Assembly (NCBI RefSeq): GCF_900114325.1
Contig: NZ_FOSR01000008.1
Location: 1-64,000, forward strand
Source: Rhodanobacter glycinis
GTDB taxonomy: Bacteria; Pseudomonadota; Gammaproteobacteria; Xanthomonadales; Rhodanobacteraceae
Direction: 5' to 3'
DNA length: 64,000 bases
Shown here: positions 1-64,000 of the stretch, one piece after another
Layout: each line of letters starts with the position of its first letter
Numbering within the stretch: the stretch's first letter is position 1
Translations under genes and position numbers: made by a program
The notes under the pieces: model-generated
The model's input: only the letters and a program-made list of their open reading frames with translations
Told to the model about the DNA's origin: nothing
Databases searched by the model: none

Positions 1-27
1 GGCTCTCTCGCGTCTGGTGTGGTTGAC
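1..27 (+). repeat. IS left terminal inverted repeat
   Basis: It begins GGCTCTCTC and ends GTGTGGTTGAC. It matches the reverse complement of 1323-1349 at 23 of 27 positions, with mismatches at 10, 13, 14 and 16. Confidence 0.88.
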
Positions 28-75
28 ACGACGGCGATCTTGCCTCGGATGCGGTGCTGAGTGCACGCTTGGCGG

Positions 76-1320
76 ATGGAAACGCTCTTTACCCAAGCTC
101 TCGGGCTGGCCGCGCCGTGGCGCGTGGCCCATGTCGACTTTCAGCAGGCCGCCGGACGCATCGTGTTCACGGTCGAGTGCACGGCCAAGCGGCTGGCGTG
201 CCCGGCGTGCGGCGCAGCCGATCAGCCGATTCACGATCGCCTGCCGCGTCGCTGGCAACACCTGAACTTCTTCCAATATCGGGCCCTGATCGAGGCCAAG
301 GTGCCACGCATCGGTTGCCGGGAGTGCGAGAAAACGAACCAGGTCGACGTGCCATGGGCGCGCGCTGGCGCGGGTTTCACCGAGACACTGGAGGCCTTCG
401 TCATCGCGCTGTGCACGCAGATGCCGGTGAGTGCGGTGGCGGCGCTGCTGGGCGTGTCCGATGACCGCATCTGGCGTGTGCTGGACTTTCACGTCGAAGC
501 CGCTCGGGCGCGCGAGGACTTTTCGGACGTGCGCCGGGTCAGCGCCGACGAACGCAGTGCGCGCAAGGGACAACGCTTCCTCACTTTGTTCTGCGATCTG
601 GCCGCACGCCGCCTGCTGTTCGCCGTGCAGGGCCGCAAGGCCGACACGTTCAAGGCGTTCGCCGGCGACCTGGCCGCGCATGGCGGCGATGCGGCGGCGA
701 TCACCGACGTCAGTCTGGATCTTGGCGCGGCCTATCAGGCCGGCACGCGCGAATACTGCCCGAACGCGAAGATCAGCTTCGATCCGTTCCACGTGGTGGC
801 ATTGGCCAACGAGGCGTTGGATCAGGTGCGGCGCGCCGAGGTCAAGCAGGTGGATGGTCTGAAGGGCATTCGCTGGGGCACGCTCAAGGACGCGGCGAAC
901 TGGACGCGCAAGCAGATCGACCAGATGCACTGGCTGCAACGCTCGAACCTGCAGACGGCACGCGCGTGGCGGCTCAAGCAGGCGCTGCGCGCGGTGTTCG
1001 CCAAGGGCGGCCATCTTGCCCAGGCCACCATCCTGCTCGATGGGTGGATCCACTGGGCAAGGCGCTGCCGGCTGACGCCGTTCAAGCGGCTCGCCGCGAC
1101 CATCAAGAAGCACCGCGAAGGCATTCTTGAACACTTCCGCTCCGGGCTCAGCAACGGTTTTGCCGAAGGGATCAACGGGCGCATCCAGGCGGCCAAGGCG
1201 TGGGCCCGAGGCTACGGCACCGACCGCCACCTGATCGTCATGAGCTACCTGATCTGCGCCAACCTCAAGCACCTGCCGAAAAACCCGTGGACGCATGCGG
1301 CTCAACAGGTGGTCGGGTAA
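76..1320 (+). CDS. ISL3-family transposase
   Basis: DDE-type transposase that cuts and joins the ends of this IS. The protein has the N-terminal zinc-binding region of the family (CPACG, then CREC), a helix-turn-helix segment around MPVSAVAALLGVSDDRIWRV, and a catalytic core with SADERSARKGQRFLT, VSLDLGAAY, FDPFHVVALANEALDQVRR and the C-terminal glutamate region FAEGINGRIQAAK. About 414 residues is full length for ISL3, and no frameshift or internal stop is seen, so it is probably active. I chose the ATG at 76, which gives the usual METLFT-like N terminus; a GTG at 61 in the same frame is the alternative. The stop lies only 2 bp before the right inverted repeat. Confidence 0.9.
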   Translation: METLFTQALGLAAPWRVAHVDFQQAAGRIVFTVECTAKRLACPACGAADQPIHDRLPRRWQHLNFFQYRALIEAKVPRIGCRECEKTNQVDVPWARAGAGFTETLEAFVIALCTQMPVSAVAALLGVSDDRIWRVLDFHVEAARAREDFSDVRRVSADERSARKGQRFLTLFCDLAARRLLFAVQGRKADTFKAFAGDLAAHGGDAAAITDVSLDLGAAYQAGTREYCPNAKISFDPFHVVALANEALDQVRRAEVKQVDGLKGIRWGTLKDAANWTRKQIDQMHWLQRSNLQTARAWRLKQALRAVFAKGGHLAQATILLDGWIHWARRCRLTPFKRLAATIKKHREGILEHFRSGLSNGFAEGINGRIQAAKAWARGYGTDRHLIVMSYLICANLKHLPKNPWTHAAQQVVG

Positions 1321-1322
1321 AG

Positions 1323-1349
1323 GTCAACCACACGAATCGAGAGAGAGCC
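1323..1349 (-). repeat. IS right terminal inverted repeat
   Basis: This is the partner of 1-27. The last nine bases, GAGAGAGCC, are the exact complement of the left tip, and the inner GTCAACCACAC block is also perfectly paired. Confidence 0.88.
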
Positions 1350-1398
1350 GAATTACCGCTGTATCTGGATTTCAGGATACGGAAATGAGGAGTGAGCT

Positions 1399-1797
1399 AT
1401 GACTATTCGGGCTTGGGTCGCCAGAAAAATCTGGTGCTGTGCCATCTTGTTGGTGCCGGCGCTACTGGCTGGTTGCGGATCTTCAAGCGGTTGCAGCGAT
1501 CTCGAATCGGATGTGGTGGTTACCACTTGGAGCAATCCGATGACCCTCTCGATCAACCTGGTAAACCGCAGCGACAAGCCTCAACTCGTCGATCTTGTGC
1601 TCCACCAGCCTGGCAAGGCGGACATCAAGGGCGGGCCGTACCGGATAGATGCCAAGTCCACGCTGTCGCCGGTGGCAAGCATAGATATCGGTTATGTGAG
1701 TGATTCCTCGATCATCATGAAGCGAGCGGAGGATCAGAAGGTCACGTGGGCTGATCTTGAAGGGGTGGGCTACTCGCTGGACGTAAAATGTGAATAG
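1399..1797 (+). CDS. small predicted lipoprotein, unknown function
   Basis: A 132-residue protein with a lipoprotein signal: basic N terminus, hydrophobic stretch and lipobox LLAGC with the modified cysteine at residue 26. The mature part is small, polar and predicted to be mostly beta. It has four further cysteines or near-pairs (GCSDL, CE at the C terminus) and no motif I recognise. An AGGAG-like ribosome site (GAGGAGTG) sits just upstream of the ATG. It lies 50 bp after the IS, so its promoter may have been replaced or altered by the insertion. Its partner genes are outside the window or absent. Confidence 0.6.
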   Translation: MTIRAWVARKIWCCAILLVPALLAGCGSSSGCSDLESDVVVTTWSNPMTLSINLVNRSDKPQLVDLVLHQPGKADIKGGPYRIDAKSTLSPVASIDIGYVSDSSIIMKRAEDQKVTWADLEGVGYSLDVKCE

Positions 1798-2007
1798 TTG
1801 GAAGTGGAAACAGGTTCCAGGGTCAGGGAAGGTCTGACCAATCGGCTGTTTGCTCCGCATCCCTGCGAGGCGTTTTTCAACAGCCGAAGGCTGGCCAGGC
1901 AAGTCAAAAACGAGCGCAGCGAGTCATTCCAGAGCCTTTGCTTTCCAGTGTGTTGAAGACGCTGGACCCCAGCTTGCGTCGGGGGTGACGGAGATTTTTG
2001 AGGTTTC

Positions 2008-5000
2008 CTACTGCATCGTCACCGACTTGCGGTTGTCGTTCGGCACCTTGTCGATCAGCTCGTTGTAGGGGTCGATGCCGGCCATCGTAGGCTTGCCGTC
2101 CACTAACACGGTGATCGTGCTGTCGCCGTCGGGCAGCGTGCGTTTTTCCAGGTACAGCGGCTTGCCGTCCTTGCCGCCTTCGCCTTGAGCAAACACGCCG
2201 ATCTCGATCGGGATGTTCGGCGCGGCTTTCGTCTCCTTGCCCTTGCCGTCCGCATAGACCATGCCGGCGTGCACCTTCATGGTCACCTGGTACTTGCCGT
2301 CCGGCAGCTTCTTCGCGGTGGCGTCGGTGATGCGGTTGTCGAACAGGGTGATCTTCCAGAAGAAGTCGTCCAGCATCGGCTGCCACTTCGGCCCCAGCGC
2401 CTTGGACAGCGCATCCATGAATTCCTGCGAGTCGGTGTACGGTGGTTGCTGGAAGCCCTTGTCGAGCAGGAACTGCTTCAGCATCGCGTCCAGCTTGTCC
2501 TCGCCGACGTAATCCTGCAGCGCGTAGAACACCAGCGAGCCCTTGCGGTAGTGGATGTACGGCTGGTTCTCCACTTTCGCCAGCGGTTCCTCGGCCACTT
2601 TTTCATTGGCGCGGCCGGCGAGGTAGGAATCCAGTTCGTACTTGAGGAACTTGCGCATCTGGTCGGCGCCGTACTTGTGCTTCATCACCATCAGCGAGGA
2701 GTACTGCGCCAGCGATTCGCTGAGCATGGTCGAGCCCTGCATGTTGGCGCCGATCACCCGGTGCGCCCACCACTGGTGCGCGATCTCGTGCGCGGTAACG
2801 TCGTAGACGTAGTCGAGGTGGCTCTTGTCGCGCAGGTCGGCAATGAAACCGATCGCCTCGGAGAACGGAATGGTATTGGCGAACGATTGCGCGAACGCGG
2901 CGTAGTCCGGAAATTCCAGGATGCGCAGCTGCTTGAACTGGTACGGCGTGTAGTGACTGTCGTAGTAGTCCAGCGAATCCTTCGCGCTCTCGATCATCCG
3001 GTCCACGTTCCAGGCGTGCGCCGGGTTGTAGTAGACCGAGATGTCCACGCCCTTCCAGTCCACGCTTTTCACCGTGTAGCGGGCGGAAAGATAGGCGAAG
3101 AAGTTCAGCATCGGCTGCTGCATCACGTAATGGAAATAATTGCGGCCGTTGGCCGTCCATTTTTTCTGCAGCGTACCGGGCGCCAGCGCGATCTGGTCGG
3201 CGGCAGTGGAAACCGTGGTGTCGAAGCTGATCCAGTCGGCATCGTTGCTGATATAGGTATTGGCCCGGGCCTTCTGGTCGCCCAATGGCGGCATGCGCGG
3301 CACGTCGAGCTTCAGGCCGTACTTGCGGCGATCGTTGCGGTCGGTGAGCTGGTACTTGGTCTGGTAGCCGAACTGCGGCAGCAGGCTGTTGTTGAAGAAG
3401 GTGCCGTTGTGGACGAGGAAGGTTTCGCCGGTTCCGTTGGTGAAGCCCTTCGGCGCGTAGTCGATGTCGAAGTCGAACGGCATCGAGGCGCCTGGCGCCA
3501 GCGGTGTCTTCAACGTATAGATCGCCACGCCCAGACGCTTGTCGAAGCTGGCAGTGGCATGCGGGGCGAAATGCAGCGAGGTTGGCACGAAATCGTTGGT
3601 GTAGTTCACCAGCAGTTTCGTGACCGGCACGTCGTGCTTGTTGACCAGGGTGTAGTGCGCGTGGATACGCAGGCGACGCTTGTACGGATAGATGTCCACG
3701 TCGGCCTTGACCGCAGTGATGCGCGGCTGCGGCAGGTCGGCGTACTTCGCGTACTGCTTTTCGTAATCGGCTTGTTCGCGTTTCTGCGCCGTGCTGTTTT
3801 CGTAATGGTTGAGCACGTTGGTGTTGTAGAAGATCCAGCCGCCCAGGCCGAGGAAGGCCAGTAGCGCCGCGGCCAACAGCGCAGCCAGCGGTGGCCGCGC
3901 ACGCACGCGCGCCTCGTGCAACCGGTCACGCCACGACTGCCCGGTACCGCGCACCCACAGCAGTGCCGACAGCACCAGCAAGGCCATGGCGAGGCAGCCC
4001 CAATAGGCGTCGAACCACAGCGCGCCGACGATGAAATGGCCGAAGCCGTTCATGTCCGAATACGGCACGCCGGGTGTGCTGCCGTAGTTGTACAGGTTGT
4101 GCTCCCAGTGCAGCAGGCTGAAGCCCAGCGTGCTGGCCACTACCCAAATGATGTTCAGCAGATAGCCGAAAAATTTGTTGTTGCTCGCCACCTGCAGGAA
4201 CAGCGCCAGCACCGCCATCAGCACGAACGGGATCGCATTCAGTGCCAGCATGCCCAGATACAGGCCAGGCTCCAGATGGGTATAGCCATGCGCCAGCTGC
4301 CAGCCCATGCCCAGTACCGCACCGATCAGCAGCATCAGCACGATGATCGCCAGCAGCGCGCCCAGCTTGGACAACAGTGACACCCAGTCCGGCACCGGGA
4401 ACGCGTCGCTCACCTCGGCCGATTGGTGCGTACGCTCGCGCCAGACCAGTTCGCCGGCATAGAAGATCACGATGATGATCAGCGGCAGGGTGAAACTGCC
4501 GTTGATCGCGCCGAGCACGTGGTGGGTGACCGGCCATACCGGCGTGCCGTAGACCAGCCCGGACGAGATCAGTGCCACGATCATCACCACCAGCGACAGC
4601 ACCAGCAGTACCAGGAATGCCGCGCCGCGCAGTACGCCCCTGGTGTCGAACATGAACTGCGTGCGTAACTGGATCAGGCGTGCACGCCAGTCGTGGTGAA
4701 GCGTGGTGTGGGGCAGGGCAAGTGCAGCCGGGCCGGCCTGCGGACGCAGCATGGGCGGTTCGGCGCGCTTCTTGCGACGCGGCAATTGCAGCCCCTCGCG
4801 GTTGGGGCGGAACAGCACGAACGAGGCGACCAGCATCAGCACCGACACGCCCAGCCACAGCAGCCGGTTGAACAGCAGCACGCCATGCAGCGTCGGCAGC
4901 AGGTGGTTGGCCTGGTCGGGCGACCAGTAGCGAGTGACGATGGCCAGGGTGCGGGTGCCGAACGGATCGAGCATCGCCGCGATGACATGGTTGTTGACGT

Positions 5001-5595
5001 CGCGGCTCAGGTAGCCGGCCACGCCATGCAGCACGAAGTAGGCAATCACGCCCACGTAGCTGGCCAGCAGCGAACGCGTGGCAGTGGCCAGCAGAAACAG
5101 CAGCGCGGCGATGAACAACATGTTCGGCAGCACCATCACGCCGAAGCCCCAGGCATAGCCACGCCAGTCGGCAGCGCCGAGCCGGCTGGCGTCGACCCAT
5201 GGCATCGAGCCGCCCAGTGCCAGCCCCAGCGCGCACACCACCAGGATCAACAGCAGGATCAGGTAGCCGGCGGCGAAGCGGCCGCCAAGATAGGCGCCGC
5301 GGCTCATGGGCGTGACGAACAGCAGCTCCGCGGTGCGCTGCTCGAAATCGCGGATTGCGGTGTTCGCCACGAACACCACCACCAGCAGGATGCTGAGCGC
5401 GGCGAAGGCATTGAGCAGGCGGGCGATCACCAGCGGTGCATTGCGCAGCACATTGCCGCTGGCGCCGCCCATGACGGTGACGGCGTCGGTGCTGGTGACG
5501 GTGAAGGCCAGCCCGGCGAAGGCCGCCAGGATGATCCAGAACAGCGGTGCCCTCAGCTGCTGGCGCCATTCGAAGCGGAAGATCTCGAAGAACAT
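2008..5595 (-). CDS. ABC transporter permease fused to M1-family metallopeptidase
   Basis: A 1195-residue inner-membrane protein. The N-terminal half has about twelve hydrophobic segments in two ABC-2-type permease sets (MFFEIFRFEWRQQLR start, second set after FDTRGVLRG). After a last membrane helix near residue 590 comes a periplasmic M1 aminopeptidase-like domain with the zinc motif HEIAH at 936-940, followed by WW and a downstream glutamate in LSESLAQY. The ATG at 5595 was chosen because permease homology starts there; the longer frame upstream reads through a palindromic repeat. The partner ATPase is immediately upstream. Such fusions are known in Proteobacteria and Bacteroidetes, but the exported or cleaved substrate is not established. 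No GAMEN-like motif was clearly seen, so aminopeptidase activity is unproven. Confidence 0.85.
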   Translation of the reverse strand: MFFEIFRFEWRQQLRAPLFWIILAAFAGLAFTVTSTDAVTVMGGASGNVLRNAPLVIARLLNAFAALSILLVVVFVANTAIRDFEQRTAELLFVTPMSRGAYLGGRFAAGYLILLLILVVCALGLALGGSMPWVDASRLGAADWRGYAWGFGVMVLPNMLFIAALLFLLATATRSLLASYVGVIAYFVLHGVAGYLSRDVNNHVIAAMLDPFGTRTLAIVTRYWSPDQANHLLPTLHGVLLFNRLLWLGVSVLMLVASFVLFRPNREGLQLPRRKKRAEPPMLRPQAGPAALALPHTTLHHDWRARLIQLRTQFMFDTRGVLRGAAFLVLLVLSLVVMIVALISSGLVYGTPVWPVTHHVLGAINGSFTLPLIIIVIFYAGELVWRERTHQSAEVSDAFPVPDWVSLLSKLGALLAIIVLMLLIGAVLGMGWQLAHGYTHLEPGLYLGMLALNAIPFVLMAVLALFLQVASNNKFFGYLLNIIWVVASTLGFSLLHWEHNLYNYGSTPGVPYSDMNGFGHFIVGALWFDAYWGCLAMALLVLSALLWVRGTGQSWRDRLHEARVRARPPLAALLAAALLAFLGLGGWIFYNTNVLNHYENSTAQKREQADYEKQYAKYADLPQPRITAVKADVDIYPYKRRLRIHAHYTLVNKHDVPVTKLLVNYTNDFVPTSLHFAPHATASFDKRLGVAIYTLKTPLAPGASMPFDFDIDYAPKGFTNGTGETFLVHNGTFFNNSLLPQFGYQTKYQLTDRNDRRKYGLKLDVPRMPPLGDQKARANTYISNDADWISFDTTVSTAADQIALAPGTLQKKWTANGRNYFHYVMQQPMLNFFAYLSARYTVKSVDWKGVDISVYYNPAHAWNVDRMIESAKDSLDYYDSHYTPYQFKQLRILEFPDYAAFAQSFANTIPFSEAIGFIADLRDKSHLDYVYDVTAHEIAHQWWAHRVIGANMQGSTMLSESLAQYSSLMVMKHKYGADQMRKFLKYELDSYLAGRANEKVAEEPLAKVENQPYIHYRKGSLVFYALQDYVGEDKLDAMLKQFLLDKGFQQPPYTDSQEFMDALSKALGPKWQPMLDDFFWKITLFDNRITDATAKKLPDGKYQVTMKVHAGMVYADGKGKETKAAPNIPIEIGVFAQGEGGKDGKPLYLEKRTLPDGDSTITVLVDGKPTMAGIDPYNELIDKVPNDNRKSVTMQ

Positions 5596-5613
5596 GCGGT
5601 GATCCTGTCTGGT

Positions 5614-5685
5614 GTAGGAGCGCAGCCTGTGCGCGATGCTCTGCGTCACGCCGAAGGAAAGCTCGCGCACAGGGTGCGCTCCCAC
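5614..5685. repeat. REP-like palindrome, family A (copy 1)
   Basis: Two 23-bp arms (5614-5636 and 5663-5685) are inverted copies matching at 21 of 23 positions, beginning GTAGGAGCGC and separated by 26 bp. A closer-to-perfect copy lies at 50104-50199. This copy sits between the ATPase and permease genes of one operon, so it will be transcribed and could form a hairpin in that mRNA. Confidence 0.82.
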
Positions 5686-5701
5686 GAAAGTGCAAGTGGC
5701 G

Positions 5702-6586
5702 TCAGGCGGCCCGGGCGGTGGCCTGCGCACGCAGGCGGCCGAAGTAGACGTCTTCCAGATCGGGGGCGACCGGCTCGAAACCTTCCTCGGGGCGGCTGTC
5801 GGCCAATACGTGCAGCAGGGTGCGTCCGCCGGACAGCCGGGTGGACAGGATGTTCATGCGGGCGCGATAGCTGTCCAGCTCGGCCTTGTCGATGCTGCGG
5901 CGCCAGACCCGGCCTTCCAGCGAGCGGATCGCTTCGTGCGGCTCGCCGGCCAGCAGCACCTGGCCCTGGCCGATGATGGCCATGTGCGAGCACAGGTCGG
6001 TGACGTCTTCCACGATATGGGTGGACAGGATCACCACCACGCGTTCGCCGATTTCCGCCAGCAGGTTGAGGAAGCGGTTGCGCTCTTCCGGATCGAGGCC
6101 GGCAGTGGGTTCGTCCACGATCACCAGCTTCGGATCGCCGATCAGCGCCTGGGCGATGCCGAAGCGCTGGCGCATGCCGCCGGAATACGTGCCCAGCTTG
6201 CGCTTGCGCACGTCCCACAGGTTCACCTGGCGCAGCAGCACTTCGATCAACTCACGCCGCTCGCCCTTCGCGGTAACGCCCTTGAGCACGGCGAAGTGGT
6301 TGAGCATCACCTCGGCCGACACCTTCGGGTACACGCCGAATTCCTGCGGAAGGTAGCCGAGCAGCCGGCGGGTGGCCTGCTTGTCGGCCAGCAGATCAAC
6401 GCCATCCAGCGCGATCGTGCCGGCATCCGGATCCTGCAGGGTGGCGATGGTGCGCATCAGCGACGATTTGCCCGCGCCGTTGGGGCCGAGCAGGCCGAAC
6501 ATGCCGTTGGGGATGTCGAGCGTGACGCTGCGCAGCGCCTTCACGCCGTTGGCGTAAGTCTTGGACAAATCGCGAATGGCCAGCAT
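5702..6586 (-). CDS. ABC transporter ATP-binding protein
   Basis: A 294-residue ATPase that powers the fused permease/M1 peptidase encoded next on the same strand. It has a Walker A motif GPNGAGKS at 34-41, the Q-loop in YLPQEFGVYP, the signature YSGGMRQRFG (the usual LSGGQ is altered, as is common in ABC-2 exporters), Walker B LVIVDEP, a D-loop AGLDPEERNR, and a switch histidine in LSTHIVEDV. The ATG at 6586 directly precedes the conserved LAIRDLSKTY segment. The gap of about 106 bp to the permease gene holds a REP-like palindrome. Confidence 0.88.
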   Translation of the reverse strand: MLAIRDLSKTYANGVKALRSVTLDIPNGMFGLLGPNGAGKSSLMRTIATLQDPDAGTIALDGVDLLADKQATRRLLGYLPQEFGVYPKVSAEVMLNHFAVLKGVTAKGERRELIEVLLRQVNLWDVRKRKLGTYSGGMRQRFGIAQALIGDPKLVIVDEPTAGLDPEERNRFLNLLAEIGERVVVILSTHIVEDVTDLCSHMAIIGQGQVLLAGEPHEAIRSLEGRVWRRSIDKAELDSYRARMNILSTRLSGGRTLLHVLADSRPEEGFEPVAPDLEDVYFGRLRAQATARAA

Positions 6587-6817
6587 GGGTTCCCTCCGGC
6601 GCCGCCCCGCGCAGCGCTTGCAGGCATCAGACTAAGGTATGAGGGGGTGCGCGTGTACGGGCCCAAGGTCATGCATCCGCACGTTTCGGCCGGTTTGCAT
6701 ACGTATGCGGATGGACGATTTGGACGTCCGGAATCGCCCGCAGCGGGGCCATGTTCGTTATCATTGAAGCCTTGCGACCGCCATCCCCCGCGGTCCCACT
6801 GATCCGCAGGAGAACCC

Positions 6818-8176
6818 ATGGCCGACCTCAAAGAAGTCCACGTACCCGATATCGGCGGTCACGACAACGTGCCGGTGATCGAGGTATTGATCAAGCCCGG
6901 CGACCGTGTGGAGAAGGATCAGAGCCTGATCACGCTGGAATCGGACAAGGCCACCATGGAAGTGCCCGCGCCGTTTGCCGGCACCGTGAAGGAAGTGAAG
7001 CTGAAGGTGGGCGACGAAGTGTCCGAGGGCGCGGTGATCGCGCAGGTCGAGGCCGACGGTGCCGACGCCACGGCTTCGAAGGCCGAAACCCCGGCTGCAG
7101 CGCCCGCTCCGGCACCCGCGCCCGCGCCGACGCCGGCACCTGCTGCCGCCCCTGCCGCCGCGCCCGCCCCGGCGGCGGATGCCGCAAAGTCCGCCGCCCC
7201 GGCCCCTGCCGCCGCGCCGAGCCCGCGTCCACCGCTGGACGCCACCATCGTCATGCCGGGCGATGCGCCCTACGCCAGCCCGGCGGTGCGTGCGTTTGCG
7301 CGCGAACTGGGCGTGGACATTGCCCAGATCAAGGGCAGCGGTCGCAGTGGTCGCATCCAGCGCGAAGATGTGTCCGGCTACGTGAAGCACGCGCTGGCGT
7401 CCGGTGCCCGTCCGGGCAACGCGCCGGTGGCTGGCGGCAACGGCCTCAGCCTGCTGCCGTGGCCGAAGGTCGACTTCAGCAAGTTCGGCGAGATCGAGGA
7501 AAAGCCGCTTTCGCGCATCCAGAAGATCTCCGGCGCCAACCTGGCGCGCAACTGGGCGATGATCCCCCACGTCACCCAGCACGAAGACGCCGACATCACC
7601 GAGCTGGAAGCTTTCCGCAAGAAGCTTGGCGAAGAGAACAAGGAACTCAAGATCACCCCGCTGGTGTTCCAGATGAAGGCGGTGGTGGCGGCGCTGAAGG
7701 AGTACCCGCAGTTCAACGCCTCGCTGGACGAAACCGGCGAGAAGCTGATCCTGAAGAAGTACTTCCATGTCGGCATCGCGGTGGACACGCCCGATGGCCT
7801 GGTGGTGCCGGTGATCCGCGACGTGGACAAGAAGGGCCTGCTCGACCTGGCCCGCGAGCTGGGCGAAATTTCGAAGAAGGCGCGCGACAAGAAGCTTGGC
7901 CCGGCCGAGATGTCCGGTGGCTGCTTCTCGATCAGTTCGCTGGGCGGCATCGGCGGCACCGCGTTCACGCCCATCGTCAACGCGCCGGAAGTGGCCATCC
8001 TCGGCGTCTCCAAGGCGGCGATGAAGCCGGTCTGGAATGGCAAGGAATTCGCGCCGCGGTTGATGTTGCCGCTGTCGCTGTCCTATGACCATCGCGTGAT
8101 CGACGGCGCGCTGGCCGCACGTTTCGCGGTGTTCGTCGCCAAGCAGCTCGGCGACATCCGCCGCCTGCTGCTGTAA
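6818..8176 (+). CDS. aceF: pyruvate dehydrogenase E2, dihydrolipoyllysine acetyltransferase
   Basis: E2 core of the pyruvate dehydrogenase complex; it transfers acetyl groups from lipoate to CoA. Domain order: one lipoyl domain (about 1-80, lipoylated Lys44 in ESDKATME), a long Ala/Pro linker (about 88-150), the peripheral subunit-binding domain ([19 protein letters not shown]), and the catalytic acetyltransferase domain with the active-site motif DHRVIDG (Asp424, His425). At 452 residues it has only one lipoyl domain, against three in E. coli. An AGGAG ribosome site lies 9 bp before the ATG. lpdA follows after an mscS-like gene. aceE is not in the window. Confidence 0.93.
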
Positions 8177-8186
8177 CACCGACCCG

Positions 8187-9269
8187 GTGCTGGTGCCTGC
8201 TTCAGCAATGCGTGTCGGCCTGGCGCCGGCCATGGCCGCGCCCATGGCCATCCCGCCGGGCATGAAGCAGGCGCAAACGTGGACGGATCTCGGATTCACC
8301 CTGGGCGAAGTCAACGTGACAGTCGGCTCCGCCTTGTGCGGCGTGTTGCTGTTCGCGCTGTTCCTGGCAGGCACTGCGCTGCTGCGGCGTCTGTTGCGAC
8401 GTTACGGCGAGCGGCACGAGCACATCAGCCCGTCCAACCTGTACACGGTCGAGCGCCTGCTGCAATACCTGCTGCTCACGGTCGGCCTGTTGTGGGCGCT
8501 GGACGTGGTGGGCATCCCGGTGGCGAAGATGGGTGTGTTCGCCGGGGCCTTGGGCGTGGGCCTCGGCTTCGGCCTGCAGGCGATCTTCAACAACTTCGTT
8601 TCCGGCCTGATCCTGTTGTTCGACCGCAGCCTGAAGGTGGGCGACTTCGTCGAACTGGCCTCTGGCGTGCATGGGCATGTGCGGGAAATCCGCATCCGCG
8701 CCACCCTGGTCAGCACCAACGACGATATCGACATCCTGGTGCCGAACTCCGAATTCGTCACCGGCCAGGTGGTCAACTGGACGCTGCGCGAGGTGGCGCG
8801 GCGCCAGAAGATTCCGTTCCGCGTTCCGTATGGCACCGACAAGGAACGGGTCAAGGCGGCCGCGCTGGAGGCCGCCGCCGCGGTGCCGTTCACGTTGACC
8901 ATGGATGGGCCGCGCCAGCCGCAGGTGTGGCTGACCGATTTCGGCGAATCCTCCTTTCATTTTTCGCTGGTGGTCTGGCTCAATGCCGAAGCCACGCGAC
9001 GCGTCGGTGCAGTCAGTGCCGCGTACAACTGGGCCTTGCACAGCGCACTGGAAAAGTATGGCATCCAGATTCCGTTCCCGCAGCGCGACGTGCATGTGCA
9101 CAGCTGGGTCGGCCCTGGCGGTGCCGAGGATTCCGGCACCACCGAGCCGCGCGCGCAAGGCCGGCACGAGAGCGGAAACGACGCCGTGCGGGATGTTCGC
9201 CGCGACATTGCCGAAAGCGCCAGCCAGCACCCGAAACCCACCACTCCCCAAGATCCGGACGCCCGCTGA
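8187..9269 (+). CDS. MscS-family mechanosensitive ion channel
   Basis: Small-conductance mechanosensitive channel that releases solutes on hypo-osmotic shock. About three transmembrane segments are followed by the pore-lining Gly/Ala-rich helix (GVFAGALGVGLGFGLQAIFNNFVSG), the beta domain (FDRSLKVGDFVEL, then LVSTNDDIDILVPNSEF), and an alpha/beta domain. A polar tail of about 60 residues ends the protein. It lies 11 bp after aceF and 27 bp before lpdA, so it is probably co-transcribed with the dehydrogenase genes. The GTG at 8187 gives a poorly conserved leader; ATG codons at 8208, 8232 or 8244 are alternatives, and the true start is uncertain. Confidence 0.85.
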   Translation: MLVPASAMRVGLAPAMAAPMAIPPGMKQAQTWTDLGFTLGEVNVTVGSALCGVLLFALFLAGTALLRRLLRRYGERHEHISPSNLYTVERLLQYLLLTVGLLWALDVVGIPVAKMGVFAGALGVGLGFGLQAIFNNFVSGLILLFDRSLKVGDFVELASGVHGHVREIRIRATLVSTNDDIDILVPNSEFVTGQVVNWTLREVARRQKIPFRVPYGTDKERVKAAALEAAAAVPFTLTMDGPRQPQVWLTDFGESSFHFSLVVWLNAEATRRVGAVSAAYNWALHSALEKYGIQIPFPQRDVHVHSWVGPGGAEDSGTTEPRAQGRHESGNDAVRDVRRDIAESASQHPKPTTPQDPDAR

Positions 9270-9296
9270 CGTCCCGCAACACGAAGGAAACACATC

Positions 9297-11174
9297 ATGG
9301 CCAACACCATCGAAATCAAGATTCCGGATATCGGCGGCCACGACAACGTGCCGGTGATCGAAGTGCTGGTGAAGGCCGGCGACACGGTGAGCAAGGACCA
9401 GAGCCTGATCACCCTGGAATCGGACAAGGCGACCATGGAGATTCCCTCCAGCGCCGACGGCGTGATCAAGGAGCTGAAACTCAAGGTCGGCGACGAGGTG
9501 TCCGAAGGCACGGTGATTGCCGTGCTCGAGACCGACGCCAGCGGAGCCGACACAGCCTCTCCTTCTCCCCAGCGGGGAGAGGGCCAGGGTGAGGGGGCGA
9601 GCTCGCCGCAGTCTGGCGACGAAGCGAAAGCGGCTGGCAACTCTGCCGCGAGCACCCGCCCCTCACCTCAATCCCCTTCGACCAGCTCAGGGCAGGGCTC
9701 TCCCCAGCGGGGAGAGGAGGCGAAGGCGCCGCAAGCGGCAGCTTCTACCGGAAAGGCGGCCGACATCGAGTGCAAGCTGGTGGTGCTGGGCTCCGGCCCC
9801 GGCGGCTACTCCGCCGCCTTCCGCGCCGCCGACCTGGGCGTGGATACCGTGCTGGTGGAACGCTACGCCACCATCGGCGGCGTCTGCCTCAACGTGGGCT
9901 GCATCCCGTCCAAGGCGCTGCTGCATGCCGCCGCGGTGATCGACGAGGCCGAGGCCATCGGCGCGCACGGCATCAGCTTCGGCAAGCCGAAGATCGATAT
10001 CGACAAGCTGCGCGAGTTCAAGACCAAGGTGGTGGGCCAGCTCACCGGCGGCCTGGCCGGCATGGCCAAGCAGCGCAAGGTGCGCATCGTGCAGGGCACC
10101 GGCAGCTTCGTCTCGGCGAATGAAATGGAAGTGGAGACGGCCGACGGCAAGAAACTGATCCGCTTCGAGAACGCCATCATCGCCGCCGGTTCGCAGGCGG
10201 TGCGCCTGCCGATGTTCCCGTGGGACGACGAGCGCGTGATGGATTCCACCGGCGCGCTGGAACTGAAGGACGTGCCGAAGAAACTGCTGGTCGTCGGCGG
10301 CGGCATCATCGGGTTGGAAATGGCCACGGTGTACGCCGGCCTGGGCAGCGAAGTGACCGTGGTCGAGTTCATGGACCAGCTCATCCCCGGTGCCGACGCC
10401 GACCTGGTCAAGCCGCTGGCCAAGCGCATCGGCGGCAAGCTCAAGGGCATCCACCTGAAGACCAAGGTGGTCTCGGCCAAGGCCACCAAGAAGGGTATCG
10501 AGGTTGGCTACGAGGGCGACAGCATCCCCGACACCACCGTGTTCGATCGCGTGCTGGTGGCGGTGGGCCGTTCGCCCAATGGCAACAAGATCGGTGCGGA
10601 CAAGGCCGGCGTGGCGGTGACCGAACGCGGTTTCATCAACGTCGATACGCAGCTGCGCACCAACGTGCCGCACATCTTTGCCATCGGCGACATCGTCGGC
10701 CAGCCGATGCTGGCGCACAAGGCTACCCACGAGGCGCATGTGGCGGCCGAAGTGGTGGCTGGCGGCAAGAGCCATTTCGACGCGCGGGTGATTCCGTCCG
10801 TGGCCTACACCAATCCGGAAGTGTCCTGGGTCGGCGTGACCGAGCGCGAGGCGAAGGAAAAGGGCCTCAAGGTCGGCGTGGGCAAGTTCCCGTGGGCGGC
10901 TTCCGGTCGCGCCATCGGCATCGACCGCACCGAAGGCTTCACCAAGCTGATCTTCGATGAGGAAACCCATCGCATCGTGGGCGCCGGCATCGTCGGCGTG
11001 AACGCCGGCGAGCTGATCTCCGAACTGGCGTTGGCGATCGAGATGGGTGCCGAGGCCGCCGACATCGCGTTGACCGTGCACCCGCATCCCACCCTGGGTG
11101 AATCGGTGGGCATGGCCGCCGAAGTCTACGAAGGCACCATCACCGACCTGTACATGCCGAAGAAGAAAAAGTAA
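9297..11174 (+). CDS. lpdA: dihydrolipoyl dehydrogenase (E3) with N-terminal lipoyl domain
   Basis: FAD-dependent E3 that reoxidises dihydrolipoamide of the E2 subunit with NAD+. Residues 1-80 form a lipoyl domain (Lys44) nearly the same as that of the upstream AceF. Residues about 87-145 are a linker built from low-complexity repeat DNA. The flavoprotein begins near 160: FAD loop GSGPGGYSAAF, redox disulfide Cys197/Cys202 in GGVCLNVGCIPSK, NAD fold GGGIIGLEMATVY, and the C-terminal His-Glu in HPHPTLGES. At 625 residues it is longer than ordinary E3 (about 475) because of the extra domain, an arrangement known in Neisseria and xanthomonads. A strong terminator follows. Confidence 0.93.
   Translation: MANTIEIKIPDIGGHDNVPVIEVLVKAGDTVSKDQSLITLESDKATMEIPSSADGVIKELKLKVGDEVSEGTVIAVLETDASGADTASPSPQRGEGQGEGASSPQSGDEAKAAGNSAASTRPSPQSPSTSSGQGSPQRGEEAKAPQAAASTGKAADIECKLVVLGSGPGGYSAAFRAADLGVDTVLVERYATIGGVCLNVGCIPSKALLHAAAVIDEAEAIGAHGISFGKPKIDIDKLREFKTKVVGQLTGGLAGMAKQRKVRIVQGTGSFVSANEMEVETADGKKLIRFENAIIAAGSQAVRLPMFPWDDERVMDSTGALELKDVPKKLLVVGGGIIGLEMATVYAGLGSEVTVVEFMDQLIPGADADLVKPLAKRIGGKLKGIHLKTKVVSAKATKKGIEVGYEGDSIPDTTVFDRVLVAVGRSPNGNKIGADKAGVAVTERGFINVDTQLRTNVPHIFAIGDIVGQPMLAHKATHEAHVAAEVVAGGKSHFDARVIPSVAYTNPEVSWVGVTEREAKEKGLKVGVGKFPWAASGRAIGIDRTEGFTKLIFDEETHRIVGAGIVGVNAGELISELALAIEMGAEAADIALTVHPHPTLGESVGMAAEVYEGTITDLYMPKKKK
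9557..9597. repeat. intragenic palindromic repeat in lpdA linker (copy 1)
   Basis: It contains TCTCCCC-agc-GGGGAGA (9564-9580) followed by a G-rich tail. It is read in frame as SPSPQRGEGQGEG inside the lpdA linker. Confidence 0.75.
9660..9720. repeat. intragenic palindromic repeat in lpdA linker (copy 2)
   Basis: It contains CTCTCCCC-agc-GGGGAGAG (9698-9716), sharing the core of copy 1, preceded by a TTCGACCAGCTCAGGGCAG segment typical of dispersed bacterial repeats. It is read as PQSPSTSSGQGSPQRGEE. Confidence 0.75.
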
Positions 11175-11197
11175 GGCGGCACTGCATTGGAATACGA

Positions 11198-11223
11198 AGC
11201 CCGGGTTCGCCCGGGCTTTTTTT
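11198..11223 (+). terminator. Rho-independent terminator of aceF-mscS-lpdA
   Basis: A 7-bp perfect stem GCCCGGG/CCCGGGC with a TTCG tetraloop is followed by seven T residues, 24 bp after the lpdA stop. Confidence 0.92.
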
Positions 11224-11251
11224 GTGCCTGTGCTTTCGCACCAGAAAGGAC

Positions 11252-11340
11252 GCCCCCTGCGTGCACGGGAGGAGGCGAGCGGGCGGGGATTGCGGCGGCT
11301 TGCTACCGCCGAAGGCCGCGGCCATTTGCACGCAGGGGGC
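11252..11340. repeat. long inverted repeat, possible mobile or structural element
   Basis: Perfect 14-bp arms (GCCCCCTGCGTGCA at 11252-11265 and its complement at 11327-11340) flank 61 bp that contain an inner CGGCGG/CCGCCG hairpin. It lies in the roughly 300-bp gap between lpdA and the anti-sigma gene. No gene is seen in 11224-11476. Confidence 0.7.
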
Positions 11341-11476
11341 TTGGGTTATGACGTTTGTGCCGTCGCTTTTTGAAAGATCGCCGCCAAGTGCGCTTGCAGG
11401 CGGCTGTGCCCGTGGCCTGTATGGATGGCGACGTCATGGTTGCTCGCGGTTTGCCGGCTCGTCCGATCCGAGTGAA

Positions 11477-11950
11477 TCAGGCCAGCGGGTGCGCTTGCCC
11501 GCGCGGCTTCAGTTTTCCCAGCAGCCAGGAAAGCCCCAGACAGCCGGCGAAGGCCAGTGGCCAGCGGATGGCCTGTGGATCCAGCGCCGGCAGCGCGATG
11601 CGCAGGGTGGCCAGCCAGTCCAGGTGGTAAAGGACGGTGGTCGCGGCACCGGCGATGACGAAGATGCCGATCACGCAGGTGAACAAGGTGGCTTCAAGAC
11701 GGCGCTCGCGGGGCGTTTCCGCGGAGACGGCATGGGGCGCCACCTGCGCGGCCATCTGTTGCGCAAAGTCGGCGGGCAACGCCTCGGCTGGTGGCTGGCG
11801 CAGGGCGCGGGTGATCAGGCGGTAGCGCTGCACGCGGGCGTCGTCGCGGTTCGCATCGAGGCCGAGCCGTTCGGCCCGCATCGCGCGTTCCTGTGCCTGC
11901 CACTCGCGTTCGCTGGCGTGGTCGTCGAAGGGAGGGGTGTCGTGGTTCAT
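11477..11950 (-). CDS. predicted membrane anti-sigma factor
   Basis: A 157-residue protein with a polar, charged N-terminal half (about 85 residues, rich in Arg, Glu and Gln) and two hydrophobic segments (ATLFTCVIGIFVIAGAATTV and WPLAFAGCLGLSWLL). Its ATG overlaps the stop of the upstream ECF sigma gene by 4 bp (ATGA), so the two are translationally coupled. That context and the cytoplasmic-domain-plus-helices layout suggest it holds the sigma factor at the membrane. No ZAS zinc motif (HxxxCxxC) is present, so it would be an atypical anti-sigma. The assignment is contextual. Confidence 0.6.
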   Translation of the reverse strand: MNHDTPPFDDHASEREWQAQERAMRAERLGLDANRDDARVQRYRLITRALRQPPAEALPADFAQQMAAQVAPHAVSAETPRERRLEATLFTCVIGIFVIAGAATTVLYHLDWLATLRIALPALDPQAIRWPLAFAGCLGLSWLLGKLKPRGQAHPLA

Positions 11951-12522
11951 GCTGCAACTCCTGTGCGGGTTTCGAGTGCGTCGCGCAGGCGCAGTCGAGA
12001 CCGGAACAAGTGGCTCTTGATGGTGCCACTGGCCAGGCCAGTGATGTCGACGATGTCCGGAATCGTCATTTCCTCAAGGTAATACAGCGTCAGCACGGTG
12101 CGTTGCAAACGCGGCAGCGCCTCGATCGCTTCATGCAGGTGCCGCGATGTTTCCGCGTTCGCGCAGGCGGCTTCCAGGTCGAAGCCGTCGCTGACGTTTT
12201 CCACCAGCGGGGTGCCTTCGTCATCGGCATTTTCCACCAGCGGGATGCGTTTGCGCTGCAGGTGACGCAGCGCGATGGAATAGGCCACGCGGCCGATCCA
12301 GGATTTCAGCGCGCATTCGCCCCGATACTGGTGCAGGCATTGGTGCACGCGCAGGAAGGTGTCCTGGCACAGCTCGCGGGCATCTTCGGGATTGCGAACC
12401 ATGCGCAGGATCAGGTGCCAGCACAGCCGCTGATGCTCGTGCACAAGGCGCTCGAACGCGCCCGGCCGGTTGGCCAGCACGGCATCGACCAGTTCGCGGT
12501 CTGGGTGGCGAATGTCATCCAT
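11947..12522 (-). CDS. ECF-type RNA polymerase sigma factor
   Basis: About 191 residues. Sigma region 2 covers AFERLVHEHQRLCWHLILRMVRNPEDARELCQDTFLRVHQ and LKSWIGRVAYSIALRHLQR; region 4 covers IEALPRLQRTVLTLYYLEEMTIPDIVDITGLASGTIKSHLFRSRLRLRDAL with a clear helix-turn-helix. The two are joined by an acidic linker of about 40 residues. The ATG at 12522 (MDDIRHPDREL) is preferred because sequence upstream of it in frame is Cys/Arg-rich and reads across a palindrome. It is coupled by a 4-bp overlap to the membrane protein downstream and divergent from the small membrane protein at 12644. Confidence 0.85.
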   Translation of the reverse strand: MDDIRHPDRELVDAVLANRPGAFERLVHEHQRLCWHLILRMVRNPEDARELCQDTFLRVHQCLHQYRGECALKSWIGRVAYSIALRHLQRKRIPLVENADDEGTPLVENVSDGFDLEAACANAETSRHLHEAIEALPRLQRTVLTLYYLEEMTIPDIVDITGLASGTIKSHLFRSRLRLRDALETRTGVAA

Positions 12523-12547
12523 GACCGGATGGATACGTGCGCGCGCA

Positions 12548-12579
12548 CAACGGTTGCACGCACGCAACTGCAACCGTTG
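12548..12579. promoter_or_regulatory. inverted repeat, candidate operator between divergent genes
   Basis: Perfect 11-bp arms CAACGGTTGCA (12548-12558) and TGCAACCGTTG (12569-12579) are separated by 10 bp, midway between the sigma gene start and the divergent gene at 12644. Its position fits an operator for either promoter; a hairpin in a leader RNA is the alternative. Confidence 0.55.
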
Positions 12580-12643
12580 CGCGCCGACTGGTATCCATGT
12601 TCCCGAAGCTCGCCATTTCCATCCTTACCGCCAGGAGCAACCC

Positions 12644-12970
12644 ATGAACATGGCCATACTGATTCCGATGGTGCTGTTTGTCTGCATCGCTTATTCCATC
12701 AAGGTCTGCATTGACGCGATGGTGCGCAAGCGCATGGTCAGCGCGGGCGGCTCGCCCGAGCTGATCGACGCGATGCTGCGCGACGAGGAGCAGCGCCGGC
12801 GCCATTCCTCGTTGCGCTGGGGCATCGTGCTGCTGTCGCTGGCCCTGGGTTTTGGCCTGATCCAGTGGTTCGGCTGGACCGAGGTCACGCCGGGCCTGAT
12901 CGCGGTGCTGGCTGGCGCCACTGGCCTGGGCAACCTGGTGTTTTTCGCGATCTCGCGTCGCCTGGGTTGA
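12644..12970 (+). CDS. small membrane protein of unknown function
   Basis: A 108-residue protein with an N-terminal transmembrane helix (AILIPMVLFVCIAYSIKVCI), a charged loop (MVRKRMVSAGGSPELIDAMLRDEEQRRRHSS) and two more helices. The layout recalls DUF6249-type proteins often found beside ECF sigma genes, but I cannot confirm that family. The ATG at 12644 follows a good CAGGAG ribosome site. It is transcribed divergently from the ECF sigma/anti-sigma pair, so it may be a target or partner of that regulator. Confidence 0.65.
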   Translation: MNMAILIPMVLFVCIAYSIKVCIDAMVRKRMVSAGGSPELIDAMLRDEEQRRRHSSLRWGIVLLSLALGFGLIQWFGWTEVTPGLIAVLAGATGLGNLVFFAISRRLG

Positions 12971-12984
12971 GCTGTTCTCGCTAT

Positions 12985-13016
12985 AAAAAGGCCCGGGGTC
13001 GAACCCGGGCCTTTTT
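12985..13016. terminator. bidirectional terminator
   Basis: AAAAAGGCCCGGG is paired with CCCGGGCCTTTTT around a short TCGAA-type loop. It has T-tracts on both strands and serves the convergent genes ending at 12970 and 13041. Confidence 0.9.
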
Positions 13017-13040
13017 GTCGTGCGGATGTCCGTGGCGGGT

Positions 13041-13466
13041 TCAAACCACGGTGAGCGTCACGTCGATGTTGCCGCGGGTGGCGTTGGAGTAGGGGCACAC
13101 GATGTGTGCCTTCTGCACCAGCGCCTCGGCTTCGGCGCGGTCCAGGCCGGGCAGGTGGATCTTCAGTTCGACCTCGATGCCGAAGCCGGTGGGGATCGGG
13201 CCGATGCCCACGTTGCCTTCGATGCTGGTATCGGCCGGCAGGCTGCGCTTCTGCTGGCCGGCGACATACTTGAGTGCGCCGAGGAAGCAGGCCGAGTAGC
13301 CGGCGGCAAACAGCTGCTCCGGATTGGTGCCGGTGTCGCCGGCGCCGCCGAGTTCCTTCGGGGTGGTCAGCTTGACGTCGAGTACGCCATCCGAAGAGGT
13401 GGCGTGGCCGTCACGGCCGCCGGTGGCCTTGGCATGGGCGCGGTAGAGAACGTTTTCGATGGACAT
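13041..13466 (-). CDS. ohr: organic hydroperoxide resistance peroxidase
   Basis: Thiol peroxidase of the OsmC/Ohr superfamily that reduces fatty-acid and other organic hydroperoxides, recycled by lipoylated proteins. At 141 residues it has the typical length. The two redox cysteines are Cys60 ([11 protein letters not shown]) and Cys124 ([13 protein letters not shown]), with the conserved Arg in the last motif region. The ohrR repressor gene lies upstream on the same strand with a 140-bp AT-rich gap that should hold a separate promoter and operator. Ohr uses dihydrolipoamide, and lpdA and aceF lie 2 kb away. Confidence 0.95.
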
Positions 13467-13556
13467 GGGTGTGACCTCATGGGGTGGGTGACCGGGCGGG
13501 TGGTCGCGAATTCGGGAGTGCCCGGCGTGGCTCCGTCAGTTAAGTTGTTCAGTATT

Positions 13557-13571
13557 AAATAGTGCGATAAG
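13557..13571. promoter_or_regulatory. possible OhrR half-site upstream of ohr
   Basis: AAATAGTGCGATAAG shares the ATAGTGC half of the perfect palindrome found before ohrR, lying in the AT-rich stretch about 90 bp upstream of the ohr start. The second half is degenerate. Confidence 0.35.
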
Positions 13572-13606
13572 TAAAAGTGAAAAGCGGTTGCGCGTGATGG
13601 CCATGA

Positions 13607-14068
13607 TCAGAGGGCATTGGCCAGCCGGGTGCGCAGCTGGTCCAGGTCCTGCTTGAGGGTTTGCAGCTCGTCCGGCGCGCAGCCAACGGCGCAAAGGACA
13701 CCCTCCGGCACGGCGGCGGCCCGCTTTTTCAGCGCGCGGCCTTCGGCGGTCAGGCTGATCACCACCTGGCGTTCGTCGGCGGTCGAGCGCACGCGATCGA
13801 GCAGGCCATTGGCCTGCAGGCGCTTGAGCAATGGCGTGAGCGTGGCGGAGTCCAGGTGCAGGCGCTCGCCGATGTCGGAGACGGTGAGCTCGTCGCGCTC
13901 CCACAGCACCAGCATCACCAGGTACTGCGGATAGGTGAGTTCCAGCGTGGCGAGCAGCTTGCGATAGACCTTGCCCATCGCCAGGTTCGCCGCATACAGC
14001 GCGAAGCACAGTTGCTGGTCGAGCAGCAGGTGCGAGGTACCGGTAGTGGAGGCGTGCCGAGCGTTCAT
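13607..14068 (-). CDS. ohrR: MarR-family peroxide-sensing repressor
   Basis: A 153-residue winged-helix repressor of ohr. It has the sensing cysteine Cys21 ([13 protein letters not shown]) and the C-terminal pair Cys126/Cys130 (EGVLCAVGC), the layout of 2-Cys OhrR as in Xanthomonas, where hydroperoxide makes an intersubunit disulfide and releases DNA. The DNA-binding helix is [20 protein letters not shown] and the wing [14 protein letters not shown] perfect 12-bp palindrome lies 14 bp upstream of the start, consistent with autoregulation. Confidence 0.92.
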
Positions 14069-14081
14069 GTGGCGAATATAT

Positions 14082-14093
14082 ATAGTGCACTAT
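14082..14093. promoter_or_regulatory. palindromic candidate OhrR operator
   Basis: ATAGTGCACTAT is a perfect dyad inside an AT-rich stretch (TATATATAG before it), 14 bp upstream of the ohrR ATG. Confidence 0.55.
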
Positions 14094-14218
14094 TTGATTG
14101 CAAGCAAATTATGCGTGTCGACGGCAACACATTCGGCAAGCCGTGAGCGCGCGAGCAAAAACTGGTTCAATGGCAGCCTTCGCCGCGCCGTCGGCATGTC
14201 CGCGAGCGATCTGGTTGC

Positions 14219-14848
14219 ATGAATGAGCACCTGCTGTTCAACCTGGTCGACCTGGCCGGTACGTTTGCCTTCGCCATCAGCGGTGCCACTGCCGCGCGAC
14301 GGGAAGGGCTGGATCTCTTCGGCATCCTTGTCATTGCCTACGTCACGGCGTGTGGCGGCGGCATTGCGCGCGACCTGTACATCGGGGCGGTGCCGCCGGC
14401 CGGTCTGTCCGAGTGGCGCTACCTGCTGACCGCGGTGGTCGCTGCGCTGGCCACTATCGTGGCCTACCGTCAGGTGGAGCGACTGGACCATCCGGTGCGC
14501 CTGTTCGACGCGATGGGACTGGGCCTGTTCGCGGTGTACGGTGCGCATAAGGCGCTGTTGGCCACCGGCAACATTGAGGTGGCGATCATCCTGGGCATGG
14601 TGACCGCGATTGGCGGCGGCCTGGCGCGCGACATGCTGCTGGCCCGTGTGCCGGTGGTGCTGCAGCGGGAGATCTATGCGTCGGCCGCCTTCGCTGGCGC
14701 GGCCTTGGCCGTACTCGGCGAGCGTGTCGGGTGGCCCGTCCTGTGGGCGACCTGGCTGCCGATCCTGCTGTGTTTCACGTTGCGCTTCGTGTCCTTGCGC
14801 TTTGGCTGGAATCTTCCCCGTTTCGGCGGATCGTCCAGCGAGAGCTGA
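14219..14848 (+). CDS. trimeric intracellular cation channel (TRIC) family protein
   Basis: A 209-residue membrane protein with about seven helices arranged as two repeats, each with a glycine-rich kinked motif: ACGGGIARDLYIG and AIGGGLARDMLL. These are the hallmark of the TRIC/UPF0126 (YadS-like) family of potassium-permeable channels. The ATG at 14219 starts the family-typical LFNLVDLAGTFAFAISGA segment. The physiological role in bacteria is not settled. It is convergent with the cold-shock gene, with a hairpin between them. Confidence 0.85.
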   Translation: MNEHLLFNLVDLAGTFAFAISGATAARREGLDLFGILVIAYVTACGGGIARDLYIGAVPPAGLSEWRYLLTAVVAALATIVAYRQVERLDHPVRLFDAMGLGLFAVYGAHKALLATGNIEVAIILGMVTAIGGGLARDMLLARVPVVLQREIYASAAFAGAALAVLGERVGWPVLWATWLPILLCFTLRFVSLRFGWNLPRFGGSSSES

Positions 14849-14924
14849 GCGCGGGTGCCCGGCGTCTTGGCACGATGTAGCGGGGAAGGCGTGGCGTGAG
14901 CCGCCAGGCTTGAACGCCAGGCAT

Positions 14925-14950
14925 GAAAAAGCCCGCCGAAGCGGGCTTCT
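14925..14950 (-). terminator. terminator of the cold-shock gene
   Basis: The GAAGCCCGC/GCGGGCTT stem with a TTCG-type loop ends, read on the minus strand, in a run of T. It lies 23 bp beyond the cspA stop and may also slow the convergent gene. Confidence 0.85.
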
Positions 14951-14972
14951 CCAAAACACCTTGGAAGGAGGC

Positions 14973-15182
14973 TTACGCCACCTGCACCTGGTCGGCCTGC
15001 AGGCCCTTCGGGCCCTTGACGACGACGAAGGTGACCTTCTGGCCTTCCTGCAGCGACTTGAAGCCGTTGCCCTGGATGGCACGGAAGTGGACGAACAAGT
15101 CGTCACCACTTTCCGGGCTGATGAAGCCGAAGCCCTTGGCATCGTTGAACCACTTGACTGTACCGCTCTGACGATCCGACAT
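14973..15182 (-). CDS. cold-shock protein, CspA family
   Basis: A 69-residue single cold-shock domain, an RNA chaperone that melts secondary structure. RNA-binding motifs are [12 protein letters not shown] (RNP1) and DLFVHFRAI (RNP2). The length matches CspA proteins exactly, and the ATG at 15182 gives the usual [12 protein letters not shown] start. The leader of more than 100 nt carries a stem-loop, as is common in this family. I cannot say which csp paralogue it is or whether it is cold-induced. Confidence 0.93.
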
Positions 15183-15611
15183 AACACGTAACCTTTGAAA
15201 CATGGATGATTTACGGCTTGGAGTGAGGCGAACTCGCCGTAAGGGTGCGCAGTGCATCCGGAGTTGCCTCAAGCGCTGCCTCGCCAGCATAACCCACAAT
15301 TCACGTGCGTGCGCGTGCTGGAGATAACCGGCTTGTCGGGGCGGCCCCGAATGAGGGATGACGGGGGTGGCCGGGGCGGGCTCGGCCGGGGGCCACGCAG
15401 TGCGAATCCGGTCGATGAAAACGGCCTGGAATGAGTCGTGGCAACGGTTTCCAGCCGATGTGGAGGCGTGGGCGCGCGCGGCCGGATGTGCCATGGCAAG
15501 GTGCCTGGCGGCGGGTGATCGGTGCCTTCCCGGCGTCCCTCGCCGGGCGAAATCCATGCGCCGCCCCGGCTTTTGGGTCGAAAAAGTGGCCGGCGGCGTG
15601 GTCGCGGACGC
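15183..15611 (-). promoter_or_regulatory. gene-free stretch with cold-shock leader and promoter region
   Basis: No gene is seen between the dinB stop and cspA. A stem-loop in the cspA leader pairs TTACGGC (15211-15217) with GCCGTAA (15236-15242), with an inner GGCGA/TCGCC stem. An A/T-rich segment with TTATGCT on the minus strand near 15290 is a weak candidate minus-10 box. The remainder (15310-15611) is GC-rich and featureless to me. Confidence 0.45.
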
Positions 15612-16790
15612 TCAGCGGGGGTCGAACAGGTCGCGCTGGGCGGCATAGCTGTCGGCCTCGACAAAGCCGGACACCCCCACGCCGACCAGCCGATAACGGG
15701 TATTCGCCGGACGTTCCACGCGGTCGCGCAGGGCGCAGGCGATGTCGGCCAGCTCGCGCGCGGAAGCGGGCCGCAGCGTCGGCGTGAGGCTGCGGGTCAG
15801 GGTATGGAAGTCCGAGGTCTTCAGCTTCAGCACCACCGTGCGCGCCACCCGGCCGCCTTCCACCTCGCGCTGGTGGCCGGCCCAGGCTTTTTCGGCGAGG
15901 CGGCGGATGTGCGGTTCGAGTTCGTCCAACGGCAGGTCGTTCTCGAACGTATCCTCGGCGGAGACTTGCAGGGTGGGGCGATCCGGCTGCACCGGGTGTT
16001 CGTCGATGCCCAGCGACAACTCGTGCAGGCGCCGGCCCCAGCGGCCGAAGCGTTGTTCCATTTCTTCCGCCGGCACCGTGCGCAGCTCGCCCACGGTGGT
16101 AACGCCCAGCGCAGCCAGCCGCCCTTCCATCACCTTGCCCACGCCCGGCAGGCGCGCGACGGAGAGCGGGGTGAGGAAATCCATCACCTCGCGCGGGCGC
16201 ACCACGAACAGGCCGTCCGGCTTGCGGAAATCCGAGGCGATCTTGGCCAGGAACTTGTTCGGCGCCACCCCGGCCGAGGCGGTAAGCCGGGTTTCCGCGC
16301 GAATCGCGGCGCGGATCGCCTCGGCCGTGGCGGTGGCCGAGGGCAGGCCGGTCTTGGCGGCGGTGACGTCGAGATAGGCCTCGTCCAGCGACAGCGGCTC
16401 GACCAGGTCGGTGTGCTCGGCAAAGATCGCGCGGATCTGCCGCGACACCGCCTTGTAACGTCCGAAATCCGGCGGCACGAAGATCGCCTGCGGGCATAGC
16501 CGCTCGGCCCGCACCGCTGGCATCGCCGAGCGCACCCCGAACGTGCGCGCCTCGTAACTGGCCGCACAGACCACCGAACGCGCGCCACGCCACGCCACCA
16601 CCACCGGCTTGCCGCGCAGCGAAGGATCGTCGCGCTGCTCCACCGACGCGTAGAACGCGTCCATGTCGACATGCAGAATCTTGCGGGGTGGGGCGGTCAC
16701 GCTTCGCCGGGAGATCGGTGGGATGTCGTCGATTCTAGGAGCGTGGGCGACAGAAATCTTCCGGGCTGCAAAAGTGTCTGCGTGGTCCAT
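15612..16790 (-). CDS. dinB: DNA polymerase IV, Y-family translesion polymerase
   Basis: Error-prone polymerase that bypasses lesions such as N2-guanine adducts. Catalytic residues are visible in HVDMDAFYASVEQ and PLSLDEAYLDVT; thumb and little-finger regions follow (LPGVGKVMEGRLAALGV, then VVLKLKTSDFHTLTRS). It is 392 residues from the ATG at 16790; a GTG at 16700 (VTAPPRKILHVDMD) gives the more usual short N terminus and is a serious alternative. No beta-clamp motif was confirmed. A second, divergent Y-family polymerase lies at 27292-28641. Confidence 0.9.
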   Translation of the reverse strand: MDHADTFAARKISVAHAPRIDDIPPISRRSVTAPPRKILHVDMDAFYASVEQRDDPSLRGKPVVVAWRGARSVVCAASYEARTFGVRSAMPAVRAERLCPQAIFVPPDFGRYKAVSRQIRAIFAEHTDLVEPLSLDEAYLDVTAAKTGLPSATATAEAIRAAIRAETRLTASAGVAPNKFLAKIASDFRKPDGLFVVRPREVMDFLTPLSVARLPGVGKVMEGRLAALGVTTVGELRTVPAEEMEQRFGRWGRRLHELSLGIDEHPVQPDRPTLQVSAEDTFENDLPLDELEPHIRRLAEKAWAGHQREVEGGRVARTVVLKLKTSDFHTLTRSLTPTLRPASARELADIACALRDRVERPANTRYRLVGVGVSGFVEADSYAAQRDLFDPR

Positions 16791-16978
16791 ATGTCCGTCG
16801 CCTCTTGGCCTATAGAACCACTATGGGCCGGCGAATCGTCGAAAATCTGTCCTCACGCAGCCACTTTTTCGCCTCGAAAGTTTCTACCGCCCACGCTCCT
16901 AGACGGTTCGCTGCCACGCCGTTCGCCAGCGCGTATGCTCGGAACCTGTCGCCTGCTTGCCTGCCGAGGTTTCCATCC

Positions 16979-17734
16979 ATGCCGATCGATTGGGCTCATG
17001 CCGGGGCCACGCTGCTGGCCTCGTTCCTTGCTTCGCTGGTGGAATGCGTGGAGGCGCTGACGGTGGTGCTGGCGGTCGGGGTGACACGCGGCTGGCGCAG
17101 CGCGGTGACCGGTAGCGCGTTGGCCGTGCTGGTACTGCTACTGATCGTGGCGTTGCTGGGTTCGGCGCTGACCCGGGTGCCGCTGGGCGACATCCAGTTG
17201 CTGGTTGGCGCGTTGTTGCTGCTGTTCGGCATGCGCTGGCTGCGCAAGGCCATCCTGCGCGCGGCCGGCGTGCTGGCCTTGCACGACGAGGCGTCCATCT
17301 ACGCGCGCCAGACGCAGGCGTTGCAGGGTTCGGTGGTGGCGACGCAGGGTTGGGACCGACTGGCCTTCACGACCGCATTCAAGATCTGCATGCTCGAGGG
17401 GCTTGAGGTGGTGTTCATCGTGATCGCGATCAGCGCCGGCCGGCCCGGCCTGTGGCTGCCGGCCAGCGCAGGCGCGGTGGCAGCCCTGCTGGTGGTGATC
17501 GTGCTGGGGGCGGTGGTGCATCGCCCGCTGGCGCGGGTGCCGGAGAACACCTTGAAATTCGTCGTCGGCGTCTTGCTGTGTGCGTTCGGTACGTTCTGGG
17601 TGGGCGAGGGCATCGGGGACGCGTGGCCCGGTGGTGACGTCGCGATCCTTGCCCTGATCCTTGCCTATCTGGTCGCGGCCATGTTTGCCGTGCGCGGCTG
17701 CCGTCGTGCCGCCATTCGTGGAGCGTCGGCATGA
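16979..17734 (+). CDS. multi-span membrane protein with two ExxE motifs, FTR1-like
   Basis: A 251-residue protein with about seven helices, matching the uncharacterised group COG4280. Two hydrophobic segments carry paired acidic residues: VECVEALTVVLAVG (Glu22, Glu25) and MLEGLEVVFIVIAI (Glu140, Glu143). The position and sequence recall the REGLE motifs of FTR1/EfeU iron permeases, which also come as two repeats. A metal-transport role is therefore a reasonable guess, not an established function. I chose the ATG at 16979, where homology-like sequence begins; the frame extends upstream with no membrane character. It is coupled by a 4-bp overlap to a small membrane protein. Confidence 0.7.
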   Translation: MPIDWAHAGATLLASFLASLVECVEALTVVLAVGVTRGWRSAVTGSALAVLVLLLIVALLGSALTRVPLGDIQLLVGALLLLFGMRWLRKAILRAAGVLALHDEASIYARQTQALQGSVVATQGWDRLAFTTAFKICMLEGLEVVFIVIAISAGRPGLWLPASAGAVAALLVVIVLGAVVHRPLARVPENTLKFVVGVLLCAFGTFWVGEGIGDAWPGGDVAILALILAYLVAAMFAVRGCRRAAIRGASA

Positions 17735-17940
17735 TGCGCTGGCTGCAGACCATCATCAGTGAACTGTGGGGCCTGTTCGTCGATGATGGCCGCTATGCGC
17801 TCAGCATCGTGGCCTGGCTGCTGCTGGCATGGCTGGCGTTGCCGTTGCTTCGCCTCGGCGGTGGCTGGAACGCGATCATCCTGTGCGTCGGACTGCTTGC
17901 CATCCTGCTCGAAAGCGCATGGCGCCGCGCGCGGCGATGA
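17731..17940 (+). CDS. small two-helix membrane protein
   Basis: A 69-residue protein with two hydrophobic segments (ALSIVAWLLLAWLALPLL and AIILCVGLLAILLESAW) and a basic C terminus (RRARR). Its ATG overlaps the stop of the ExxE membrane protein (ATGA), so it is translationally coupled and may be a subunit or stabiliser of it. I do not recognise the family. Confidence 0.65.
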   Translation: MMRWLQTIISELWGLFVDDGRYALSIVAWLLLAWLALPLLRLGGGWNAIILCVGLLAILLESAWRRARR

Positions 17941-18020
17941 GTGCCTGCTTGACCGAATGAAACCGATCGCGGATCTTCAGGTCGAACCCGCACGAATCGG
18001 CAAATCAAGGGAGATGGACA

Positions 18021-18725
18021 ATGCACAAGGCGTGGCTATGGGGATTGGCGGGGCTGCTGGCGGGAACGGTAGCCGTGGCACAGGCGGCCGACAGCGACGA
18101 CGCGCAAATGGCGCGGCAATGCCCGAACTTGGCAGCGTGGATTCAGGCGAAGAAAGCCGAAGTGGCTGCCCAGCGCAAGGCGCATCCACCGACCAAACCC
18201 GTTGAACCAGCCCTGCGTACCGAATTGCTGAAGATGAGCGATGCGGACCAGAAAGTGCGCAACGCCCTGATTGCCGCGGGCACTCAGAACCAGGCTGCGA
18301 TCAAGGCCATGCTGGCCGTCGATGCCCATAACCTTCCCCGTATCAAGCAGATTGACGCGAAACAGGGTTTCCCCACCCGTGCCCAAGTGGGGCGAGATGG
18401 CGTGCAGGCGGCATGGCTGCTGGTACAGCATGCCGACCGCGACCCGGTCTTCCAGGCACATGTGTTGGCCGAGCTGCAGCCGCGCGTGCGAGATGGCGGC
18501 ATCAGTGCGCAGGAATACACCTTGTTGACCGACCGTGTACTGGTCGCGCAACACAAGCCGCAGCGCTACGGCACCCAGTTCAAGGTGGTGAAGGGAAAGC
18601 TGCAGGCCGACCCGATGGAGAACCCGGCCCATGTGGACAAGCGCCGCCTTGCCATCGGTCTGCCATCGATGGCCGATTACGAATGCGCGCTACGCACGTA
18701 CTACCACCTGCCGGCGAAGCCCTGA
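18021..18725 (+). CDS. secreted DUF6624-like protein
   Basis: A 234-residue protein with a cleavable signal peptide (LAGTVAVAQAADS). The C-terminal domain (about 60-225) has the features I associate with DUF6624: MSDADQKVRNAL, a variable segment, GRDGVQAAWLLVQHADRDPVFQ, then EYTLLTDRVLVAQHKPQRYGTQ. The function of that family is unknown. An AAGGGAGAT ribosome site precedes the ATG. It is convergent with the ECF sigma operon, 11 bp away, and no terminator hairpin is obvious between them. Confidence 0.7.
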   Translation: MHKAWLWGLAGLLAGTVAVAQAADSDDAQMARQCPNLAAWIQAKKAEVAAQRKAHPPTKPVEPALRTELLKMSDADQKVRNALIAAGTQNQAAIKAMLAVDAHNLPRIKQIDAKQGFPTRAQVGRDGVQAAWLLVQHADRDPVFQAHVLAELQPRVRDGGISAQEYTLLTDRVLVAQHKPQRYGTQFKVVKGKLQADPMENPAHVDKRRLAIGLPSMADYECALRTYYHLPAKP

Positions 18726-18736
18726 GCGGCGTGCGT

Positions 18737-19090
18737 TCAATGCTTCGCGGCAGGCGGCGGGTTTGTCTGCACCAGGTAGATCCGCACATTGGCCTGCCCG
18801 CTGGGTAGCGCAAGCACGGCGCCGTTGATGACCCGGATGCCATTGGCCTGCGGTGCCATGGCTTCGCGCAACGCACGCGTCAGCGCGGCCGTGCGTTGCT
18901 GGCGTTGCACGACACCGGGCAGCCAGAGGCTGACCAGCAGAATCATGGCGCAGGCGCCAGCGGTGGCGGGCAGCCAATGCAGCACACGCGGACGGGTTCG
19001 CGTGCGTCGCCCCCGCAGGCTGTGCTGCAGTCGTGCCAAGCCGCCGGGCGGCGGTTCGAGATCGGGCAGCAGGTGTTCGAGTTCACGCAT
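18737..19090 (-). CDS. predicted anti-sigma or sigma-associated membrane protein
   Basis: A 117-residue protein with an N-terminal cytoplasmic-type segment (MRELEHLLPDLEPPPGGLARLQHSLRG), one transmembrane helix (GACAMILLVSLWLPGV) and a small C-terminal domain ending in NVRIYLVQTNPPPAAKH. It overlaps the upstream ECF sigma gene by 8 bp. The position and topology suggest an anti-sigma factor, but no ZAS motif is present and I recognise no family. Confidence 0.6.
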   Translation of the reverse strand: MRELEHLLPDLEPPPGGLARLQHSLRGRRTRTRPRVLHWLPATAGACAMILLVSLWLPGVVQRQQRTAALTRALREAMAPQANGIRVINGAVLALPSGQANVRIYLVQTNPPPAAKH

Positions 19091-19580
19091 CGATGGCTTC
19101 TCCCAGCAAGGCTTTCAACCGTTCCATGGCGTGGTGCTTGCGCGAGGCGACGGTGCCGGCGGGAATGCCCAGCACCTTGGCGATTTCCGCCCCGCGCAGG
19201 CCGCTGAATTCGGCCAGCAGCAGCACGTCGCGCGAGGTCGATGGCAGTTCGCGCATGGCCAGGCGCAGGCGGCGTGTGGCGAGAAAGTCTTCCGTGTCGG
19301 TGGCGTCATGCGCCATGGCGTCGACTTCGTCCAGCGGGGCCTGCCGCCACAGGCGCCGCCAGCGCAGCCGGTTCCGTGACAGGTTTAGCGCGGTGGTCCA
19401 GATCAACGCGTCGAGCGTATCCTCGTCCACCTTTGCACGTCGCTCCCACACCCGCATGAACGCATCGTGGATCACGTCCTGGCAATCCTGCGCCTGCCAT
19501 AGCTGGCGGTAGAGCACGTTGTACAGCGGCCGTTCCAGTCGCCGATAGCTGGCCTGCAGCGCATCCTCGCGCAGCGTCAT
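19083..19580 (-). CDS. ECF-type RNA polymerase sigma factor
   Basis: 165 residues. Region 2 is RPLYNVLYRQLWQAQDCQDVIHDAFMRVWER and LIWTTALNLSRNRLRWRR; region 4 is MRELPSTSRDVLLLAEFSGLRGAEIAKVLGIPAGTVASRKHHAMERLKALL. It resembles the FecI-like/RpoE-like class in length. It follows the lipoprotein gene by 9 bp and overlaps the downstream membrane protein by 8 bp, making a three-gene operon. The order lipoprotein, sigma, anti-sigma is unusual. Confidence 0.85.
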   Translation of the reverse strand: MTLREDALQASYRRLERPLYNVLYRQLWQAQDCQDVIHDAFMRVWERRAKVDEDTLDALIWTTALNLSRNRLRWRRLWRQAPLDEVDAMAHDATDTEDFLATRRLRLAMRELPSTSRDVLLLAEFSGLRGAEIAKVLGIPAGTVASRKHHAMERLKALLGEAIDA

Positions 19581-19589
19581 GCAGAAGGC

Positions 19590-20345
19590 TCAGGCTTTCG
19601 CGGGCAAGCGGTCCACCTGCACGACCAGCAGGCGCATGGCGGGTTTGTTGGCGCAAGTAGCTGCGCTTGTATTCGTGGGTGGCTGCGGGCAGGCGCCGGG
19701 GGCTTGTGCCAGCACAATGTATTGACCGAACGTGGCATCGATGTGGGTGTCGAGTTTGCCCAGGCCGTGCCCGCCGTTGTCCTCGTAGCTGAGTCGCAAT
19801 CGGGCCGTGTTGCCGGCGATCGTTTCGATGTGGAAGTAGAAGCTGCGGGTGTACGGGCCGTCGGCAGTGACCAGCGAGCCATTCTCGCTGCTGGTGCCTA
19901 CGAGGGCAGCGGCTTGGTCAAGGTGAAAATGCAGTGGCCCCACGGTCTGCCGCAGCGACGAGAGGCTGCCGACGAGATCCTTCAACGCGGGATCGTCACT
20001 GCCAGCGCCGGATTGGCCATCGACAACCCAGAAATGCACACCTACCTGCACGGGTGCTGCCTGTTTTTCTGCAGCGTTGTCCAGCGACTCCATCGCCTTG
20101 CCGATGGAGGTCTGCGCATCACGGGGGGCATACACCAGCAACTTGCCCGGCCCGGCAGTGGAAACACTGGCCTTGTCGCGTAATGCAGAGCTCAGCGCTT
20201 TATTCACTTCGTCAGTCTTGGCTGGCGGCACGTTGTAGACCTTCAACTGCATTGCCGCAGAGGTGTTGCCAGTCGCGGGCGCATGGCAGGCCACCAGTAC
20301 CAGAAGCAGCGCTGATCCGGCAATGAGTTGGAATATCTGTTTCAT
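19590..20345 (-). CDS. lipoprotein with secretin N-domain-like segment
   Basis: A 251-residue lipoprotein: lipobox LVLVAC with Cys20. Residues about 33-90 (LKVYNVPPAKTDEVNKALSSALRD, then VSTAGPGKLLVYAPRDAQTSIGKAMESLD) look like the alpha/beta N1 or STN-type domain of secretins, and a beta-rich part (PVQVGVHFWVVDG) follows. A full secretin pore is absent. It leads the operon with the ECF sigma factor. The ATG at 20345 is preferred over one 18 bp upstream because it starts a normal signal. The secretin-like reading is by eye only. Confidence 0.6.
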   Translation of the reverse strand: MKQIFQLIAGSALLLVLVACHAPATGNTSAAMQLKVYNVPPAKTDEVNKALSSALRDKASVSTAGPGKLLVYAPRDAQTSIGKAMESLDNAAEKQAAPVQVGVHFWVVDGQSGAGSDDPALKDLVGSLSSLRQTVGPLHFHLDQAAALVGTSSENGSLVTADGPYTRSFYFHIETIAGNTARLRLSYEDNGGHGLGKLDTHIDATFGQYIVLAQAPGACPQPPTNTSAATCANKPAMRLLVVQVDRLPAKA

Positions 20346-20426
20346 GCGATTCCCTCGCGGCAAGCCAGATGGCTGCCTTCCTGACTATATACACGCCAGC
20401 ACGGATTTCTTTCACCACGCGTGATC

Positions 20427-20747
20427 TCAGCCGGCGTCTTCCCACTTCACATCGATCGCATCGCCATCCATCACCCCCCAGTAGCGCGTGCCCAGCCGCA
20501 CCCAGGCAGTGCGGATGCGGTGGGTGGATTCGTCGTACAGCGAGACGTGGTAGACGACCTGGTATCTGGAGGTGGTGAACATCATCGACAGCGGCAGGAA
20601 CATGCCGCGCCTGGCGTGCAGGATGCGGAACCGGTTGGCCTGAGCCCAGTCGTAAAGCAGCGCCTTGGCATTTACGTAGTGGCGGTAGCTGAGGTAGCCG
20701 GCGGCTACGAACAGCAATCCCATCAGGACCACCGTGGCGTGGTTCAT
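20427..20747 (-). CDS. small membrane-anchored protein, unknown
   Basis: A 106-residue protein with one N-terminal transmembrane helix (ATVVLMGLLFVAAGYLSY) and a soluble beta-rich domain (FTTSRYQVVYHVSLYDESTHRIRTAWVRLG, ending DAIDVKWEDAG). I do not recognise the family. It is divergent from the APC permease (114 bp between starts). Confidence 0.6.
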   Translation of the reverse strand: MNHATVVLMGLLFVAAGYLSYRHYVNAKALLYDWAQANRFRILHARRGMFLPLSMMFTTSRYQVVYHVSLYDESTHRIRTAWVRLGTRYWGVMDGDAIDVKWEDAG

Positions 20748-20861
20748 CAGCGTGGTTTCCTTAGTTGGCCCCTGCGGCCGGAACGACCGAGTACGCAGCA
20801 TAGCGCCCGTCGGTACTCGGGGGACTGGCCGAAACCGCCCGCGCCATGCCAAGGTTGCGGG

Positions 20862-22187
20862 ATGACGACCGAAACCAGTTCCACTTCGTACCTGCGCCGC
20901 CTCGGGGTGTGGGACGGCGCGATGATCGTGATCGGCGGCGTGATCGGCGCCGGCATCTTCCGCACGCCGGCCACGGTGGCCGAACGCACGTCCTCGGGCC
21001 TGCCGCTGCTGGCGTTGTGGGTGCTGGGCGGTCTGCTTACCTTGACCGGGGTGCTGTGTTACGCGGAGCTGGGTTCTCGGCGGCCGCAGGCGGGCGGCAT
21101 CTATCTGTATCTGCGCGAGGCCTTCGGCACGCTGCCGGCGTTCCTGTTCGGGTGGACGATGGCGCTGATCAATTACCCTGGCAGCGTGGCGGCAGTGGCC
21201 ACCACCTTCGCCGACTACTTCTGCAAGGCGGTCGACCTGCCGTTGCTGTGGGTGAAGCCGGTGGCGGTGGGGGCGATCATCTTCATCGTCGGCGTGAACC
21301 TGTTCGGCATCCGTGCCGGCGCGCTGATGCAGAACGTCTTCGCGGTGCTGAAGCTGACCGCGATCGCGTTGCTGGTGGTAGTGGGACTGGTGCTGGCGCA
21401 TGGCCATCTGGGTGGCGTGCTGGCCACGGATGCCATTCATCCGGCGACCCGCGGCGCCTTCGTGGGTGCCTTGCTGCCGGTGCTGTTCACCTACGGCGGT
21501 TTCCATTACCTGAATGACATGGCCGGCGAAGTGCGCGATCCGCAACGCACCTTGCCGCGTGCGTTGACGCTGGGCATGGTCGGCGTGGTGGTGGCTTACG
21601 TGCTGGCCAACATCGCTTACCTGGTCGGATTGGGCCACGCCGGGCTGGCCGCGAGCCAGGCACCGGCGGCGGACCTGATGCACCGGCTGTTCGGCACGCC
21701 CGGCGCGAAGGTGATGGCCATCGGCATTGCCTGCTCCACCTTCGGTTATTGCAGCATCGCCATCGCCGGTGGCGCGCGCGTGCTGCAGACCATGGGCGCG
21801 GATGGCATGCTGTTTCGCGCGGTGGGTTACATCGAACCGCGCACGCGTGCGCCGCAGGTGGCATTGGCGCTGCTGGGCGCGTGGACGGTGGTGCTTACGT
21901 TATGGGGCAACTTCGGCCAGTTGGTGGACTACACCACGGTGGGCGAATGGCTCGGCCATGTGTTCGGCATCGGCACGCTGTTCTGGTATCGCTGGAAATT
22001 CGTTGACGAACCGGCGCCGTATCGCGTGCCGCTGTTCCCGCTGCTGCCGCTGGTGTTCGTGGTGACCGTGCTGGGCGTGATTACTGCCACCGTGATCGAG
22101 ACACCGGGGGATGCGGGGATGAGTCTGGTGATCATCGCGTTGGGGGTGCCGGTGTATTGGGTTTGGCGGCGCTGGCAGCGTCGCTGA
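20862..22187 (+). CDS. APC-superfamily amino acid permease
   Basis: A 441-residue, roughly 12-helix transporter. The first helix has the APC hallmark GVIGAGIFRTPATVA, preceded by LGVWDGAMIVIGG, and the helix 3 region has YAELGSRRPQAGGIYLYLREAFG. This fits the cationic-amino-acid/serine-threonine exchanger branch; the substrate cannot be read from sequence. The ATG at 20862 (MTTETSSTSYLRRLG) begins just before the conserved region. The next 0.6 kb has no gene. Confidence 0.82.
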   Translation: MTTETSSTSYLRRLGVWDGAMIVIGGVIGAGIFRTPATVAERTSSGLPLLALWVLGGLLTLTGVLCYAELGSRRPQAGGIYLYLREAFGTLPAFLFGWTMALINYPGSVAAVATTFADYFCKAVDLPLLWVKPVAVGAIIFIVGVNLFGIRAGALMQNVFAVLKLTAIALLVVVGLVLAHGHLGGVLATDAIHPATRGAFVGALLPVLFTYGGFHYLNDMAGEVRDPQRTLPRALTLGMVGVVVAYVLANIAYLVGLGHAGLAASQAPAADLMHRLFGTPGAKVMAIGIACSTFGYCSIAIAGGARVLQTMGADGMLFRAVGYIEPRTRAPQVALALLGAWTVVLTLWGNFGQLVDYTTVGEWLGHVFGIGTLFWYRWKFVDEPAPYRVPLFPLLPLVFVVTVLGVITATVIETPGDAGMSLVIIALGVPVYWVWRRWQRR

Positions 22188-22812
22188 ACTTGCGTCGATG
22201 GCCAGCCTGTAACGGCGTGTCATGCGGTGGCCCTGTCTACCCGGGCCCTGCTGTCGGACAGGTTTATGAGAGCGTGGCCGCCTTGGTAGATGAACCTCGG
22301 TTACGTGCCGCCACCTGTGGTGACGGAGGTTCCGTCCGCCTGCCGGCGGCCGGGTTCATTTTCTCGCTTGTCCGAGAAAACGGAACCAAAAGAGGGACAC
22401 CCTGCGTTCGCGCCCACCGGCTCTGCGAGCCGGCGGGTCCGCGCACGGCTACGGGGGTTCGCCGACAGGGCTTCGGGCAACTGCGTCCTGTGTTGCCTCA
22501 ACTCCGGCATCCATGCCGTCGCCTGCCCTGGCGTCGAACTGACCGGCATCCATGCCGGTCACCCTGCGGGCCTTGTCCTCCACCGTGCGCCGCTTCTCGA
22601 AGGGTTCGAAGTGCCGCACGTCGTGGCGGTGGAACGATCGCGAGCAACTCGTCCAATGGGGGCATCGCTTTCATGCGCCGAGATTACGTGCCGCCGGAGT
22701 GAGCGCTACGGGCCATCCGGTTGCCCGTTGCCTGACTTGTGGCAATGCCGCAGCCAGACACGTTCCAGCCAATGGCGCGATACTCGGCCAATCCGGTGAT
22801 GGCGAGGCGGCA
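22188..22812. other. gene-free, hairpin-rich 0.6-kb stretch
   Basis: No convincing gene is present. Several perfect inverted repeats stand out: TTTTCTCG/CGAGAAAA (22359-22380), CCGGCTC/GAGCCGG (22417-22433) and GACCGGCAT-CC-ATGCCGGTC (22541-22560). The 15-mer CCGGCATCCATGCCG occurs twice (22504-22518, 22543-22557). It could be a dispersed repeat, a decayed gene or a structured RNA; it also contains the promoter of the GH50-family gene. Confidence 0.5.
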
Positions 22813-24963
22813 ATGAAAATGATGACGCGAATGGCGGCAACTTGTGCGGCAATGCTTTTTGCCAGTCAGTTGTCGGCGACGGAAGTTGCCAGGCTTGCGG
22901 CGCCGGATGCCTCGGCGCGCATCGTGCTGCAGCAAGTGCAGCGCACGGGGCACACGGAAACGGCTGCCGATGGTGTTATCCAGCAGCGTTACGAGTTTCA
23001 GCCTGCCGCGCAGCCGCAGATTGTCATCCAGCCGGCTCAGGGTGCGTGGAACTGGAGCGGGCAGGGTGAGCTGCATTTGCGCGTGCAGGATGCGATGGCC
23101 TGGGCGGTGACGCTGGATGTGGATATCGACAGCGGCGCCGGCAAGCATCTGCACGCCACGCTGGGCGTGTTGCCGGGGCCGGCGCAGACGCTGGTGTTGC
23201 CGCTGCGCGCCATGTCGTCGCGCGCTTTCGGCATGCAGGTAGGTCCGCCGATGCCGTTCAACGATCATGGTCGGCCGGTGTTGCTGGCGACCACGGTGCA
23301 GGGCGATATCGACCTGCAGGCAGTGCATGCGATCCGCCTCGGCATGCCGGCGCCAAAGGCCGCGCAGACCTTGCTGCTGGGGAACATCGAGGTGGAAGTG
23401 GGGGATGCCACGTCGCGCAATGCCTACACCGGCATCGTCGATCGCTACGGACAATATACGCGCGAGAACTGGCCGGAAAAGGTCGACAGCGATGCCGCCT
23501 TGCGTGCAGCCCATGCACGCGAGCGGGCGACGCTGAAGACGGAGCTGGCCGAAGCGAAAGGACTCGATGCGTACGGCGGCCGCATGGACGTCCCTTTGCG
23601 CAAGACCGGCTGGTTCCACACGCAGAAGCAGGATGGCCGCTGGTGGCTGGTGACGCCGGACGGCCACGGCTTCTTCTCGCTGGGCGTGAATGCGATAGCC
23701 GCCAGCCAGGACCCCACCTATGTGCAGGGCCGCGAGTTCATGTTCCGTGACCTGCCGCCGGACAGCGGTGCATGGGCGGCGTTCTGGGGCACGGGTGACG
23801 ATCGCCGTCCCGATGCGGGTGCCGGTGCCGGCATCGGTTACGACCACGGTCGCTGGTTCGATTTCTATCAGGCCAACCTGTATCGCGTCGATGGCAAGGG
23901 CTGGCTGGCCGCGTGGCGCTCACGCACGCTGGATCGCCTCAAGGCCTGGGGCTTCAACACCATCGGCAACTGGAGCGATCCCGCGCTGGGCCAGGCACAT
24001 CGCCTGCCGTACACGCGCTCGATCGATATCCGCGGCGACTTCGCCAATGTCTCATCCGGCTACGACTACTGGGGGCGCATGCCCGATCCGTTCGATCCCC
24101 GTTTCGTGCAAGCGGTGAAGGTGGCCGTGGCGAAGGCGAGTGCAGACGTGCGCAATGATCCGTGGTTGCTCGGCTACTTTGCCGACAACGAACTGGCCTG
24201 GGCCGGTATCGGGCCGCAGGGGCGCTGGGGGCTGGCCACCGGCACGCTGCGCGGTGACGCACGCAGTCCGGCCAAGCAGGCCTTCATCGCAGTGCTGAAG
24301 AAGAAATACGGCACACCGCAAAAGCTGGCCGCCGCCTGGGGCATGGCATTGGCCTCGTGGAACGCGCTAGAGACCACCGGCTTCGCCGCGCCGGCGCCGA
24401 ACGAGGCGCACCCGGCCATCACCGCTGATTACGAGGCGTGGCTGCGTAACTATGCCGACACTTATTTCCGCACTGTCGCCGCGGCGATCCATCGGGACGA
24501 CCCGCACCATCTGTTCCTCGGTGGTCGTTTCGCGGTGCGCACGCCCGAGGCCGTGGCGTCCTGTGCGCAGTATTGCGACGTGGTCAGTTTCAACACCTAC
24601 ACCGACATGCCGCAACATGGTTTCGATGCCGCCACCATGCACAAACTCGACAAGCCAGTGCTGATCTCCGAGTTCCACTTCGGCTCGAATGACCGCGGTC
24701 CGTTCGGCAAAGGCGTGGCCTCGGTATGGAACGAGTCCGAGCGCGGCCCGGCCTATGCGCGCTTCGTGCAGGCCGCGGCGAGTGATCCGGATATCGTGGG
24801 CACGCACTGGTTCGATTACACCGACCAACCCGTCACCGGTCGCCTGCTCGATGGCGAAAACTCACACATCGGCCTGGTCGGCATCACCGATATTCCGTTT
24901 GCGGGTTTCGTGAAGGCGGTGCGCGAAGTGAACGAGCAATTACGGTCGGAGCAGGCTAAGTAA
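22813..24963 (+). CDS. GH50-family glycoside hydrolase (agarase-like)
   Basis: A 716-residue protein with a signal peptide (CAAMLFASQLSATE), an N-terminal beta-sandwich of about 200 residues, and a TIM-barrel. The segment after 255 (PLRKTGWFHTQKQDGRWWLVTPDGHGFFSLGVN), the acid/base Glu460 in GYFADNELAW, the nucleophile Glu620 in LISEFHFGS, and the end THWFDYTDQPVTGRLLDGEN fit GH50. Known GH50 enzymes are beta-agarases acting on beta-1,4-galactosyl bonds. No 3,6-anhydrogalactose genes are present here, and the neighbours are galactan/arabinan enzymes, so agar itself may not be the substrate. Its 3' end overlaps the convergent MFS gene by 8 bp. Confidence 0.8.
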   Translation: MKMMTRMAATCAAMLFASQLSATEVARLAAPDASARIVLQQVQRTGHTETAADGVIQQRYEFQPAAQPQIVIQPAQGAWNWSGQGELHLRVQDAMAWAVTLDVDIDSGAGKHLHATLGVLPGPAQTLVLPLRAMSSRAFGMQVGPPMPFNDHGRPVLLATTVQGDIDLQAVHAIRLGMPAPKAAQTLLLGNIEVEVGDATSRNAYTGIVDRYGQYTRENWPEKVDSDAALRAAHARERATLKTELAEAKGLDAYGGRMDVPLRKTGWFHTQKQDGRWWLVTPDGHGFFSLGVNAIAASQDPTYVQGREFMFRDLPPDSGAWAAFWGTGDDRRPDAGAGAGIGYDHGRWFDFYQANLYRVDGKGWLAAWRSRTLDRLKAWGFNTIGNWSDPALGQAHRLPYTRSIDIRGDFANVSSGYDYWGRMPDPFDPRFVQAVKVAVAKASADVRNDPWLLGYFADNELAWAGIGPQGRWGLATGTLRGDARSPAKQAFIAVLKKKYGTPQKLAAAWGMALASWNALETTGFAAPAPNEAHPAITADYEAWLRNYADTYFRTVAAAIHRDDPHHLFLGGRFAVRTPEAVASCAQYCDVVSFNTYTDMPQHGFDAATMHKLDKPVLISEFHFGSNDRGPFGKGVASVWNESERGPAYARFVQAAASDPDIVGTHWFDYTDQPVTGRLLDGENSHIGLVGITDIPFAGFVKAVREVNEQLRSEQAK

Positions 24964-26113
24964 GTGGGGCCGGCACACGGGATCGATGGCGCCGCGCAAA
25001 CGCCAGCGCCAGCAGCAACGCCGCGAGGGTGGCGAGGCCGGCCAATTCCAGCGGTGCGGCAAAGCCGTGCCGGTGCGATGCCAGGGTGGCGGCCACCAAC
25101 GGGCCGATGATCTGGCCGATGCCGAAGGCTGCCGTCAGTGCACCGATCAGCCGGGTGGGGTCGCGTGGTGCCAGTACGGCGGCTTCGCGCATGGTGAACA
25201 TCACCACCGGCGTGAGCGCGGCACCTTCCAGCACCGCACCCAGTGCCAGCCCGGTGGGCGTTGGCCAGTACAGGCAGGCCAGCGTGCCCAGCAGCATCGA
25301 GAAACAGCAACCGGCCAGTCCCACGTAATTGCTGCGCACGGTGGGCAGCACGCCCAGCAACAGGGTCGCCAGTACCGTGGCCACGCCGTACAGCGGCCAG
25401 AACCACTCGCGCAACGCAGGCAGGTGCAGTTGCGCGTCGGCAATCAGCGGCAGGAACGTCGCCGGAATCACATAGGCAAAGCCGAACAGGCCGTAGATGG
25501 CCACCAGCGGCCAGGTCGGGCCGCTTTCATGCCGCACATGGGATGCCGCCGGCGTTTGGCCGGGAGCGGCCAGCGTGCGCCAGGTCAATACGGTTACCAC
25601 GGCACACAATGCGCCGGAGAGCAGCCACCAGCGTGCGGAATCCAGTCCGCCACCGTGCAGGGCGGCGACCAGGGTGCCGCTGACCACGATGCCGATGCCG
25701 GGGCCGCTGTACAGCAGTGATTCCAGCCCGATGCGGCCATGCGTGCGCAGGTGCGCCGTGCACCAGGCAATGCCATGCACCATCAGCATGGCGGCCGCCA
25801 CGCCGGCCACGAAACGACACAGCAGCCACAACGCCAGTGACGGCGCCAAGCCCATGCCCAGCGTGCCCAGGGTCACCAGCAACATGCCAAGGCGCAGGGT
25901 GGTGCGTTGCGGCAGCGCCAGCGCCGCGCACAGCAAGGCGCCCAGCAGGTAGCCGATGTTATTGACCGAGGCCAGCCAGCCACCACCGATCAGGCTCAGT
26001 CCCGCATCGGCCTGCATCAACGGCAACAAGGGCGTGAGCATGAAGCGGCCGATGCCCAGCGCAATGGCCAATACGGTCATGCCGACGACGGCGAGACGGA
26101 CGGGGGATCGCAT
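24956..26113 (-). CDS. YbfB/YjiJ-type MFS transporter
   Basis: A 385-residue, 12-helix major-facilitator protein. The N terminus (GIGRFMLTPLLPLMQADAGLSLIGGGWLASVNNIGYLLGA) is characteristic of the YbfB/YjiJ family of presumed exporters; substrates are unknown. It is divergent from a LysR-type regulator (96 bp between starts), the usual arrangement for a regulated exporter. It does not obviously belong to the sugar locus around it. Confidence 0.82.
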   Translation of the reverse strand: MRSPVRLAVVGMTVLAIALGIGRFMLTPLLPLMQADAGLSLIGGGWLASVNNIGYLLGALLCAALALPQRTTLRLGMLLVTLGTLGMGLAPSLALWLLCRFVAGVAAAMLMVHGIAWCTAHLRTHGRIGLESLLYSGPGIGIVVSGTLVAALHGGGLDSARWWLLSGALCAVVTVLTWRTLAAPGQTPAASHVRHESGPTWPLVAIYGLFGFAYVIPATFLPLIADAQLHLPALREWFWPLYGVATVLATLLLGVLPTVRSNYVGLAGCCFSMLLGTLACLYWPTPTGLALGAVLEGAALTPVVMFTMREAAVLAPRDPTRLIGALTAAFGIGQIIGPLVAATLASHRHGFAAPLELAGLATLAALLLALAFARRHRSRVPAPLT

Positions 26114-26209
26114 GATGCGCTTCCGGCGATGGGGATGCGGCCATGCTAAGTCAGGCGTACCATCGTATATAGCGAATAATTACGAACATCATCATCGGAA
26201 AAATCGATC

Positions 26210-27118
26210 ATGGACTTGCGTGCACTTGAAACCTTCCAGGCCGTCGTGGCGACGGGTGGCATCGGTCGTGCGGCGGCGAAACTGCACCGCGCCCAGTCCA
26301 GCGTCACCAGTCGCATCCACCAACTGGAGCTGTCGCTGGGCGTGCAACTGTTTCATCGAGAAGGCCAGCGCCTGCATCTCACTGCCTCGGGCGAAGCGCT
26401 GGTCGATTACGCCGGGCGCATGCTGGAATTGGCCGAGCAGACGCGCGCCGCCGTGCGTGACAACGAGGCGGTGGGCCAACTGCGACTGGGCGCGATGGAG
26501 AGCGTGGCCGCCAGCCGGTTGCCGTATCCATTGGCGGAGTTTCATCGGCAGCACCCGCAGATCGTGGTGAATCTGCAAACCGCTTCCTCGCGTGGGCTGG
26601 TGGCGGATGTGCAGGCTGGCACGCTGGATGCGGCCATCGTCGGGGAGTCGGTGGATACGACGCGCTTCCGCAGTGTTCCACTGTACGTGGAAGAGCTGGT
26701 GCTGGTGGCTGCTCGCGGCAGCGCGCTGTTGCGCGAGCCGAAGCAGTTGGCCGAGGGTACCGTGCTGGTCTACCACAGCGAAGGGTGTGCCTACCGGCGA
26801 CGACTTGGGCAATGGCTGGAGGCGCAACATATCGTTCCCGCACGCATGCTGGAATTCGCGTCCTACCACGGCATCTTCGCCGCGGCCGCGGCCGGCGTGG
26901 GTGCGAGCCTGGTGCCACGGTCGGTGTTGGAGGTGTTTCCGCAGCGCGATGCGTTGTCGGTGCGCGACATACCGCCGCGAGTGGCGCGACTGCAGACGGC
27001 GCTGGTCACGCTGCGCACGCGGCATCTGCCGGTGCTGGCGAAACTGGAAGCGTGCCTGCGTGAGGACGCTGCGGCCGTGCGCGGTGGGACTCGGCGAGGC
27101 AAGCGCACGCGGGGATGA
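26210..27118 (+). CDS. LysR-family transcriptional regulator
   Basis: 302 residues. An N-terminal winged helix (LRALETFQAVVATGGIGRAAAKLHRAQSSVTSRIHQLELSLGVQLFHREGQRLHLTASGEALVDYA) precedes a periplasmic-binding-protein-like effector domain. It closely resembles regulators found divergent from YbfB-type MFS genes, and the same arrangement is seen here, so the exporter is its likely target. The AT-rich 96-bp spacer should hold the T-N11-A site. The effector is unknown. Confidence 0.88.
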   Translation: MDLRALETFQAVVATGGIGRAAAKLHRAQSSVTSRIHQLELSLGVQLFHREGQRLHLTASGEALVDYAGRMLELAEQTRAAVRDNEAVGQLRLGAMESVAASRLPYPLAEFHRQHPQIVVNLQTASSRGLVADVQAGTLDAAIVGESVDTTRFRSVPLYVEELVLVAARGSALLREPKQLAEGTVLVYHSEGCAYRRRLGQWLEAQHIVPARMLEFASYHGIFAAAAAGVGASLVPRSVLEVFPQRDALSVRDIPPRVARLQTALVTLRTRHLPVLAKLEACLREDAAAVRGGTRRGKRTRG

Positions 27119-27197
27119 CCATGGCGGCTCTCCCCGTGGCTCGCTTCGCGCCTACGCTTGGAGCCTGTAAAAAACATCCTTTCGCCGAAAGCCCACG

Positions 27198-27268
27198 GCA
27201 GGAGCCCGCTCGCGGGCGATGCTGATGGCCGGGATTCGGGAGAGCATTGCCCGCCAGCGAGCCCCTGC
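27198..27268. repeat. REP-like palindrome, family B (copy 1)
   Basis: 26-bp arms (27198-27223, starting GCAGGAGCCCGCTCGCGGG, and 27243-27268) pair at 22 of 26 positions. The same element recurs at 47371-47448. It lies between the convergent LysR and Y-family polymerase genes. Confidence 0.8.
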
Positions 27269-27291
27269 ACGATTACTGCGGAAGCCGGATT

Positions 27292-28641
27292 TCAATAGCC
27301 ACGTTTATCCCGCTCGCGCTTGCGATGCTCACCCTCGGTCATCGCCTTGAAGCGGTTCATGGTCTGCAGCCACAGCGCGTTGTGGTCGGCTTCGTTTTCG
27401 CTGGCTTCGGGGATGCGGCTGAACGGGATGCGCATCGGCGCGGCGTCGTGGGCGAGGGCGTCCTGCATGCCGCCGAAGTAGACCTTGTTGAGGCCGAACT
27501 TGGTGTTGATGCGATCGATCACCGTGTCGACGTCACGTGCTGGCGTGGCCTGGGCGAACAGCGAGCCGCTGGTCTGCGTGCGTTCGCCGAGACGATGCAG
27601 GGTGACGCTGACCGATAGCGGTACGGCGCGCGCCGGACCGGGCAGCAGATGCCCCGGTCGGCGCCCGGCATCGAGCATGCCGCGCAGCAGGTGCAACAGC
27701 TCGCGGCTGTCGTCGGTGGGGCCGAAGTTGAGATTGCCTTCCCAGCGTTGGTCGACCCCGATGTAGCGGATGCGCACGGCCATGGCGCCGGCCAGCAAGC
27801 CATCGCGGCGCAGCCGCATCGCCGCCTTCACCAGCAGTTTCTTCAGCACCGCGCGGGCGCCTGCCGGCGTGCGCAACTCCGGGCCGAGTACATGGGAATG
27901 ACCAAGCGAGCTGCGCGTGGTTTCGGTGGTCGGCAGCCATGCACCGCGCAACAGACCCCACATGCGTTCGCCCTCGATGCCGCCCCAGGCCCGGCGCAAC
28001 ACCAGTTTCGATGCGGCAGTGAGTTGCGCCACGCTGCGGATGCCTTCCGCGTGCAGGCGCGCCTCCATCGAGGCGCCGATGCCACACAGGTCGCGCAGTT
28101 CCAGCGGATGCAGTGCCTGTGGCAAGTCGGCCTGTTCGATCACCACCAGGCCGTCGGGCTTCATCATGTCGGTGGCGGTCTTGGCGAGGAAGTCGTTCGG
28201 CGCGATGCCGACGGAACAGCGGATGGCGCCACCTGGCGCAGCCTTGGCGATCTCGTCTTTCACCTGCTGCGCGATCTGTTCGGCGACGACGCGCTGGCGC
28301 TGGCGGCCGACCAGCTCGCAAGCCATCTCGTCGATCGAGCCCACATGTGCAATGGGAATCGCGCGATCGATCGCCGCTTTCAGGGTGCCGTGCCAGGCCA
28401 CGTAGCGTTCGGGTCGTGCCACCACGATGGTGATGCCGGGGCAGCGTGCACGTGCCTCACGCACCATCGTGCCGGTGCTCACGCCGAAGGCCTTCGCCTC
28501 GTAGCTGGCGGCGATCAGGCTGGTGGTTTCCGCATCCACCGGCACCACGCCCACCGGCCGCCCACGCAGCGCCGGCACCTCGTGCTGCTCGACCGAGGCG
28601 AAGTAACTGTTGAAGTCGACGAAAAGGCTGCGCAGGCTCAT
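27292..28641 (-). CDS. second Y-family DNA polymerase
   Basis: A 449-residue DinB/UmuC-superfamily polymerase distinct from DinB at 15.6 kb. Palm motifs are retained: LFVDFNSYFASVEQ (Asp9) and HVGSIDEMACEL, where SIDEM replaces the SLDEAY of DinB, as in UvrX/YqjW-like or plasmid-type members. The helix-hairpin-helix region is LRDLCGIGASMEARLHAEGI. The C-terminal 60 residues are charged (EGEHRKRERDKRGY). No umuD, imuA or lexA-like gene is adjacent, and no LexA box was found by eye upstream. Confidence 0.82.
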   Translation of the reverse strand: MSLRSLFVDFNSYFASVEQHEVPALRGRPVGVVPVDAETTSLIAASYEAKAFGVSTGTMVREARARCPGITIVVARPERYVAWHGTLKAAIDRAIPIAHVGSIDEMACELVGRQRQRVVAEQIAQQVKDEIAKAAPGGAIRCSVGIAPNDFLAKTATDMMKPDGLVVIEQADLPQALHPLELRDLCGIGASMEARLHAEGIRSVAQLTAASKLVLRRAWGGIEGERMWGLLRGAWLPTTETTRSSLGHSHVLGPELRTPAGARAVLKKLLVKAAMRLRRDGLLAGAMAVRIRYIGVDQRWEGNLNFGPTDDSRELLHLLRGMLDAGRRPGHLLPGPARAVPLSVSVTLHRLGERTQTSGSLFAQATPARDVDTVIDRINTKFGLNKVYFGGMQDALAHDAAPMRIPFSRIPEASENEADHNALWLQTMNRFKAMTEGEHRKRERDKRGY

Positions 28642-28792
28642 GACATGGGTTCCGGGACAGACCGGAACTTATAGTCTGCGCCTGTCGCGCGAGTGGAGAC
28701 AGTGCCGACAGCGATCGGCCCGGATTCCGGCCACTTTCGTGGCAAGCATCCGGGCCGCACCCAGCGCTCTTCAGCCGGGATGCCGCTTCCGC

Positions 28793-31651
28793 TTATCGAA
28801 TCGCAGTGACATCAACCGGCGATGTGTACGAGCCGTAATCGATGAGCGAGACGGTGCCGAGGCCACCCGGTGAACTGTCAGTCTTCCATACGGCAATGGT
28901 GATGTCGTTCTTCCCGTGCGGATCGATGATGCCGTCGGGAATCGGGAAGCGATGCTGCGGGCCGAGATCGGCGATGTAGTTGCCCATCTGCCAGCCGTTG
29001 ACGAAGATCATCGCGCGATAGTGCCGACCCGGCGGATCGGTGATCTCCAGTCCCAGCGACGTGTCCTGGCCCTTGGGCAGGGCTAGCGAAACGTTGCTGC
29101 GATACCACGTCACACCGGGCTGTGCGGTGTTGGCCGGCAAGACTGCGGGGTGCCAGTCGGCAGGCTTGCCGGGCTTGATCGGCCACTCGTGGCGCTCGCC
29201 ATACAGACCGCCGAAATTGTATGGACCGCGTTGCGGGTTTTCGTCGGTGATCGCCCCTTGCAGGCGCCAGGTGACCGCCTTGGCATCGGCGCCGATCGGC
29301 TCGGCCGAGACGATGCCTCGCGCCGTACGGTTCTCGCCGGTGGAGTCGTAGTCTTCCTCGTGCCCCATGTCGACGGTCAGTACCGAGACGACGTTGTCGC
29401 CCGGCACAAGCATGGCGGCGGGGAAGCTGAAGGCGCCGATTTCGCTGCGCGTCACGCTGCCAAGGAAATGGCCGTTGAGCCATGCCGAGAAGGCGCCGCC
29501 CTTGCCGCCGCTGACCACCTTGAGCTTGAGGCCGGAGGGGGCGGCGTGGTGGGCGTCGACGGTGAAGTGGCCGCGATACCAGGTGTTGCCGGTATGGAAG
29601 CCATAGTCATCGGCAAACAGCACCGGTAGCGTGCCCGGCTTGGTGACGCTGCTGGTGGTGGTGAGGTTGGCGACGCGCCATTGGGCATCGTTGAAGTTGC
29701 GGGCAATCTCCGGGGCGCCGGCGCGACGCGTCCAGTGATCGAGCTTTGGCAGCGTGATCGGTTGCGGCACCGGCAGGGTCACGGCCAGGCTCCCCGAAGC
29801 GGTGTGCGTGGCGGCGAGCGGCCGGCCATTCCAGGTGAGTCTGGATGCGTCGCCGGCGAACACTTCCGCACGGGCATCGCTGTCGCCATCACCGGTCAAG
29901 GCCAGGGTGCCATCGTCGTACTTCGCGCTGCGCAACAGGTGCGAACCGATCATCAATACCGAACCCTTGGGGGTGTCTTGTCGCCAGACGCGCTGCGTGG
30001 CCTGGTCATCGCCGATCAGCAGCAACAGCGGCCGCTGGCCACCGTCGATCAGCACGCGCGCCAGACCGTCATGCCGGTAGTCTAGCCGCAGCCCGTGCTT
30101 GCCCCAGTGCTGACTCACCGTACCGGACAACACCGTGACCTTCGGTTGGGCGGCAAAGCCGAGCAGTGTCTCGCCATCGCTGCCATGGCGGCCGTAAAGC
30201 ACGGCGATGTCGCGATTGCCGACCGTCGCGTCGGTCATCAGTTCGGATGTCGAATAAACCAGCCGTGTCGCACCGAGCATGTAGTCGGCCAGCAGCAACT
30301 TGCTCTCGCGACCATCGATGGTGATCGCGGTGCCGGCTTGTTGCGGCACGGTGAACGAGCCTTCCTTCAACGACAGTGTCAGATGCGCCGCTTCGACCGT
30401 CGATGCGGTGGTGTCGCCGTGGCGAACAAGATGGAATTGCGTGCCGGTGTCCGGATTGATCCGCGCCCGATCGACGACACGCGGATTGTCGACCCGGCCC
30501 GCCGCCAACGCGTTGGTCTTGGTGATGGGCGTGACGGCGTGAAGGAAATAGCCGATCCGCTTGTCCTCGTAGTACTTGGGATCGAACTGGCGTCCCTCGG
30601 TGATCGCCGCACCGTAATCGTAGGAAGTGTAGTTCTGCGGGATCGCCTGCCAGCCCCACGAGGTGCCGCCGAACAGCATGTAGAAGTTCTGCGCCGTCGC
30701 CCCCGCCGCGATGTTTTCCTTGTAGAACACGTTGGCGAAGCGGTCGTTGATCAGCTGCGCGCACTTGGCGTAGCCGGGGCCGCCCCAGGGGTCGAACGCA
30801 CCGCCCTGGAACTCGGCGGTGAACAGCGGCTCGCCGGCGAAGCGATGCGCGGCCATGTCCGGCGCCGGTTTCCATTGCGACGGATGCGAGCAGTCGAAGC
30901 CCTGCGGGTAATAGTCCCAGCCGCTGACATCGACCGCGCCTTTGCCGCTGACGAAGGTCGCGTTGTGGTTGCCGACCAGTGGCACGGTGATGCCGTCGGC
31001 GCGTGCCTTGTTCTCCAGGTGCTGCATGTATTCGCGACCCGCGGGCGAGCCGTTGTAGTACTCGTTTTCCACTTGATAGGCGATCACGGTGCCACGGCCG
31101 TCGGTGAGCTGATGCCGGGCCAGGATGCGGTCGATCTGCGTCATCCACTGGTCGGCAAGCTTGAGATAGGCAGGGTCCGGACTGCGATTCTTGACCGGCT
31201 TGTCGGTCAGCCACAACGGGAATCCGCCGCTGTCGACTTCGGCGTTGATGTAGGGGCCGGGACGCGCGATCACGTAGATGCCGGCATCGCGCGCGTCATC
31301 CAGCAGCTTGTCGAGATTGCGCACGCCGCTGAAGTCGTACTGGCCTTCGCGCGGCGAGTGATATCCCCAGGAAAAGTAGATCGATGCGGTGTTGAATCCC
31401 GCCGCCTTCATCTTCTGGAAGATGTCCGGCCACAATTCAGGGCTCGGCAGGCGATAGGGATGGACTTCGCCCGACCAGAGATAGGTGCGCTTGCCGTCGA
31501 TCAGGAAACTGTATTTGTCGAAGCTGACGCGGTGGGCCGTCGGCGTGGGTGCGGGAGCCGTGGCTTCGCCGCTCGTGCGGGCTGATCCGGCGGCTGCGAG
31601 TGCGAGGCTGCTTGCGACCAACCCTGCCTTGATCCATTGACGATGCTTCAT
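28793..31651 (-). CDS. secreted GH35 beta-galactosidase, multidomain
   Basis: 952 residues with a signal peptide (LVASSLALAAAGSART). The TIM-barrel starts RVSFDKYSFLIDGKRTYLWSGEVHPYRLP. The acid/base Glu197 lies in AYQVENEYYNG and the nucleophile Glu280 in LFTAEFQGGAFDPWGG. The long beta-domain tail (about 400-952, including two jelly-roll-like modules with WYRGHFTVD and WYRSNVSL) is like the large fungal-type GH35 enzymes rather than short bacterial ones. It should release terminal beta-galactose from galactan side chains. It is divergent from the epimerase gene across a 211-bp regulatory region. A GAGGAGGG ribosome site supports the start. Confidence 0.9.
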   Translation of the reverse strand: MKHRQWIKAGLVASSLALAAAGSARTSGEATAPAPTPTAHRVSFDKYSFLIDGKRTYLWSGEVHPYRLPSPELWPDIFQKMKAAGFNTASIYFSWGYHSPREGQYDFSGVRNLDKLLDDARDAGIYVIARPGPYINAEVDSGGFPLWLTDKPVKNRSPDPAYLKLADQWMTQIDRILARHQLTDGRGTVIAYQVENEYYNGSPAGREYMQHLENKARADGITVPLVGNHNATFVSGKGAVDVSGWDYYPQGFDCSHPSQWKPAPDMAAHRFAGEPLFTAEFQGGAFDPWGGPGYAKCAQLINDRFANVFYKENIAAGATAQNFYMLFGGTSWGWQAIPQNYTSYDYGAAITEGRQFDPKYYEDKRIGYFLHAVTPITKTNALAAGRVDNPRVVDRARINPDTGTQFHLVRHGDTTASTVEAAHLTLSLKEGSFTVPQQAGTAITIDGRESKLLLADYMLGATRLVYSTSELMTDATVGNRDIAVLYGRHGSDGETLLGFAAQPKVTVLSGTVSQHWGKHGLRLDYRHDGLARVLIDGGQRPLLLLIGDDQATQRVWRQDTPKGSVLMIGSHLLRSAKYDDGTLALTGDGDSDARAEVFAGDASRLTWNGRPLAATHTASGSLAVTLPVPQPITLPKLDHWTRRAGAPEIARNFNDAQWRVANLTTTSSVTKPGTLPVLFADDYGFHTGNTWYRGHFTVDAHHAAPSGLKLKVVSGGKGGAFSAWLNGHFLGSVTRSEIGAFSFPAAMLVPGDNVVSVLTVDMGHEEDYDSTGENRTARGIVSAEPIGADAKAVTWRLQGAITDENPQRGPYNFGGLYGERHEWPIKPGKPADWHPAVLPANTAQPGVTWYRSNVSLALPKGQDTSLGLEITDPPGRHYRAMIFVNGWQMGNYIADLGPQHRFPIPDGIIDPHGKNDITIAVWKTDSSPGGLGTVSLIDYGSYTSPVDVTAIR

Positions 31652-31781
31652 GACGGCCCTCCTCGTGATGTGATCAACGCAACTGGCGGAGCCCTTTGCC
31701 TTTCAGGTTGGTGTCGCCTCAGTGAAGCGGGCTTCCTGAAAGCCATCATGCCTGCGCGGTCAGAAATGCGTGAGCTGGATT

Positions 31782-31810
31782 TTGACACTTGTCAATTGTC
31801 ATATTATATG
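31782..31810. promoter_or_regulatory. candidate operator/promoter between GH35 and epimerase genes
   Basis: A perfect dyad TTGACA-CT-TGTCAA (31782-31795) is followed by TTGTCATATTA, one mismatch from the TNGTNNNACNA pattern of FadR-type regulators, and a TATTAT/TTATAT minus-10-like run. It lies 53-81 bp before the epimerase ATG. Confidence 0.45.
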
Positions 31811-31862
31811 TTCTCGTTCATGCGTGCTTCACGCGTTGGCTCCCATTCGGCAGGGCATCATC

Positions 31863-33014
31863 ATGAACAAGCGTCTATTCGGAAACACCCTTTTCCTGTC
31901 GCTGCTGGCGACGTCTTCGCTGGCCATGGCAACGGATGCCAGGAAGGCCGTTTTCGGCACCATGCCCGATGGCCAGAAAGTCGAGGTGGTGACGCTGGAC
32001 GATGGGCATGGCTTCACCGCACGTGTGATCAGCCTGGGCGCCGCCCTGCAGTCGCTGATGCTGCCGGATCGCCACGGCAAGTCTGCCGATGTGGTGCTGG
32101 CCTATCCCGACCTGCACGACTACCTGGCCGATCCGCAGTACTTCGGTGCCTCGGTGGGGCGCTTCGCCAATCGCATCGGCAAGGGTCGCTTCACGCTGGA
32201 TGGCAAGACCTACCAGCTCACGCTCAACGATGGCCCCAATTCGCTGCACGGCGGTACGAAGGGTTTCGACAAGGTGGTGTGGCAGGTGGTGAAGGTGGTG
32301 AAGTCACCCGAGCCCAGCGTGACGCTGCGGTATGTCAGTCCCGACGGCGACCAGGGCTATCCGGGCACGCTCACCGCCACTGCCACTTATACGCTCAAGG
32401 CCGGCCACGAACTGGATATCGATTACACCGCGACCACCGACAAGCCGACCATCGTCAACATCAGCAACCACACCTACTGGAACCTGGGCGGCGAAGGCTC
32501 GGGCAGCATCTACCACGACATCCTCACGATTCCAGGCAACAGCATCACGCCAGTCGATGCCACGCTGATTCCTACCGGCGAATTCCGTTCCGTGGCGGGC
32601 ACCCCTTACGACTTCCGACATGGCAAGCCGATCGGTCGCGACATCCGCGACGGCAAGGAAGAGCAATTGCTGCGCGGGCATGGTTACGACATGAACTGGG
32701 TCATCAGCCGCACGAAGGCCGCCGCGCCGCGCCTGATGGCGAAGGTGGAAGATCCGCACAGCGGCCGCGTGCTGACGCTGCTTTCGGCGCAGCCGGGCCT
32801 GCAGTTCTACTCGGGCAACTTTCTCGACGGCACCAGTGTGGGCAAATCCGGACGCATCTATCGCCAGGGCGATGCCTTCGTGCTGGAACCGCAGATGTTC
32901 CCGGATACGCCCAACCACCCGGATTTCGGTTCGGCACGACTGGCACCGGGGCAGACCTATCACAACCACATCATTTATCGGTTCTCGGTGAACAAGGAAG
33001 CCGGGAAGCACTGA
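31863..33014 (+). CDS. galM: secreted aldose 1-epimerase
   Basis: A 383-residue mutarotase that interconverts alpha- and beta-anomers of galactose or arabinose. A signal peptide (LFLSLLATSSLAMATD) places it in the periplasm. Family motifs include LGAALQSLMLPDRHGK, GASVGRFANRIGKGRF, LHGGTKGFDKVVW, NISNHTYWNLGGEG and the glutamate in FVLEPQMFPDTPNHP. An exported copy matches a system that hydrolyses galactosides outside the cytoplasm. It is followed by a clan-A glycosidase gene 91 bp later, probably in one transcript. Confidence 0.9.
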   Translation: MNKRLFGNTLFLSLLATSSLAMATDARKAVFGTMPDGQKVEVVTLDDGHGFTARVISLGAALQSLMLPDRHGKSADVVLAYPDLHDYLADPQYFGASVGRFANRIGKGRFTLDGKTYQLTLNDGPNSLHGGTKGFDKVVWQVVKVVKSPEPSVTLRYVSPDGDQGYPGTLTATATYTLKAGHELDIDYTATTDKPTIVNISNHTYWNLGGEGSGSIYHDILTIPGNSITPVDATLIPTGEFRSVAGTPYDFRHGKPIGRDIRDGKEEQLLRGHGYDMNWVISRTKAAAPRLMAKVEDPHSGRVLTLLSAQPGLQFYSGNFLDGTSVGKSGRIYRQGDAFVLEPQMFPDTPNHPDFGSARLAPGQTYHNHIIYRFSVNKEAGKH

Positions 33015-33105
33015 ATGAAAGCATGCCGCCCCGGTTGCCCTCGTGGCCCGGGGCATGTATCGAGGCCACCGCGTCGGCGGTGATGCCGCCGTCACCGGAG
33101 GTTTC

Positions 33106-34269
33106 ATGAAACACATATGGTCCTGTCTACTGGTCGCCCTGGTGGCGATCATCACAGGTGTCCCGGCGCATGCGGATTCATCCGCTTCCGCGCGTTGGAC
33201 GAAGGCGCAGGCAAATGCCTGGTACGCAAAGCAGCCTTGGCCGGTGGGCAGCAACTATGTCCCCTCCGATGCCATCAACGAATTGGAGATGTGGCAGGCT
33301 GCCACGTTCGACCCGAAGCGTATCGACCAGGAACTGGGCTGGGCGCAGTCGCTGGGCATGAACACCATGCGCGTATTCCTGCATGACCTGCTGTGGAAGC
33401 AGGATCCGGCCGGTTTCAAGAAGCGCATCAACGCTTTCCTGGTGATCGCGGCGAAACACCATATCAAGCCGATCTTCGTGCTGTTCGATTCCTGCTGGGA
33501 TCCGGATCCGAAACTGGGTCCGCAGCATCCGCCGATTCCCGGCGTGCACAACTCCGGCTGGGTACAATCACCAGGTATCGCGATGGATGATCCAAGCCAG
33601 TACCCGCGCTTCGAGCATTACGTGAAGGACATCGTGGGCAGCTTCGCCAAGGATGATCGCATTCTCGCTTGGGACGTGTGGAACGAGCCGGACAATCCGG
33701 GCGGTGGCAATTACGCCGATCACGAGCCGAAGGACAAATTCCAGCGTGTGGCCGAGCTGCTGCCGCAGGTATTCACCTGGGCACGCAGCGAGCATCCGAC
33801 GCAGCCACTCACCAGCGGCCTGTGGCATGACGATGACTGGAGCCCCTCGGCACACCTCAACGCTGTCGAACGGACGCAGGTCGAGCAATCCGACATCATC
33901 AGCTTCCACAACTACGGCTGGCCAGAGGATTTCCTGCGGCGGGTGGACCAGCTCAAGCCGTATGGCCGACCGATGATCTGCACCGAGTACATGGCGCGCG
34001 GCGCCGGCTCCACCATCGATGGCGTGCTGCCGATCGGCAAGCGGCTGAATGTCGGCATGGTCAACTGGGGCTTCGTCAACGGCAAGACACAGACCGACCT
34101 GCCATGGGATTCCTGGCAGCGGCCCTATACCGAACAGCCGCCGACGATCTGGTTCCACGACCTGCTGCATGCGGATGGCACGCCGTACCGCGAGCGCGAG
34201 GCGCAGATCATTCGCGTGCTGAGCCATTCGCCCAAGGGTGTGGTGCCGGCATCCGCTTTGAGCCCCTGA
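33106..34269 (+). CDS. secreted clan-A (GH5-like) glycoside hydrolase
   Basis: A 387-residue TIM-barrel enzyme with a signal peptide (LLVALVAIITGVPAHADS). Acid/base Glu194 is in LAWDVWNEPDNPGG, the nucleophile Glu294 in PMICTEYMARG, and the barrel strand SLGMNTMRVFLHD is typical of clan GH-A. Databases often label such proteins 1,4-beta-xylanase, but that is not shown. In this locus a galactan- or arabinan-related activity is equally likely. The ATG at 33106 begins the signal peptide. A strong terminator follows at 34325. Confidence 0.78.
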   Translation: MKHIWSCLLVALVAIITGVPAHADSSASARWTKAQANAWYAKQPWPVGSNYVPSDAINELEMWQAATFDPKRIDQELGWAQSLGMNTMRVFLHDLLWKQDPAGFKKRINAFLVIAAKHHIKPIFVLFDSCWDPDPKLGPQHPPIPGVHNSGWVQSPGIAMDDPSQYPRFEHYVKDIVGSFAKDDRILAWDVWNEPDNPGGGNYADHEPKDKFQRVAELLPQVFTWARSEHPTQPLTSGLWHDDDWSPSAHLNAVERTQVEQSDIISFHNYGWPEDFLRRVDQLKPYGRPMICTEYMARGAGSTIDGVLPIGKRLNVGMVNWGFVNGKTQTDLPWDSWQRPYTEQPPTIWFHDLLHADGTPYREREAQIIRVLSHSPKGVVPASALSP

Positions 34270-34618
34270 AGGTCTTCTGACAGGCGGTGATTCAAAGCCG
34301 CCACTGCACCGGTCATTGACCACGAAAACGCCCGGCATGCCGGGCGTTTTCACGTGTGCGTGATACGCAAATTCGAGGCGCTGCGCTGCAGCATGACAAG
34401 CGAGTGCAACTGATGCATTGTTGGTCATATAGTACGACAAATGCAAAATTGTCAGACTATTTGAAATTCCGTCGAATCGGGCTTTTCGGTGCGACGGGCG
34501 TGCTTTTGAGGAGCGTGCCAACGGGCTGTCGAGCCGGTATGGGCGAAAGGCACCGAAGAGCGAAGGCAATGCTCTACCCGATCATCACGACATACAGAAA
34601 AGTTCTGGGGAGAATTTC
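34270..34618 (+). promoter_or_regulatory. 349-bp gap: terminator and receptor promoter
   Basis: No gene is seen. It holds the terminator at 34325-34350 and an AT-rich regulatory block at 34421-34453. TAGTACGACAA (34430-34440) fits TNGTNNNACNA, and GACAA/TTGTC (34436-34453) form a spaced dyad. Both lie about 170-200 bp before the receptor start. Confidence 0.45.
34325..34350 (+). terminator. Rho-independent terminator after GH5-like gene
   Basis: AAAACGCCCGG-CATG-CCGGGCGTTTT, an 11-bp perfect stem ending in T residues, 56 bp after the stop. Confidence 0.92.
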
Positions 34619-37429
34619 ATGAAGCACCCGATGTTGGTTACTTGCACGGTAACGCTGCTGGCCAGCGCAATCAGTGCCTGCCTGTTCCCGGCGCACGCGA
34701 CGGGAACTGCTCCGGCAGGCGATGCCGCTGCAGTGCAGACGACGGATACAGTGGCCGATGGCAATGGCGGAAAAGTCACGTCGGCAGACAAGAAGCGCCA
34801 GCAGGATCAGGCCAAGAAGAATGCGATTGATCTGTCGACCGTCACCGTGACGCCGTTGCGCAACAGCCTGGAAGGCGCAGAGACGATCAAGCAGAACTCG
34901 CGGATGATCGTCGACTCGATCGTGGCTGAAGACATCGGCAAATTCCCGGACAACAGCGTGGCCGATGCCATGCAGCGCATCACCGGCGTGCAGGTCGCGC
35001 AGGGCTTCCAGGGCGAGACCAGTTCCGTCGTGATTCGCGGATTGCCCAACGTGGCCACGACGCTGAATGGGCGGGAAATATTCAGCGGCGTGGGCCGTGG
35101 CTTCGCGTTCCAGAACCTTCCGGCCACTGCGGTAAAAGCCGTCAAGGTTTACAAGACCAGCGACGCAAGCCTGATCGATGGCGGCATTGCGGGCCTGGTC
35201 GACATGGAACTGTTTCGCCCCTTCGATTTCAAGGGCAGCAAGGTGGCGGCGACGGTTACCGGCACGCACAGCAAATACGGCGGCCATACCGACCCCAACG
35301 CGAGTTTTCTGGTGAGTGACCGCTGGGATACCGATATCGGCGAGTTCGGCGCGTTGGCCAACGTGGGCTATATCCGGCAGCACTACGATTACAACGCGGT
35401 ATGGGGCGACTTTCCCAAGTTGCTGACAGATGGTTCCGGTACCCCCATTCGCACGTCGAGTGGCAACCTGATCGCGGCGCCGAACGGTTTCGGCGCGGAT
35501 TACAACATCGGTGATCGCAAGCGCGAGGAATTCAACTACGCGCTGCAGTGGAAACCCAACGATGCCACGGAAATCTATGCAGAAGGCCTGTACGACTGGG
35601 ACCACGACAACTACAACCAGCCGTTCTACTTCAGTTTCCCGGTCGGGTCGGTGACTCCGTCGCAGTACACGGTAGGCAACAACTGTTACGCGAACCAGCT
35701 GACTGGCTCGCCATATGAAGGGCAGACGATCTGTGATGCGACCAGCGGCACCTGGACGGGCAATACCTACGCAGCGACCAGCACGCAGGCACACCAGGAG
35801 CGAGGCCACGATATCCAGAACGCGATCGGGGTTAAATGGCACGGCGACCGCCTGAACCTGTCCTCCGACCTGTCGTACAACTCGACTTCGTTCAACGAGC
35901 AGACTTTCATTGTCGATACCTTCCTGAAGGCGCCGATCACGACTGCATGGAGCGGCACGTCCGGCAACCAGCAGAACTGGCTGCTGGCGGGGAATCCCGA
36001 ACTCGATCCTGCCAATTACTACCTCAACGGGCTGTTCCAGGACTGGAACAACCAGAAGGCGACGCAGTGGGCATGGCGTGGCGATGGCAATTTCGATATC
36101 AACGGCGATTTCTTCCAGTACCTGGATTTCGGCCTGCGTTACGCCGATCACAAAGCCAGTTACAGCGGCAGCTATGACATCTCCACGCCGCCACCGGGTG
36201 GCACCGGCGCCATCTCGATGAACCCGAATCCGGCGAACCAGGTCATTGCACGTTTCCCCAGCGGCTACTTCTGCAGCCAACCCACGACCTCGGCCATTCC
36301 CGTGTCATGGCTCAGTGGCTGCTTCAATTACCTGACCAATAATGCCGATGCCATCCGCGCGTTGTACGGCTTGCCCTCCGGGCTGGCAGCCGAGAATCCC
36401 GGCCGCTATTACCAGATCGAGGAAAAGTCCACGGCGGCTTACGCCCAGCTTGGTTATGGCAATACCCTTTTCGGCATTCCCTTTGATGGCTTGCTGGGCA
36501 TGCGCGTGGAGCGCATGAAGCGCAACCTCAGTGCGTATTCCTACGATGCGTCGACCAATGTCTACTCGCCGCTGTCGGATTCCACCAGTTCGCCGGTATA
36601 CCTGCCCAACCTGAGCTTCAATCTGCACTTCACCAATGACCTGCAGTTGCGCCTGGTGGGGGCCAAGACAATAACGTACCCGGGCTTCGGCGCACTGAAT
36701 CCATCGATCTCGTTGAATCCGGGAACCATCAACCGGGCCGGTGCCGCCAGTAGCGGCAATCCGAATCTGAGGCCTATTCGTTCCAACAATTACGATGCGT
36801 CACTGGAGTGGTATTTCAATTCCGCCAGCTATATCAGTGGTGGCGTGTTCTATCGTGACATCAACGGCTACATCCAGAACTACACCACGGATGTGACGAT
36901 AGGTGGCCAGCCTTACCAGCTCAACTCGCCGCAAAGTGCGGGTTCCGGTCACCTGGCCGGCGCCGAATTCGCCTACCAGCAGTTCTTCGATTTCCTGCCA
37001 GGGGCACTCAGTGGGCTTGGTGCGCAGTTCAACTACACCTTCATCAAGGGCTCGACGCGCTCGCCGCAATACCTGGGTGGCCCGGTCGTGGCATCCCCGC
37101 TGCAGAACGTGTCGAAGAACAACTACAACGCAGTGCTGATGTACGAAAAGTACGGCTGGTCGGCGCGTCTTGCCTACAACTTCCGCAGCCGCTTCATCGA
37201 CGGCTTCAACCAGCCGACTGTTGCTGGCGTCTATGACGAGATCAAGCCCGCCAACCAGGTGGACTTTTCGCTCGGTTACGACATCAACAAGAACTTCACC
37301 GTGGTGTTGAACGCCAGCAATATCCTAGGCGCCGATTTGCACCAGTACTGGGGTTCCGGTAACTCGCGGCCGCGCGATATCCGTTATCAGGATCGCACGG
37401 TGGGCCTGGGTGTGCGCTTCAAGTTGTGA
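34619..37429 (+). CDS. TonB-dependent receptor, carbohydrate type
   Basis: A 936-residue outer-membrane receptor that imports oligosaccharides with TonB energy. It has a signal peptide, a short low-complexity N-terminal region, a TonB-box-like segment (LSTVTVTPLR), then the plug (DSIVAEDIGKFPDNSVADAMQRITGVQV, SSVVIRGLPNVATTLNGREIFSG) and a 22-strand barrel. The plug sequence is that of the TonB-Xanth-Caul (TIGR01782) class used for plant glycans. The C terminus is VGLGVRFKL. A GGGGAGA ribosome site precedes the ATG. No SusD is present, as expected for Gammaproteobacteria. The ligand is inferred to be a galactose/arabinose oligomer. Confidence 0.9.
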   Translation: MKHPMLVTCTVTLLASAISACLFPAHATGTAPAGDAAAVQTTDTVADGNGGKVTSADKKRQQDQAKKNAIDLSTVTVTPLRNSLEGAETIKQNSRMIVDSIVAEDIGKFPDNSVADAMQRITGVQVAQGFQGETSSVVIRGLPNVATTLNGREIFSGVGRGFAFQNLPATAVKAVKVYKTSDASLIDGGIAGLVDMELFRPFDFKGSKVAATVTGTHSKYGGHTDPNASFLVSDRWDTDIGEFGALANVGYIRQHYDYNAVWGDFPKLLTDGSGTPIRTSSGNLIAAPNGFGADYNIGDRKREEFNYALQWKPNDATEIYAEGLYDWDHDNYNQPFYFSFPVGSVTPSQYTVGNNCYANQLTGSPYEGQTICDATSGTWTGNTYAATSTQAHQERGHDIQNAIGVKWHGDRLNLSSDLSYNSTSFNEQTFIVDTFLKAPITTAWSGTSGNQQNWLLAGNPELDPANYYLNGLFQDWNNQKATQWAWRGDGNFDINGDFFQYLDFGLRYADHKASYSGSYDISTPPPGGTGAISMNPNPANQVIARFPSGYFCSQPTTSAIPVSWLSGCFNYLTNNADAIRALYGLPSGLAAENPGRYYQIEEKSTAAYAQLGYGNTLFGIPFDGLLGMRVERMKRNLSAYSYDASTNVYSPLSDSTSSPVYLPNLSFNLHFTNDLQLRLVGAKTITYPGFGALNPSISLNPGTINRAGAASSGNPNLRPIRSNNYDASLEWYFNSASYISGGVFYRDINGYIQNYTTDVTIGGQPYQLNSPQSAGSGHLAGAEFAYQQFFDFLPGALSGLGAQFNYTFIKGSTRSPQYLGGPVVASPLQNVSKNNYNAVLMYEKYGWSARLAYNFRSRFIDGFNQPTVAGVYDEIKPANQVDFSLGYDINKNFTVVLNASNILGADLHQYWGSGNSRPRDIRYQDRTVGLGVRFKL

Positions 37430-37436
37430 GTGTGGT

Positions 37437-37475
37437 GGCGGTGGCGATTCCTCCCTGCGCCACCGCCGCTTTTTT
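37437..37475 (+). terminator. terminator after the TonB-dependent receptor
   Basis: GGCGGTGGCG pairs perfectly with CGCCACCGCC across an 11-bp loop and is followed by six T residues, starting 8 bp after the stop. Confidence 0.85.
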
Positions 37476-37643
37476 CAAGGCAAGCCGGCTTGATGCCCGT
37501 CCGCAGGGCTGACGGGTGTTCCGCGGATTTGGTGCAACCGGCGGTGCTTGCTCGATCGCGGATGGTTGCGGGTCATGGTTGTTTTCGTGCCGCCGTTGTG
37601 CCGTCCCTGCACTATCTTTCCGCGCTGAATCAGGAGCCTCTGC

Positions 37644-39233
37644 ATGCTTTCGCGCATTACCTTGTCTTCCTTTGTCATGGCATGTTCAGCGCTGGCATAT
37701 ATGTGCCCGAGCGCAGCGCGGACGCCAGATCAAGCCGGTGGCACTTACCTGGCGCAAGGCGTGGGTTATCCCGCGCTGGTTCGACTTGCCCACCAGACTG
37801 ATCCGTCGGCCAATGGCCGGGTGCTGCTGGTGTTCGAACGTGATGGCATGGACGGGATACCGTTGTACGTGCGATCTCCCGGTAGCCAGGACTGGCATTT
37901 CTCGGAGAACGTGACCGATCAGGCGCATCACGGAGATGCCAGCTGGCAATTGCGCTGGCAGCCCAATATCACCGAGCTGTCACGTGCCAGTGGATCACTG
38001 CCGGCCGGAACGGTTTTGCTGGCCGCCAATGCCACCGGCAATGATGCGAAGGGCAGGGTGGTGGCTGAAGACCTGCAGCTCTACACCTCCAGTGACGGCG
38101 GTCACAGCTGGCATTACCGCAGCTCGATCATCAAGGGTGGTGGCAAGCCGTCGGAGAAGGACAACCACGGTGTGTGGGAGCCGAACATGCGCGTGCTTGA
38201 CGATGGCCGCATGGTTGCCTATTACTCCAGTGAGCAGCACAAGGCCGAAGGCTTCAATCAGTTGCTGGCGCACAAGGTCTCGCGCGATGGCGGACTCACG
38301 TGGGGCGCGGAACATGTCGACGTGGCGATTCCCGGTGGTGTCGAGCGCCCCGGCATGGCCGTGGTCGACCGCCTGCCCGACGGCCGTTACGTCATGAGTT
38401 ACGAGGACATCGACGGACCGCAGAACGGCCATGTGTACCTGAAGTTCAGCCGGGATGGACTGGATTGGGGCGATGCTGCCATGCGGGGCACACCGGTGCA
38501 GACGGAAGCTGGCGCTTGGCCGGCCGCGTCACCTATCGTGAAATGGCTGCCCGTGGGTGGGCACGACGGCGTGATCGTGGTACTGGCGGAGCGTGCCGGT
38601 GGCGGCGGCGATCCCGGCGGTCGCTCGATGTACTGGAACAACGATCTTGGTCGCGGCCCGTGGTGGGAAGCGCCGGCACCGGTGCAGAAGCAGACCGGCA
38701 ACATCCATGCCGGCTGGACCCAGGCATTGCTGTTGCAGAAGAACGGAACGCTGTTGCACATCACTTCGTCGTCCACGGACAAAGCGCCGGCTGATTTGCG
38801 TGGTAATGTCATCCTTTATGCCGCCGCCACGGAACGCTTCGACCGTTATGAGGCGGAAGATGCTGCACGCCATTGGGCCGTGCAGATCGGCGATTCCACC
38901 GCATCCAATCAACAGAAGGCACGCGTAGCCGCATGGCCGCAGGGGCGTCTCGATTTTTCCGTGCATGTCGCTACGTCAGGGTCAAAGTCGCTGCGTGTGC
39001 GTTGGCAGGATCTCGGCTTCACCACGAAGCCGCTGGTGCGTATCGATGGGCACGCCATCGCCGGCGGCGACGACAGGAATGATCGCGACGGTTGGCACGT
39101 GACCACGTTCCATACGACGCTGCAGTCCGGCGACCACACCATCACGTTGGGCGGCGAAGGACACGCGCTGGATATCGACTATTTGCAGATTGACCGTTCG
39201 GGTGCAGTTGCCGAGAGTGGGCCCAACGCCTGA
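37644..39233 (+). CDS. secreted sialidase-fold glycosidase, GH93-like, with C-terminal CBM
   Basis: A 529-residue protein with a signal peptide. Residues about 35-390 are a beta-propeller with Asp-box-like repeats (SSDGGHSWHYRSS, VSRDGGLTWGAEH, FSRDGLDWGDA) and a WEPNMRVLDDGRMVAYYSSE motif, as in GH93 exo-alpha-1,5-arabinanases. The C-terminal 120 residues start RYEAEDAARHW and resemble a CBM35/CBM6-type sugar-binding module. GH93 releases arabinobiose from arabinan; other sialidase-fold families cannot be excluded by eye. A CAGGAG ribosome site precedes the ATG. Confidence 0.72.
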   Translation: MLSRITLSSFVMACSALAYMCPSAARTPDQAGGTYLAQGVGYPALVRLAHQTDPSANGRVLLVFERDGMDGIPLYVRSPGSQDWHFSENVTDQAHHGDASWQLRWQPNITELSRASGSLPAGTVLLAANATGNDAKGRVVAEDLQLYTSSDGGHSWHYRSSIIKGGGKPSEKDNHGVWEPNMRVLDDGRMVAYYSSEQHKAEGFNQLLAHKVSRDGGLTWGAEHVDVAIPGGVERPGMAVVDRLPDGRYVMSYEDIDGPQNGHVYLKFSRDGLDWGDAAMRGTPVQTEAGAWPAASPIVKWLPVGGHDGVIVVLAERAGGGGDPGGRSMYWNNDLGRGPWWEAPAPVQKQTGNIHAGWTQALLLQKNGTLLHITSSSTDKAPADLRGNVILYAAATERFDRYEAEDAARHWAVQIGDSTASNQQKARVAAWPQGRLDFSVHVATSGSKSLRVRWQDLGFTTKPLVRIDGHAIAGGDDRNDRDGWHVTTFHTTLQSGDHTITLGGEGHALDIDYLQIDRSGAVAESGPNA

Positions 39234-39357
39234 CTTTCGCCGCGTGATGCACACTGAACCAGGTGACTTCGTCGTCGAGATCCGTCACGAATCTGGGCTG
39301 GCTGCGGGTTGTATTTCAATCGCGGCGTGATCGTGAGGCGCTTGGACTGAACAGATC

Positions 39358-39390
39358 AAAGCGAGCGCGGTGTGCTACCGCGCTCGCTTT
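39358..39390. terminator. bidirectional terminator between convergent glycosidase genes
   Basis: AAAGCGAGCGCGG pairs with CCGCGCTCGCTTT around a 7-bp loop. It separates the GH93-like gene (+) from the GH43 gene (-). Confidence 0.9.
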
Positions 39391-39395
39391 GAATG

Positions 39396-40472
39396 TCACG
39401 GCTTGGCCGTCTGCCCCGAGGGTACCGCCAGCGGCACGCCCGCTTTCACCGGTACGCCGAAGTCGGGCGTGCCGTCGGCGCGCCAGTGCACTTGCTGCAT
39501 GCGTGGCGAACGACGCGGGCCGCACTTCCAGTTTGGTCCACCGTTGGCGTGGTAGATGATCCAGGTCTGCTTGCCGTCGGGCGATTTGAAGAAGCCGTTG
39601 TGGCCGGGTGCGTAGACACCGTTCGCGGGTGACTCGGCGAATACCGGCTGCGGCGATTTGTGCCACGAGGCGGGATCGAGCGGGTCGGCATCCGCCGCAG
39701 CACTGAGCAGGCCCAGCGCATAGTGATCGGACCAGCAGGCGCTGGCCGAATAGCTGAGGAACAACTTGCCGGTCGGTCCCTTGAGGAACTCCGGTCCTTC
39801 GAGAATCTTGCGTCCGCCCTGCATCTCCCACGCATACGTGGGGTGGGCAATGTCGACCTGTGGCGCGGCCAGCGTCCACGGATTGCTCATCGGGGCGATG
39901 ACCAGATCGCTGTGGTCACCCACATAGGCGGAATAGACGAAGTACAACTTGCCGCGCAGTTGGAACACGGTGCCGTCGATGCCGTTGTAGCCGGTCTTCA
40001 GCGCACCGCGCGAAATCCAGTGCCCCGTGGTTGGATCGGGCGAGGCGTTTTCCAGTACGTACAGATGGCGATGGGCGTCGTCGTCGTGCGCCTTGTCGGC
40101 GGCGGTGAAGTACAGGTACCACTTGCCATCGAGGAAGTGCAGCTCCGCCGCCCATACCGACGCCGAACCCGGCCCGCTGGCCGGGGCGCGCCAGACCACG
40201 GTGACGGGCGCCTGTGCCAGGCGCCCCATGTCGCGTGTCTTCCACAAGGCGATGCGGTCGCCCAGCGTGTTGGTGTAGTAGTAGGTGCCGTCATGTTGCG
40301 CCACCCACGGGTCGGGTCCCGAGGGCAGCAACGGGTTGGTGAAGGTCTCGCCGGCGCGGACGTGGCCGGGTGCCGCGCCCAGCGCAGCAAGCAACACGGC
40401 AACCAGCGCGACCCGCCGGTGCTTCCATGCACCGTTGTGCGTGTGGGTCACGGCAGGCGGCAACATGCCCAT
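39396..40472 (-). CDS. secreted GH43 enzyme, exo-arabinanase-like
   Basis: 358 residues. After a signal-type segment (RRVALVAVLLAALGAAPGHVRA) comes a five-bladed propeller typical of GH43: base Asp in LPSGPDPWVAQHDGTYYYTNT, the middle acidic residue in NGIDGTVFQLRGKLYFVYSAY, and the acid Glu in RKILEGPEFLKGPTGK. The pattern is closest to subfamily 26, known for exo-alpha-1,5-L-arabinofuranosidases. It starts 4 bp after the sugar transporter stop and is the last gene of the galactonate operon. The exact start is uncertain because the N terminus before the signal is long. Confidence 0.82.
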   Translation of the reverse strand: MGMLPPAVTHTHNGAWKHRRVALVAVLLAALGAAPGHVRAGETFTNPLLPSGPDPWVAQHDGTYYYTNTLGDRIALWKTRDMGRLAQAPVTVVWRAPASGPGSASVWAAELHFLDGKWYLYFTAADKAHDDDAHRHLYVLENASPDPTTGHWISRGALKTGYNGIDGTVFQLRGKLYFVYSAYVGDHSDLVIAPMSNPWTLAAPQVDIAHPTYAWEMQGGRKILEGPEFLKGPTGKLFLSYSASACWSDHYALGLLSAAADADPLDPASWHKSPQPVFAESPANGVYAPGHNGFFKSPDGKQTWIIYHANGGPNWKCGPRRSPRMQQVHWRADGTPDFGVPVKAGVPLAVPSGQTAKP

Positions 40473-40476
40473 CGGT

Positions 40477-41865
40477 TTACTGCCCGATCCGGCGCAGCGG
40501 CTTGCCGGCCATCAGGTTGCGCTCGATGTGCTCCAGCGAGATGTTCTTGGTTTCCGGCACCAGCCAGAAGGTGAGCAGGATGAACACGGCGTTGAACGCG
40601 GCGTAGAGCCAGAAGGTGCCGGCGTCGCCGATGCCGTTGAGCAGGCTGAGGAAGGTGCCGCCCACGATCATGTTGGCCACCCAGTTGGTGATGGTGGAGC
40701 AGCCGATGCCGAAATCGCGGCCCTTCAATGGCTGGATTTCCGAACATACGGTCCAGATCAGCGGGCCGGCGGACATCGCGAAGCCGATGATGAAGATCAG
40801 CAACATGCCGACGGTGAACAATTGCTCGGCGTGGGTGTGGATGCCCAGATGCATCATGGTGCCGACGATGCCCAAGCCGATGGTCATCACCACGAAGCCC
40901 GCATACAGGATCGGTTTGCGACCGAGCTTGTCGACGAAGGCAATTGCAATGAAGGTGGCCAGCACGTTGGTCAGGCCCACGATGGCGGTGAACCACAATT
41001 GCGATTCGGTGTTGTAGCCCATGCCCTGGAAAATGCGCGGCGCGTAGTACATCACCACGTTCATGCCGGTGAGCTGCTGCATCACCTGCAGCACGATGCC
41101 CAGGCCGACCGAACGACGGAAATTGCGGTTCTGGAAGAACAGGTGGAAGCCACGCTGCGGCACCTTCAGCTGTTCGGTGATCTCGGCCAGCTCCAGCGCG
41201 ACGGCGTCCTTGTCGGCGCGCAGCTTGTGCAGCACGCGTTCGGCCTCTTCGTGCTGGCCGCGCATCATCAACCAGCGCGGGCTGCACGGCAGGAACACCA
41301 CGCCGAACAGGAACAGCACGCCGGGAATGGCGATGACGCCCAGCATCCAGCGCCAGTTGCCGGTGTAGCTGAAGGCGGTGTCGGACAGGAATGCCACCAG
41401 GATGCCGATGGTGATCATCAACTGGTACAGCGAGATCATCGCGCCGCGGATTTTTTCCGGCGCGATCTCGGCCAGGTACAGCGGCGCGGTGAAACTGGCG
41501 ATGCCGATGGCCACGCCAAGAACGATCCGGCCCACGATGAGGATGGCGGGTGAGCCGGCCGTGCCGCACAGAATCGAGCCGATCACGAACAACACCGCAC
41601 CGATGATCAGCGAGCGCTTGCGTCCCAATGCCGACGACATCCAGGCTGCGCCCAGCGCACCCAGCGCCGCGCCGGCCATCATGCTGCTGACCACCCACTC
41701 GATGGTGTGATCGCTGATGGCAAAGTCTTTCTGGATGAATTGCTGTGCGCCGGAAATGACGCCGACATCCAGGCCGAACATGAGTCCGGCCAGGGCGGCG
41801 AGTATGCAGGTGAAAACGGCAGTAGCTTTCGAGTGGGTGGCAGCGGGCGGTGCGGTGGCGTTCAT
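40477..41865 (-). CDS. sugar:proton symporter, GalP/AraE-like MFS
   Basis: A 462-residue, 12-helix sugar porter. Motifs are [14 protein letters not shown] in helix 1, GRKRSL in loop 2-3, [16 protein letters not shown], the helix 7 [14 protein letters not shown] signature, DKLGRKP, and [12 protein letters not shown] at the end. GalP and AraE of E. coli share this pattern. Within a galactonate operon it should bring D-galactose (and possibly L-arabinose) into the cytoplasm. A 132-bp gap separates it from the lactonase gene upstream, and GH43 follows after 4 bp. Confidence 0.88.
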
Positions 41866-41935
41866 CGATCTCTCCCCGAGGAATGGCGTAGGTGCAGCAT
41901 CGTTTGCGATGGTTCGATCAACCGGTTTTTTTGCC

Positions 41936-41963
41936 CGTCATTCCAGCGAAAGCCGGGATGACG
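41936..41963. repeat. short dispersed palindrome
   Basis: CGTCATTCC...GGGATGACG with a GCGAAAGC centre, a pattern widely scattered in proteobacterial genomes. It lies between the lactonase and transporter genes inside the operon. Confidence 0.6.
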
Positions 41964-41997
41964 AGCGAGGTCGAGGCATTCACAAGCATGAATCGGA

Positions 41998-42912
41998 TCA
42001 CGGAGTGCCGCCCACTGGCGGCCTGCCGGCAAAACGAGGTTCAGGCAAGCCGCGCGCGTCGATGCGTGCGGCGAACAATGCGCCGGCCAGCGGATCGGCG
42101 GCCAGTTCCGTGGCGTCGAGCCCGTCGCGCGCGCTGGTGACATAGAGTGTATCGAGCGCCGCACCGCCGAGGGCCGGTCGCGTGGGTTGGCGCGCTGGTA
42201 CCGGGATCACGCGATCCTCGCGGCCGTCGGGGTGGTAACGCACCACGCGGCCCATGCCCCATTGTGCGTTCCACAGACCGCCGTCGGCATCGACGCAGGA
42301 GCCGTCCGGCTCGCCGCTGATGCCGCGCAGGTCGACGAAGTTGCGCGATGGGCCGAGGGTGTCGCCGTACTCGCAGCAACGGATGATGCGCGTGGGCGAA
42401 TCGCAGTAGTACAGGGTGCCACCGTCGGGACTGAAGGCGAGGCTGTTGCTGATCGCCACGCTTTCCAGCGGCAGGCGTTGCAGCGAGAGATCGCCATCGA
42501 GTCGCCAGAAACCGCCGATGGCCTGCTTCGGCCCGCCGCCGGCGGGTTCGTGCAGGGTGCCGAACACGAAGCGACCCTGGCGATCGCAGGCGCCGTCGTT
42601 GCAGCGCGTCGGCAGCTTGGGCTCGACTTCGCACACGGTGTGCAGGGCGCCGTCGGCGAGGCGAAAGAAAGCCAGTCGCGAAGCCAGTGCCAGCAGCAGC
42701 CAGCCATCGGCTTCGCACAACGCGAATGAGGCGAGGCGTTCGGGCAAGACCCAATGCTGCGTTTCGCCGCTGGCCGGTGCGTGGCGCCACAGCGTGCCGG
42801 CCTGGATATCGGTCCAGTACAACGCCTGCGCCCGGTCGCACCAGACGATGCCCTCGCCCAGCACATTGCCCGCTTCCAGTACGGTCTGCATGGGAGCGGG
42901 CGACGAATTCAT
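41998..42912 (-). CDS. SMP-30/gluconolactonase-family sugar lactonase
   Basis: A 304-residue, six-bladed propeller that hydrolyses aldonolactones with one divalent metal. Likely ligands are the Glu in NVLGEGIVWCD, the Asn in TRCNDGACDRQGRF, the Asn in ISNSLAFSPDG and the Asp in EPDGSCVDADGG. It opens the galactono- (or arabinono-) lactone produced by the dehydrogenase. The ATG at 42912 overlaps the stop of the SDR gene (ATGA), which fixes the start and shows coupling; the frame continues upstream without homology. Confidence 0.88.
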   Translation of the reverse strand: MNSSPAPMQTVLEAGNVLGEGIVWCDRAQALYWTDIQAGTLWRHAPASGETQHWVLPERLASFALCEADGWLLLALASRLAFFRLADGALHTVCEVEPKLPTRCNDGACDRQGRFVFGTLHEPAGGGPKQAIGGFWRLDGDLSLQRLPLESVAISNSLAFSPDGGTLYYCDSPTRIIRCCEYGDTLGPSRNFVDLRGISGEPDGSCVDADGGLWNAQWGMGRVVRYHPDGREDRVIPVPARQPTRPALGGAALDTLYVTSARDGLDATELAADPLAGALFAARIDARGLPEPRFAGRPPVGGTP

Positions 42913-43679
42913 ACCCAGCCGCCGTCGACGATGAAATCCTGGCCGGTGCACATGCGGCTGTCGTCGGCGCCGAGGAATAGCGCCATTCGCGCCAGATCGT
43001 CGGCCATCAGATAGCCGGGCATGCATTGCACGCGCGCGATCTCGGCTTCGCCTTCGGCGTCCAGCCACAGCGTGCGCTGTTTTTCGGTGATCACCCAGCC
43101 GGGCACCAGTGCGTTGATGCGGATGCGTTGCTGGCCGAGCTCGCGGGCCATGCCGTTGACGAAGCCGTGGATCGCAGCCTTGGCCATCGCGTACAGCGGG
43201 TAGCCGGCGTTCTTCTTCATCCAGCCGGTGGAGCCGAGGCAGATGATCGACCCGCCGCCGAGTCCGTGCATGTCCGGAATCACCGCCTGCGTGGCGAAGA
43301 TCTGGTGGCGCAGGTTCACCGCCACGTTGCGCTCGAACGCGGCGGCATCGATGTCATCCAGCCCGTGGCGGGCGTCGTTGGCGGCATTGTTGACCAGCAC
43401 TGCGATCGGACCGATCTGCTTGCGCGCTGCGTCGATGGCGCGTTGCAGTGCCGCCAGGTCGGTCACGTCGCAAGGCAGGAAGTGCGGGGCGTGCGTCACG
43501 TCCTCCAGCGTGGCGAGCAGCGCCTGCGCGCCGGCTTCGTCGCGGTCGAGAAAAGCGACCTTCGCGCCTTGCCGCGCAAAGTGTTCGACGAAGGCCGCGC
43601 CGATGCCGGTGGCGCCGCCGCTGATCAATACGCTGCGGTCGCGCAGGCTGGGGTAGCTGGCGTACATGGCACTCACCAT
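42909..43679 (-). CDS. SDR aldose 1-dehydrogenase (galactose/arabinose dehydrogenase-like)
   Basis: A 256-residue short-chain dehydrogenase. The cofactor loop is [16 protein letters not shown] with Asp in FLDRD (NAD preference), the NNAAN motif is [12 protein letters not shown], the catalytic Ser lies in [10 protein letters not shown], and YxxxK is [10 protein letters not shown]. In this operon it should oxidise D-galactose (or L-arabinose) to the 1,4- or 1,5-lactone. The ATG at 43679 overlaps the dgoD stop by 7 bp; an ATG at 43667 is possible. Sugar specificity cannot be read from sequence. Confidence 0.85.
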
Positions 43680-44821
43680 TCGGCCACGCTGCCGTCGTCA
43701 TGCCGCCAGATCGGGTTGTGCCACTGGTGGCCGACCTTGGCACGTTCGGCCACGTAGGCTTCGTTCACCTCGATGCCCAGGCCGGGGCCGGTCGGCATGC
43801 TCACGTAGCCATCGGCATAGGCGAACACGCCGCGATCGGTCACGTAGTCGAGCAGGTCGTTGGTGGCGTTGTAGTGGATGCCCAGGCTTTGTTCCTGGAT
43901 GAACGCGTTGTGGCATACCGCGTCCAACTGCAGGTTCGCCGCCAGCGCGATCGGGCCGAGCGGACAGTGCAACGCCAGCGCCACGTCGTAGGCTTCGGCC
44001 ATCGCGGCGATCTTGCGCGTCTCGGTGATGCCGCCGGCGTGCGAGGGGTCGGGCTGGATGATGTCCACGCCACCGGTCTGCAGCACGCGCTTGAAGTCGT
44101 AGCGCGAGTACAGGCGCTCACCCAGCGCGATCGGCGCGGGCGAGATTGCGGCCAGTTCGGGCAGGCATTCCAGGTGTTCGGACAGCACCGGCTCCTCGAT
44201 GAACATCAGCTTGTACGGCAGCAGTTCGCGCATCAGCACCTTGGCCATCGGTTTGTGCACGCGGCCGTGGAAATCCAGGCCGATGCCGATGTCCGCGCCC
44301 ACCGCATCGCGGATCGCCTGCACGTTCTCCAGCACCCGCTCGACCTTGGCGTGCGTGTCGACGTACTGCATCTCCTCGGTGGCGTTCATCTTTACTGCGG
44401 TGAAGCCGCGCGCCACGGCATCCTTCGCCGCGCGGGCGGTGTCGGCCGGGCGGTCGCCGCCTACCCACGAGTACACACGGATGCGATCGCGCACCGGACC
44501 GCCGAGCAGTTCATAGACCGGCCGGCCCACGTCCTTGCCCTTGATGTCCCACAGCGCCTGGTCGATGCCGGCAATGGCACTCATCAGGATCGGGCCGCCG
44601 CGATAGAAGCCGCCGCGATAGAGCACGTTCCAGTGATCCTCGATATGTCGCGGGTCCTTGCCGACCAGGTAGGTCGACAACTCCTCGACGGCCGCGGCGA
44701 CGGTCTGCGCGCGCCCCTCGACGACCGGCTCGCCCCAGCCGCTGATGCCGGCATCGGTATCGATGCGCAGGAACAGCCAGCGCGGCGGAACGAGGAAGGT
44801 GGTGATGGCGGTGATCTTCAT
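43673..44821 (-). CDS. dgoD: D-galactonate dehydratase, enolase superfamily
   Basis: 382 residues; converts D-galactonate to 2-keto-3-deoxy-D-galactonate. Metal ligands Asp183, Glu209 and Glu235 (GLDFHGR, MFIEEP, LGERLY) and the catalytic His185 and His285 ([10 protein letters not shown]) fall at the numbers known for E. coli DgoD, and the overall sequence is DgoD-like. This distinguishes it from glucarate, arabinonate or rhamnonate dehydratases of the same superfamily. Its ATG overlaps the dgoA stop by 4 bp. Confidence 0.95.
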
Positions 44822-45447
44822 GCGTGCGTACTCAGCGAGTGCCAGGCCTGCGCGAAGGCGCGGGCGCGGGAAGCGGTGTCGTCCAGGCTGCGGCCGTGTG
44901 CGTACAGTGCCGAGCCGATACCGAAGCCGGCGGCGCCGGCGGCCACCCACGGGCCCATGTTGTCGGGCGTGATGCCGCCGACCGGCAGCACCGGCACGTC
45001 GCGTGGCAGCACGGCGCGCCAGGCCTTGAGCACGGCTGGAGCGGCCTGTTCGGCCGGGAACAGCTTCAGCCCGTCGGCGCCGGCGGCCAGCGCGGCAAAG
45101 GCTTCGGTGGGCGTGGCCACGCCCGGCACGCAGAGCAGGCCGGCGGCCTTGGCGGCGCGGATCACCGCGGTGTCGGCGTGCGGCATCACGATCAGGCGAC
45201 CACCGACGGCGGCGATGGCTTCGACGTCGGCCGTGCTCATCACGGTGCCGGCGCCGACCAGCACGTCGTCGCCGAGTGCTTCGGCGAGCTGGGCAATGCT
45301 GTCCAGCGGCCGCGGGGAATTGAGCGGCACTTCCAGTACGCGAAAGCCGGCGTCGACGAGGGCATGGCCGACGGGCGTTGCTTCGTCGGGTGTCAATCCA
45401 CGCAGGATCGCCACCAGCGGCAGCGGCGTGAGCCAGGGGGTCAGCAT
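44818..45447 (-). CDS. dgoA: 2-dehydro-3-deoxy-6-phosphogalactonate aldolase
   Basis: A 209-residue class I aldolase of the KDPG family that splits KDPGal into pyruvate and glyceraldehyde 3-phosphate. The Schiff-base Lys128 is in [11 protein letters not shown], the general-base Glu39 in VLEVPLNSP, and phosphate binding is in [27 protein letters not shown] is the usual DgoA start. It overlaps dgoK by 7 bp upstream and dgoD by 4 bp downstream. The small size means it is not fused to DgoD, unlike some enterobacterial annotations. Confidence 0.94.
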
Positions 45448-46373
45448 GATGCAATGTCCTTGGGGGCCTGATGAACCAGGCCGGCGTGCAGGGCGAGCTG
45501 CCACAACCCGTGGGCGGCGGCATCTTCCAGCGGTGGGTCCAGTTCGATATCGAAATGCGTGGCGGCGCGACGGTAGCGTTCGCAGAGCGCCACGTCGCCG
45601 ATCAATTGCAGTGGCGTGTCGCGGTGGGCGAGGCCATCGGCCAGCGCGGCACGAAACTCTTCGCCGACCAGCAGGCCGGACAGATAGTCGGGCACGCTTT
45701 CCGACGCCAGCGTGCCGTCGAGCATCAGCGTGCGGGCGGAGAACAATCGGCTCAGCGCGCCGGCGGCGCCGCTGTCGCGTGCCGTCACCACGCCACGCGC
45801 GAAAGCGTCCGGGTTTGCCGTGGCCGAAATGGTTCCGGTGCCGAGGATGGAATGCTGCTGCAGCAGCGCGAACAGCTCGCCGGTCATCAGGGTGCGAAAA
45901 CCGGTGACCTTGCCGTCGCGCACCGTGACCCACTTGCTGTGCGTGCCGGGCAGGATCCAGCTGGATGTGCCGGCGAGCGCCGGACGCAATGACAGGGCGC
46001 CAACCAGTTGGGCCTCCTCGCCACGCATCACGTCCGGCCCGTGCGGATCGCGCAGACCGGGAGCGATATGGACGTCCATACCGTCGGCAGCCATCAGTCG
46101 ACCCAGGGCGTGGCCGATCTCCGCCGCGCCGGCGGGCAGGTCGAGATAAGGCATTTCGCGCCAGCCATTGCGACTGCCGACCATGCCGCAGGCCAGCCTC
46201 GGCAACACGGGCCAGCCCTTGGTGACGGCGGAGAGCGCCGCATCGAAGCCACCCTCCGGCAAGTGACGCAGGCCCCATGGGCGGTGGCGGGTTTCCTCGA
46301 TGTGCCCCGCGCCATCAAGACGGTAGGCGCGGAGGCTTGAAGTACCCCAGTCGAGTCCGATCAGGCCGTTCAT
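45441..46373 (-). CDS. dgoK: 2-dehydro-3-deoxygalactonokinase
   Basis: A 310-residue ASKHA-type kinase that phosphorylates 2-keto-3-deoxygalactonate at C6. Motifs are the N-terminal phosphate loop [36 protein letters not shown], and the DgoK signature [11 protein letters not shown] with [16 protein letters not shown]. The first gene after the regulator, it starts 13 bp downstream of it. Confidence 0.94.
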
Positions 46374-46386
46374 GCGCAGATTCTTC

Positions 46387-47094
46387 TCAAGCCTTCTTCG
46401 AATGGCGGCGAATGTTGCTGCGCGAATCGCTCACCATCTTGACCATGGCCTGACGCGCCACTTCCGGCTGGCGCCGGCGGATCGCATCGAGCACTTTCTT
46501 GTGGTGCGGCAGCGAGTACTTGAAGTTGCTGGCGGTGCGCGCCGACAGCACGAAGTAGGTGCCCAGCGCGGTTTCGACCACCGAGAACAGCGAGACCATC
46601 AGCTCGTTGTTGGTGGCGTGCAGCATCGCTTCGTGAAAGGCCAGGTCGGCCTCGGTCCATGCATCCAGGTTGGCCGAAGCGGCCATCGCTTCGTAGGCAG
46701 TGGCGAGGGTCTCCAGTTGTTCGGCGGTGCGGCGGCGTGCGGCGGCGGCGGCGGCGGCCGGCTCGATGATCTCGCGCATTTCCACCAGTTTCTCGACGAA
46801 ATCCTCGGTAGGCATCGAGGCGCAGCGCCAAGCCAGCACGTCGGCATCGAGCTGGTTCCAGTGGATGGTGTCACGCACGCGGGTGCCGGTTTTCTGGCGC
46901 GACTCGATCAGCCCCTTCGCCGACAGCACCTTCATCGCCTCGCGCAGCGCGGTGCGACTCACGTTCATGCGCTCGGCCAGCAATTCCTCGCGTGGCAGAC
47001 CCTCGCCGGGTGCCAGTTCGCCGCTGACGATCAAGCGACCCAGCTCGTGGATCACCTGATTGTGCAGGCTGCGCACGGCCATGGGTTTCACCAT
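46387..47094 (-). CDS. GntR-family regulator, FadR subfamily (DgoR-like)
   Basis: 235 residues. A winged helix (ELGRLIVSGELAPGEGLPREELLAERMNVSRTALREAMKVLSAKGLIESRQKTGTRVRD) is followed by an all-helical FCD effector domain with metal/effector residues in DLAFHEAMLHATNN and LPHHKKVLDAI. As first gene of the galactonate operon it is probably its repressor, relieved by galactonate or a related intermediate as in E. coli DgoR. I chose the ATG at 47094 (MVKPMAVRS), which has an AGGAGAG ribosome site 9 bp upstream. A matching operator lies about 100 bp before it. Confidence 0.9.
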   Translation of the reverse strand: MVKPMAVRSLHNQVIHELGRLIVSGELAPGEGLPREELLAERMNVSRTALREAMKVLSAKGLIESRQKTGTRVRDTIHWNQLDADVLAWRCASMPTEDFVEKLVEMREIIEPAAAAAAARRRTAEQLETLATAYEAMAASANLDAWTEADLAFHEAMLHATNNELMVSLFSVVETALGTYFVLSARTASNFKYSLPHHKKVLDAIRRRQPEVARQAMVKMVSDSRSNIRRHSKKA

Positions 47095-47194
47095 TGTTGC
47101 TCTCCTTGGAAGGTGCCGGGCGTGCCACGATTCCGGGCCGCCTTGTTGCCTGTCGAAGGGCGGGGAAGCCAAAGCCCCGGCCCGCCCTTATTAT

Positions 47195-47205
47195 TTGTAC
47201 TACAT
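47195..47205. promoter_or_regulatory. candidate operator of the GntR/FadR-type regulator
   Basis: TTGTACTACAT is a near-perfect dyad (TTGTA-C-TACAT) fitting the TNGTNNNACNA consensus of the FadR subfamily at 10 of 11 positions. It sits about 100 bp upstream of gntR in an AT-rich block, consistent with autoregulation of the whole operon. Confidence 0.6.
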
Positions 47206-47352
47206 AATTACCTTATAGCAGGTCACTTGGGAAGCGTCATCTGTTCGAAGCCGCTGATCTGCTGCATCAAGGACGTATCCCGGCCCGGCGTCGTGCCGGG
47301 TGGACGTGCGCGGGAGTTCGCCCAGGATCCTCCTGCAAGGATTGCGATCGGG

Positions 47353-47448
47353 GCCGCCTGCAGGCGGCTCGCAGGAGCCCGCTCGCGGGGGATGCTCTTG
47401 GCGTGGCATCCGAAAAGCCGAAAGCATCGCCTGCGAGCGGGCTCCTAC
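47353..47448. repeat. REP-like palindrome, family B (copy 2) with adjoining palindrome
   Basis: Arms 47371-47396 and 47423-47448 pair at 23 of 26 positions and match the element at 27198. A perfect 16-bp palindrome GCCGCCTGCAGGCGGC (47353-47368) adjoins the left arm. Confidence 0.82.
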
Positions 47449-47505
47449 AGGCCGCTGCTGCATGCACCGGGAGGAGGCTCGGGACGGGCGACGCGGGGTG
47501 GCGCG

Positions 47506-48141
47506 TCAGGCGGGGCGGAGCAGAGTGGCCAGTTCGTGCGGATGGGCAGCTAGCGCCTGTGCGCCGGCCTGCTGCAGCTCCTCGCGGCTGCCGAAGCCCC
47601 ACAGGACGCCGATGCCGGAAACTTCATTGGCCACCGCCCCCTCGATGTCGAAACGGCGGTCGCCGATCATCACGGTGTCTTGCGGCGCCGCGCCGAAATC
47701 GGCGAGCGCGGCGGCGATCATGCTGGCCTTTTCGCTGTGCGCACTGCTCGGGTCGGGCCCGTACAGCTTTTCGAAGGCATCGCCGAACGGCAACGATTCG
47801 ATGATCGGCGCGGCATGTTCCATCGGCTTGCTGGTGACGATGGCGAGTCGATGGCCGGCGCCGCGCAGCGCGGAGATGGCCTCGGCAATGCCGGGATAGA
47901 TCGCGTGTTCGCGCCAGCCCTGCGCCGAAAAGCGTTCGTGGTAGTAATCCACGGCGGTTTCTATGCGCAGCGCATCCCGGTCGAGCAGCGGCGCGAAGCT
48001 GTGGCGCAGCGGCGGGCCGATCCACGGGCGCAGGTCGGCAGGTGCCGGCACGCCCAGTTTGGTCAGGGCATGCCGGATGCAGGCGGTGATGCCCGGCTCG
48101 GAGTCGATCAGGGTGCCGTCGAGGTCGAACAGGCAGAGCAT
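47506..48141 (-). CDS. HAD-family phosphatase, phosphoglycolate phosphatase-like
   Basis: A 211-residue HAD hydrolase with a helical cap. Motif I is LFDLDGTLIDSE (nucleophile Asp6, with Asp8), motif II is AIVTSKP, motif III is the Lys in SEKASMIAAAL, and motif IV is MIGDRRFDIEGA. It matches Gph-like proteins, but substrate cannot be told. Its start codon shares bases with the pgk stop (TAATG), so it is translationally coupled to phosphoglycerate kinase. Confidence 0.85.
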   Translation of the reverse strand: MLCLFDLDGTLIDSEPGITACIRHALTKLGVPAPADLRPWIGPPLRHSFAPLLDRDALRIETAVDYYHERFSAQGWREHAIYPGIAEAISALRGAGHRLAIVTSKPMEHAAPIIESLPFGDAFEKLYGPDPSSAHSEKASMIAAALADFGAAPQDTVMIGDRRFDIEGAVANEVSGIGVLWGFGSREELQQAGAQALAAHPHELATLLRPA

Positions 48142-49322
48142 TACTTCGCGGCCCGGGCCTTGAGTGCAGCGACGGCGGGCAGTTCCTTGCCTTCGAGGAA
48201 TTCGAGGAAGGCGCCGCCGCCGGTGGAGATGTAGGACACCTGCTTTTCGATGCCGTACTTGTCCACCGCGGCCAGGGTGTCGCCGCCGCCGGCGATGGAG
48301 AACGCACTGGAATCGGCAATGGCACGGGCCAGCGTTTCGGTGCCCTTGGCGAACGCGTCGAACTCGAACACGCCGACCGGACCGTTCCACACCACGGTGC
48401 CGGCCTTGGCGATCAGCTCGGCGTAAAGCGCGGCGGTCTGCGGGCCGATGTCGAGGATCATCTCGTCATCCTGCACCGCGTCCACCGGCTTCACCGTGGC
48501 CGGTGCATTGGCGGAAAACGCCGGCGCCACCACCACGTCCACCGGCATCGGCACTTCGGCGCCGCGGCGCTTGGCGTCGGCCATGACTTTCTTCGCGGCA
48601 TCGAGCAGGTCCATCTCGACCAGCGAATTGCCGACCGAATAGCCCATCGCGGCGATGAAGGTGTTGGCGATGCCACCGCCCACGATCAACTGGTCGACCT
48701 TGCCGATCAGGTTGTCGAGCAGGGTCAGCTTGGTCGAGACCTTGGAGCCGGCGACGATCGCCAGCAGCGGGTGTGCGGGATGTTCCAGCGCGCTGCCCAG
48801 CGCGTCCAGTTCGGCGCACAGCAGCGGGCCGGCCACGGCGATGGGGGCGAAGCGGATCGCGCCATGGGTGGAGGCCTGCGCACGGTGCGCGGTACCGAAG
48901 GCATCCATCACGAAGATGTCGCACAGCGCGGCATATTTCTTCGCCAGGGCCTCGTCGTCCTTGCCTTCGCCCAAGTTCATGCGGCAGTTTTCCAGCACCA
49001 CCACCTCGCCGTCGGCAAGCTCGACACCGCTGAGATAGTCGCGCACCAGCCGTACAGGCTTGCCGAGCTTGTCGCCCAGCCAGGCGGCGACCGGCGCCAG
49101 CGAGGCGGCTTCGTCGAACTGGCCTTCCTTCGGGCGGCCCAGGTGCGACAGCACCATCACCTTTGCACCGGCGTCGCGCGCGGCGGCGATGGTGGGCAGG
49201 GCGGCATCAAGGCGCTGGGTGGAGGTGATCTGGCCGTGATCGTCGAACGGCACGTTCAAGTCTTCGCGGATCAATACGCGCTTGCCGTTGAGGTCGATGT
49301 CGCTCATGCGTAGGACGGTCAC
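48141..49322 (-). CDS. pgk: phosphoglycerate kinase
   Basis: 393 residues, full length for bacterial PGK. It makes ATP from 1,3-bisphosphoglycerate in glycolysis. Motifs are [18 protein letters not shown], the substrate helix [19 protein letters not shown] (usually VLLENVRF), [23 protein letters not shown], and the nucleotide loop [17 protein letters not shown] with [12 protein letters not shown]. The galactose route upstream in the window yields glyceraldehyde 3-phosphate, which enters here. gap and pyk are not in the window. Confidence 0.95.
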
Positions 49323-49438
49323 GTGGGAACTCCCGTGGATTGCAGATGGGCTGCCATGCGGCAGGAACCGCGCATTGTCGTGCCCGTCCCGTGGCTATGC
49401 AAATTACACTGGGCGCTTTCCCGTCACAGGAAGGGCAC

Positions 49439-50101
49439 ATGGCCTCCGATCTCGTGCTGTACGGCTACTGGCGTTCCACCGCCGCCTATCGCGTCCGCAT
49501 CGCCCTGAATCTGAAGGGGCTGGCCTTCGAGAATCGCCCGGTGCACCTGGTGCGCGGCGGTGGCGAGCAACATGCGCCGGCGTACGCGGCGTTGAACCCG
49601 CTGGAGCTGGTGCCCAGCCTGCGCGATGGCGAACGGACCTTGACCCAGTCGCTGGCGATCATGGAATACCTGGATGAAACCCGCCCCGAACCGCCGCTGC
49701 TGCCATCCGATGCCGCCGGACGGGCGCGCGTGCGTGAACTGGCGCAGATCGTGGCCTGCGATATCCACCCGATCGGCAATTTGCGCGTGCTGCAGCGGTT
49801 GGTCACGCAGTTCGAGGCGCCGGAAGGCGAAAAGGTCGCCTGGTCGCGGCACTGGATCGCCACCGGTTTCCACGCGCTGGAAACGATGCTGGCGCGCGAT
49901 TCCGCCACTGGTCGGTACTGCCACGGCGACACCCCGGGCCTGGCCGACGCCTGCCTGATCCCGCAGTGTTACAACGCCCTGCGTTGGGGCGTGCCGCTGC
50001 AGGATTACCCCACGATCCAGCGCATCCACGCGGCTTGTGGCGAGCTGGACGCGTTCAAGGCTGCCGCGCCGGAAGCGCAGCCGGATGCACCGGAGAGCTG
50101 A
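49439..50101 (+). CDS. maiA: maleylacetoacetate isomerase (zeta-class GST)
   Basis: 220 residues. A glutathione-dependent isomerase of tyrosine catabolism converting maleylacetoacetate to fumarylacetoacetate. It has the zeta-class N-terminal motif YWRSTAAYRVRIALNLKGL (the usual SSxxxR serine pair appears as ST), NPLELVPSL, QSLAIMEYLDE, and the C-terminal PTIQRIHAAC. The hmgA and fahA partners are absent. It is divergent from pgk, and a family A REP palindrome follows the stop directly. Confidence 0.88.
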   Translation: MASDLVLYGYWRSTAAYRVRIALNLKGLAFENRPVHLVRGGGEQHAPAYAALNPLELVPSLRDGERTLTQSLAIMEYLDETRPEPPLLPSDAAGRARVRELAQIVACDIHPIGNLRVLQRLVTQFEAPEGEKVAWSRHWIATGFHALETMLARDSATGRYCHGDTPGLADACLIPQCYNALRWGVPLQDYPTIQRIHAACGELDAFKAAAPEAQPDAPES

Positions 50102-50103
50102 AT

Positions 50104-50199
50104 GTAGGAGCGCACCCTGTGCGCGATAAGCTTTACCGCATTTTTGCGGAGGCGCCGGCGGTCCATGTCAAAAGCATCGCGCACAGGGTGCGCTCCTAC
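50104..50199. repeat. REP-like palindrome, family A (copy 2)
   Basis: Perfect 24-bp inverted arms (50104-50127, beginning GTAGGAGCGCACCC, and 50176-50199) lie between the convergent maiA and pilU stops. It matches the degenerate copy at 5614 and may act as a terminator here. Confidence 0.88.
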
Positions 50200-50205
50200 G
50201 CTCCT

Positions 50206-51324
50206 TCAGAACCCCATGCCGTAGGGGTCGTTGGTCAGCTCGGCAGAGGCGCCGGCATCGCTGCCACCCTCGGCCAGGCGCACCTTGAGTGCCAGGCCAT
50301 CGCGCGAGTCGGCCTTCGACAGCGCTTCTTCCAGCTCGATGCGGCCGCTCTTGTAGAGCCGGTACAGCGACTGGTCGAAGGTCTGCATGCCGTCCTGCAG
50401 GCTGCGGTCCATGGCCTCTTTCACTTCGTGGATCTGGCCACGGCGAATCATGTCGCGGATCAGCGGGGTGTTCAGCAGCACCTCGGTGGCGGGGATGCGG
50501 CGGCCGTCCTTGCCGATCACCAGGCGCTGGCTGATCACCGCGCGCAGGTTCAGTGCCAGGTTCATCAGCACGTTCTTGTGCGCCGATTCGGGGAAGAAGT
50601 TGAGGATGCGTTCCAGCGTCTGGTCGGCATTGTTCGAATGCAGCGTGGCCAGGCACAGGTGGCCGGTTTCGGAGAACGAAATGGCCGCTTCCATGGTGTC
50701 GGTGTCGCGGATCTCGCCGATCATGATCACGTCCGGCGCCTCGCGCATCGCGTTCTTCAGCGCCTCGTGGTAGCTGTGGGTGTCCAGCCCCACTTCGCGC
50801 TGGTTGACGATGGACTTCTTGTGGCGGTGCAGGTATTCGATCGGGTCCTCGATGGTGAGGATGTGGCCGGAGCGGTTGGAGTTGCGCTGGTCGAGCATCG
50901 CCGCCAGCGTGGTCGACTTGCCCGAACCGGTGGCGCCCACCACCAGGATCAGCCCGCGCGGCTCCATGATCAGGTCACGGAAGATGCCGGGAAGCTGCAA
51001 TTGGTCGATACTGGGGATCTCGCTCTTGATCGCGCGGATCACCATGCCCACTTCGCCGCGCTGCTTGAACACGTTGATGCGGAAGCGGCCGGCTTCCTTC
51101 ACCGCCAGCGCCATGTTCAGCTCTAGGTCGCGTTCGAACTGCGGCACCTGGCCCTCGTCCATCAGCGAGTAGGCGATTTTCTTCACCATGCCGCTGGGCA
51201 GTCCGGTATTGCCCAGCGGATAAAGCTTGCCCTCGACCTTGATGTTCACAGGGGCGCCGGTGGACAGGAACATGTCCGAAGCGCCCTTGTCTACCATCAA
51301 CTTGAGGAAGTAACCGATGTCCAC
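50206..51324 (-). CDS. pilU: type IV pilus retraction-associated ATPase PilU
   Basis: A 372-residue GspE/PilT-superfamily ATPase that assists PilT in pilus retraction. Walker A is GATGSGKST at 130-138, the Asp box is ILTIEDPIEYLH, Walker B is VIMIGEIRD, and the His box is GHLCLATLHSNNA. The N terminus MDIGYFLKLMVDKGASDMFLSTGAP is PilU-like rather than PilT-like, and the longer C-terminal tail (SGRIELEEALSKADSRDGL, then about 20 residues) also favours PilU. pilT, usually the upstream neighbour, is not next to it here. Confidence 0.9.
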   Translation of the reverse strand: MDIGYFLKLMVDKGASDMFLSTGAPVNIKVEGKLYPLGNTGLPSGMVKKIAYSLMDEGQVPQFERDLELNMALAVKEAGRFRINVFKQRGEVGMVIRAIKSEIPSIDQLQLPGIFRDLIMEPRGLILVVGATGSGKSTTLAAMLDQRNSNRSGHILTIEDPIEYLHRHKKSIVNQREVGLDTHSYHEALKNAMREAPDVIMIGEIRDTDTMEAAISFSETGHLCLATLHSNNADQTLERILNFFPESAHKNVLMNLALNLRAVISQRLVIGKDGRRIPATEVLLNTPLIRDMIRRGQIHEVKEAMDRSLQDGMQTFDQSLYRLYKSGRIELEEALSKADSRDGLALKVRLAEGGSDAGASAELTNDPYGMGF

Positions 51325-51408
51325 CGTGTGAGCCCCTGTTTCGTGCGCATTGCAATAAGCGATTATGCCTGCTCACAATATGCGTTGACATGCCATGAGG
51401 ACTGCGTG

Positions 51409-52116
51409 ATGGCCCACAGATTTTCCCTGTTGCCCGGGTTCGGCTGGTGCCGGACCGTTCAGGTGGCAGGTGCGCTGCCGTTGCTGGCGGCGCTGCTCGT
51501 GCTTGGCGGCTGCGCCAGCGTACCGCCGCCGGATGCGGCCATGAACCAGGCGCAAGCCGGGCTGCAGGCTGCGCGACAGGCCGGTGCGGCGGATTACGAT
51601 CCGGTCGACCTGGGCTTCGCGCAGGACAAGTTCCAGCAGGCACAGACGGCCATGTCCAACCGCAAGTTCGGTCCGGCGGCGGATCTGGCGGCCGAGTCCA
51701 GCGCCGATTCCTCGCTGGCGCGGACCAAGGCCATGCTGGGCGCCGCACGGGCGCAAATCCAGCTGAAGCTGCAGGCGAACACCCGCCAGCGCGCGCAGAA
51801 CGAACAAGCCAAGGCCGAGAACGCCCAGCACGAGGCGCAGCAGCGGGCACAATTGGCGCAGCAACAGGCCGCCACGCAAGTGGGGCCGGATGGCCAGCCG
51901 GCGTCGGCATCCTCCACGGCTGCGCCTGCCAATCCGGCTTCGACCGGGCTGCCGGCCCAGGCACCGATGCAGCAGGACATGCCGGCACCGTCCGCCGCGA
52001 CGCTGGCGTCCCCGACCCAACAGGGCGGCAACGGTTTCCAGACCGTGCCTGATGCCGGCCAATCGGCCGGCAATCCTGCCAGCAGCTCATCGACGAACAC
52101 GGGAGGCCAGCCATGA
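51409..52116 (+). CDS. DUF4398-like lipoprotein
   Basis: A 235-residue lipoprotein with lipobox LVLGGC (Cys35). Residues about 40-150 form a helical, Ala/Gln-rich domain (AMNQAQAGLQAARQAGAADYDPVDLGFAQDKFQQAQTAMSNRKFGPAADLAAES) characteristic of DUF4398. A coiled-coil-like Gln/Ala stretch and a Pro/Ser/Gly-rich tail follow. It is coupled by a 4-bp overlap to a second, related protein. In Pseudomonas similar pairs precede an OmpA-like gene, but none follows here. Function unknown, probably envelope. Confidence 0.75.
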   Translation: MAHRFSLLPGFGWCRTVQVAGALPLLAALLVLGGCASVPPPDAAMNQAQAGLQAARQAGAADYDPVDLGFAQDKFQQAQTAMSNRKFGPAADLAAESSADSSLARTKAMLGAARAQIQLKLQANTRQRAQNEQAKAENAQHEAQQRAQLAQQQAATQVGPDGQPASASSTAAPANPASTGLPAQAPMQQDMPAPSAATLASPTQQGGNGFQTVPDAGQSAGNPASSSSTNTGGQP

Positions 52117-52772
52117 AGCGGTTCAGCAGACTTCTTGCGGTTGCCTTGCTGGCGCTGGGCCTGGTTGGCGTAGCCCAGGCGCACAAGGACGACATCGACA
52201 TCAATCGCCTGAACAACAGCCTCAACCAGCTGTCCAGCGACCCCACCCTGGGCATGTATGCCCAGGCCGACCAGGCCCTGGCCCGCAACGCCATTGCGGA
52301 GCTGGCCAATGCCAGCTCGCACGACCGGCCGCATGCGCTGTACATGGCCGAGCGCCGGGTCGACCAGGCCAAGGCCGCCGCCCAGCTGGAAGATGCCCGC
52401 ACCCGCCTGGCTCAGTTGAGTCGCGAGCACGACCAACTGCTGCTCCAGCGCAGCCAGATCGATGCGAATGCGGCGCAGAAGGAGCTGGAATTCCAGCGCA
52501 TGCAGTACCAGATGGCGCAGGAAGAGACCGCGCGCCTGCAGCAGCAGGGTCTGGAAGCCGCGAATCAGGCGGACCAGGCGCGTGCCGAAGCTGAACATGC
52601 ACGCAAGCTGGCAGCGGCGCAGAGCCGGGTGGCTCGGGCAGCCCGACGTGAAGCGGCACTGGCGGCCGAAGCGGCGCGGGCGATGCGTTCGCAAATGCAG
52701 CAGGACAGCGGGTCGGCGGCCCCGGAGCCCGTCAAGAAGAAGGCTCATCACGCGGCCGATAGCGGTCACTGA
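52113..52772 (+). CDS. periplasmic helical protein, partner of DUF4398 lipoprotein
   Basis: A 219-residue protein with a signal peptide (LLAVALLALGLVGVAQAHK), then an almost entirely alpha-helical, heptad-like body (ALARNAIAELANASSHDRPHALYMAERRVDQAKAAAQLEDAR through EETARLQQQGLEAANQADQARAEAEHARKLAAAQSRVARAARREAAL) and a basic C terminus. The segment around 50-95 resembles the DUF4398 repeat of the upstream protein. Translational coupling (ATGA) suggests the two act together in the periplasm. Confidence 0.72.
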   Translation: MKRFSRLLAVALLALGLVGVAQAHKDDIDINRLNNSLNQLSSDPTLGMYAQADQALARNAIAELANASSHDRPHALYMAERRVDQAKAAAQLEDARTRLAQLSREHDQLLLQRSQIDANAAQKELEFQRMQYQMAQEETARLQQQGLEAANQADQARAEAEHARKLAAAQSRVARAARREAALAAEAARAMRSQMQQDSGSAAPEPVKKKAHHAADSGH

Positions 52773-53066
52773 GCTCGCCAGGGCGTTGTTGCAACTTGCG
52801 GTTTTTACGGGTTTTTTACGTCGAATCGTGTGCTGGCGCGGGTTGCCGCGGGGTGCTTGCGCCCCCTGTGGACGGGGAGTAGGGTCAAGTTGCCGTGGGG
52901 CATTTTCGCCGCACGGCTTACTGACCTGAAACATGCGCCCATCCTTTCTCCACCGATGGTTCCGTGACCCGCCGAAGCGGCACGGAACGCGGGTGTGTGC
53001 GTGCTTTCTTCCGTTCGAGGGTGCACCGGTCAGGCGCCCAACGTCCCATTGCGAGGAGGTCGGATC

Positions 53067-53294
53067 ATGTTTGAAAGCCAGCAGCGTGACGATATCGAGG
53101 CATTGATGAAGGCCGATGCGGAGTTCCGCCGGCTCTACCAGCATCACAAGGAACTCGACAGCAAGGTGCACGACGCCGAGATCGGCGTACTCCCCATCGA
53201 TGACGCCACCCTGATGGGCATGAAGCGGGAAAAGCTCCAGGCCAAGGAACGTCTGCAACGCATGTGGACGGACAAGGCCCACCTCATCAACTGA
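53067..53294 (+). CDS. YdcH/DUF465 family small protein
   Basis: A 75-residue, highly charged helical hairpin. FESQQRDDIEALMKADAEFRRLYQHHKELDSKVHDAE and MKREKLQAKERLQRMWTDKAHLIN match DUF465, whose function is unknown. A strong GAGGAGGT ribosome site 9 bp before the ATG at 53067 fixes the start. Upstream 52773-53066 (294 bp) shows no gene. Confidence 0.85.
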   Translation: MFESQQRDDIEALMKADAEFRRLYQHHKELDSKVHDAEIGVLPIDDATLMGMKREKLQAKERLQRMWTDKAHLIN

Positions 53295-53317
53295 GCCTGC
53301 ACGGTTTCGCATGACAT

Positions 53318-53361
53318 GCGGCCCCGGGGCACTTCCGAGCAGGAAGTGTTGCCGGGGCCGC
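53318..53361 (+). terminator. long hairpin after the DUF465 gene
   Basis: Two stacked perfect stems: GCGGCCCCGG/CCGGGGCCGC (outer, 10 bp) and CACTTCC/GGAAGTG (inner, 7 bp) with loop GAGCA. The T-tract after it is poor (CGCGTTT), so termination may be partial. Confidence 0.65.
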
Positions 53362-53479
53362 CGCGTTTAGCCTGAAGCGTTCCGGTACGGGGAGTTCCGG
53401 GTCGCTGCAGTGGCTCGGGTATCATGAACGTTCATACCGGAACGCCACGGCGTTCCATTGCTTTGGCCACGGAGCCCCC

Positions 53480-54850
53480 ATGACTGTCCATGCAAGTGTC
53501 CTTGAACTGATCGGCCGTACCCCGATGGTGCGCGCGCAGCGCCTGGAGGCTGGCTCGTGCGAGCTGTTCCTCAAGCTCGAGAGCGCGAACCCAGGCGGTT
53601 CGATCAAGGATCGCATCGGCTTGTCGATGATCGAGGGCGCGGAGAAAGCCGGGAAGATCCAGCCGGGCGCGACCCTGGTCGAAGGCACCGCCGGCAACAC
53701 CGGCCTGGGCCTGGCGCTGGTGGCGCAGGCCAAGGGTTATCGGCTGATCCTGGTGGTGCCGGACAAGATGAGCCGCGAGAAGATTTTCAATCTCAAGGCG
53801 ATGGGTGCCGAGGTGGTGCTGACCCGTTCGGACGTGGCCAAGGGCCATCCGGAGTACTACCAGGACATGGCCGAGCGGATTGCCCGCGAAACGCCCGGGG
53901 CGTACTTCATCAACCAGTTCGGCAATCCCGACAACCCGCGCGCGCACTACGAAACCACCGGTCCGGAAATCCTCGAGCAGATGGACGGCAAGGTGGACGC
54001 GGTGGTGGTGGGTTGCGGCTCGTCCGGCACCATGACCGGGCTGTCGAAGTTCTTCGCCGAGCACTCGCCGTCCACCGAGATCGTGCTGGCCGACCCGGTC
54101 GGCTCGATCCTGGCCCAGTACATCAACGAGGGCACGCTCTCGACCAAGTCGGCGAGCTGGATGGTGGAAGGCATCGGCGAGGATTTCCTGCCGACCATCA
54201 GCGACTTCTCGCGGGTGAAGAAAGCCTATGCGGTATCCGACAAGGACAGTTTCCTCGCCGCGCGCGAACTGCTGGCGAAGGAGGGTGTGCTGGGTGGTTC
54301 GTCCACCGGCACCCTGCTGGCTGCGGCGTTGCGTTATTGCCGCGAGCAGACCGCGCCGAAGCGTGTGGTGACACTGGTCTGCGACACCGGCAACAAGTAC
54401 CTGTCGAAGATGTACAACGACTACTGGATGCTGGACAACGGCTTCCTCGAGCGCGAGCGGCACGGCGATCTGCGCGACTTGCTGCTGCGTCCGTTCGCCC
54501 AGCGCGACACCGTGGTCGTTGGCCCCAACGAATTGCTGATGACCGCCTACACCCGCATGAAGCTGTACGACGTATCGCAATTGCCGGTGATGGATGGCAG
54601 CAAGCTGGTCGGCATCGTCGACGAGTCCGACGTGCTGATGCACGTGCATGCCGACGAGGCGCGTTTTCGCGACCCGGTGTCGGTGGCGATGATCAGTGAC
54701 CTGCACATGCTGGACGTGCGCTCGCCGATCGAATCGCTGCTGCCGGTGTTCGAGCGCGGTCATGTGGCGATCGTGGTCGATGGCGAACAGTTCCTCGGCC
54801 TGATCACGCGCATCGACCTGCTCAACTGGCTGCGCCGCAAGGTGCATTGA
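53480..54850 (+). CDS. cbs: PLP-dependent cystathionine beta-synthase with CBS pair
   Basis: A 456-residue type II PLP enzyme joining serine and homocysteine to cystathionine, first step of reverse transsulfuration. Lys43 in NPGGSIKDRIG binds PLP, GTAGNTGLGLALVAQAKGY binds substrate, and GCGSSGTMTGLSK binds the PLP phosphate. A C-terminal Bateman module (about 335-456: GPNELLMTAYTRMKLYDVSQLPVMDGSKLVGIVDESDVL and DLHMLDVRSPIESLLPVFERGHVAIV) is present; no heme-binding N-terminal extension exists. A cysteine-synthase-type side activity is possible. No cystathionine gamma-lyase gene is adjacent. Confidence 0.9.
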   Translation: MTVHASVLELIGRTPMVRAQRLEAGSCELFLKLESANPGGSIKDRIGLSMIEGAEKAGKIQPGATLVEGTAGNTGLGLALVAQAKGYRLILVVPDKMSREKIFNLKAMGAEVVLTRSDVAKGHPEYYQDMAERIARETPGAYFINQFGNPDNPRAHYETTGPEILEQMDGKVDAVVVGCGSSGTMTGLSKFFAEHSPSTEIVLADPVGSILAQYINEGTLSTKSASWMVEGIGEDFLPTISDFSRVKKAYAVSDKDSFLAARELLAKEGVLGGSSTGTLLAAALRYCREQTAPKRVVTLVCDTGNKYLSKMYNDYWMLDNGFLERERHGDLRDLLLRPFAQRDTVVVGPNELLMTAYTRMKLYDVSQLPVMDGSKLVGIVDESDVLMHVHADEARFRDPVSVAMISDLHMLDVRSPIESLLPVFERGHVAIVVDGEQFLGLITRIDLLNWLRRKVH

Positions 54851-54977
54851 GCAGTCAGTGTCGATTCGGCTCGCATAGGCATAATGCGCGGGCCTGAAAG
54901 CCCTTTGAAATGGTCCGTCGTTATCTTCCCGGAAAGCGACGGCACCCGTTTCGCTTCGACCTTAAGGATGATTGTCC

Positions 54978-56807
54978 ATGTGTGGAATTGTTGCTGCCGT
55001 CGCCCAGCGTGATGTGGCCCCCTTGCTTATCGCCGGCCTGAAAGAGCTGGAATACCGCGGCTACGACTCGGCCGGCCTGGCCGTGCTTGAAGGCAACCAG
55101 GTTCGCCGGATTCGCGCCAAGGGCAAGGTGCGCGAAATGGAGTCGTTGTACCAGGCCGATCCGTTCCCCGGCGGCACCGGCATCGCGCATACCCGTTGGG
55201 CCACCCACGGCATGCCCAACGAGGCCAACGCGCATCCGCACGTCGCCGGCCGCGTCGCGATCGTGCACAACGGCATCATCGAGAATTACGCGCCGCTGCG
55301 CGAGGCATTGCAGGCGCGCGGCCATGTGTTTACCTCCGAGACCGACACCGAAGTGATGGCCGCGCTGATCGACGCGCGCATCGATACCGGACTGGGTTTG
55401 CGCGAGGCCGTGCTGGCCGTGGTGCGTGAACTGGAAGGCGCCTATGCCATCGCCGTGATCAGCCGTGACGAACCCGATTGCGTGATTGGTGCCCGTCGTG
55501 GTGCGCCGCTGCTGGTGGGCGTGGGCATCGGCGAAAACTTCCTCGGTTCGGATGCGCAGGCGCTGATCCAGGTCACCAACAAGATGATCTACCTCGACGA
55601 GGACGATGTCGTCGAGATCACCCGCGAGCGCGTGCAGGTCTTCGGCCTCGATGGCCGGCCGGTCGAGCGCGAAACGCACGAGAGCGAACTGTCCGCCGAT
55701 GCCGTGGAACGCGGTGAATACCGCCACTACATGCAGAAGGAAATCTTCGAGCAGCCGCGCGCGGTCGCCGACACGCTGGAGTCGCGCATCGGCCCGCATG
55801 GCGTGTTGCCGAACATCTTCGGTGTCGGCGGCGACGAACTTCTGGCAAAGGTCCGCGGCGTGCACATCATCGCCTGCGGCACCAGCTACCACGCCGGGCT
55901 GGTGGCGAAGTACTGGATCGAGGAGTACGCGCGCCTGCCGGTAGCCGTGGAAGTGGCCAGCGAATACCGCTACCGCGAAGCGGTGGTGCCGGCGGACACG
56001 TTGTTCGTGGCGATCTCGCAGTCCGGCGAAACCGCCGACACGCTGGCGGCGATGCGCGAATCGCGTCGTCGCGGCTATCTGGGCACGCTGGCCATCTGCA
56101 ACGTGCCGGAGTCCTCGGTGGTCCGCGAGGCCGATTTGAAACTGATGACACGCGCCGGTCCGGAAATCGGCGTGGCTTCGACCAAAGCTTTCACCACCCA
56201 GCTTGCAGCACTGGCCTTGCTGACGTTGCGGCTGGCCCACGAGCGCGGGCTGGACGAGACGCGCTATCTCGCGCTGTGCGAGCAGTTGCAAAGCCTGCCG
56301 CGGATGATCGAGCAGGCCTTGCAGCTCGAGCCGGAAATCCAGGCGCTGGCCGAGCACTTCATTCCACGCCATCACGCGCTGTTCCTCGGCCGCGGCGTGC
56401 AGTTCCCGGTGGCGCTGGAAGGCTCGCTCAAGCTCAAGGAAATCTCCTACATCCACGCCGAGGCCTACCCGGCGGGTGAGCTCAAGCACGGCCCGCTGGC
56501 CTTGGTGGACGAGGACATGCCGGTGGTGGCAGTAGCCCCCAACGGTCCGCTGCTGGACAAGCTCAAGTCCAATCTGCAGGAAGTGCGCGCACGCGGCGGC
56601 GAGCTGATCGTGTTCGCCGACAAGGCCGCGCCGATGGACGGCAACCCCTCCCGTGGCAGCGTGCTGCGCGTGGATGCAGGCGGCGAATTCATCGCCCCGG
56701 CCGTGTTCACCGTACCGCTGCAGCTGCTCTCCTACCACGTGGCGGTGCTGCGTGGCACCGACGTCGATCAGCCACGCAACCTGGCCAAGTCGGTCACGGT
56801 GGAGTAA
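54978..56807 (+). CDS. glmS: glutamine-fructose-6-phosphate aminotransferase (isomerizing)
   Basis: 609 residues. First step of UDP-GlcNAc synthesis: transfers glutamine amide nitrogen to fructose 6-phosphate. The N-terminal nucleophile cysteine directly follows the start (MCGIVAAVAQRDVAP), which fixes the ATG at 54978. The glutaminase has GYDSAGLAV, HTRWATHGMPNEANAHPH and HNGIIENY. Two SIS domains follow (CGTSYHAG, ISQSGETADTLAAM), and the C terminus DQPRNLAKSVTVE is invariant. No glmS ribozyme-like leader is seen. A strong hairpin terminates it. Confidence 0.97.
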   Translation: MCGIVAAVAQRDVAPLLIAGLKELEYRGYDSAGLAVLEGNQVRRIRAKGKVREMESLYQADPFPGGTGIAHTRWATHGMPNEANAHPHVAGRVAIVHNGIIENYAPLREALQARGHVFTSETDTEVMAALIDARIDTGLGLREAVLAVVRELEGAYAIAVISRDEPDCVIGARRGAPLLVGVGIGENFLGSDAQALIQVTNKMIYLDEDDVVEITRERVQVFGLDGRPVERETHESELSADAVERGEYRHYMQKEIFEQPRAVADTLESRIGPHGVLPNIFGVGGDELLAKVRGVHIIACGTSYHAGLVAKYWIEEYARLPVAVEVASEYRYREAVVPADTLFVAISQSGETADTLAAMRESRRRGYLGTLAICNVPESSVVREADLKLMTRAGPEIGVASTKAFTTQLAALALLTLRLAHERGLDETRYLALCEQLQSLPRMIEQALQLEPEIQALAEHFIPRHHALFLGRGVQFPVALEGSLKLKEISYIHAEAYPAGELKHGPLALVDEDMPVVAVAPNGPLLDKLKSNLQEVRARGGELIVFADKAAPMDGNPSRGSVLRVDAGGEFIAPAVFTVPLQLLSYHVAVLRGTDVDQPRNLAKSVTVE

Positions 56808-56847
56808 GTCGGCAGATCGCGAAAGATCTTCCTGTACGTGATGAAAC

Positions 56848-56873
56848 GAAAAGCCGGCTATTGCCGGCTTTTC
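56848..56873. terminator. bidirectional terminator between glmS and cyoD
   Basis: CGAAAAGCCGGC-TATT-GCCGGCTTTTCG, a 12-bp perfect stem with A/T flanks on both sides, lies between convergent genes. Confidence 0.92.
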
Positions 56874-56937
56874 GTTGAAGGGTGCAGCCAGGGATGGCTG
56901 CCCGTTTGATCTTCGCGATCAGGGATGACCGCAAAAA

Positions 56938-57333
56938 TCACTCGGTGTGGTGATGGTATTGCGGCGACATCGGCATCATGTTGGTGTTTTCGTTGTACAT
57001 GACCCAGATGGATGCGCCCAGCACGATCACCACCAGCACGATGGTGAAGATGAAGGCCAGCATGTTCCAGCCGTCTTCGGAATGTACGTCCAGGTGCAGG
57101 AAGTAGATGATGTGCACCAGGATCTGCGCGATGGCGAAGAGCAGCACGATGGAGATGGTCAGCCAGGGGCTGCTCAGCACGTGGCCCATCACCAGCCAGA
57201 ACGGGATGACGGTCAGGATCGCCGCGAGTACGAAGCCGGTCAGATAGCCACGCAGGCTGCCCTGGTGCACGTGCAGGGCATCGTCGCCGTGGCCCGCCGG
57301 TGTGTCGTGGCCGGATGCAGAGGGGTGGTTCAT
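56938..57333 (-). CDS. cyoD: cytochrome bo3 quinol oxidase subunit IV
   Basis: A 131-residue, three-helix accessory subunit (LTGFVLAAILTVIPFWLVM, LTISIVLLFAIAQILVHIIYFLHLD, NMLAFIFTIVLVVIVLGASIWVMY) needed for stable copper-site assembly. N- and C-terminal His-rich stretches (SASGHDTPAGHGDDALHVH; QYHHHTE) are noteworthy. The ATG at 57333 overlaps the cyoC stop (ATGA). Last gene of cyoABCD. Confidence 0.93.
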   Translation of the reverse strand: MNHPSASGHDTPAGHGDDALHVHQGSLRGYLTGFVLAAILTVIPFWLVMGHVLSSPWLTISIVLLFAIAQILVHIIYFLHLDVHSEDGWNMLAFIFTIVLVVIVLGASIWVMYNENTNMMPMSPQYHHHTE

Positions 57334-57956
57334 CGCAACACTCCTGCCAGATAGACGTAGCTGAAGACGCCGACCCAGACCAGGTCCAGGAAGTGCCAGA
57401 ACATGCTCAGGCAACGCAGGCGCCGGATGTTGGCTTCGGTCAGGCCGAACTTGCCCGTCTGGACCATCAGCACGATCAACCAGAGAATGCCCACGGACAC
57501 ATGCAGCCCGTGCGTGCCGACGAGGGTGAAGAACGACGACAGGAACGCGCTGCGGTCGGGGCCGGCGCCCTCGGCGATCATGCCCGCGAACTCGTGGATC
57601 TCCAGTCCGACGAACGCCGCTGCCAGCAATCCGGATACGGCCAGCCAACCAAGCATCGCACGCTGGTTTCGGCGTGCCATTTCCAGCATGGCGAAACCGA
57701 AGGTCACCGACGAAATCAACAGCAACGCGGTGTTCACGGCCAGGCCGGGCAGGTCGAGCACCTGGGCGGCTGACGGCCCCCCCGCGTAGTTGGTGCCGAG
57801 CACGGCATTGCAGGCAAACAGCGACGCGAAGATGAAGCAGTCGCTCATCAGGTAGATCCAGAACCCCAGCAGGGTTCCGTTATGTACCGGCGGCTCTTCG
57901 TGGCAGATGAAGCGCGAGGGTGCCGTGCCCGCGGTGTCGATGGCGGTGGTATTCAT
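57330..57956 (-). CDS. cyoC: cytochrome bo3 quinol oxidase subunit III
   Basis: A 208-residue, five-helix subunit of the heme-copper oxidase ([57 protein letters not shown]). These motifs are those of CyoC/CoxC. Its ATG overlaps the cyoB stop (4 bp). Confidence 0.94.
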
Positions 57957-59983
57957 GCGCGCACCTCCGCGGTATCAGGCTGCCAGCTGTTCGTGTGTTC
58001 GATCTTTCGCACCTCGTCCGCGGGGATGTGGTAATCGCGGTGATAGTTGAAAGTGTGGGCGATGGCTACGGCGATGACGCCGACGAACGACACCACGGCC
58101 AGCCACCAGATGTACCAGACCAGGCCGAAGCAGCAGGCGAAGGACAGCACGCCGATGATCGCGCCGGCTGCGGTGTTTTTCGGCATGTGGATGGTGTTGA
58201 AGCCTTCCATCGGCCGCTGGTAGCCATGCTTCTTCATGTCCGTCCAGGCATCACGCTCGTGCACGTTCGGAATGAAGGCGAAGTTGTAGTCCGGCGGTGG
58301 CGATGAGGTGGCCCATTCCAGGGTGCGGCCATTCCACGGATCGTTGCCCACGGCATATGCCTCGCGCCGCTTGATGCTGATGCCGATCTGGATGACGAAG
58401 GCCAGGATGCCGATCGCGATCAGGAAGGCACCGAACGCGGCGACCACGAAATACGGTTGCAGGGCCGGATTGTCGAAGTGGCTCAGGCGACGGGTCACGC
58501 CCATCAGGCCGAGGATGTACAGCGGGCCGAATGCCACCCAGAAGCCGATCTGCCAGCACCAGAAGCTGACCTTGCCCCAGAACTCGTCAAGCTTGAATCC
58601 GAATGCCTTGGGGAACCAGTAGTTGACGGCCGCGAACACGCCGAACACCGTGCCGCCGATGATCACGTTGTGGAAGTGCGCGATCAGGAACAGGCTGTTG
58701 TGCAGCAGGAAGTCCGCAGGCGCCACCGACAGCATCACGCCGGTCATGCCGCCGATGGTGAAGGTGAACAGGAAGCCCATCGTCCAGAGCATCGGCACGG
58801 TGAAGCGCACGCGTCCCCGGTACATGGTGAACAACCAGTTGAATATCTTCACGCCGGTGGGAATGGAAATCATCATGGTGGTCAACGAGAAGAACGAGTT
58901 GACGTCGGCCCCCGAGCCCATCGTGAAGAAGTGATGCAGCCAGACCAGGTAGGACATGATCATGATCGCGACGGTGGCGTAGACCATCGACGAATAGCCG
59001 AACAGCGGCTTGCCCGAGAACGTGGGCACGATTTCCGAGTACACGCCGAAGAGCGGCAGGATCAGGATGTAGACCTCCGGGTGGCCCCACACCCAGATCA
59101 GGTTGATGTACATCATGATGTTGCCGCCGAACCCGCTGGTGAAGAAGTGGGTGCCGAGGTAGCGGTCCAGCGAGAGCAGGAACAATGTGGCGGTGAGGAC
59201 GGGGAACGTCGCGATGATCAGCCCGCTGGTGCACAGCGTGGTCCAGCTGAATACCGGCATCTTCATCAATGACATGCCGGGCGCGCGCATCTTCACGATG
59301 GTGGCCACGAAATTGACGCCGGTCAGCAACGTGCCGACACCAGCCAGCTGCAGGCCCCAGATGTAGTAATCGACGCCGGGCCCTTGCTGCAGCTCCGAGA
59401 TGGGCGGATAGGCGAGCCAGCCGGCGGTCGAGAAGTCACCGATGAACAGCGACACCATGAACAGGATCGAGCCCCAGAAGGTGAACCAGAAGCTCAGGTT
59501 GTTGAGGAACGGAAACGCCACGTCGCGCGAGCCGATCTGCAGCGGCATGGCGAAGTTCATCAAGCCCGTGATGTAGGCCATGCCCACGAAGAAGATCATG
59601 ATCGAGCCGTGCGCCGAAAAGATCTGGTCGTAATGTTCCGGCGGCAGGTAACCCATGTGCGGGCCGAAGGCGACGGCCTGCTGAGCGCGCATCATGATGG
59701 CGTCGGAGAAGCCGCGCAGCAGCATCACCGTGGCCAGGATCATGTACATGATGCCGAGCTTCTTGTGATCCACGCTGGTGAACCACTCGTGCCACAGATA
59801 GCCCCACAGGCGCTTCTTGGTGACAAACCCGAGGATGGCCAGTCCGCCGATGAGCACCACGATGAGGGTGACAAGAACGATGCGGCCTTCGAGGTCGGGC
59901 TGCAGAAACGGCAGCGAGTCGAGCGACAGCCGGCCAAACAGGAAATTCCAGATGGCGGCGCGATGAGGCATGGCTTCGGGCAT
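57953..59983 (-). CDS. cyoB: cytochrome bo3 quinol oxidase subunit I
   Basis: 676 residues. Catalytic proton-pumping subunit with low-spin heme b, heme o3 and CuB. Ligand motifs are [13 protein letters not shown] (heme b His), [15 protein letters not shown] (CuB His and cross-linked Tyr), WLHHFFTMG (CuB His pair) and [13 protein letters not shown] (heme ligands). The length and extra N-terminal helix are those of quinol oxidases of the CyoB type. The start codon may be 59983 or the ATG 12 bp downstream. It follows cyoA by 23 bp. Confidence 0.96.
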
Positions 59984-60006
59984 GGTTTGAGTCTCTGAAA
60001 ACAGAA

Positions 60007-61011
60007 TCAGTGCGTCTTCGCGGCTTGCGCGGGTGCTGCGGCATTTCCGGACGAAGGTGCGTCGACATGGTCAGCCGGGGCAGGCATGCCTTGCATGGCA
60101 TGGCCGGCCTTGGCATCGGCGGACATCATCTGGCTTGCGCACACCTGGCCGGGATCGACGCAGCGATTGAGGATGCGGGTGTACAGGCCGGACTCGAAAT
60201 GGGCGTAGTAATGCACGGGCGCATTGCGGTCGGGCTGGCGCAGTTGGTCATAGGCCGAGCGATCGAGGTCGGTGCCCTGGGCGCGAACCTTGGCAACCCA
60301 ATCCTTGAAATCCTGCGGGTTCATGCCATCGAAGCTGAAGCGCATGTCGGTAAAGCCGGCGCCGCTGTAATTGGCAGAAAAACCCTTGTATTGCCCCGGC
60401 TTGTTGATGACGGCGTGCAGCATCGTCTGCATGCCGGGCATCGTGTAGATCTGGCCCGCCAATGCCGGCACGAAGAACGAATCCATCATGGTGTCCGACG
60501 TGAGCTTGAACTTGATCGGGACATTCACCGGCGCGGCCAGCTGATTCACCGTGGCAATGCCGTACTGCGGGTAGAAGAACAGCCATTTCCAGCGCAGCGA
60601 AACGACTTCCACTTCCAGCGGCTTGGTATCGGCGGCAATCGGTTTTCCGGGCGCCACCCGGGTAAGTGAGCGATAGGGATCGAGCTGGTGGGTGCCGATC
60701 CAGCTGATGGCGCCGACAATGATGATGATCAGTACCGGCGCGGCCCACACCACCAGTTCCAGCTGCGGAGAGTGGTCCCATTCGGGGTCGTGACGGACTT
60801 TCTCGTTGGATGACCGGTAACGCCATGCGATAACCCCGATCGCGATCAGCACCGGCACGATAATCAGCGCGATGATAATCGTGGTGATGATCATGACATC
60901 GCTTTGCTGGCGCGCGACGTCGCCGGAGGGGCTGAGCAATACGAGGTGGCAACCACCCAGCAGAAGCGCAAGGGGAAGCAACAGTAAACCGCGGAGATGT
61001 TTCACTGTCAT
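60007..61011 (-). CDS. cyoA: cytochrome bo3 quinol oxidase subunit II
   Basis: A 334-residue lipoprotein (lipobox LLLGGC, Cys21) with two helices and a periplasmic cupredoxin domain. The CuA ligands of cytochrome c oxidases are missing: where they would lie the sequence reads [12 protein letters not shown], so it is a quinol-oxidase subunit. The C-terminal COX-Arom region ([26 protein letters not shown]) is present. The ATG at 61011 starts a normal lipoprotein signal; a TTG 21 bp upstream in frame is unlikely. First gene of the operon. A 243-bp gap divides it from the divergent MFS gene. Confidence 0.94.
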
Positions 61012-61254
61012 GGGTACCTGTGTACCAAGCAACGGACCGGTGCATACACTACTCTTCGAGGTGGGTTTACACTACTCGCACGAACACCACTCCCCGAAAG
61101 TGCGCTGCTTGACCCGGCTGGTTTATCAGGGCCTGATTTGTAGCCGTAAAGGGAGCTTGTGGAGTCCGGAACAAGCGGCTGCTGCGTCGTTATACCGCAC
61201 CGATTTGTCTGGCACTTGTTGCACGATCACCGTCGTCGTCGCCACGGAATTGTC

Positions 61255-62586
61255 ATGTCTACTAGCAATATCCAATCAGCCCCGGGTTCTGTGGTCCATG
61301 CGCATGGCGGTGGCTCCCACACGGAGCAACTCGCGGCAGGAGATCTTGCCGTCGGCGTGGTGGTCGGGCGCATTTCCCAATCGTTCGATTTCTTCGTGTT
61401 CGGCATTGGCTGCGTGCTGGCGTTTCCGGCCGTGTTTTTCCCGTTCGCCAGTGAGCTCGACGGGGTTTTCTACTCGTTTGCGGTTTTCGCGCTGGCTTTC
61501 ATCGCGCGCCCCTTGGGCTCCATGTTCTTTCTGGTGGTGCAGCGGTATATCGGGCTTCCCGCGAAACTGACCATCACGCTGTTTCTGCTGGGCATGGCGA
61601 CGGCTGGTACGGCGTTCCTGCCCGGATACGGCTCGTGGGGGTGGGCGGCGATCGCGGTGCTGGCAGTGTTGCGTTTCGTGCAGGGTTTTTCGCTGGGCGG
61701 AAGTTGGAACGGCCTGGCTTCGTTGATGGCGATCAAGGCGCCCAAGGATCGGCGCGGCTGGTACGCCATGCTGCCGCAGTTGAGCGATCCGATCGGCTTC
61801 ATCCTTGCTGCGGCGCTGTTCGCCTACATAAGCGCGAGCCTGAGCCACAAGGAGTTCATCGACTGGGGCTGGCGCTATCCGTTCTTTGCAGCGTTTGCCA
61901 TCAACGTGGTGGCCTTGTTCGCCCGGCTGCGCATGGTGGTGGCGCCACGCTATGTCGAGCAGCTCAAGGAGCGTGACCTGATGCCCTCGCCGATGGGCGA
62001 GCTGGTTCGTTCGCAAGGCGACAACATCGCGCTGGGCGCCTTCGCCCCGCTGGCGAGTTATGCGATGTTCCACCTGGTGACCATCTTCGCGTTGTCGTGG
62101 GCGTTGCTCTTCACGCAGCAATCGGTGCCCGACTTCCTCGTGGTGCAGATCGTCGGCGCCTTCGTGGCGCTGCCCTGCATGATCCTGTCCGGCAAGGTGG
62201 CGAATCGGTTCGGCCGTCGCACCACGCTGGCCGCGGGTGGCGCAATGATCGCGGTCTACAGCGGCTGGACCGCGCTGCTGCTTGCCGACGGCACCATGCA
62301 CGGCTATTTGTTCATCATCATCGGCTATGCCCTGCTCGGCTTCACGCACGCACAGGCAGCCGGTGCGGTGAGCTCGAATTTCCGACCGGAATTCCGCTAT
62401 ACGGGCGCCATGATCACCTCGGATCTGGGTTGGCTGATCGGCGCCGGCTTCGCGCCACTGGTGGCCTTGGCGCTGGCCCGCTATGCCGGTGTGCCTTACG
62501 TGGGGCTTTACCTCCTGTCCGGCGCCATCGGTACGCTGGCGGCTCTATGGTTCAGCCGGCGCTCGGGTGGCCTGCCCAACGACTGA
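61255..62586 (+). CDS. MFS transporter, metabolite:H+ symporter-like
   Basis: A 443-residue, 12-helix major-facilitator protein: GVVVGRISQSFDFFVFGIGCVLAFPAVFFP in helix 1, FIARPLGSMFF, FVQGFSLGGSWNGLASL, and KVANRFGRRTTLAAGG. It resembles the MHS branch. It is divergent from cyoABCD; a gene of this kind beside cyo is common in beta- and gammaproteobacteria, and a role in copper or heme supply has been suspected, but I cannot derive one from sequence. The ATG at 61255 was chosen because the upstream extension is basic and non-membrane. Confidence 0.82.
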   Translation: MSTSNIQSAPGSVVHAHGGGSHTEQLAAGDLAVGVVVGRISQSFDFFVFGIGCVLAFPAVFFPFASELDGVFYSFAVFALAFIARPLGSMFFLVVQRYIGLPAKLTITLFLLGMATAGTAFLPGYGSWGWAAIAVLAVLRFVQGFSLGGSWNGLASLMAIKAPKDRRGWYAMLPQLSDPIGFILAAALFAYISASLSHKEFIDWGWRYPFFAAFAINVVALFARLRMVVAPRYVEQLKERDLMPSPMGELVRSQGDNIALGAFAPLASYAMFHLVTIFALSWALLFTQQSVPDFLVVQIVGAFVALPCMILSGKVANRFGRRTTLAAGGAMIAVYSGWTALLLADGTMHGYLFIIIGYALLGFTHAQAAGAVSSNFRPEFRYTGAMITSDLGWLIGAGFAPLVALALARYAGVPYVGLYLLSGAIGTLAALWFSRRSGGLPND

Positions 62587-62616
62587 TGCGCGAATCCATT
62601 CATTGCCCGTGATGTC

Positions 62617-62653
62617 AAACGACCAGGCCCGCATCAAGCGGGCCTGGTCGTTT
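62617..62653 (+). terminator. Rho-independent terminator after the MFS gene
   Basis: AAACGACCAGGCCCGC pairs perfectly with GCGGGCCTGGTCGTTT across a 5-bp loop, a 16-bp stem. Confidence 0.92.
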
Positions 62654-62735
62654 CTGCGCACTGCGACATCATGGACATCTTCACGAGGGTTTGGCCGGTT
62701 CCGCCATGCCACGCATGGTGCGATCATGCACGGCT

Positions 62736-63509
62736 ATGTCAGACACAGATACTTCGCCGAACGAAAATGGCCGCAACGTACGAGGCCCGTTGGCGCTGAG
62801 CCTGCTCGCGTTACTCGGCCTGGTGCTGTTTGTCGGCTTCGTGGCGTTGGGTACCTGGCAGGTGCATCGGCTGGCCTGGAAGACGGCGCTGATCGCCCAT
62901 GTCAACGCGCGCGTGCATGCGCCGCCGGTGCCTGCGCCGGGTCCGGCGGACTGGGCTGGCATCACCGCGGCCAGCGCCGAATATCGCCACGTGCGCTTGT
63001 CCGGCACCTACCTCGACGACCGGCAAACGCGGGTATGGACGGCCACGGACAAGGGCAGCGGCTACTGGATCCTCACGCCGCTGCGTCGCGACGATGGCAG
63101 CATCGTGCTGGTGAACCGCGGGTTTGCGGCGGAGGGCTGGTGCGACCTCAAGGGGCATTGCCCGCCTCCACCGACGGGCGAGGTCACCGTTACCGGCCTG
63201 CTGCGGATCAGCGTGCCCTCCGGGCTGTTTCGCCACAACGATCCGACCACCGATACCTGGTACACCCGCGACGTGTCGGCGATCGCCAAGGCCCGCGGCC
63301 TGCACGACGTGGCACCGTACTTCGTGGATGCCGATGCCCATTCCAACGCGGATGGCAAGCCCTGGCCCGAGGGTGGCATGACCGTGATCCACTTTCCCAA
63401 CCACCACCTCAACTACCTGATTACCTGGTACATCCTGGCGTTGATGGTGTTGGGCGCGGCGGGTTACGTGGCGCGCGACGAGTACCGGTTGCGCAAGCGA
63501 AAGAAGTGA
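62736..63509 (+). CDS. SURF1-family oxidase assembly protein
   Basis: A 257-residue protein with two transmembrane helices flanking a periplasmic domain: FVGFVALGTWQVHRLAWK at the N end, and HHLNYLITWYILALMVLGAAGYVAR at the C end. Between them ILTPLRRDDGSIVLVNRGFAAEG and the conserved PHFPNHHLNY-like region fit SURF1. SURF1 proteins help place heme in oxidase subunit I; here it sits next to cyoABCD. The ATG at 62736 (MSDTDTS) is preferred. Its last codons run into a perfect 29-bp inverted repeat. Confidence 0.9.
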   Translation: MSDTDTSPNENGRNVRGPLALSLLALLGLVLFVGFVALGTWQVHRLAWKTALIAHVNARVHAPPVPAPGPADWAGITAASAEYRHVRLSGTYLDDRQTRVWTATDKGSGYWILTPLRRDDGSIVLVNRGFAAEGWCDLKGHCPPPPTGEVTVTGLLRISVPSGLFRHNDPTTDTWYTRDVSAIAKARGLHDVAPYFVDADAHSNADGKPWPEGGMTVIHFPNHHLNYLITWYILALMVLGAAGYVARDEYRLRKRKK

Positions 63510-63593
63510 GTGGAGAGGAGTGAGAAGTGAGAGAAAAGCACGGGCGTGCTGCGTGACGCCGCTCTCTCTCACTTCTCACTCCTCTCCACTCAC
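63506..63593. repeat. perfect 29-bp inverted repeat, long hairpin
   Basis: A left arm at 63506-63534 (GTGAGTGGAGAGGAGTGAGA...) and an exactly complementary right arm at 63565-63593 are separated by 30 bp. One arm is purely G/A/T-rich, the other C/T/A-rich. It overlaps the SURF1 stop and ends 10 bp before the convergent gene's stop. Confidence 0.92.
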
Positions 63594-63602
63594 TCCTCGC
63601 CT

Positions 63603-64000
63603 TCAGGCTCTCCCGTACACGTCGTCGAAGCGCACGATGTCGTCTTCGCCCAGGTAGCTGCCAGACTGCACTTCGATCAGTTCCAGTGCCACCTTGCCGG
63701 GGTTGCGCAGACGGTGCTTGCTGCCCAGCGGAATGTAGGTGCTCTGGTTTTCGCCGAGCAGGAACACCTTGTCGTCGCAGCTCACTTCGGCGGTGCCGGA
63801 GACCACGATCCAGTGCTCGGCGCGGTGATGGTGCTTCTGCAGGCTCAGGGCTGCACCGGGTTTCACCACGATGCGCTTGACCTGGAAACGCTCGCCGGCT
63901 TCCAGTGAGTCGTAGCTGCCCCAGGGGCGGTGTACCACGCGGTGGACCGAATGCTCGCTGCGGCCGGCGGCCTTCAGTTGCTCGACGATCTTCTTCACGT
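63603..64000 (-). CDS. mannose-1-phosphate guanylyltransferase/mannose-6-phosphate isomerase, 3' end (partial)
   Basis: Only the C-terminal cupin (type II phosphomannose isomerase) domain is in the window; the gene continues past base 64000. [69 protein letters not shown] and [23 protein letters not shown] are hallmarks of XanB/AlgA/ManC enzymes that make GDP-mannose for exopolysaccharide or LPS. Zinc ligands include His in KHHHRAEH. The apparent GTG near the edge is unlikely to be the real start, since the nucleotidyltransferase domain should precede. Confidence 0.88.

Follow-up and report, generated by a model that had tools for sequence, protein, structure and literature searches.

A TonB receptor, glycosidase and dgo locus of Rhodanobacter glycinis as a candidate galactose-centred polymer-utilisation regulon

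Introduction

The CUT systems of Xanthomonadales combine a TonB receptor, exported glycosidases and an inner-membrane porter, as does the locus described here. To our knowledge these systems serve sucrose, xylan or N-glycans, and we know of none with the present gene set. For the De Ley-Doudoroff pathway, loci described in excerpts on Halomonas and Rhodobacteriaceae hold dehydratase, DgoK, DgoA, a regulator (of the DgoR or IclR family) and a transporter together (PMC5507952).

The window (the whole stretch of 64,000 nucleotides from Rhodanobacter glycinis that was analysed) was initially annotated as carrying a single glycan-utilisation unit at 22813-47220. The part kept as one unit is about 28.8-47.2 kb, and consists of GH35, GalM, GHA, a TonB-dependent receptor, a GH93-type enzyme and a GntR-dgo-GH43 operon; the GH50 end was dropped.

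Results

Gene content and layout of the unit

Every gene of the initial annotation was found with the stated type of function by Pfam, NCBIfam and PDB sequence comparison. The genes of the unit are as follows.

28793..31651, minus strand: GH35 beta-galactosidase, 952 aa, exported as judged by eye (Pfam PF01301, 295 bits, plus BetaGal_dom2/dom3)
31863..33014, plus strand: GalM-type aldose 1-epimerase, exported as judged by eye (Pfam, 303 bits)
33106..34269, plus strand: GHA, putative clan-A glycosidase outside assigned families (Pfam Cellulase, 19.9 bits vs cut-off 23.5)
34619..37429, plus strand: TonB-dependent receptor, Xanthomonas/Caulobacter type (TIGR01782, 616 bits vs cut-off 310)
37644..39233, plus strand: GH93-type exo-arabinanase-like enzyme (PDB exo-arabinanase 3a71, E 5.6e-32)
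39396..40472, minus strand: GH43 enzyme that closes the dgo operon, separated from the porter stop by 4 bp (Pfam, 195 bits; PDB 9nxj, 7.8e-73, and 3akf, 7.4e-72)
40477..41865, minus strand: MFS sugar porter (432 bits; TIGR00879, 427 bits vs 238)
41998..42912, minus strand: SMP-30 type sugar lactonase (Pfam SGL, 242 bits)
42909..43667, minus strand: SDR sugar 1-dehydrogenase (best NCBIfam match D-xylose 1-dehydrogenase XylB, 297.5 bits, below its cut-off of 400)
43673..44821, minus strand: DgoD galactonate dehydratase (NF010624/PRK14017, 687 bits vs 311; start codon by script)
44818..45447, minus strand: DgoA 2-keto-3-deoxy-6-phosphogalactonate aldolase (NF006600/PRK09140, 299 bits vs 207; start 45447 or 45456)
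45441..46373, minus strand: DgoK 2-keto-3-deoxygalactonokinase (Pfam PF05035, 292 bits vs 25)
46387..47094, minus strand: GntR/FCD regulator, FadR subfamily, DgoR-like (Pfam GntR 67 and FCD 91 bits; below NCBIfam cut-offs among the matches listed)

The minus-strand operon runs in the order GntR-dgoK-dgoA-dgoD-SDR-SMP30-sugar porter-GH43, the successive gaps from GntR being 13 bp, an overlap, an overlap, 5, -4, 132 and 4 bp. The intracellular set that had been claimed is present, and DgoD, DgoK and DgoA, the core of the De Ley-Doudoroff route, are all found together over their cut-offs. SDR and SMP-30 belong to superfamilies that would fit galactose dehydrogenase and galactonolactonase, SDR scoring below every cut-off in the best 25 of 231 models and SMP-30 having no NCBIfam match. 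The GntR/FCD regulator at the operon head was absent from the initial annotation. Receptor, exported glycosidases, inner-membrane transporter and regulator adjoin one another in the layout of a TonB-receptor carbohydrate utilisation locus, which is kept in relatives; export of the glycan enzymes is a prediction made by eye from N-termini only. All six genes proposed for exported glycan enzymes were found, one of them, GH50, outside the unit.

Conservation of the gene set among relatives

Carriers were counted in 147 genomes, 34 of them with GHA, and "near" means within 25 kb. Among the 34 GHA carriers dgoK is present in 33, and near GHA in 30; its frequency of 33/34, compared with 39/113 in genomes without GHA, gives an odds ratio of 63 (p 1.1e-11, kinship ignored). 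GH93 is near GHA in 29/34 carriers, counting three with a distant copy only (31-38%; G054, G095 and G032), and what usually occurs together is GHA, GH93 and GH43 plus galactose catabolism. GalM occurs in 23/24 GHA loci of Rhodanobacteraceae and Lysobacter, and in 18/25 other listed loci. Clustering beyond chance holds for the GalM-to-GntR part and fails for GH50. The glycan and dgo halves are separable, since no DgoK was found in one genome (G033) that carries the glycan half, and in another (G011) the two lie on separate contigs. The proposal of an uptake-to-central-metabolism system for galactose stands to this extent: the oxidative set is joined to exported glycan enzymes by position and common operator-like sites, and the arrangement is kept in part of the family.

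Rhodanobacter thiooxydans LCS2 (L111) carries the unit minus the porter, its contig ending at the porter position, and D. japonica DSM 16301 (L098), which we take to be the D. japonica type strain, carries the unit. Among 25 loci outside Rhodanobacteraceae and Lysobacter, hand-picked from listed GHA relatives, DgoK is found in 7 and DgoA in 6. In Sphingomonadales and Steroidobacterales, GHA, GalM and receptor lie beside a Gfo/Idh-type dehydrogenase, an IlvD/EDD dehydratase and an SSS transporter, which looks like a second version of the galactose route. In Dyella, a second GntR and three genes next to GH93 were considered as an arabinose operon of their own, a reading that was rejected: in L086 the three genes encode an AraC-family regulator, a DUF2063 protein and an MbnB/TglH/ChrH-type enzyme, and therefore form no sugar pathway there; other Dyella loci were read by eye.

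GH50 and the left flank

The left end of the region contains the following genes, of which the last three (the polymerase from a profile scan) lie between GH50 and GH35 and were absent from the initial annotation.

22813-24963: GH50-like enzyme, outside the unit (PDB beta-agarase 5z6p, E 1.1e-100)
24956-26113: MFS_4 transporter
26210-27118: LysR regulator
27292-28641: Y-family DNA polymerase

Residues E460 and E620 of GH50, presumably its catalytic Glu pair, are conserved in 22 aligned sequences, among which, as among the 40 of GH93 and 46 of GH43 below, the same organism may appear twice. GH50 was rejected as a member of the unit: an amino-acid permease adjoins it in all 20 neighbourhoods fetched (out of 66 genomes with GH50), it is near GHA in only 5/34 GHA carriers, and operator-like sites were found upstream of it neither over threshold with the first matrix (0/21) nor above 8 with the second (0/9 held-out Rhodanobacter upstreams).

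The glycosidases

GHA reaches no Pfam or NCBIfam cut-off, the Pfam test for GH5 included, and a PDB search with its sequence alone gave no match. Its profile gave weak PDB matches only, GH5 and GH10 first, with a GH5 mannanase at 6.8e-07 over part of the chain. An AlphaFold model built from 65 sequences (pLDDT 90.4), for which an earlier one from 14 sequences (pLDDT 65) was set aside, gave ten top Foldseek hits all of GH5 type (query TM 0.52-0.58, identity 14-20%), and E194 and E294 are invariant in the 65 aligned sequences. By these profile and model comparisons GHA is assigned to clan A as a remotely GH5-like enzyme. Its relatives number at least 556 confirmed among at least 589 candidate stretches.

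The GH93-like enzyme matches Pfam BNR_2 below cut-off; its GH93 membership follows from homology and from two Glu, E179 and E254, that align with 3a71 and are conserved in 40 aligned sequences. The catalytic residues of GH93 given in the excerpted source are E170, E242 and Y337 (PMC11813348). The equivalence of E170/E242 to E179/E254 rests on alignment. In GH43 the stretches DPW, IDGT and LEGPE align with 9nxj; D166 and E225 are conserved in 46 sequences and D54 is outside the over-98% list, these being what we take to be the Asp-Asp-Glu triad positions. The enzyme is placed at family level, GH43_26 and GH43_5 being examples of subfamily labels.

The initial annotation had argued from two beta-galactan-type enzymes, an argument reduced to GH35 because GH50 is not a member. 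Outside the own genome, a close copy of GH35 (85-86%) occurs in just three of the 147 genomes, all of its genus. At the GHA module such a GH35 is present in one GHA carrier out of 34, the own genome; the module of G115 carries a distant GH35-like gene (31%). No Pfam match to the beta-galactanase families GH53, GH16 and GH30 was obtained among the unit's proteins, in which GH43 is placed at family level. GH35 could serve as beta-galactanase, joining GHA at such similarity only in the own genome.

Regulator and operator-like sites

The following operator-like sites were obtained.

31792..31810, minus strand: in the 211-bp GH35/GalM divergent promoter, score 16.0, best of the window
34426-34444, plus strand: upstream of the receptor, score 12.5
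34445-34463, minus strand: upstream of the receptor, score 13.7
47191..47209, minus strand: upstream of the GntR-dgo operon, score 11.8, ranking fourth in the window

With a FadR-type matrix trained without Rhodanobacter, the four best sites of the window are those at the GH35/GalM, receptor (two) and GntR-dgo promoters. The motif, TTGTATGACAA, fits the FadR-subfamily consensus TKGT-N3-ACMA with its 3-nt spacing, a spacing named for DgoR in the excerpted source of the consensus (PMC4494728). Palindrome enumeration and then a loose pattern came before the matrices. The first matrix is not taken as proof, except for the negative count at GH50, because it was partly trained on the window's own sites; the second was trained on non-Rhodanobacter loci, its seed motif coming from a set that included Rhodanobacter. 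With a score limit of 8, chosen after the scores were known, held-out Rhodanobacter upstreams carried a site at GntR in 11/11 (the window's included), GalM in 6/7, the TonB receptor in 4/5 and GH35 in 1/4, and at GHA in 0/5, GH93 in 0/3 and GH43 in 0/4. The best score in 100 shuffled windows had a mean of 9.7, a 95% level of 13.1 and a maximum of 17.2, on account of which two of the four sites, and on a strict reading every one of them, need their position as well as their score to be convincing. A genome-wide pattern with up to 2 mismatches gave 4 matches, as did its reversed control (also 4), and two exact matches in the window arise by construction because the pattern was drawn from the window's own sites. 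We infer that the GntR regulator pairs with these operator-like sites.

Arabinose and galactose use

Among 40 genomes searched, galactokinase GalK (Leloir), arabinose isomerase AraA and L-ribulokinase over cut-off were each found in none (0/40), and a PRK13017-type arabonate dehydratase over cut-off in 8. The own genome has none of the L-arabinose routes sought (AraA, L-ribulokinase and PRK13017 over cut-off), and arabinose, if released, is therefore probably not the food. Its second DHDPS-family gene has as neighbours an aldehyde dehydrogenase gene and a gene resembling 4-hydroxyproline epimerase (430 bits, below the cut-off of 442), within a hydroxyproline-like cluster of which six genes were profile-scanned. 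In excerpted descriptions, L-arabinose assimilation is negative for five type strains of Rhodanobacter, among them R. thiooxydans LCS2, known to carry the unit (PMC11596576), and D-galactose gives no acid with the D. japonica type strain (PMC2828071). An acid test need not reveal oxidative galactose use, and with that caveat the D. japonica result counts against galactose as the sugar. The nearest model to the SDR being xylose dehydrogenase, below that model's cut-off, also counts against it.

Discussion

It is probable that the unit is a galactose-centred polymer-utilisation regulon in which galactose is used by the De Ley-Doudoroff route and arabinose is removed without being used; the computed basis is gene content, conservation of the unit, common operator-like sites, and the failure to find the L-arabinose and Leloir genes that were looked for. 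The DgoR-like GntR/FadR regulator would control three promoters and would probably be released by D-galactonate. Oligosaccharides would enter the periplasm through the TonB receptor and be trimmed there by GHA, the GH93-type enzyme, GH43 and, in the own species, GH35, one or more of which would free D-galactose. A periplasmic mutarotase would equilibrate this sugar and the porter bring it in, and SDR, SMP-30, DgoD, DgoK and DgoA would turn it into pyruvate and glyceraldehyde-3-phosphate. The most likely substrate would be a plant polymer with galactose and 1,5-linked arabinose, such as pectic or type I arabinogalactan; arabinogalactan, the substrate first proposed, thus stays a possible one.

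The ring stereochemistry of beta-D-galactofuranose is that of alpha-L-arabinofuranose, and GH43, the GH93-like enzyme and GHA might accordingly act on D-galactofuranose polymers (fungal, lichen or bacterial beta-1,5/1,6-galactofuranans), which we consider unlikely. Galactose would then be the sole product, so that only galactose catabolism would travel with arabinofuranosidase-type enzymes, and GHA, GH93 and GH43 do usually accompany it; the constant genes yielded no recognisable beta-galactanase family (relatives' unmatched genes scanned in part), the L-arabinose genes sought are missing from the own genome, and one carrier strain does not use L-arabinose in the excerpt available (PMC11596576). 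Published exo-galactofuranosidases include, in an excerpt, GlfH1 from GH5_13 and an enzyme of GH43_31 (PMC10115798), to be set beside a remotely GH5-like GHA placed in clan A and a GH43 placed by family only. However, the solved GH93 relatives found are arabinan-active, one GH43 relative is named arabinofuranosidase, and arabinan-like sets accompany GHA in Sphingomonas Leaf34 (L136; GH43 and an alpha-L-arabinofuranosidase gene, Pfam Alpha-L-AF_C 179 bits) and in L148 (endo-arabinanase-type GH43, AbnA model 285 bits, below its cut-off of 480). A full galactofuranan-utilisation regulon, with GHA as the first member of a new galactofuranosidase family in clan A and with GH93/GH43-type enzymes that have shifted from L-arabinofuranose to D-galactofuranose, is likewise unlikely; if true, soil bacteria would feed on fungal, lichen or bacterial galactofuranose, all of the sugar passing through the De Ley-Doudoroff route.

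The C2-C4 configuration is common to arabinose and galactose, and an arabinan-type GH43 lies in the operon itself, from which one could suppose that SDR, SMP-30 and DgoD oxidise L-arabinose as well and that this operon serves its metabolism too. We regard this as improbable, since DgoK and DgoA would be expected to yield glycolaldehyde phosphate from a pentose, a PRK13017-type dehydratase over cut-off is missing from the own genome, the second DHDPS-family gene of that genome has the hydroxyproline-like neighbours described above, and the five type strains, a known carrier among them, are L-arabinose negative in the excerpt. An agar or agarose system, as suggested by the homology of GH50 to beta-agarases and by KDGal kinase and aldolase genes in the excerpted Zobellia carrageenan PUL (PMC5698469), is extremely improbable and was rejected on the grounds that removed GH50: it is absent or elsewhere in 29/34 GHA carriers, keeps its permease neighbour in the 20 fetched loci and has no operator-like site (0/21; 0/9 held-out), and in addition DgoD passes the galactonate dehydratase cut-off.

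The regulon centred on galactose offers a pathway that can be tested in its entirety, from the polymer up to central metabolism, in bacteria common in soil, and for its control a regulator and an operator are proposed as candidates. It also poses a puzzle, in that enzymes of arabinan families are tied to galactose catabolism in genomes lacking the known arabinose genes that were looked for. GHA represents a widespread putative clan-A glycosidase group, for which one set of enzyme assays could settle the substrate.

The individual parts are ordinary; the conserved gene set seems to combine polymer import and trimming with oxidative galactose use. The Halomonas and Rhodobacteriaceae loci likewise join a galactose/galactonate route to a regulator and a transporter, with an SMP-30-type lactonase, DgoL, in Halomonas, but a cytoplasmic alpha-galactosidase is the glycosidase named in the excerpt, whereas here TonB receptor, GH93, GH43, GHA and GH35 share the locus and, apparently, the operator. 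As in the E. coli dgo operon with DgoR, in the part of the account cited (PMC7674646), a FadR-subfamily repressor would head the operon and galactonate would yield pyruvate and glyceraldehyde-3-phosphate; the E. coli operon serves galactonate, whereas galactose would here first be oxidised by SDR and SMP-30, and the regulon would reach outer-membrane uptake and glycosidases. The excerpted Zobellia carrageenan PUL (PMC5698469) resembles the present locus in that a single regulon covers the breakdown of the polymer as well as KDGal kinase and aldolase, and differs from it in its anhydrogalactose dehydrogenase and cycloisomerase, its GH127-type and other enzymes, and its AraC-family regulator.

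Gene content and conservation of the unit

The window forms the start of a 190.8-kb contig in a genome of 3.87 Mb. All the genes named in the initial annotation, which had proposed an arabinogalactan locus feeding an oxidative galactose pathway, were recovered in the window by Pfam, NCBIfam and PDB sequence comparisons. DgoD and DgoA scored above the curated NCBIfam cut-offs, and DgoK and the SMP-30 lactonase above those of Pfam; the nearest model of the SDR dehydrogenase was D-xylose 1-dehydrogenase, with a score under the cut-off of that model, so that the sugar of this enzyme is one that we infer. Among proteins of solved structure, the GH50-like protein is homologous to beta-agarases, the GH93-like protein to exo-arabinanases, and the GH43 protein to GH43 enzymes, one of which (3akf) is named arabinofuranosidase. 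Genes for an MFS_4 transporter, a LysR regulator and a Y-family polymerase, absent from the initial annotation, lie between GH50 and GH35. The window carries two different Y-family DNA polymerase genes (15612-16790 and 27292-28641), about 11 kb apart; the second has a close counterpart (80-84%) in six of 20 fetched GH50 neighbourhoods.

GH50, DgoK, GH93, GH35 and GHA (the clan-A glycosidase gene at 33106..34269, plus strand) were each searched in 147 genomes of the same family. GHA was carried by 34 genomes, 33 of which also had DgoK, within 25 kb of GHA in 30. Among the three carriers with a more distant DgoK, the DgoK operon lies near a contig end in two (G127 and G134) and apart from GHA in G011; in G033, DgoK was not found and only the glycan half is present. 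GH93 was near GHA in 29 of the 34 carriers, three distant copies being counted. The usual order is GalM-GHA-TBDT-GH93-GH43, where TBDT is the TonB-dependent receptor, divergent from GntR-DgoK-DgoA-DgoD-SDR-SMP30-porter; in Rhodanobacter, unlike this order, GH43 is placed after the porter. In G115 (locus L085) the same operon has beside it an alpha-galactosidase gene (Pfam Melibiase_2, 261 bits), a further receptor and a gene distantly similar to GH35 (31%).

The gene that the initial annotation had placed at the left edge of the locus did not hold its place as a member:

22813-24963, GH50 (beta-agarase family)

GH50 lies within 25 kb of GHA in only five of the 34 carriers, being elsewhere or on another contig in 21 and absent from eight, and it adjoins an amino-acid permease in all 20 neighbourhoods fetched from the 66 genomes with GH50. 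Close copies of GH35 (85-86%) were detected in three other genomes, all of the same genus, with DgoK and without GHA; in the other GHA carriers G011, G033 and G034, GH35 at 50-53% is on other contigs or far off. On these neighbourhood counts over 147 genomes, the unit is galactose-centred, GH35 is a local addition and GH50 is a bystander. GH50 is present in 66 of the 147 genomes. The genome of the window has a second GH35 on another contig (G000:C14:287982-290876), 53% identical to the first.

Some relatives carry additional genes in the module. GDSL-type esterase genes were identified by Pfam at L062:8467-9765 and L143:11180-12370, and similar genes were judged by eye to be present in L051, L056, L064 and L088, hinting at an acylated polymer. 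In one Rhodanobacter relative a sulfatase gene (L057:3180-4877; Pfam 143 bits) lies between GHA and the receptor, and in a Dyella relative (L086:12231-14861) genes for a regulator of AraC type, a DUF2063 protein and a RiPP enzyme of the MbnB/TglH/ChrH type come after the module.

Predicted operator sites

The upstream regions share a common motif around TTGTATGACAA. This motif agrees with the consensus TKGT-N3-ACMA of the FadR subfamily and has the spacing of 3 nt stated for DgoR, both as given in the accessible part of PMC4494728. A matrix was seeded with the motif from a loose pattern search; its training set comprised 52 regions upstream of GntR and GalM in organisms other than Rhodanobacter, with 45 sites used.

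Operator-like sites predicted in the window (position, promoter, score)
31792, GH35/GalM promoter, 16.0 (best in the window)
34445, receptor promoter, 13.7
34426, receptor promoter, 12.5
47191, GntR-dgo promoter, 11.8

These four best-scoring places are all at promoters of the unit, the best score elsewhere in the window being 5.7; the best score in each of 100 shuffled windows had a mean of 9.7, a 95% level of 13.1 and a maximum of 17.2. Among the held-out Rhodanobacter upstream regions, scores above 8 were obtained for GntR (11/11), GalM (6/7), TBDT (4/5) and GH35 (1/4), and for none of those of GH50 (0/9), the permease (0/9), GHA (0/5), GH93 (0/3), GH43 (0/4), DgoD (0/11) or the porter (0/10). 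With the first matrix on all loci, TBDT sites were found in just nine of 24, indicating that control of the receptor is not universal. A genome-wide pattern built from the window's own sites gave two exact matches, both in the window, and at up to two mismatches four matches, three of them in the window; the reversed control likewise gave four. GH43 is without a site of its own and starts 4 bp after the porter, so it should be transcribed with the dgo operon.

Fate of galactose and L-arabinose

A total of 40 genomes, the 34 GHA carriers and six of the same genus, were scanned. Galactokinase was found in none of the 40, and the dgo genes (the De Ley-Doudoroff route) are therefore the probable route for galactose. 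L-Arabinose isomerase was also found in none, nor was L-ribulokinase above its cut-off (best match in the window's own genome, 57 bits against 583); the sub-cut-off matches are taken as other kinases. An IlvD/EDD enzyme of the PRK13017 type exceeded the cut-off in eight of the 40, six being GHA carriers. The window's own genome had none above the cut-off, its two matches (328 and 236 bits) being taken as IlvD and Edd. This genome has two DHDPS-family genes, the higher-scoring of which is presumably DapA. Next to the second are genes for FAD enzymes, for an aldehyde dehydrogenase and for a protein resembling 4-hydroxyproline epimerase (430 bits; cut-off 442), neighbours that suggest a role in hydroxyproline catabolism. 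The locus, L171 (G000:C27:62000-77162), is thus a likely cluster for breakdown of hydroxyproline, and it also includes an Xaa-Pro peptidase-like gene.

In one table in the accessible part of PMC11596576, five Rhodanobacter type strains, including R. thiooxydans LCS2, are negative for L-arabinose assimilation; on the LCS2 contig (L111) the unit is present between SMP30 and GH43, both included, and the contig stops before the porter. L-Arabinose is likewise not used by D. thailandensis (PMC12789092, in part), and acid is formed from neither L-arabinose nor D-galactose by two type strains of Dyella or by a clinical isolate (PMC2828071, in part). The lack of acid from D-galactose counts against the galactose reading, unless oxidative use escapes detection in an acid test.

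GHA, its relatives and the substrate

GHA is a clan-A enzyme without an assigned glycosidase family. In alignments of 14 and then 65 homologues, E194 (in WNEP) and E294 were invariant, which we take to be the expected clan-A acid/base and nucleophile. The ten best PDB matches of its AlphaFold model (pLDDT 90.4) were of GH5 type (query TM 0.52-0.58; 14-20% identity), other clan-A families ranking lower.

When contigs of 84,980 species were scanned with the GHA alignment, at least 556 relatives were confirmed among at least 589 candidates, the best 80 being kept. Among 25 loci picked by hand outside Rhodanobacteraceae and Lysobacter (23 of Proteobacteria, two of Acidobacteriota), the neighbours included a receptor (20), GalM (18), GntR (16), an SSS transporter (14), IlvD/EDD (13), GH43 (13), a Gfo/Idh dehydrogenase (12), DgoK (7) and DgoA (6). 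From this gene content, these loci seem to be built on the plan of the unit, with oxidation by non-orthologous enzymes, though their IlvD/EDD enzymes may also act on arabonate. The Sphingomonas loci L136, L148 and L162 carry arabinan-type sets with GH43 genes, one of endo-arabinanase type, and L136 has an arabinofuranosidase gene with GHA. Of the loci left, 23 were at least 10 kb long, most of them from Acidobacteriota, and in these GHA had hardly any such neighbours; in Acidobacteriota loci (L125, L129, L130, L135, L137, L144 and others) GHA has almost none of the galactose genes close by and frequently lies close to proteins of some 1,000-1,200 aa. A protein of about 350 aa adjoins GHA in seven of the 25 picked loci (L117:15006-16037; L118, L120, L143, L158, L164 and L168); that of L117 scored 38.6 bits with Pfam GH43 (cut-off 32.2) and had only weak PDB matches.

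GHA is thus found with galactose catabolism in some loci and with arabinan enzymes in others, which fits a polymer that contains the two sugars, or a single sugar similar to each of them. The simplest account would be a plant-polymer system in which galactose is the carbon gain and arabinose is stripped and left. Among the literature matches listed, which largely leave out subscription journals, the gene set had no published description, and the family names had no match in the accessible part of PMC7278926. On a bolder reading, the arabinofuranose-type enzymes of the unit would cleave galactofuranose, which is thinkable because galactofuranosidases of GH5_13 and GH43_31 have been published, as described in the accessible part of PMC10115798.
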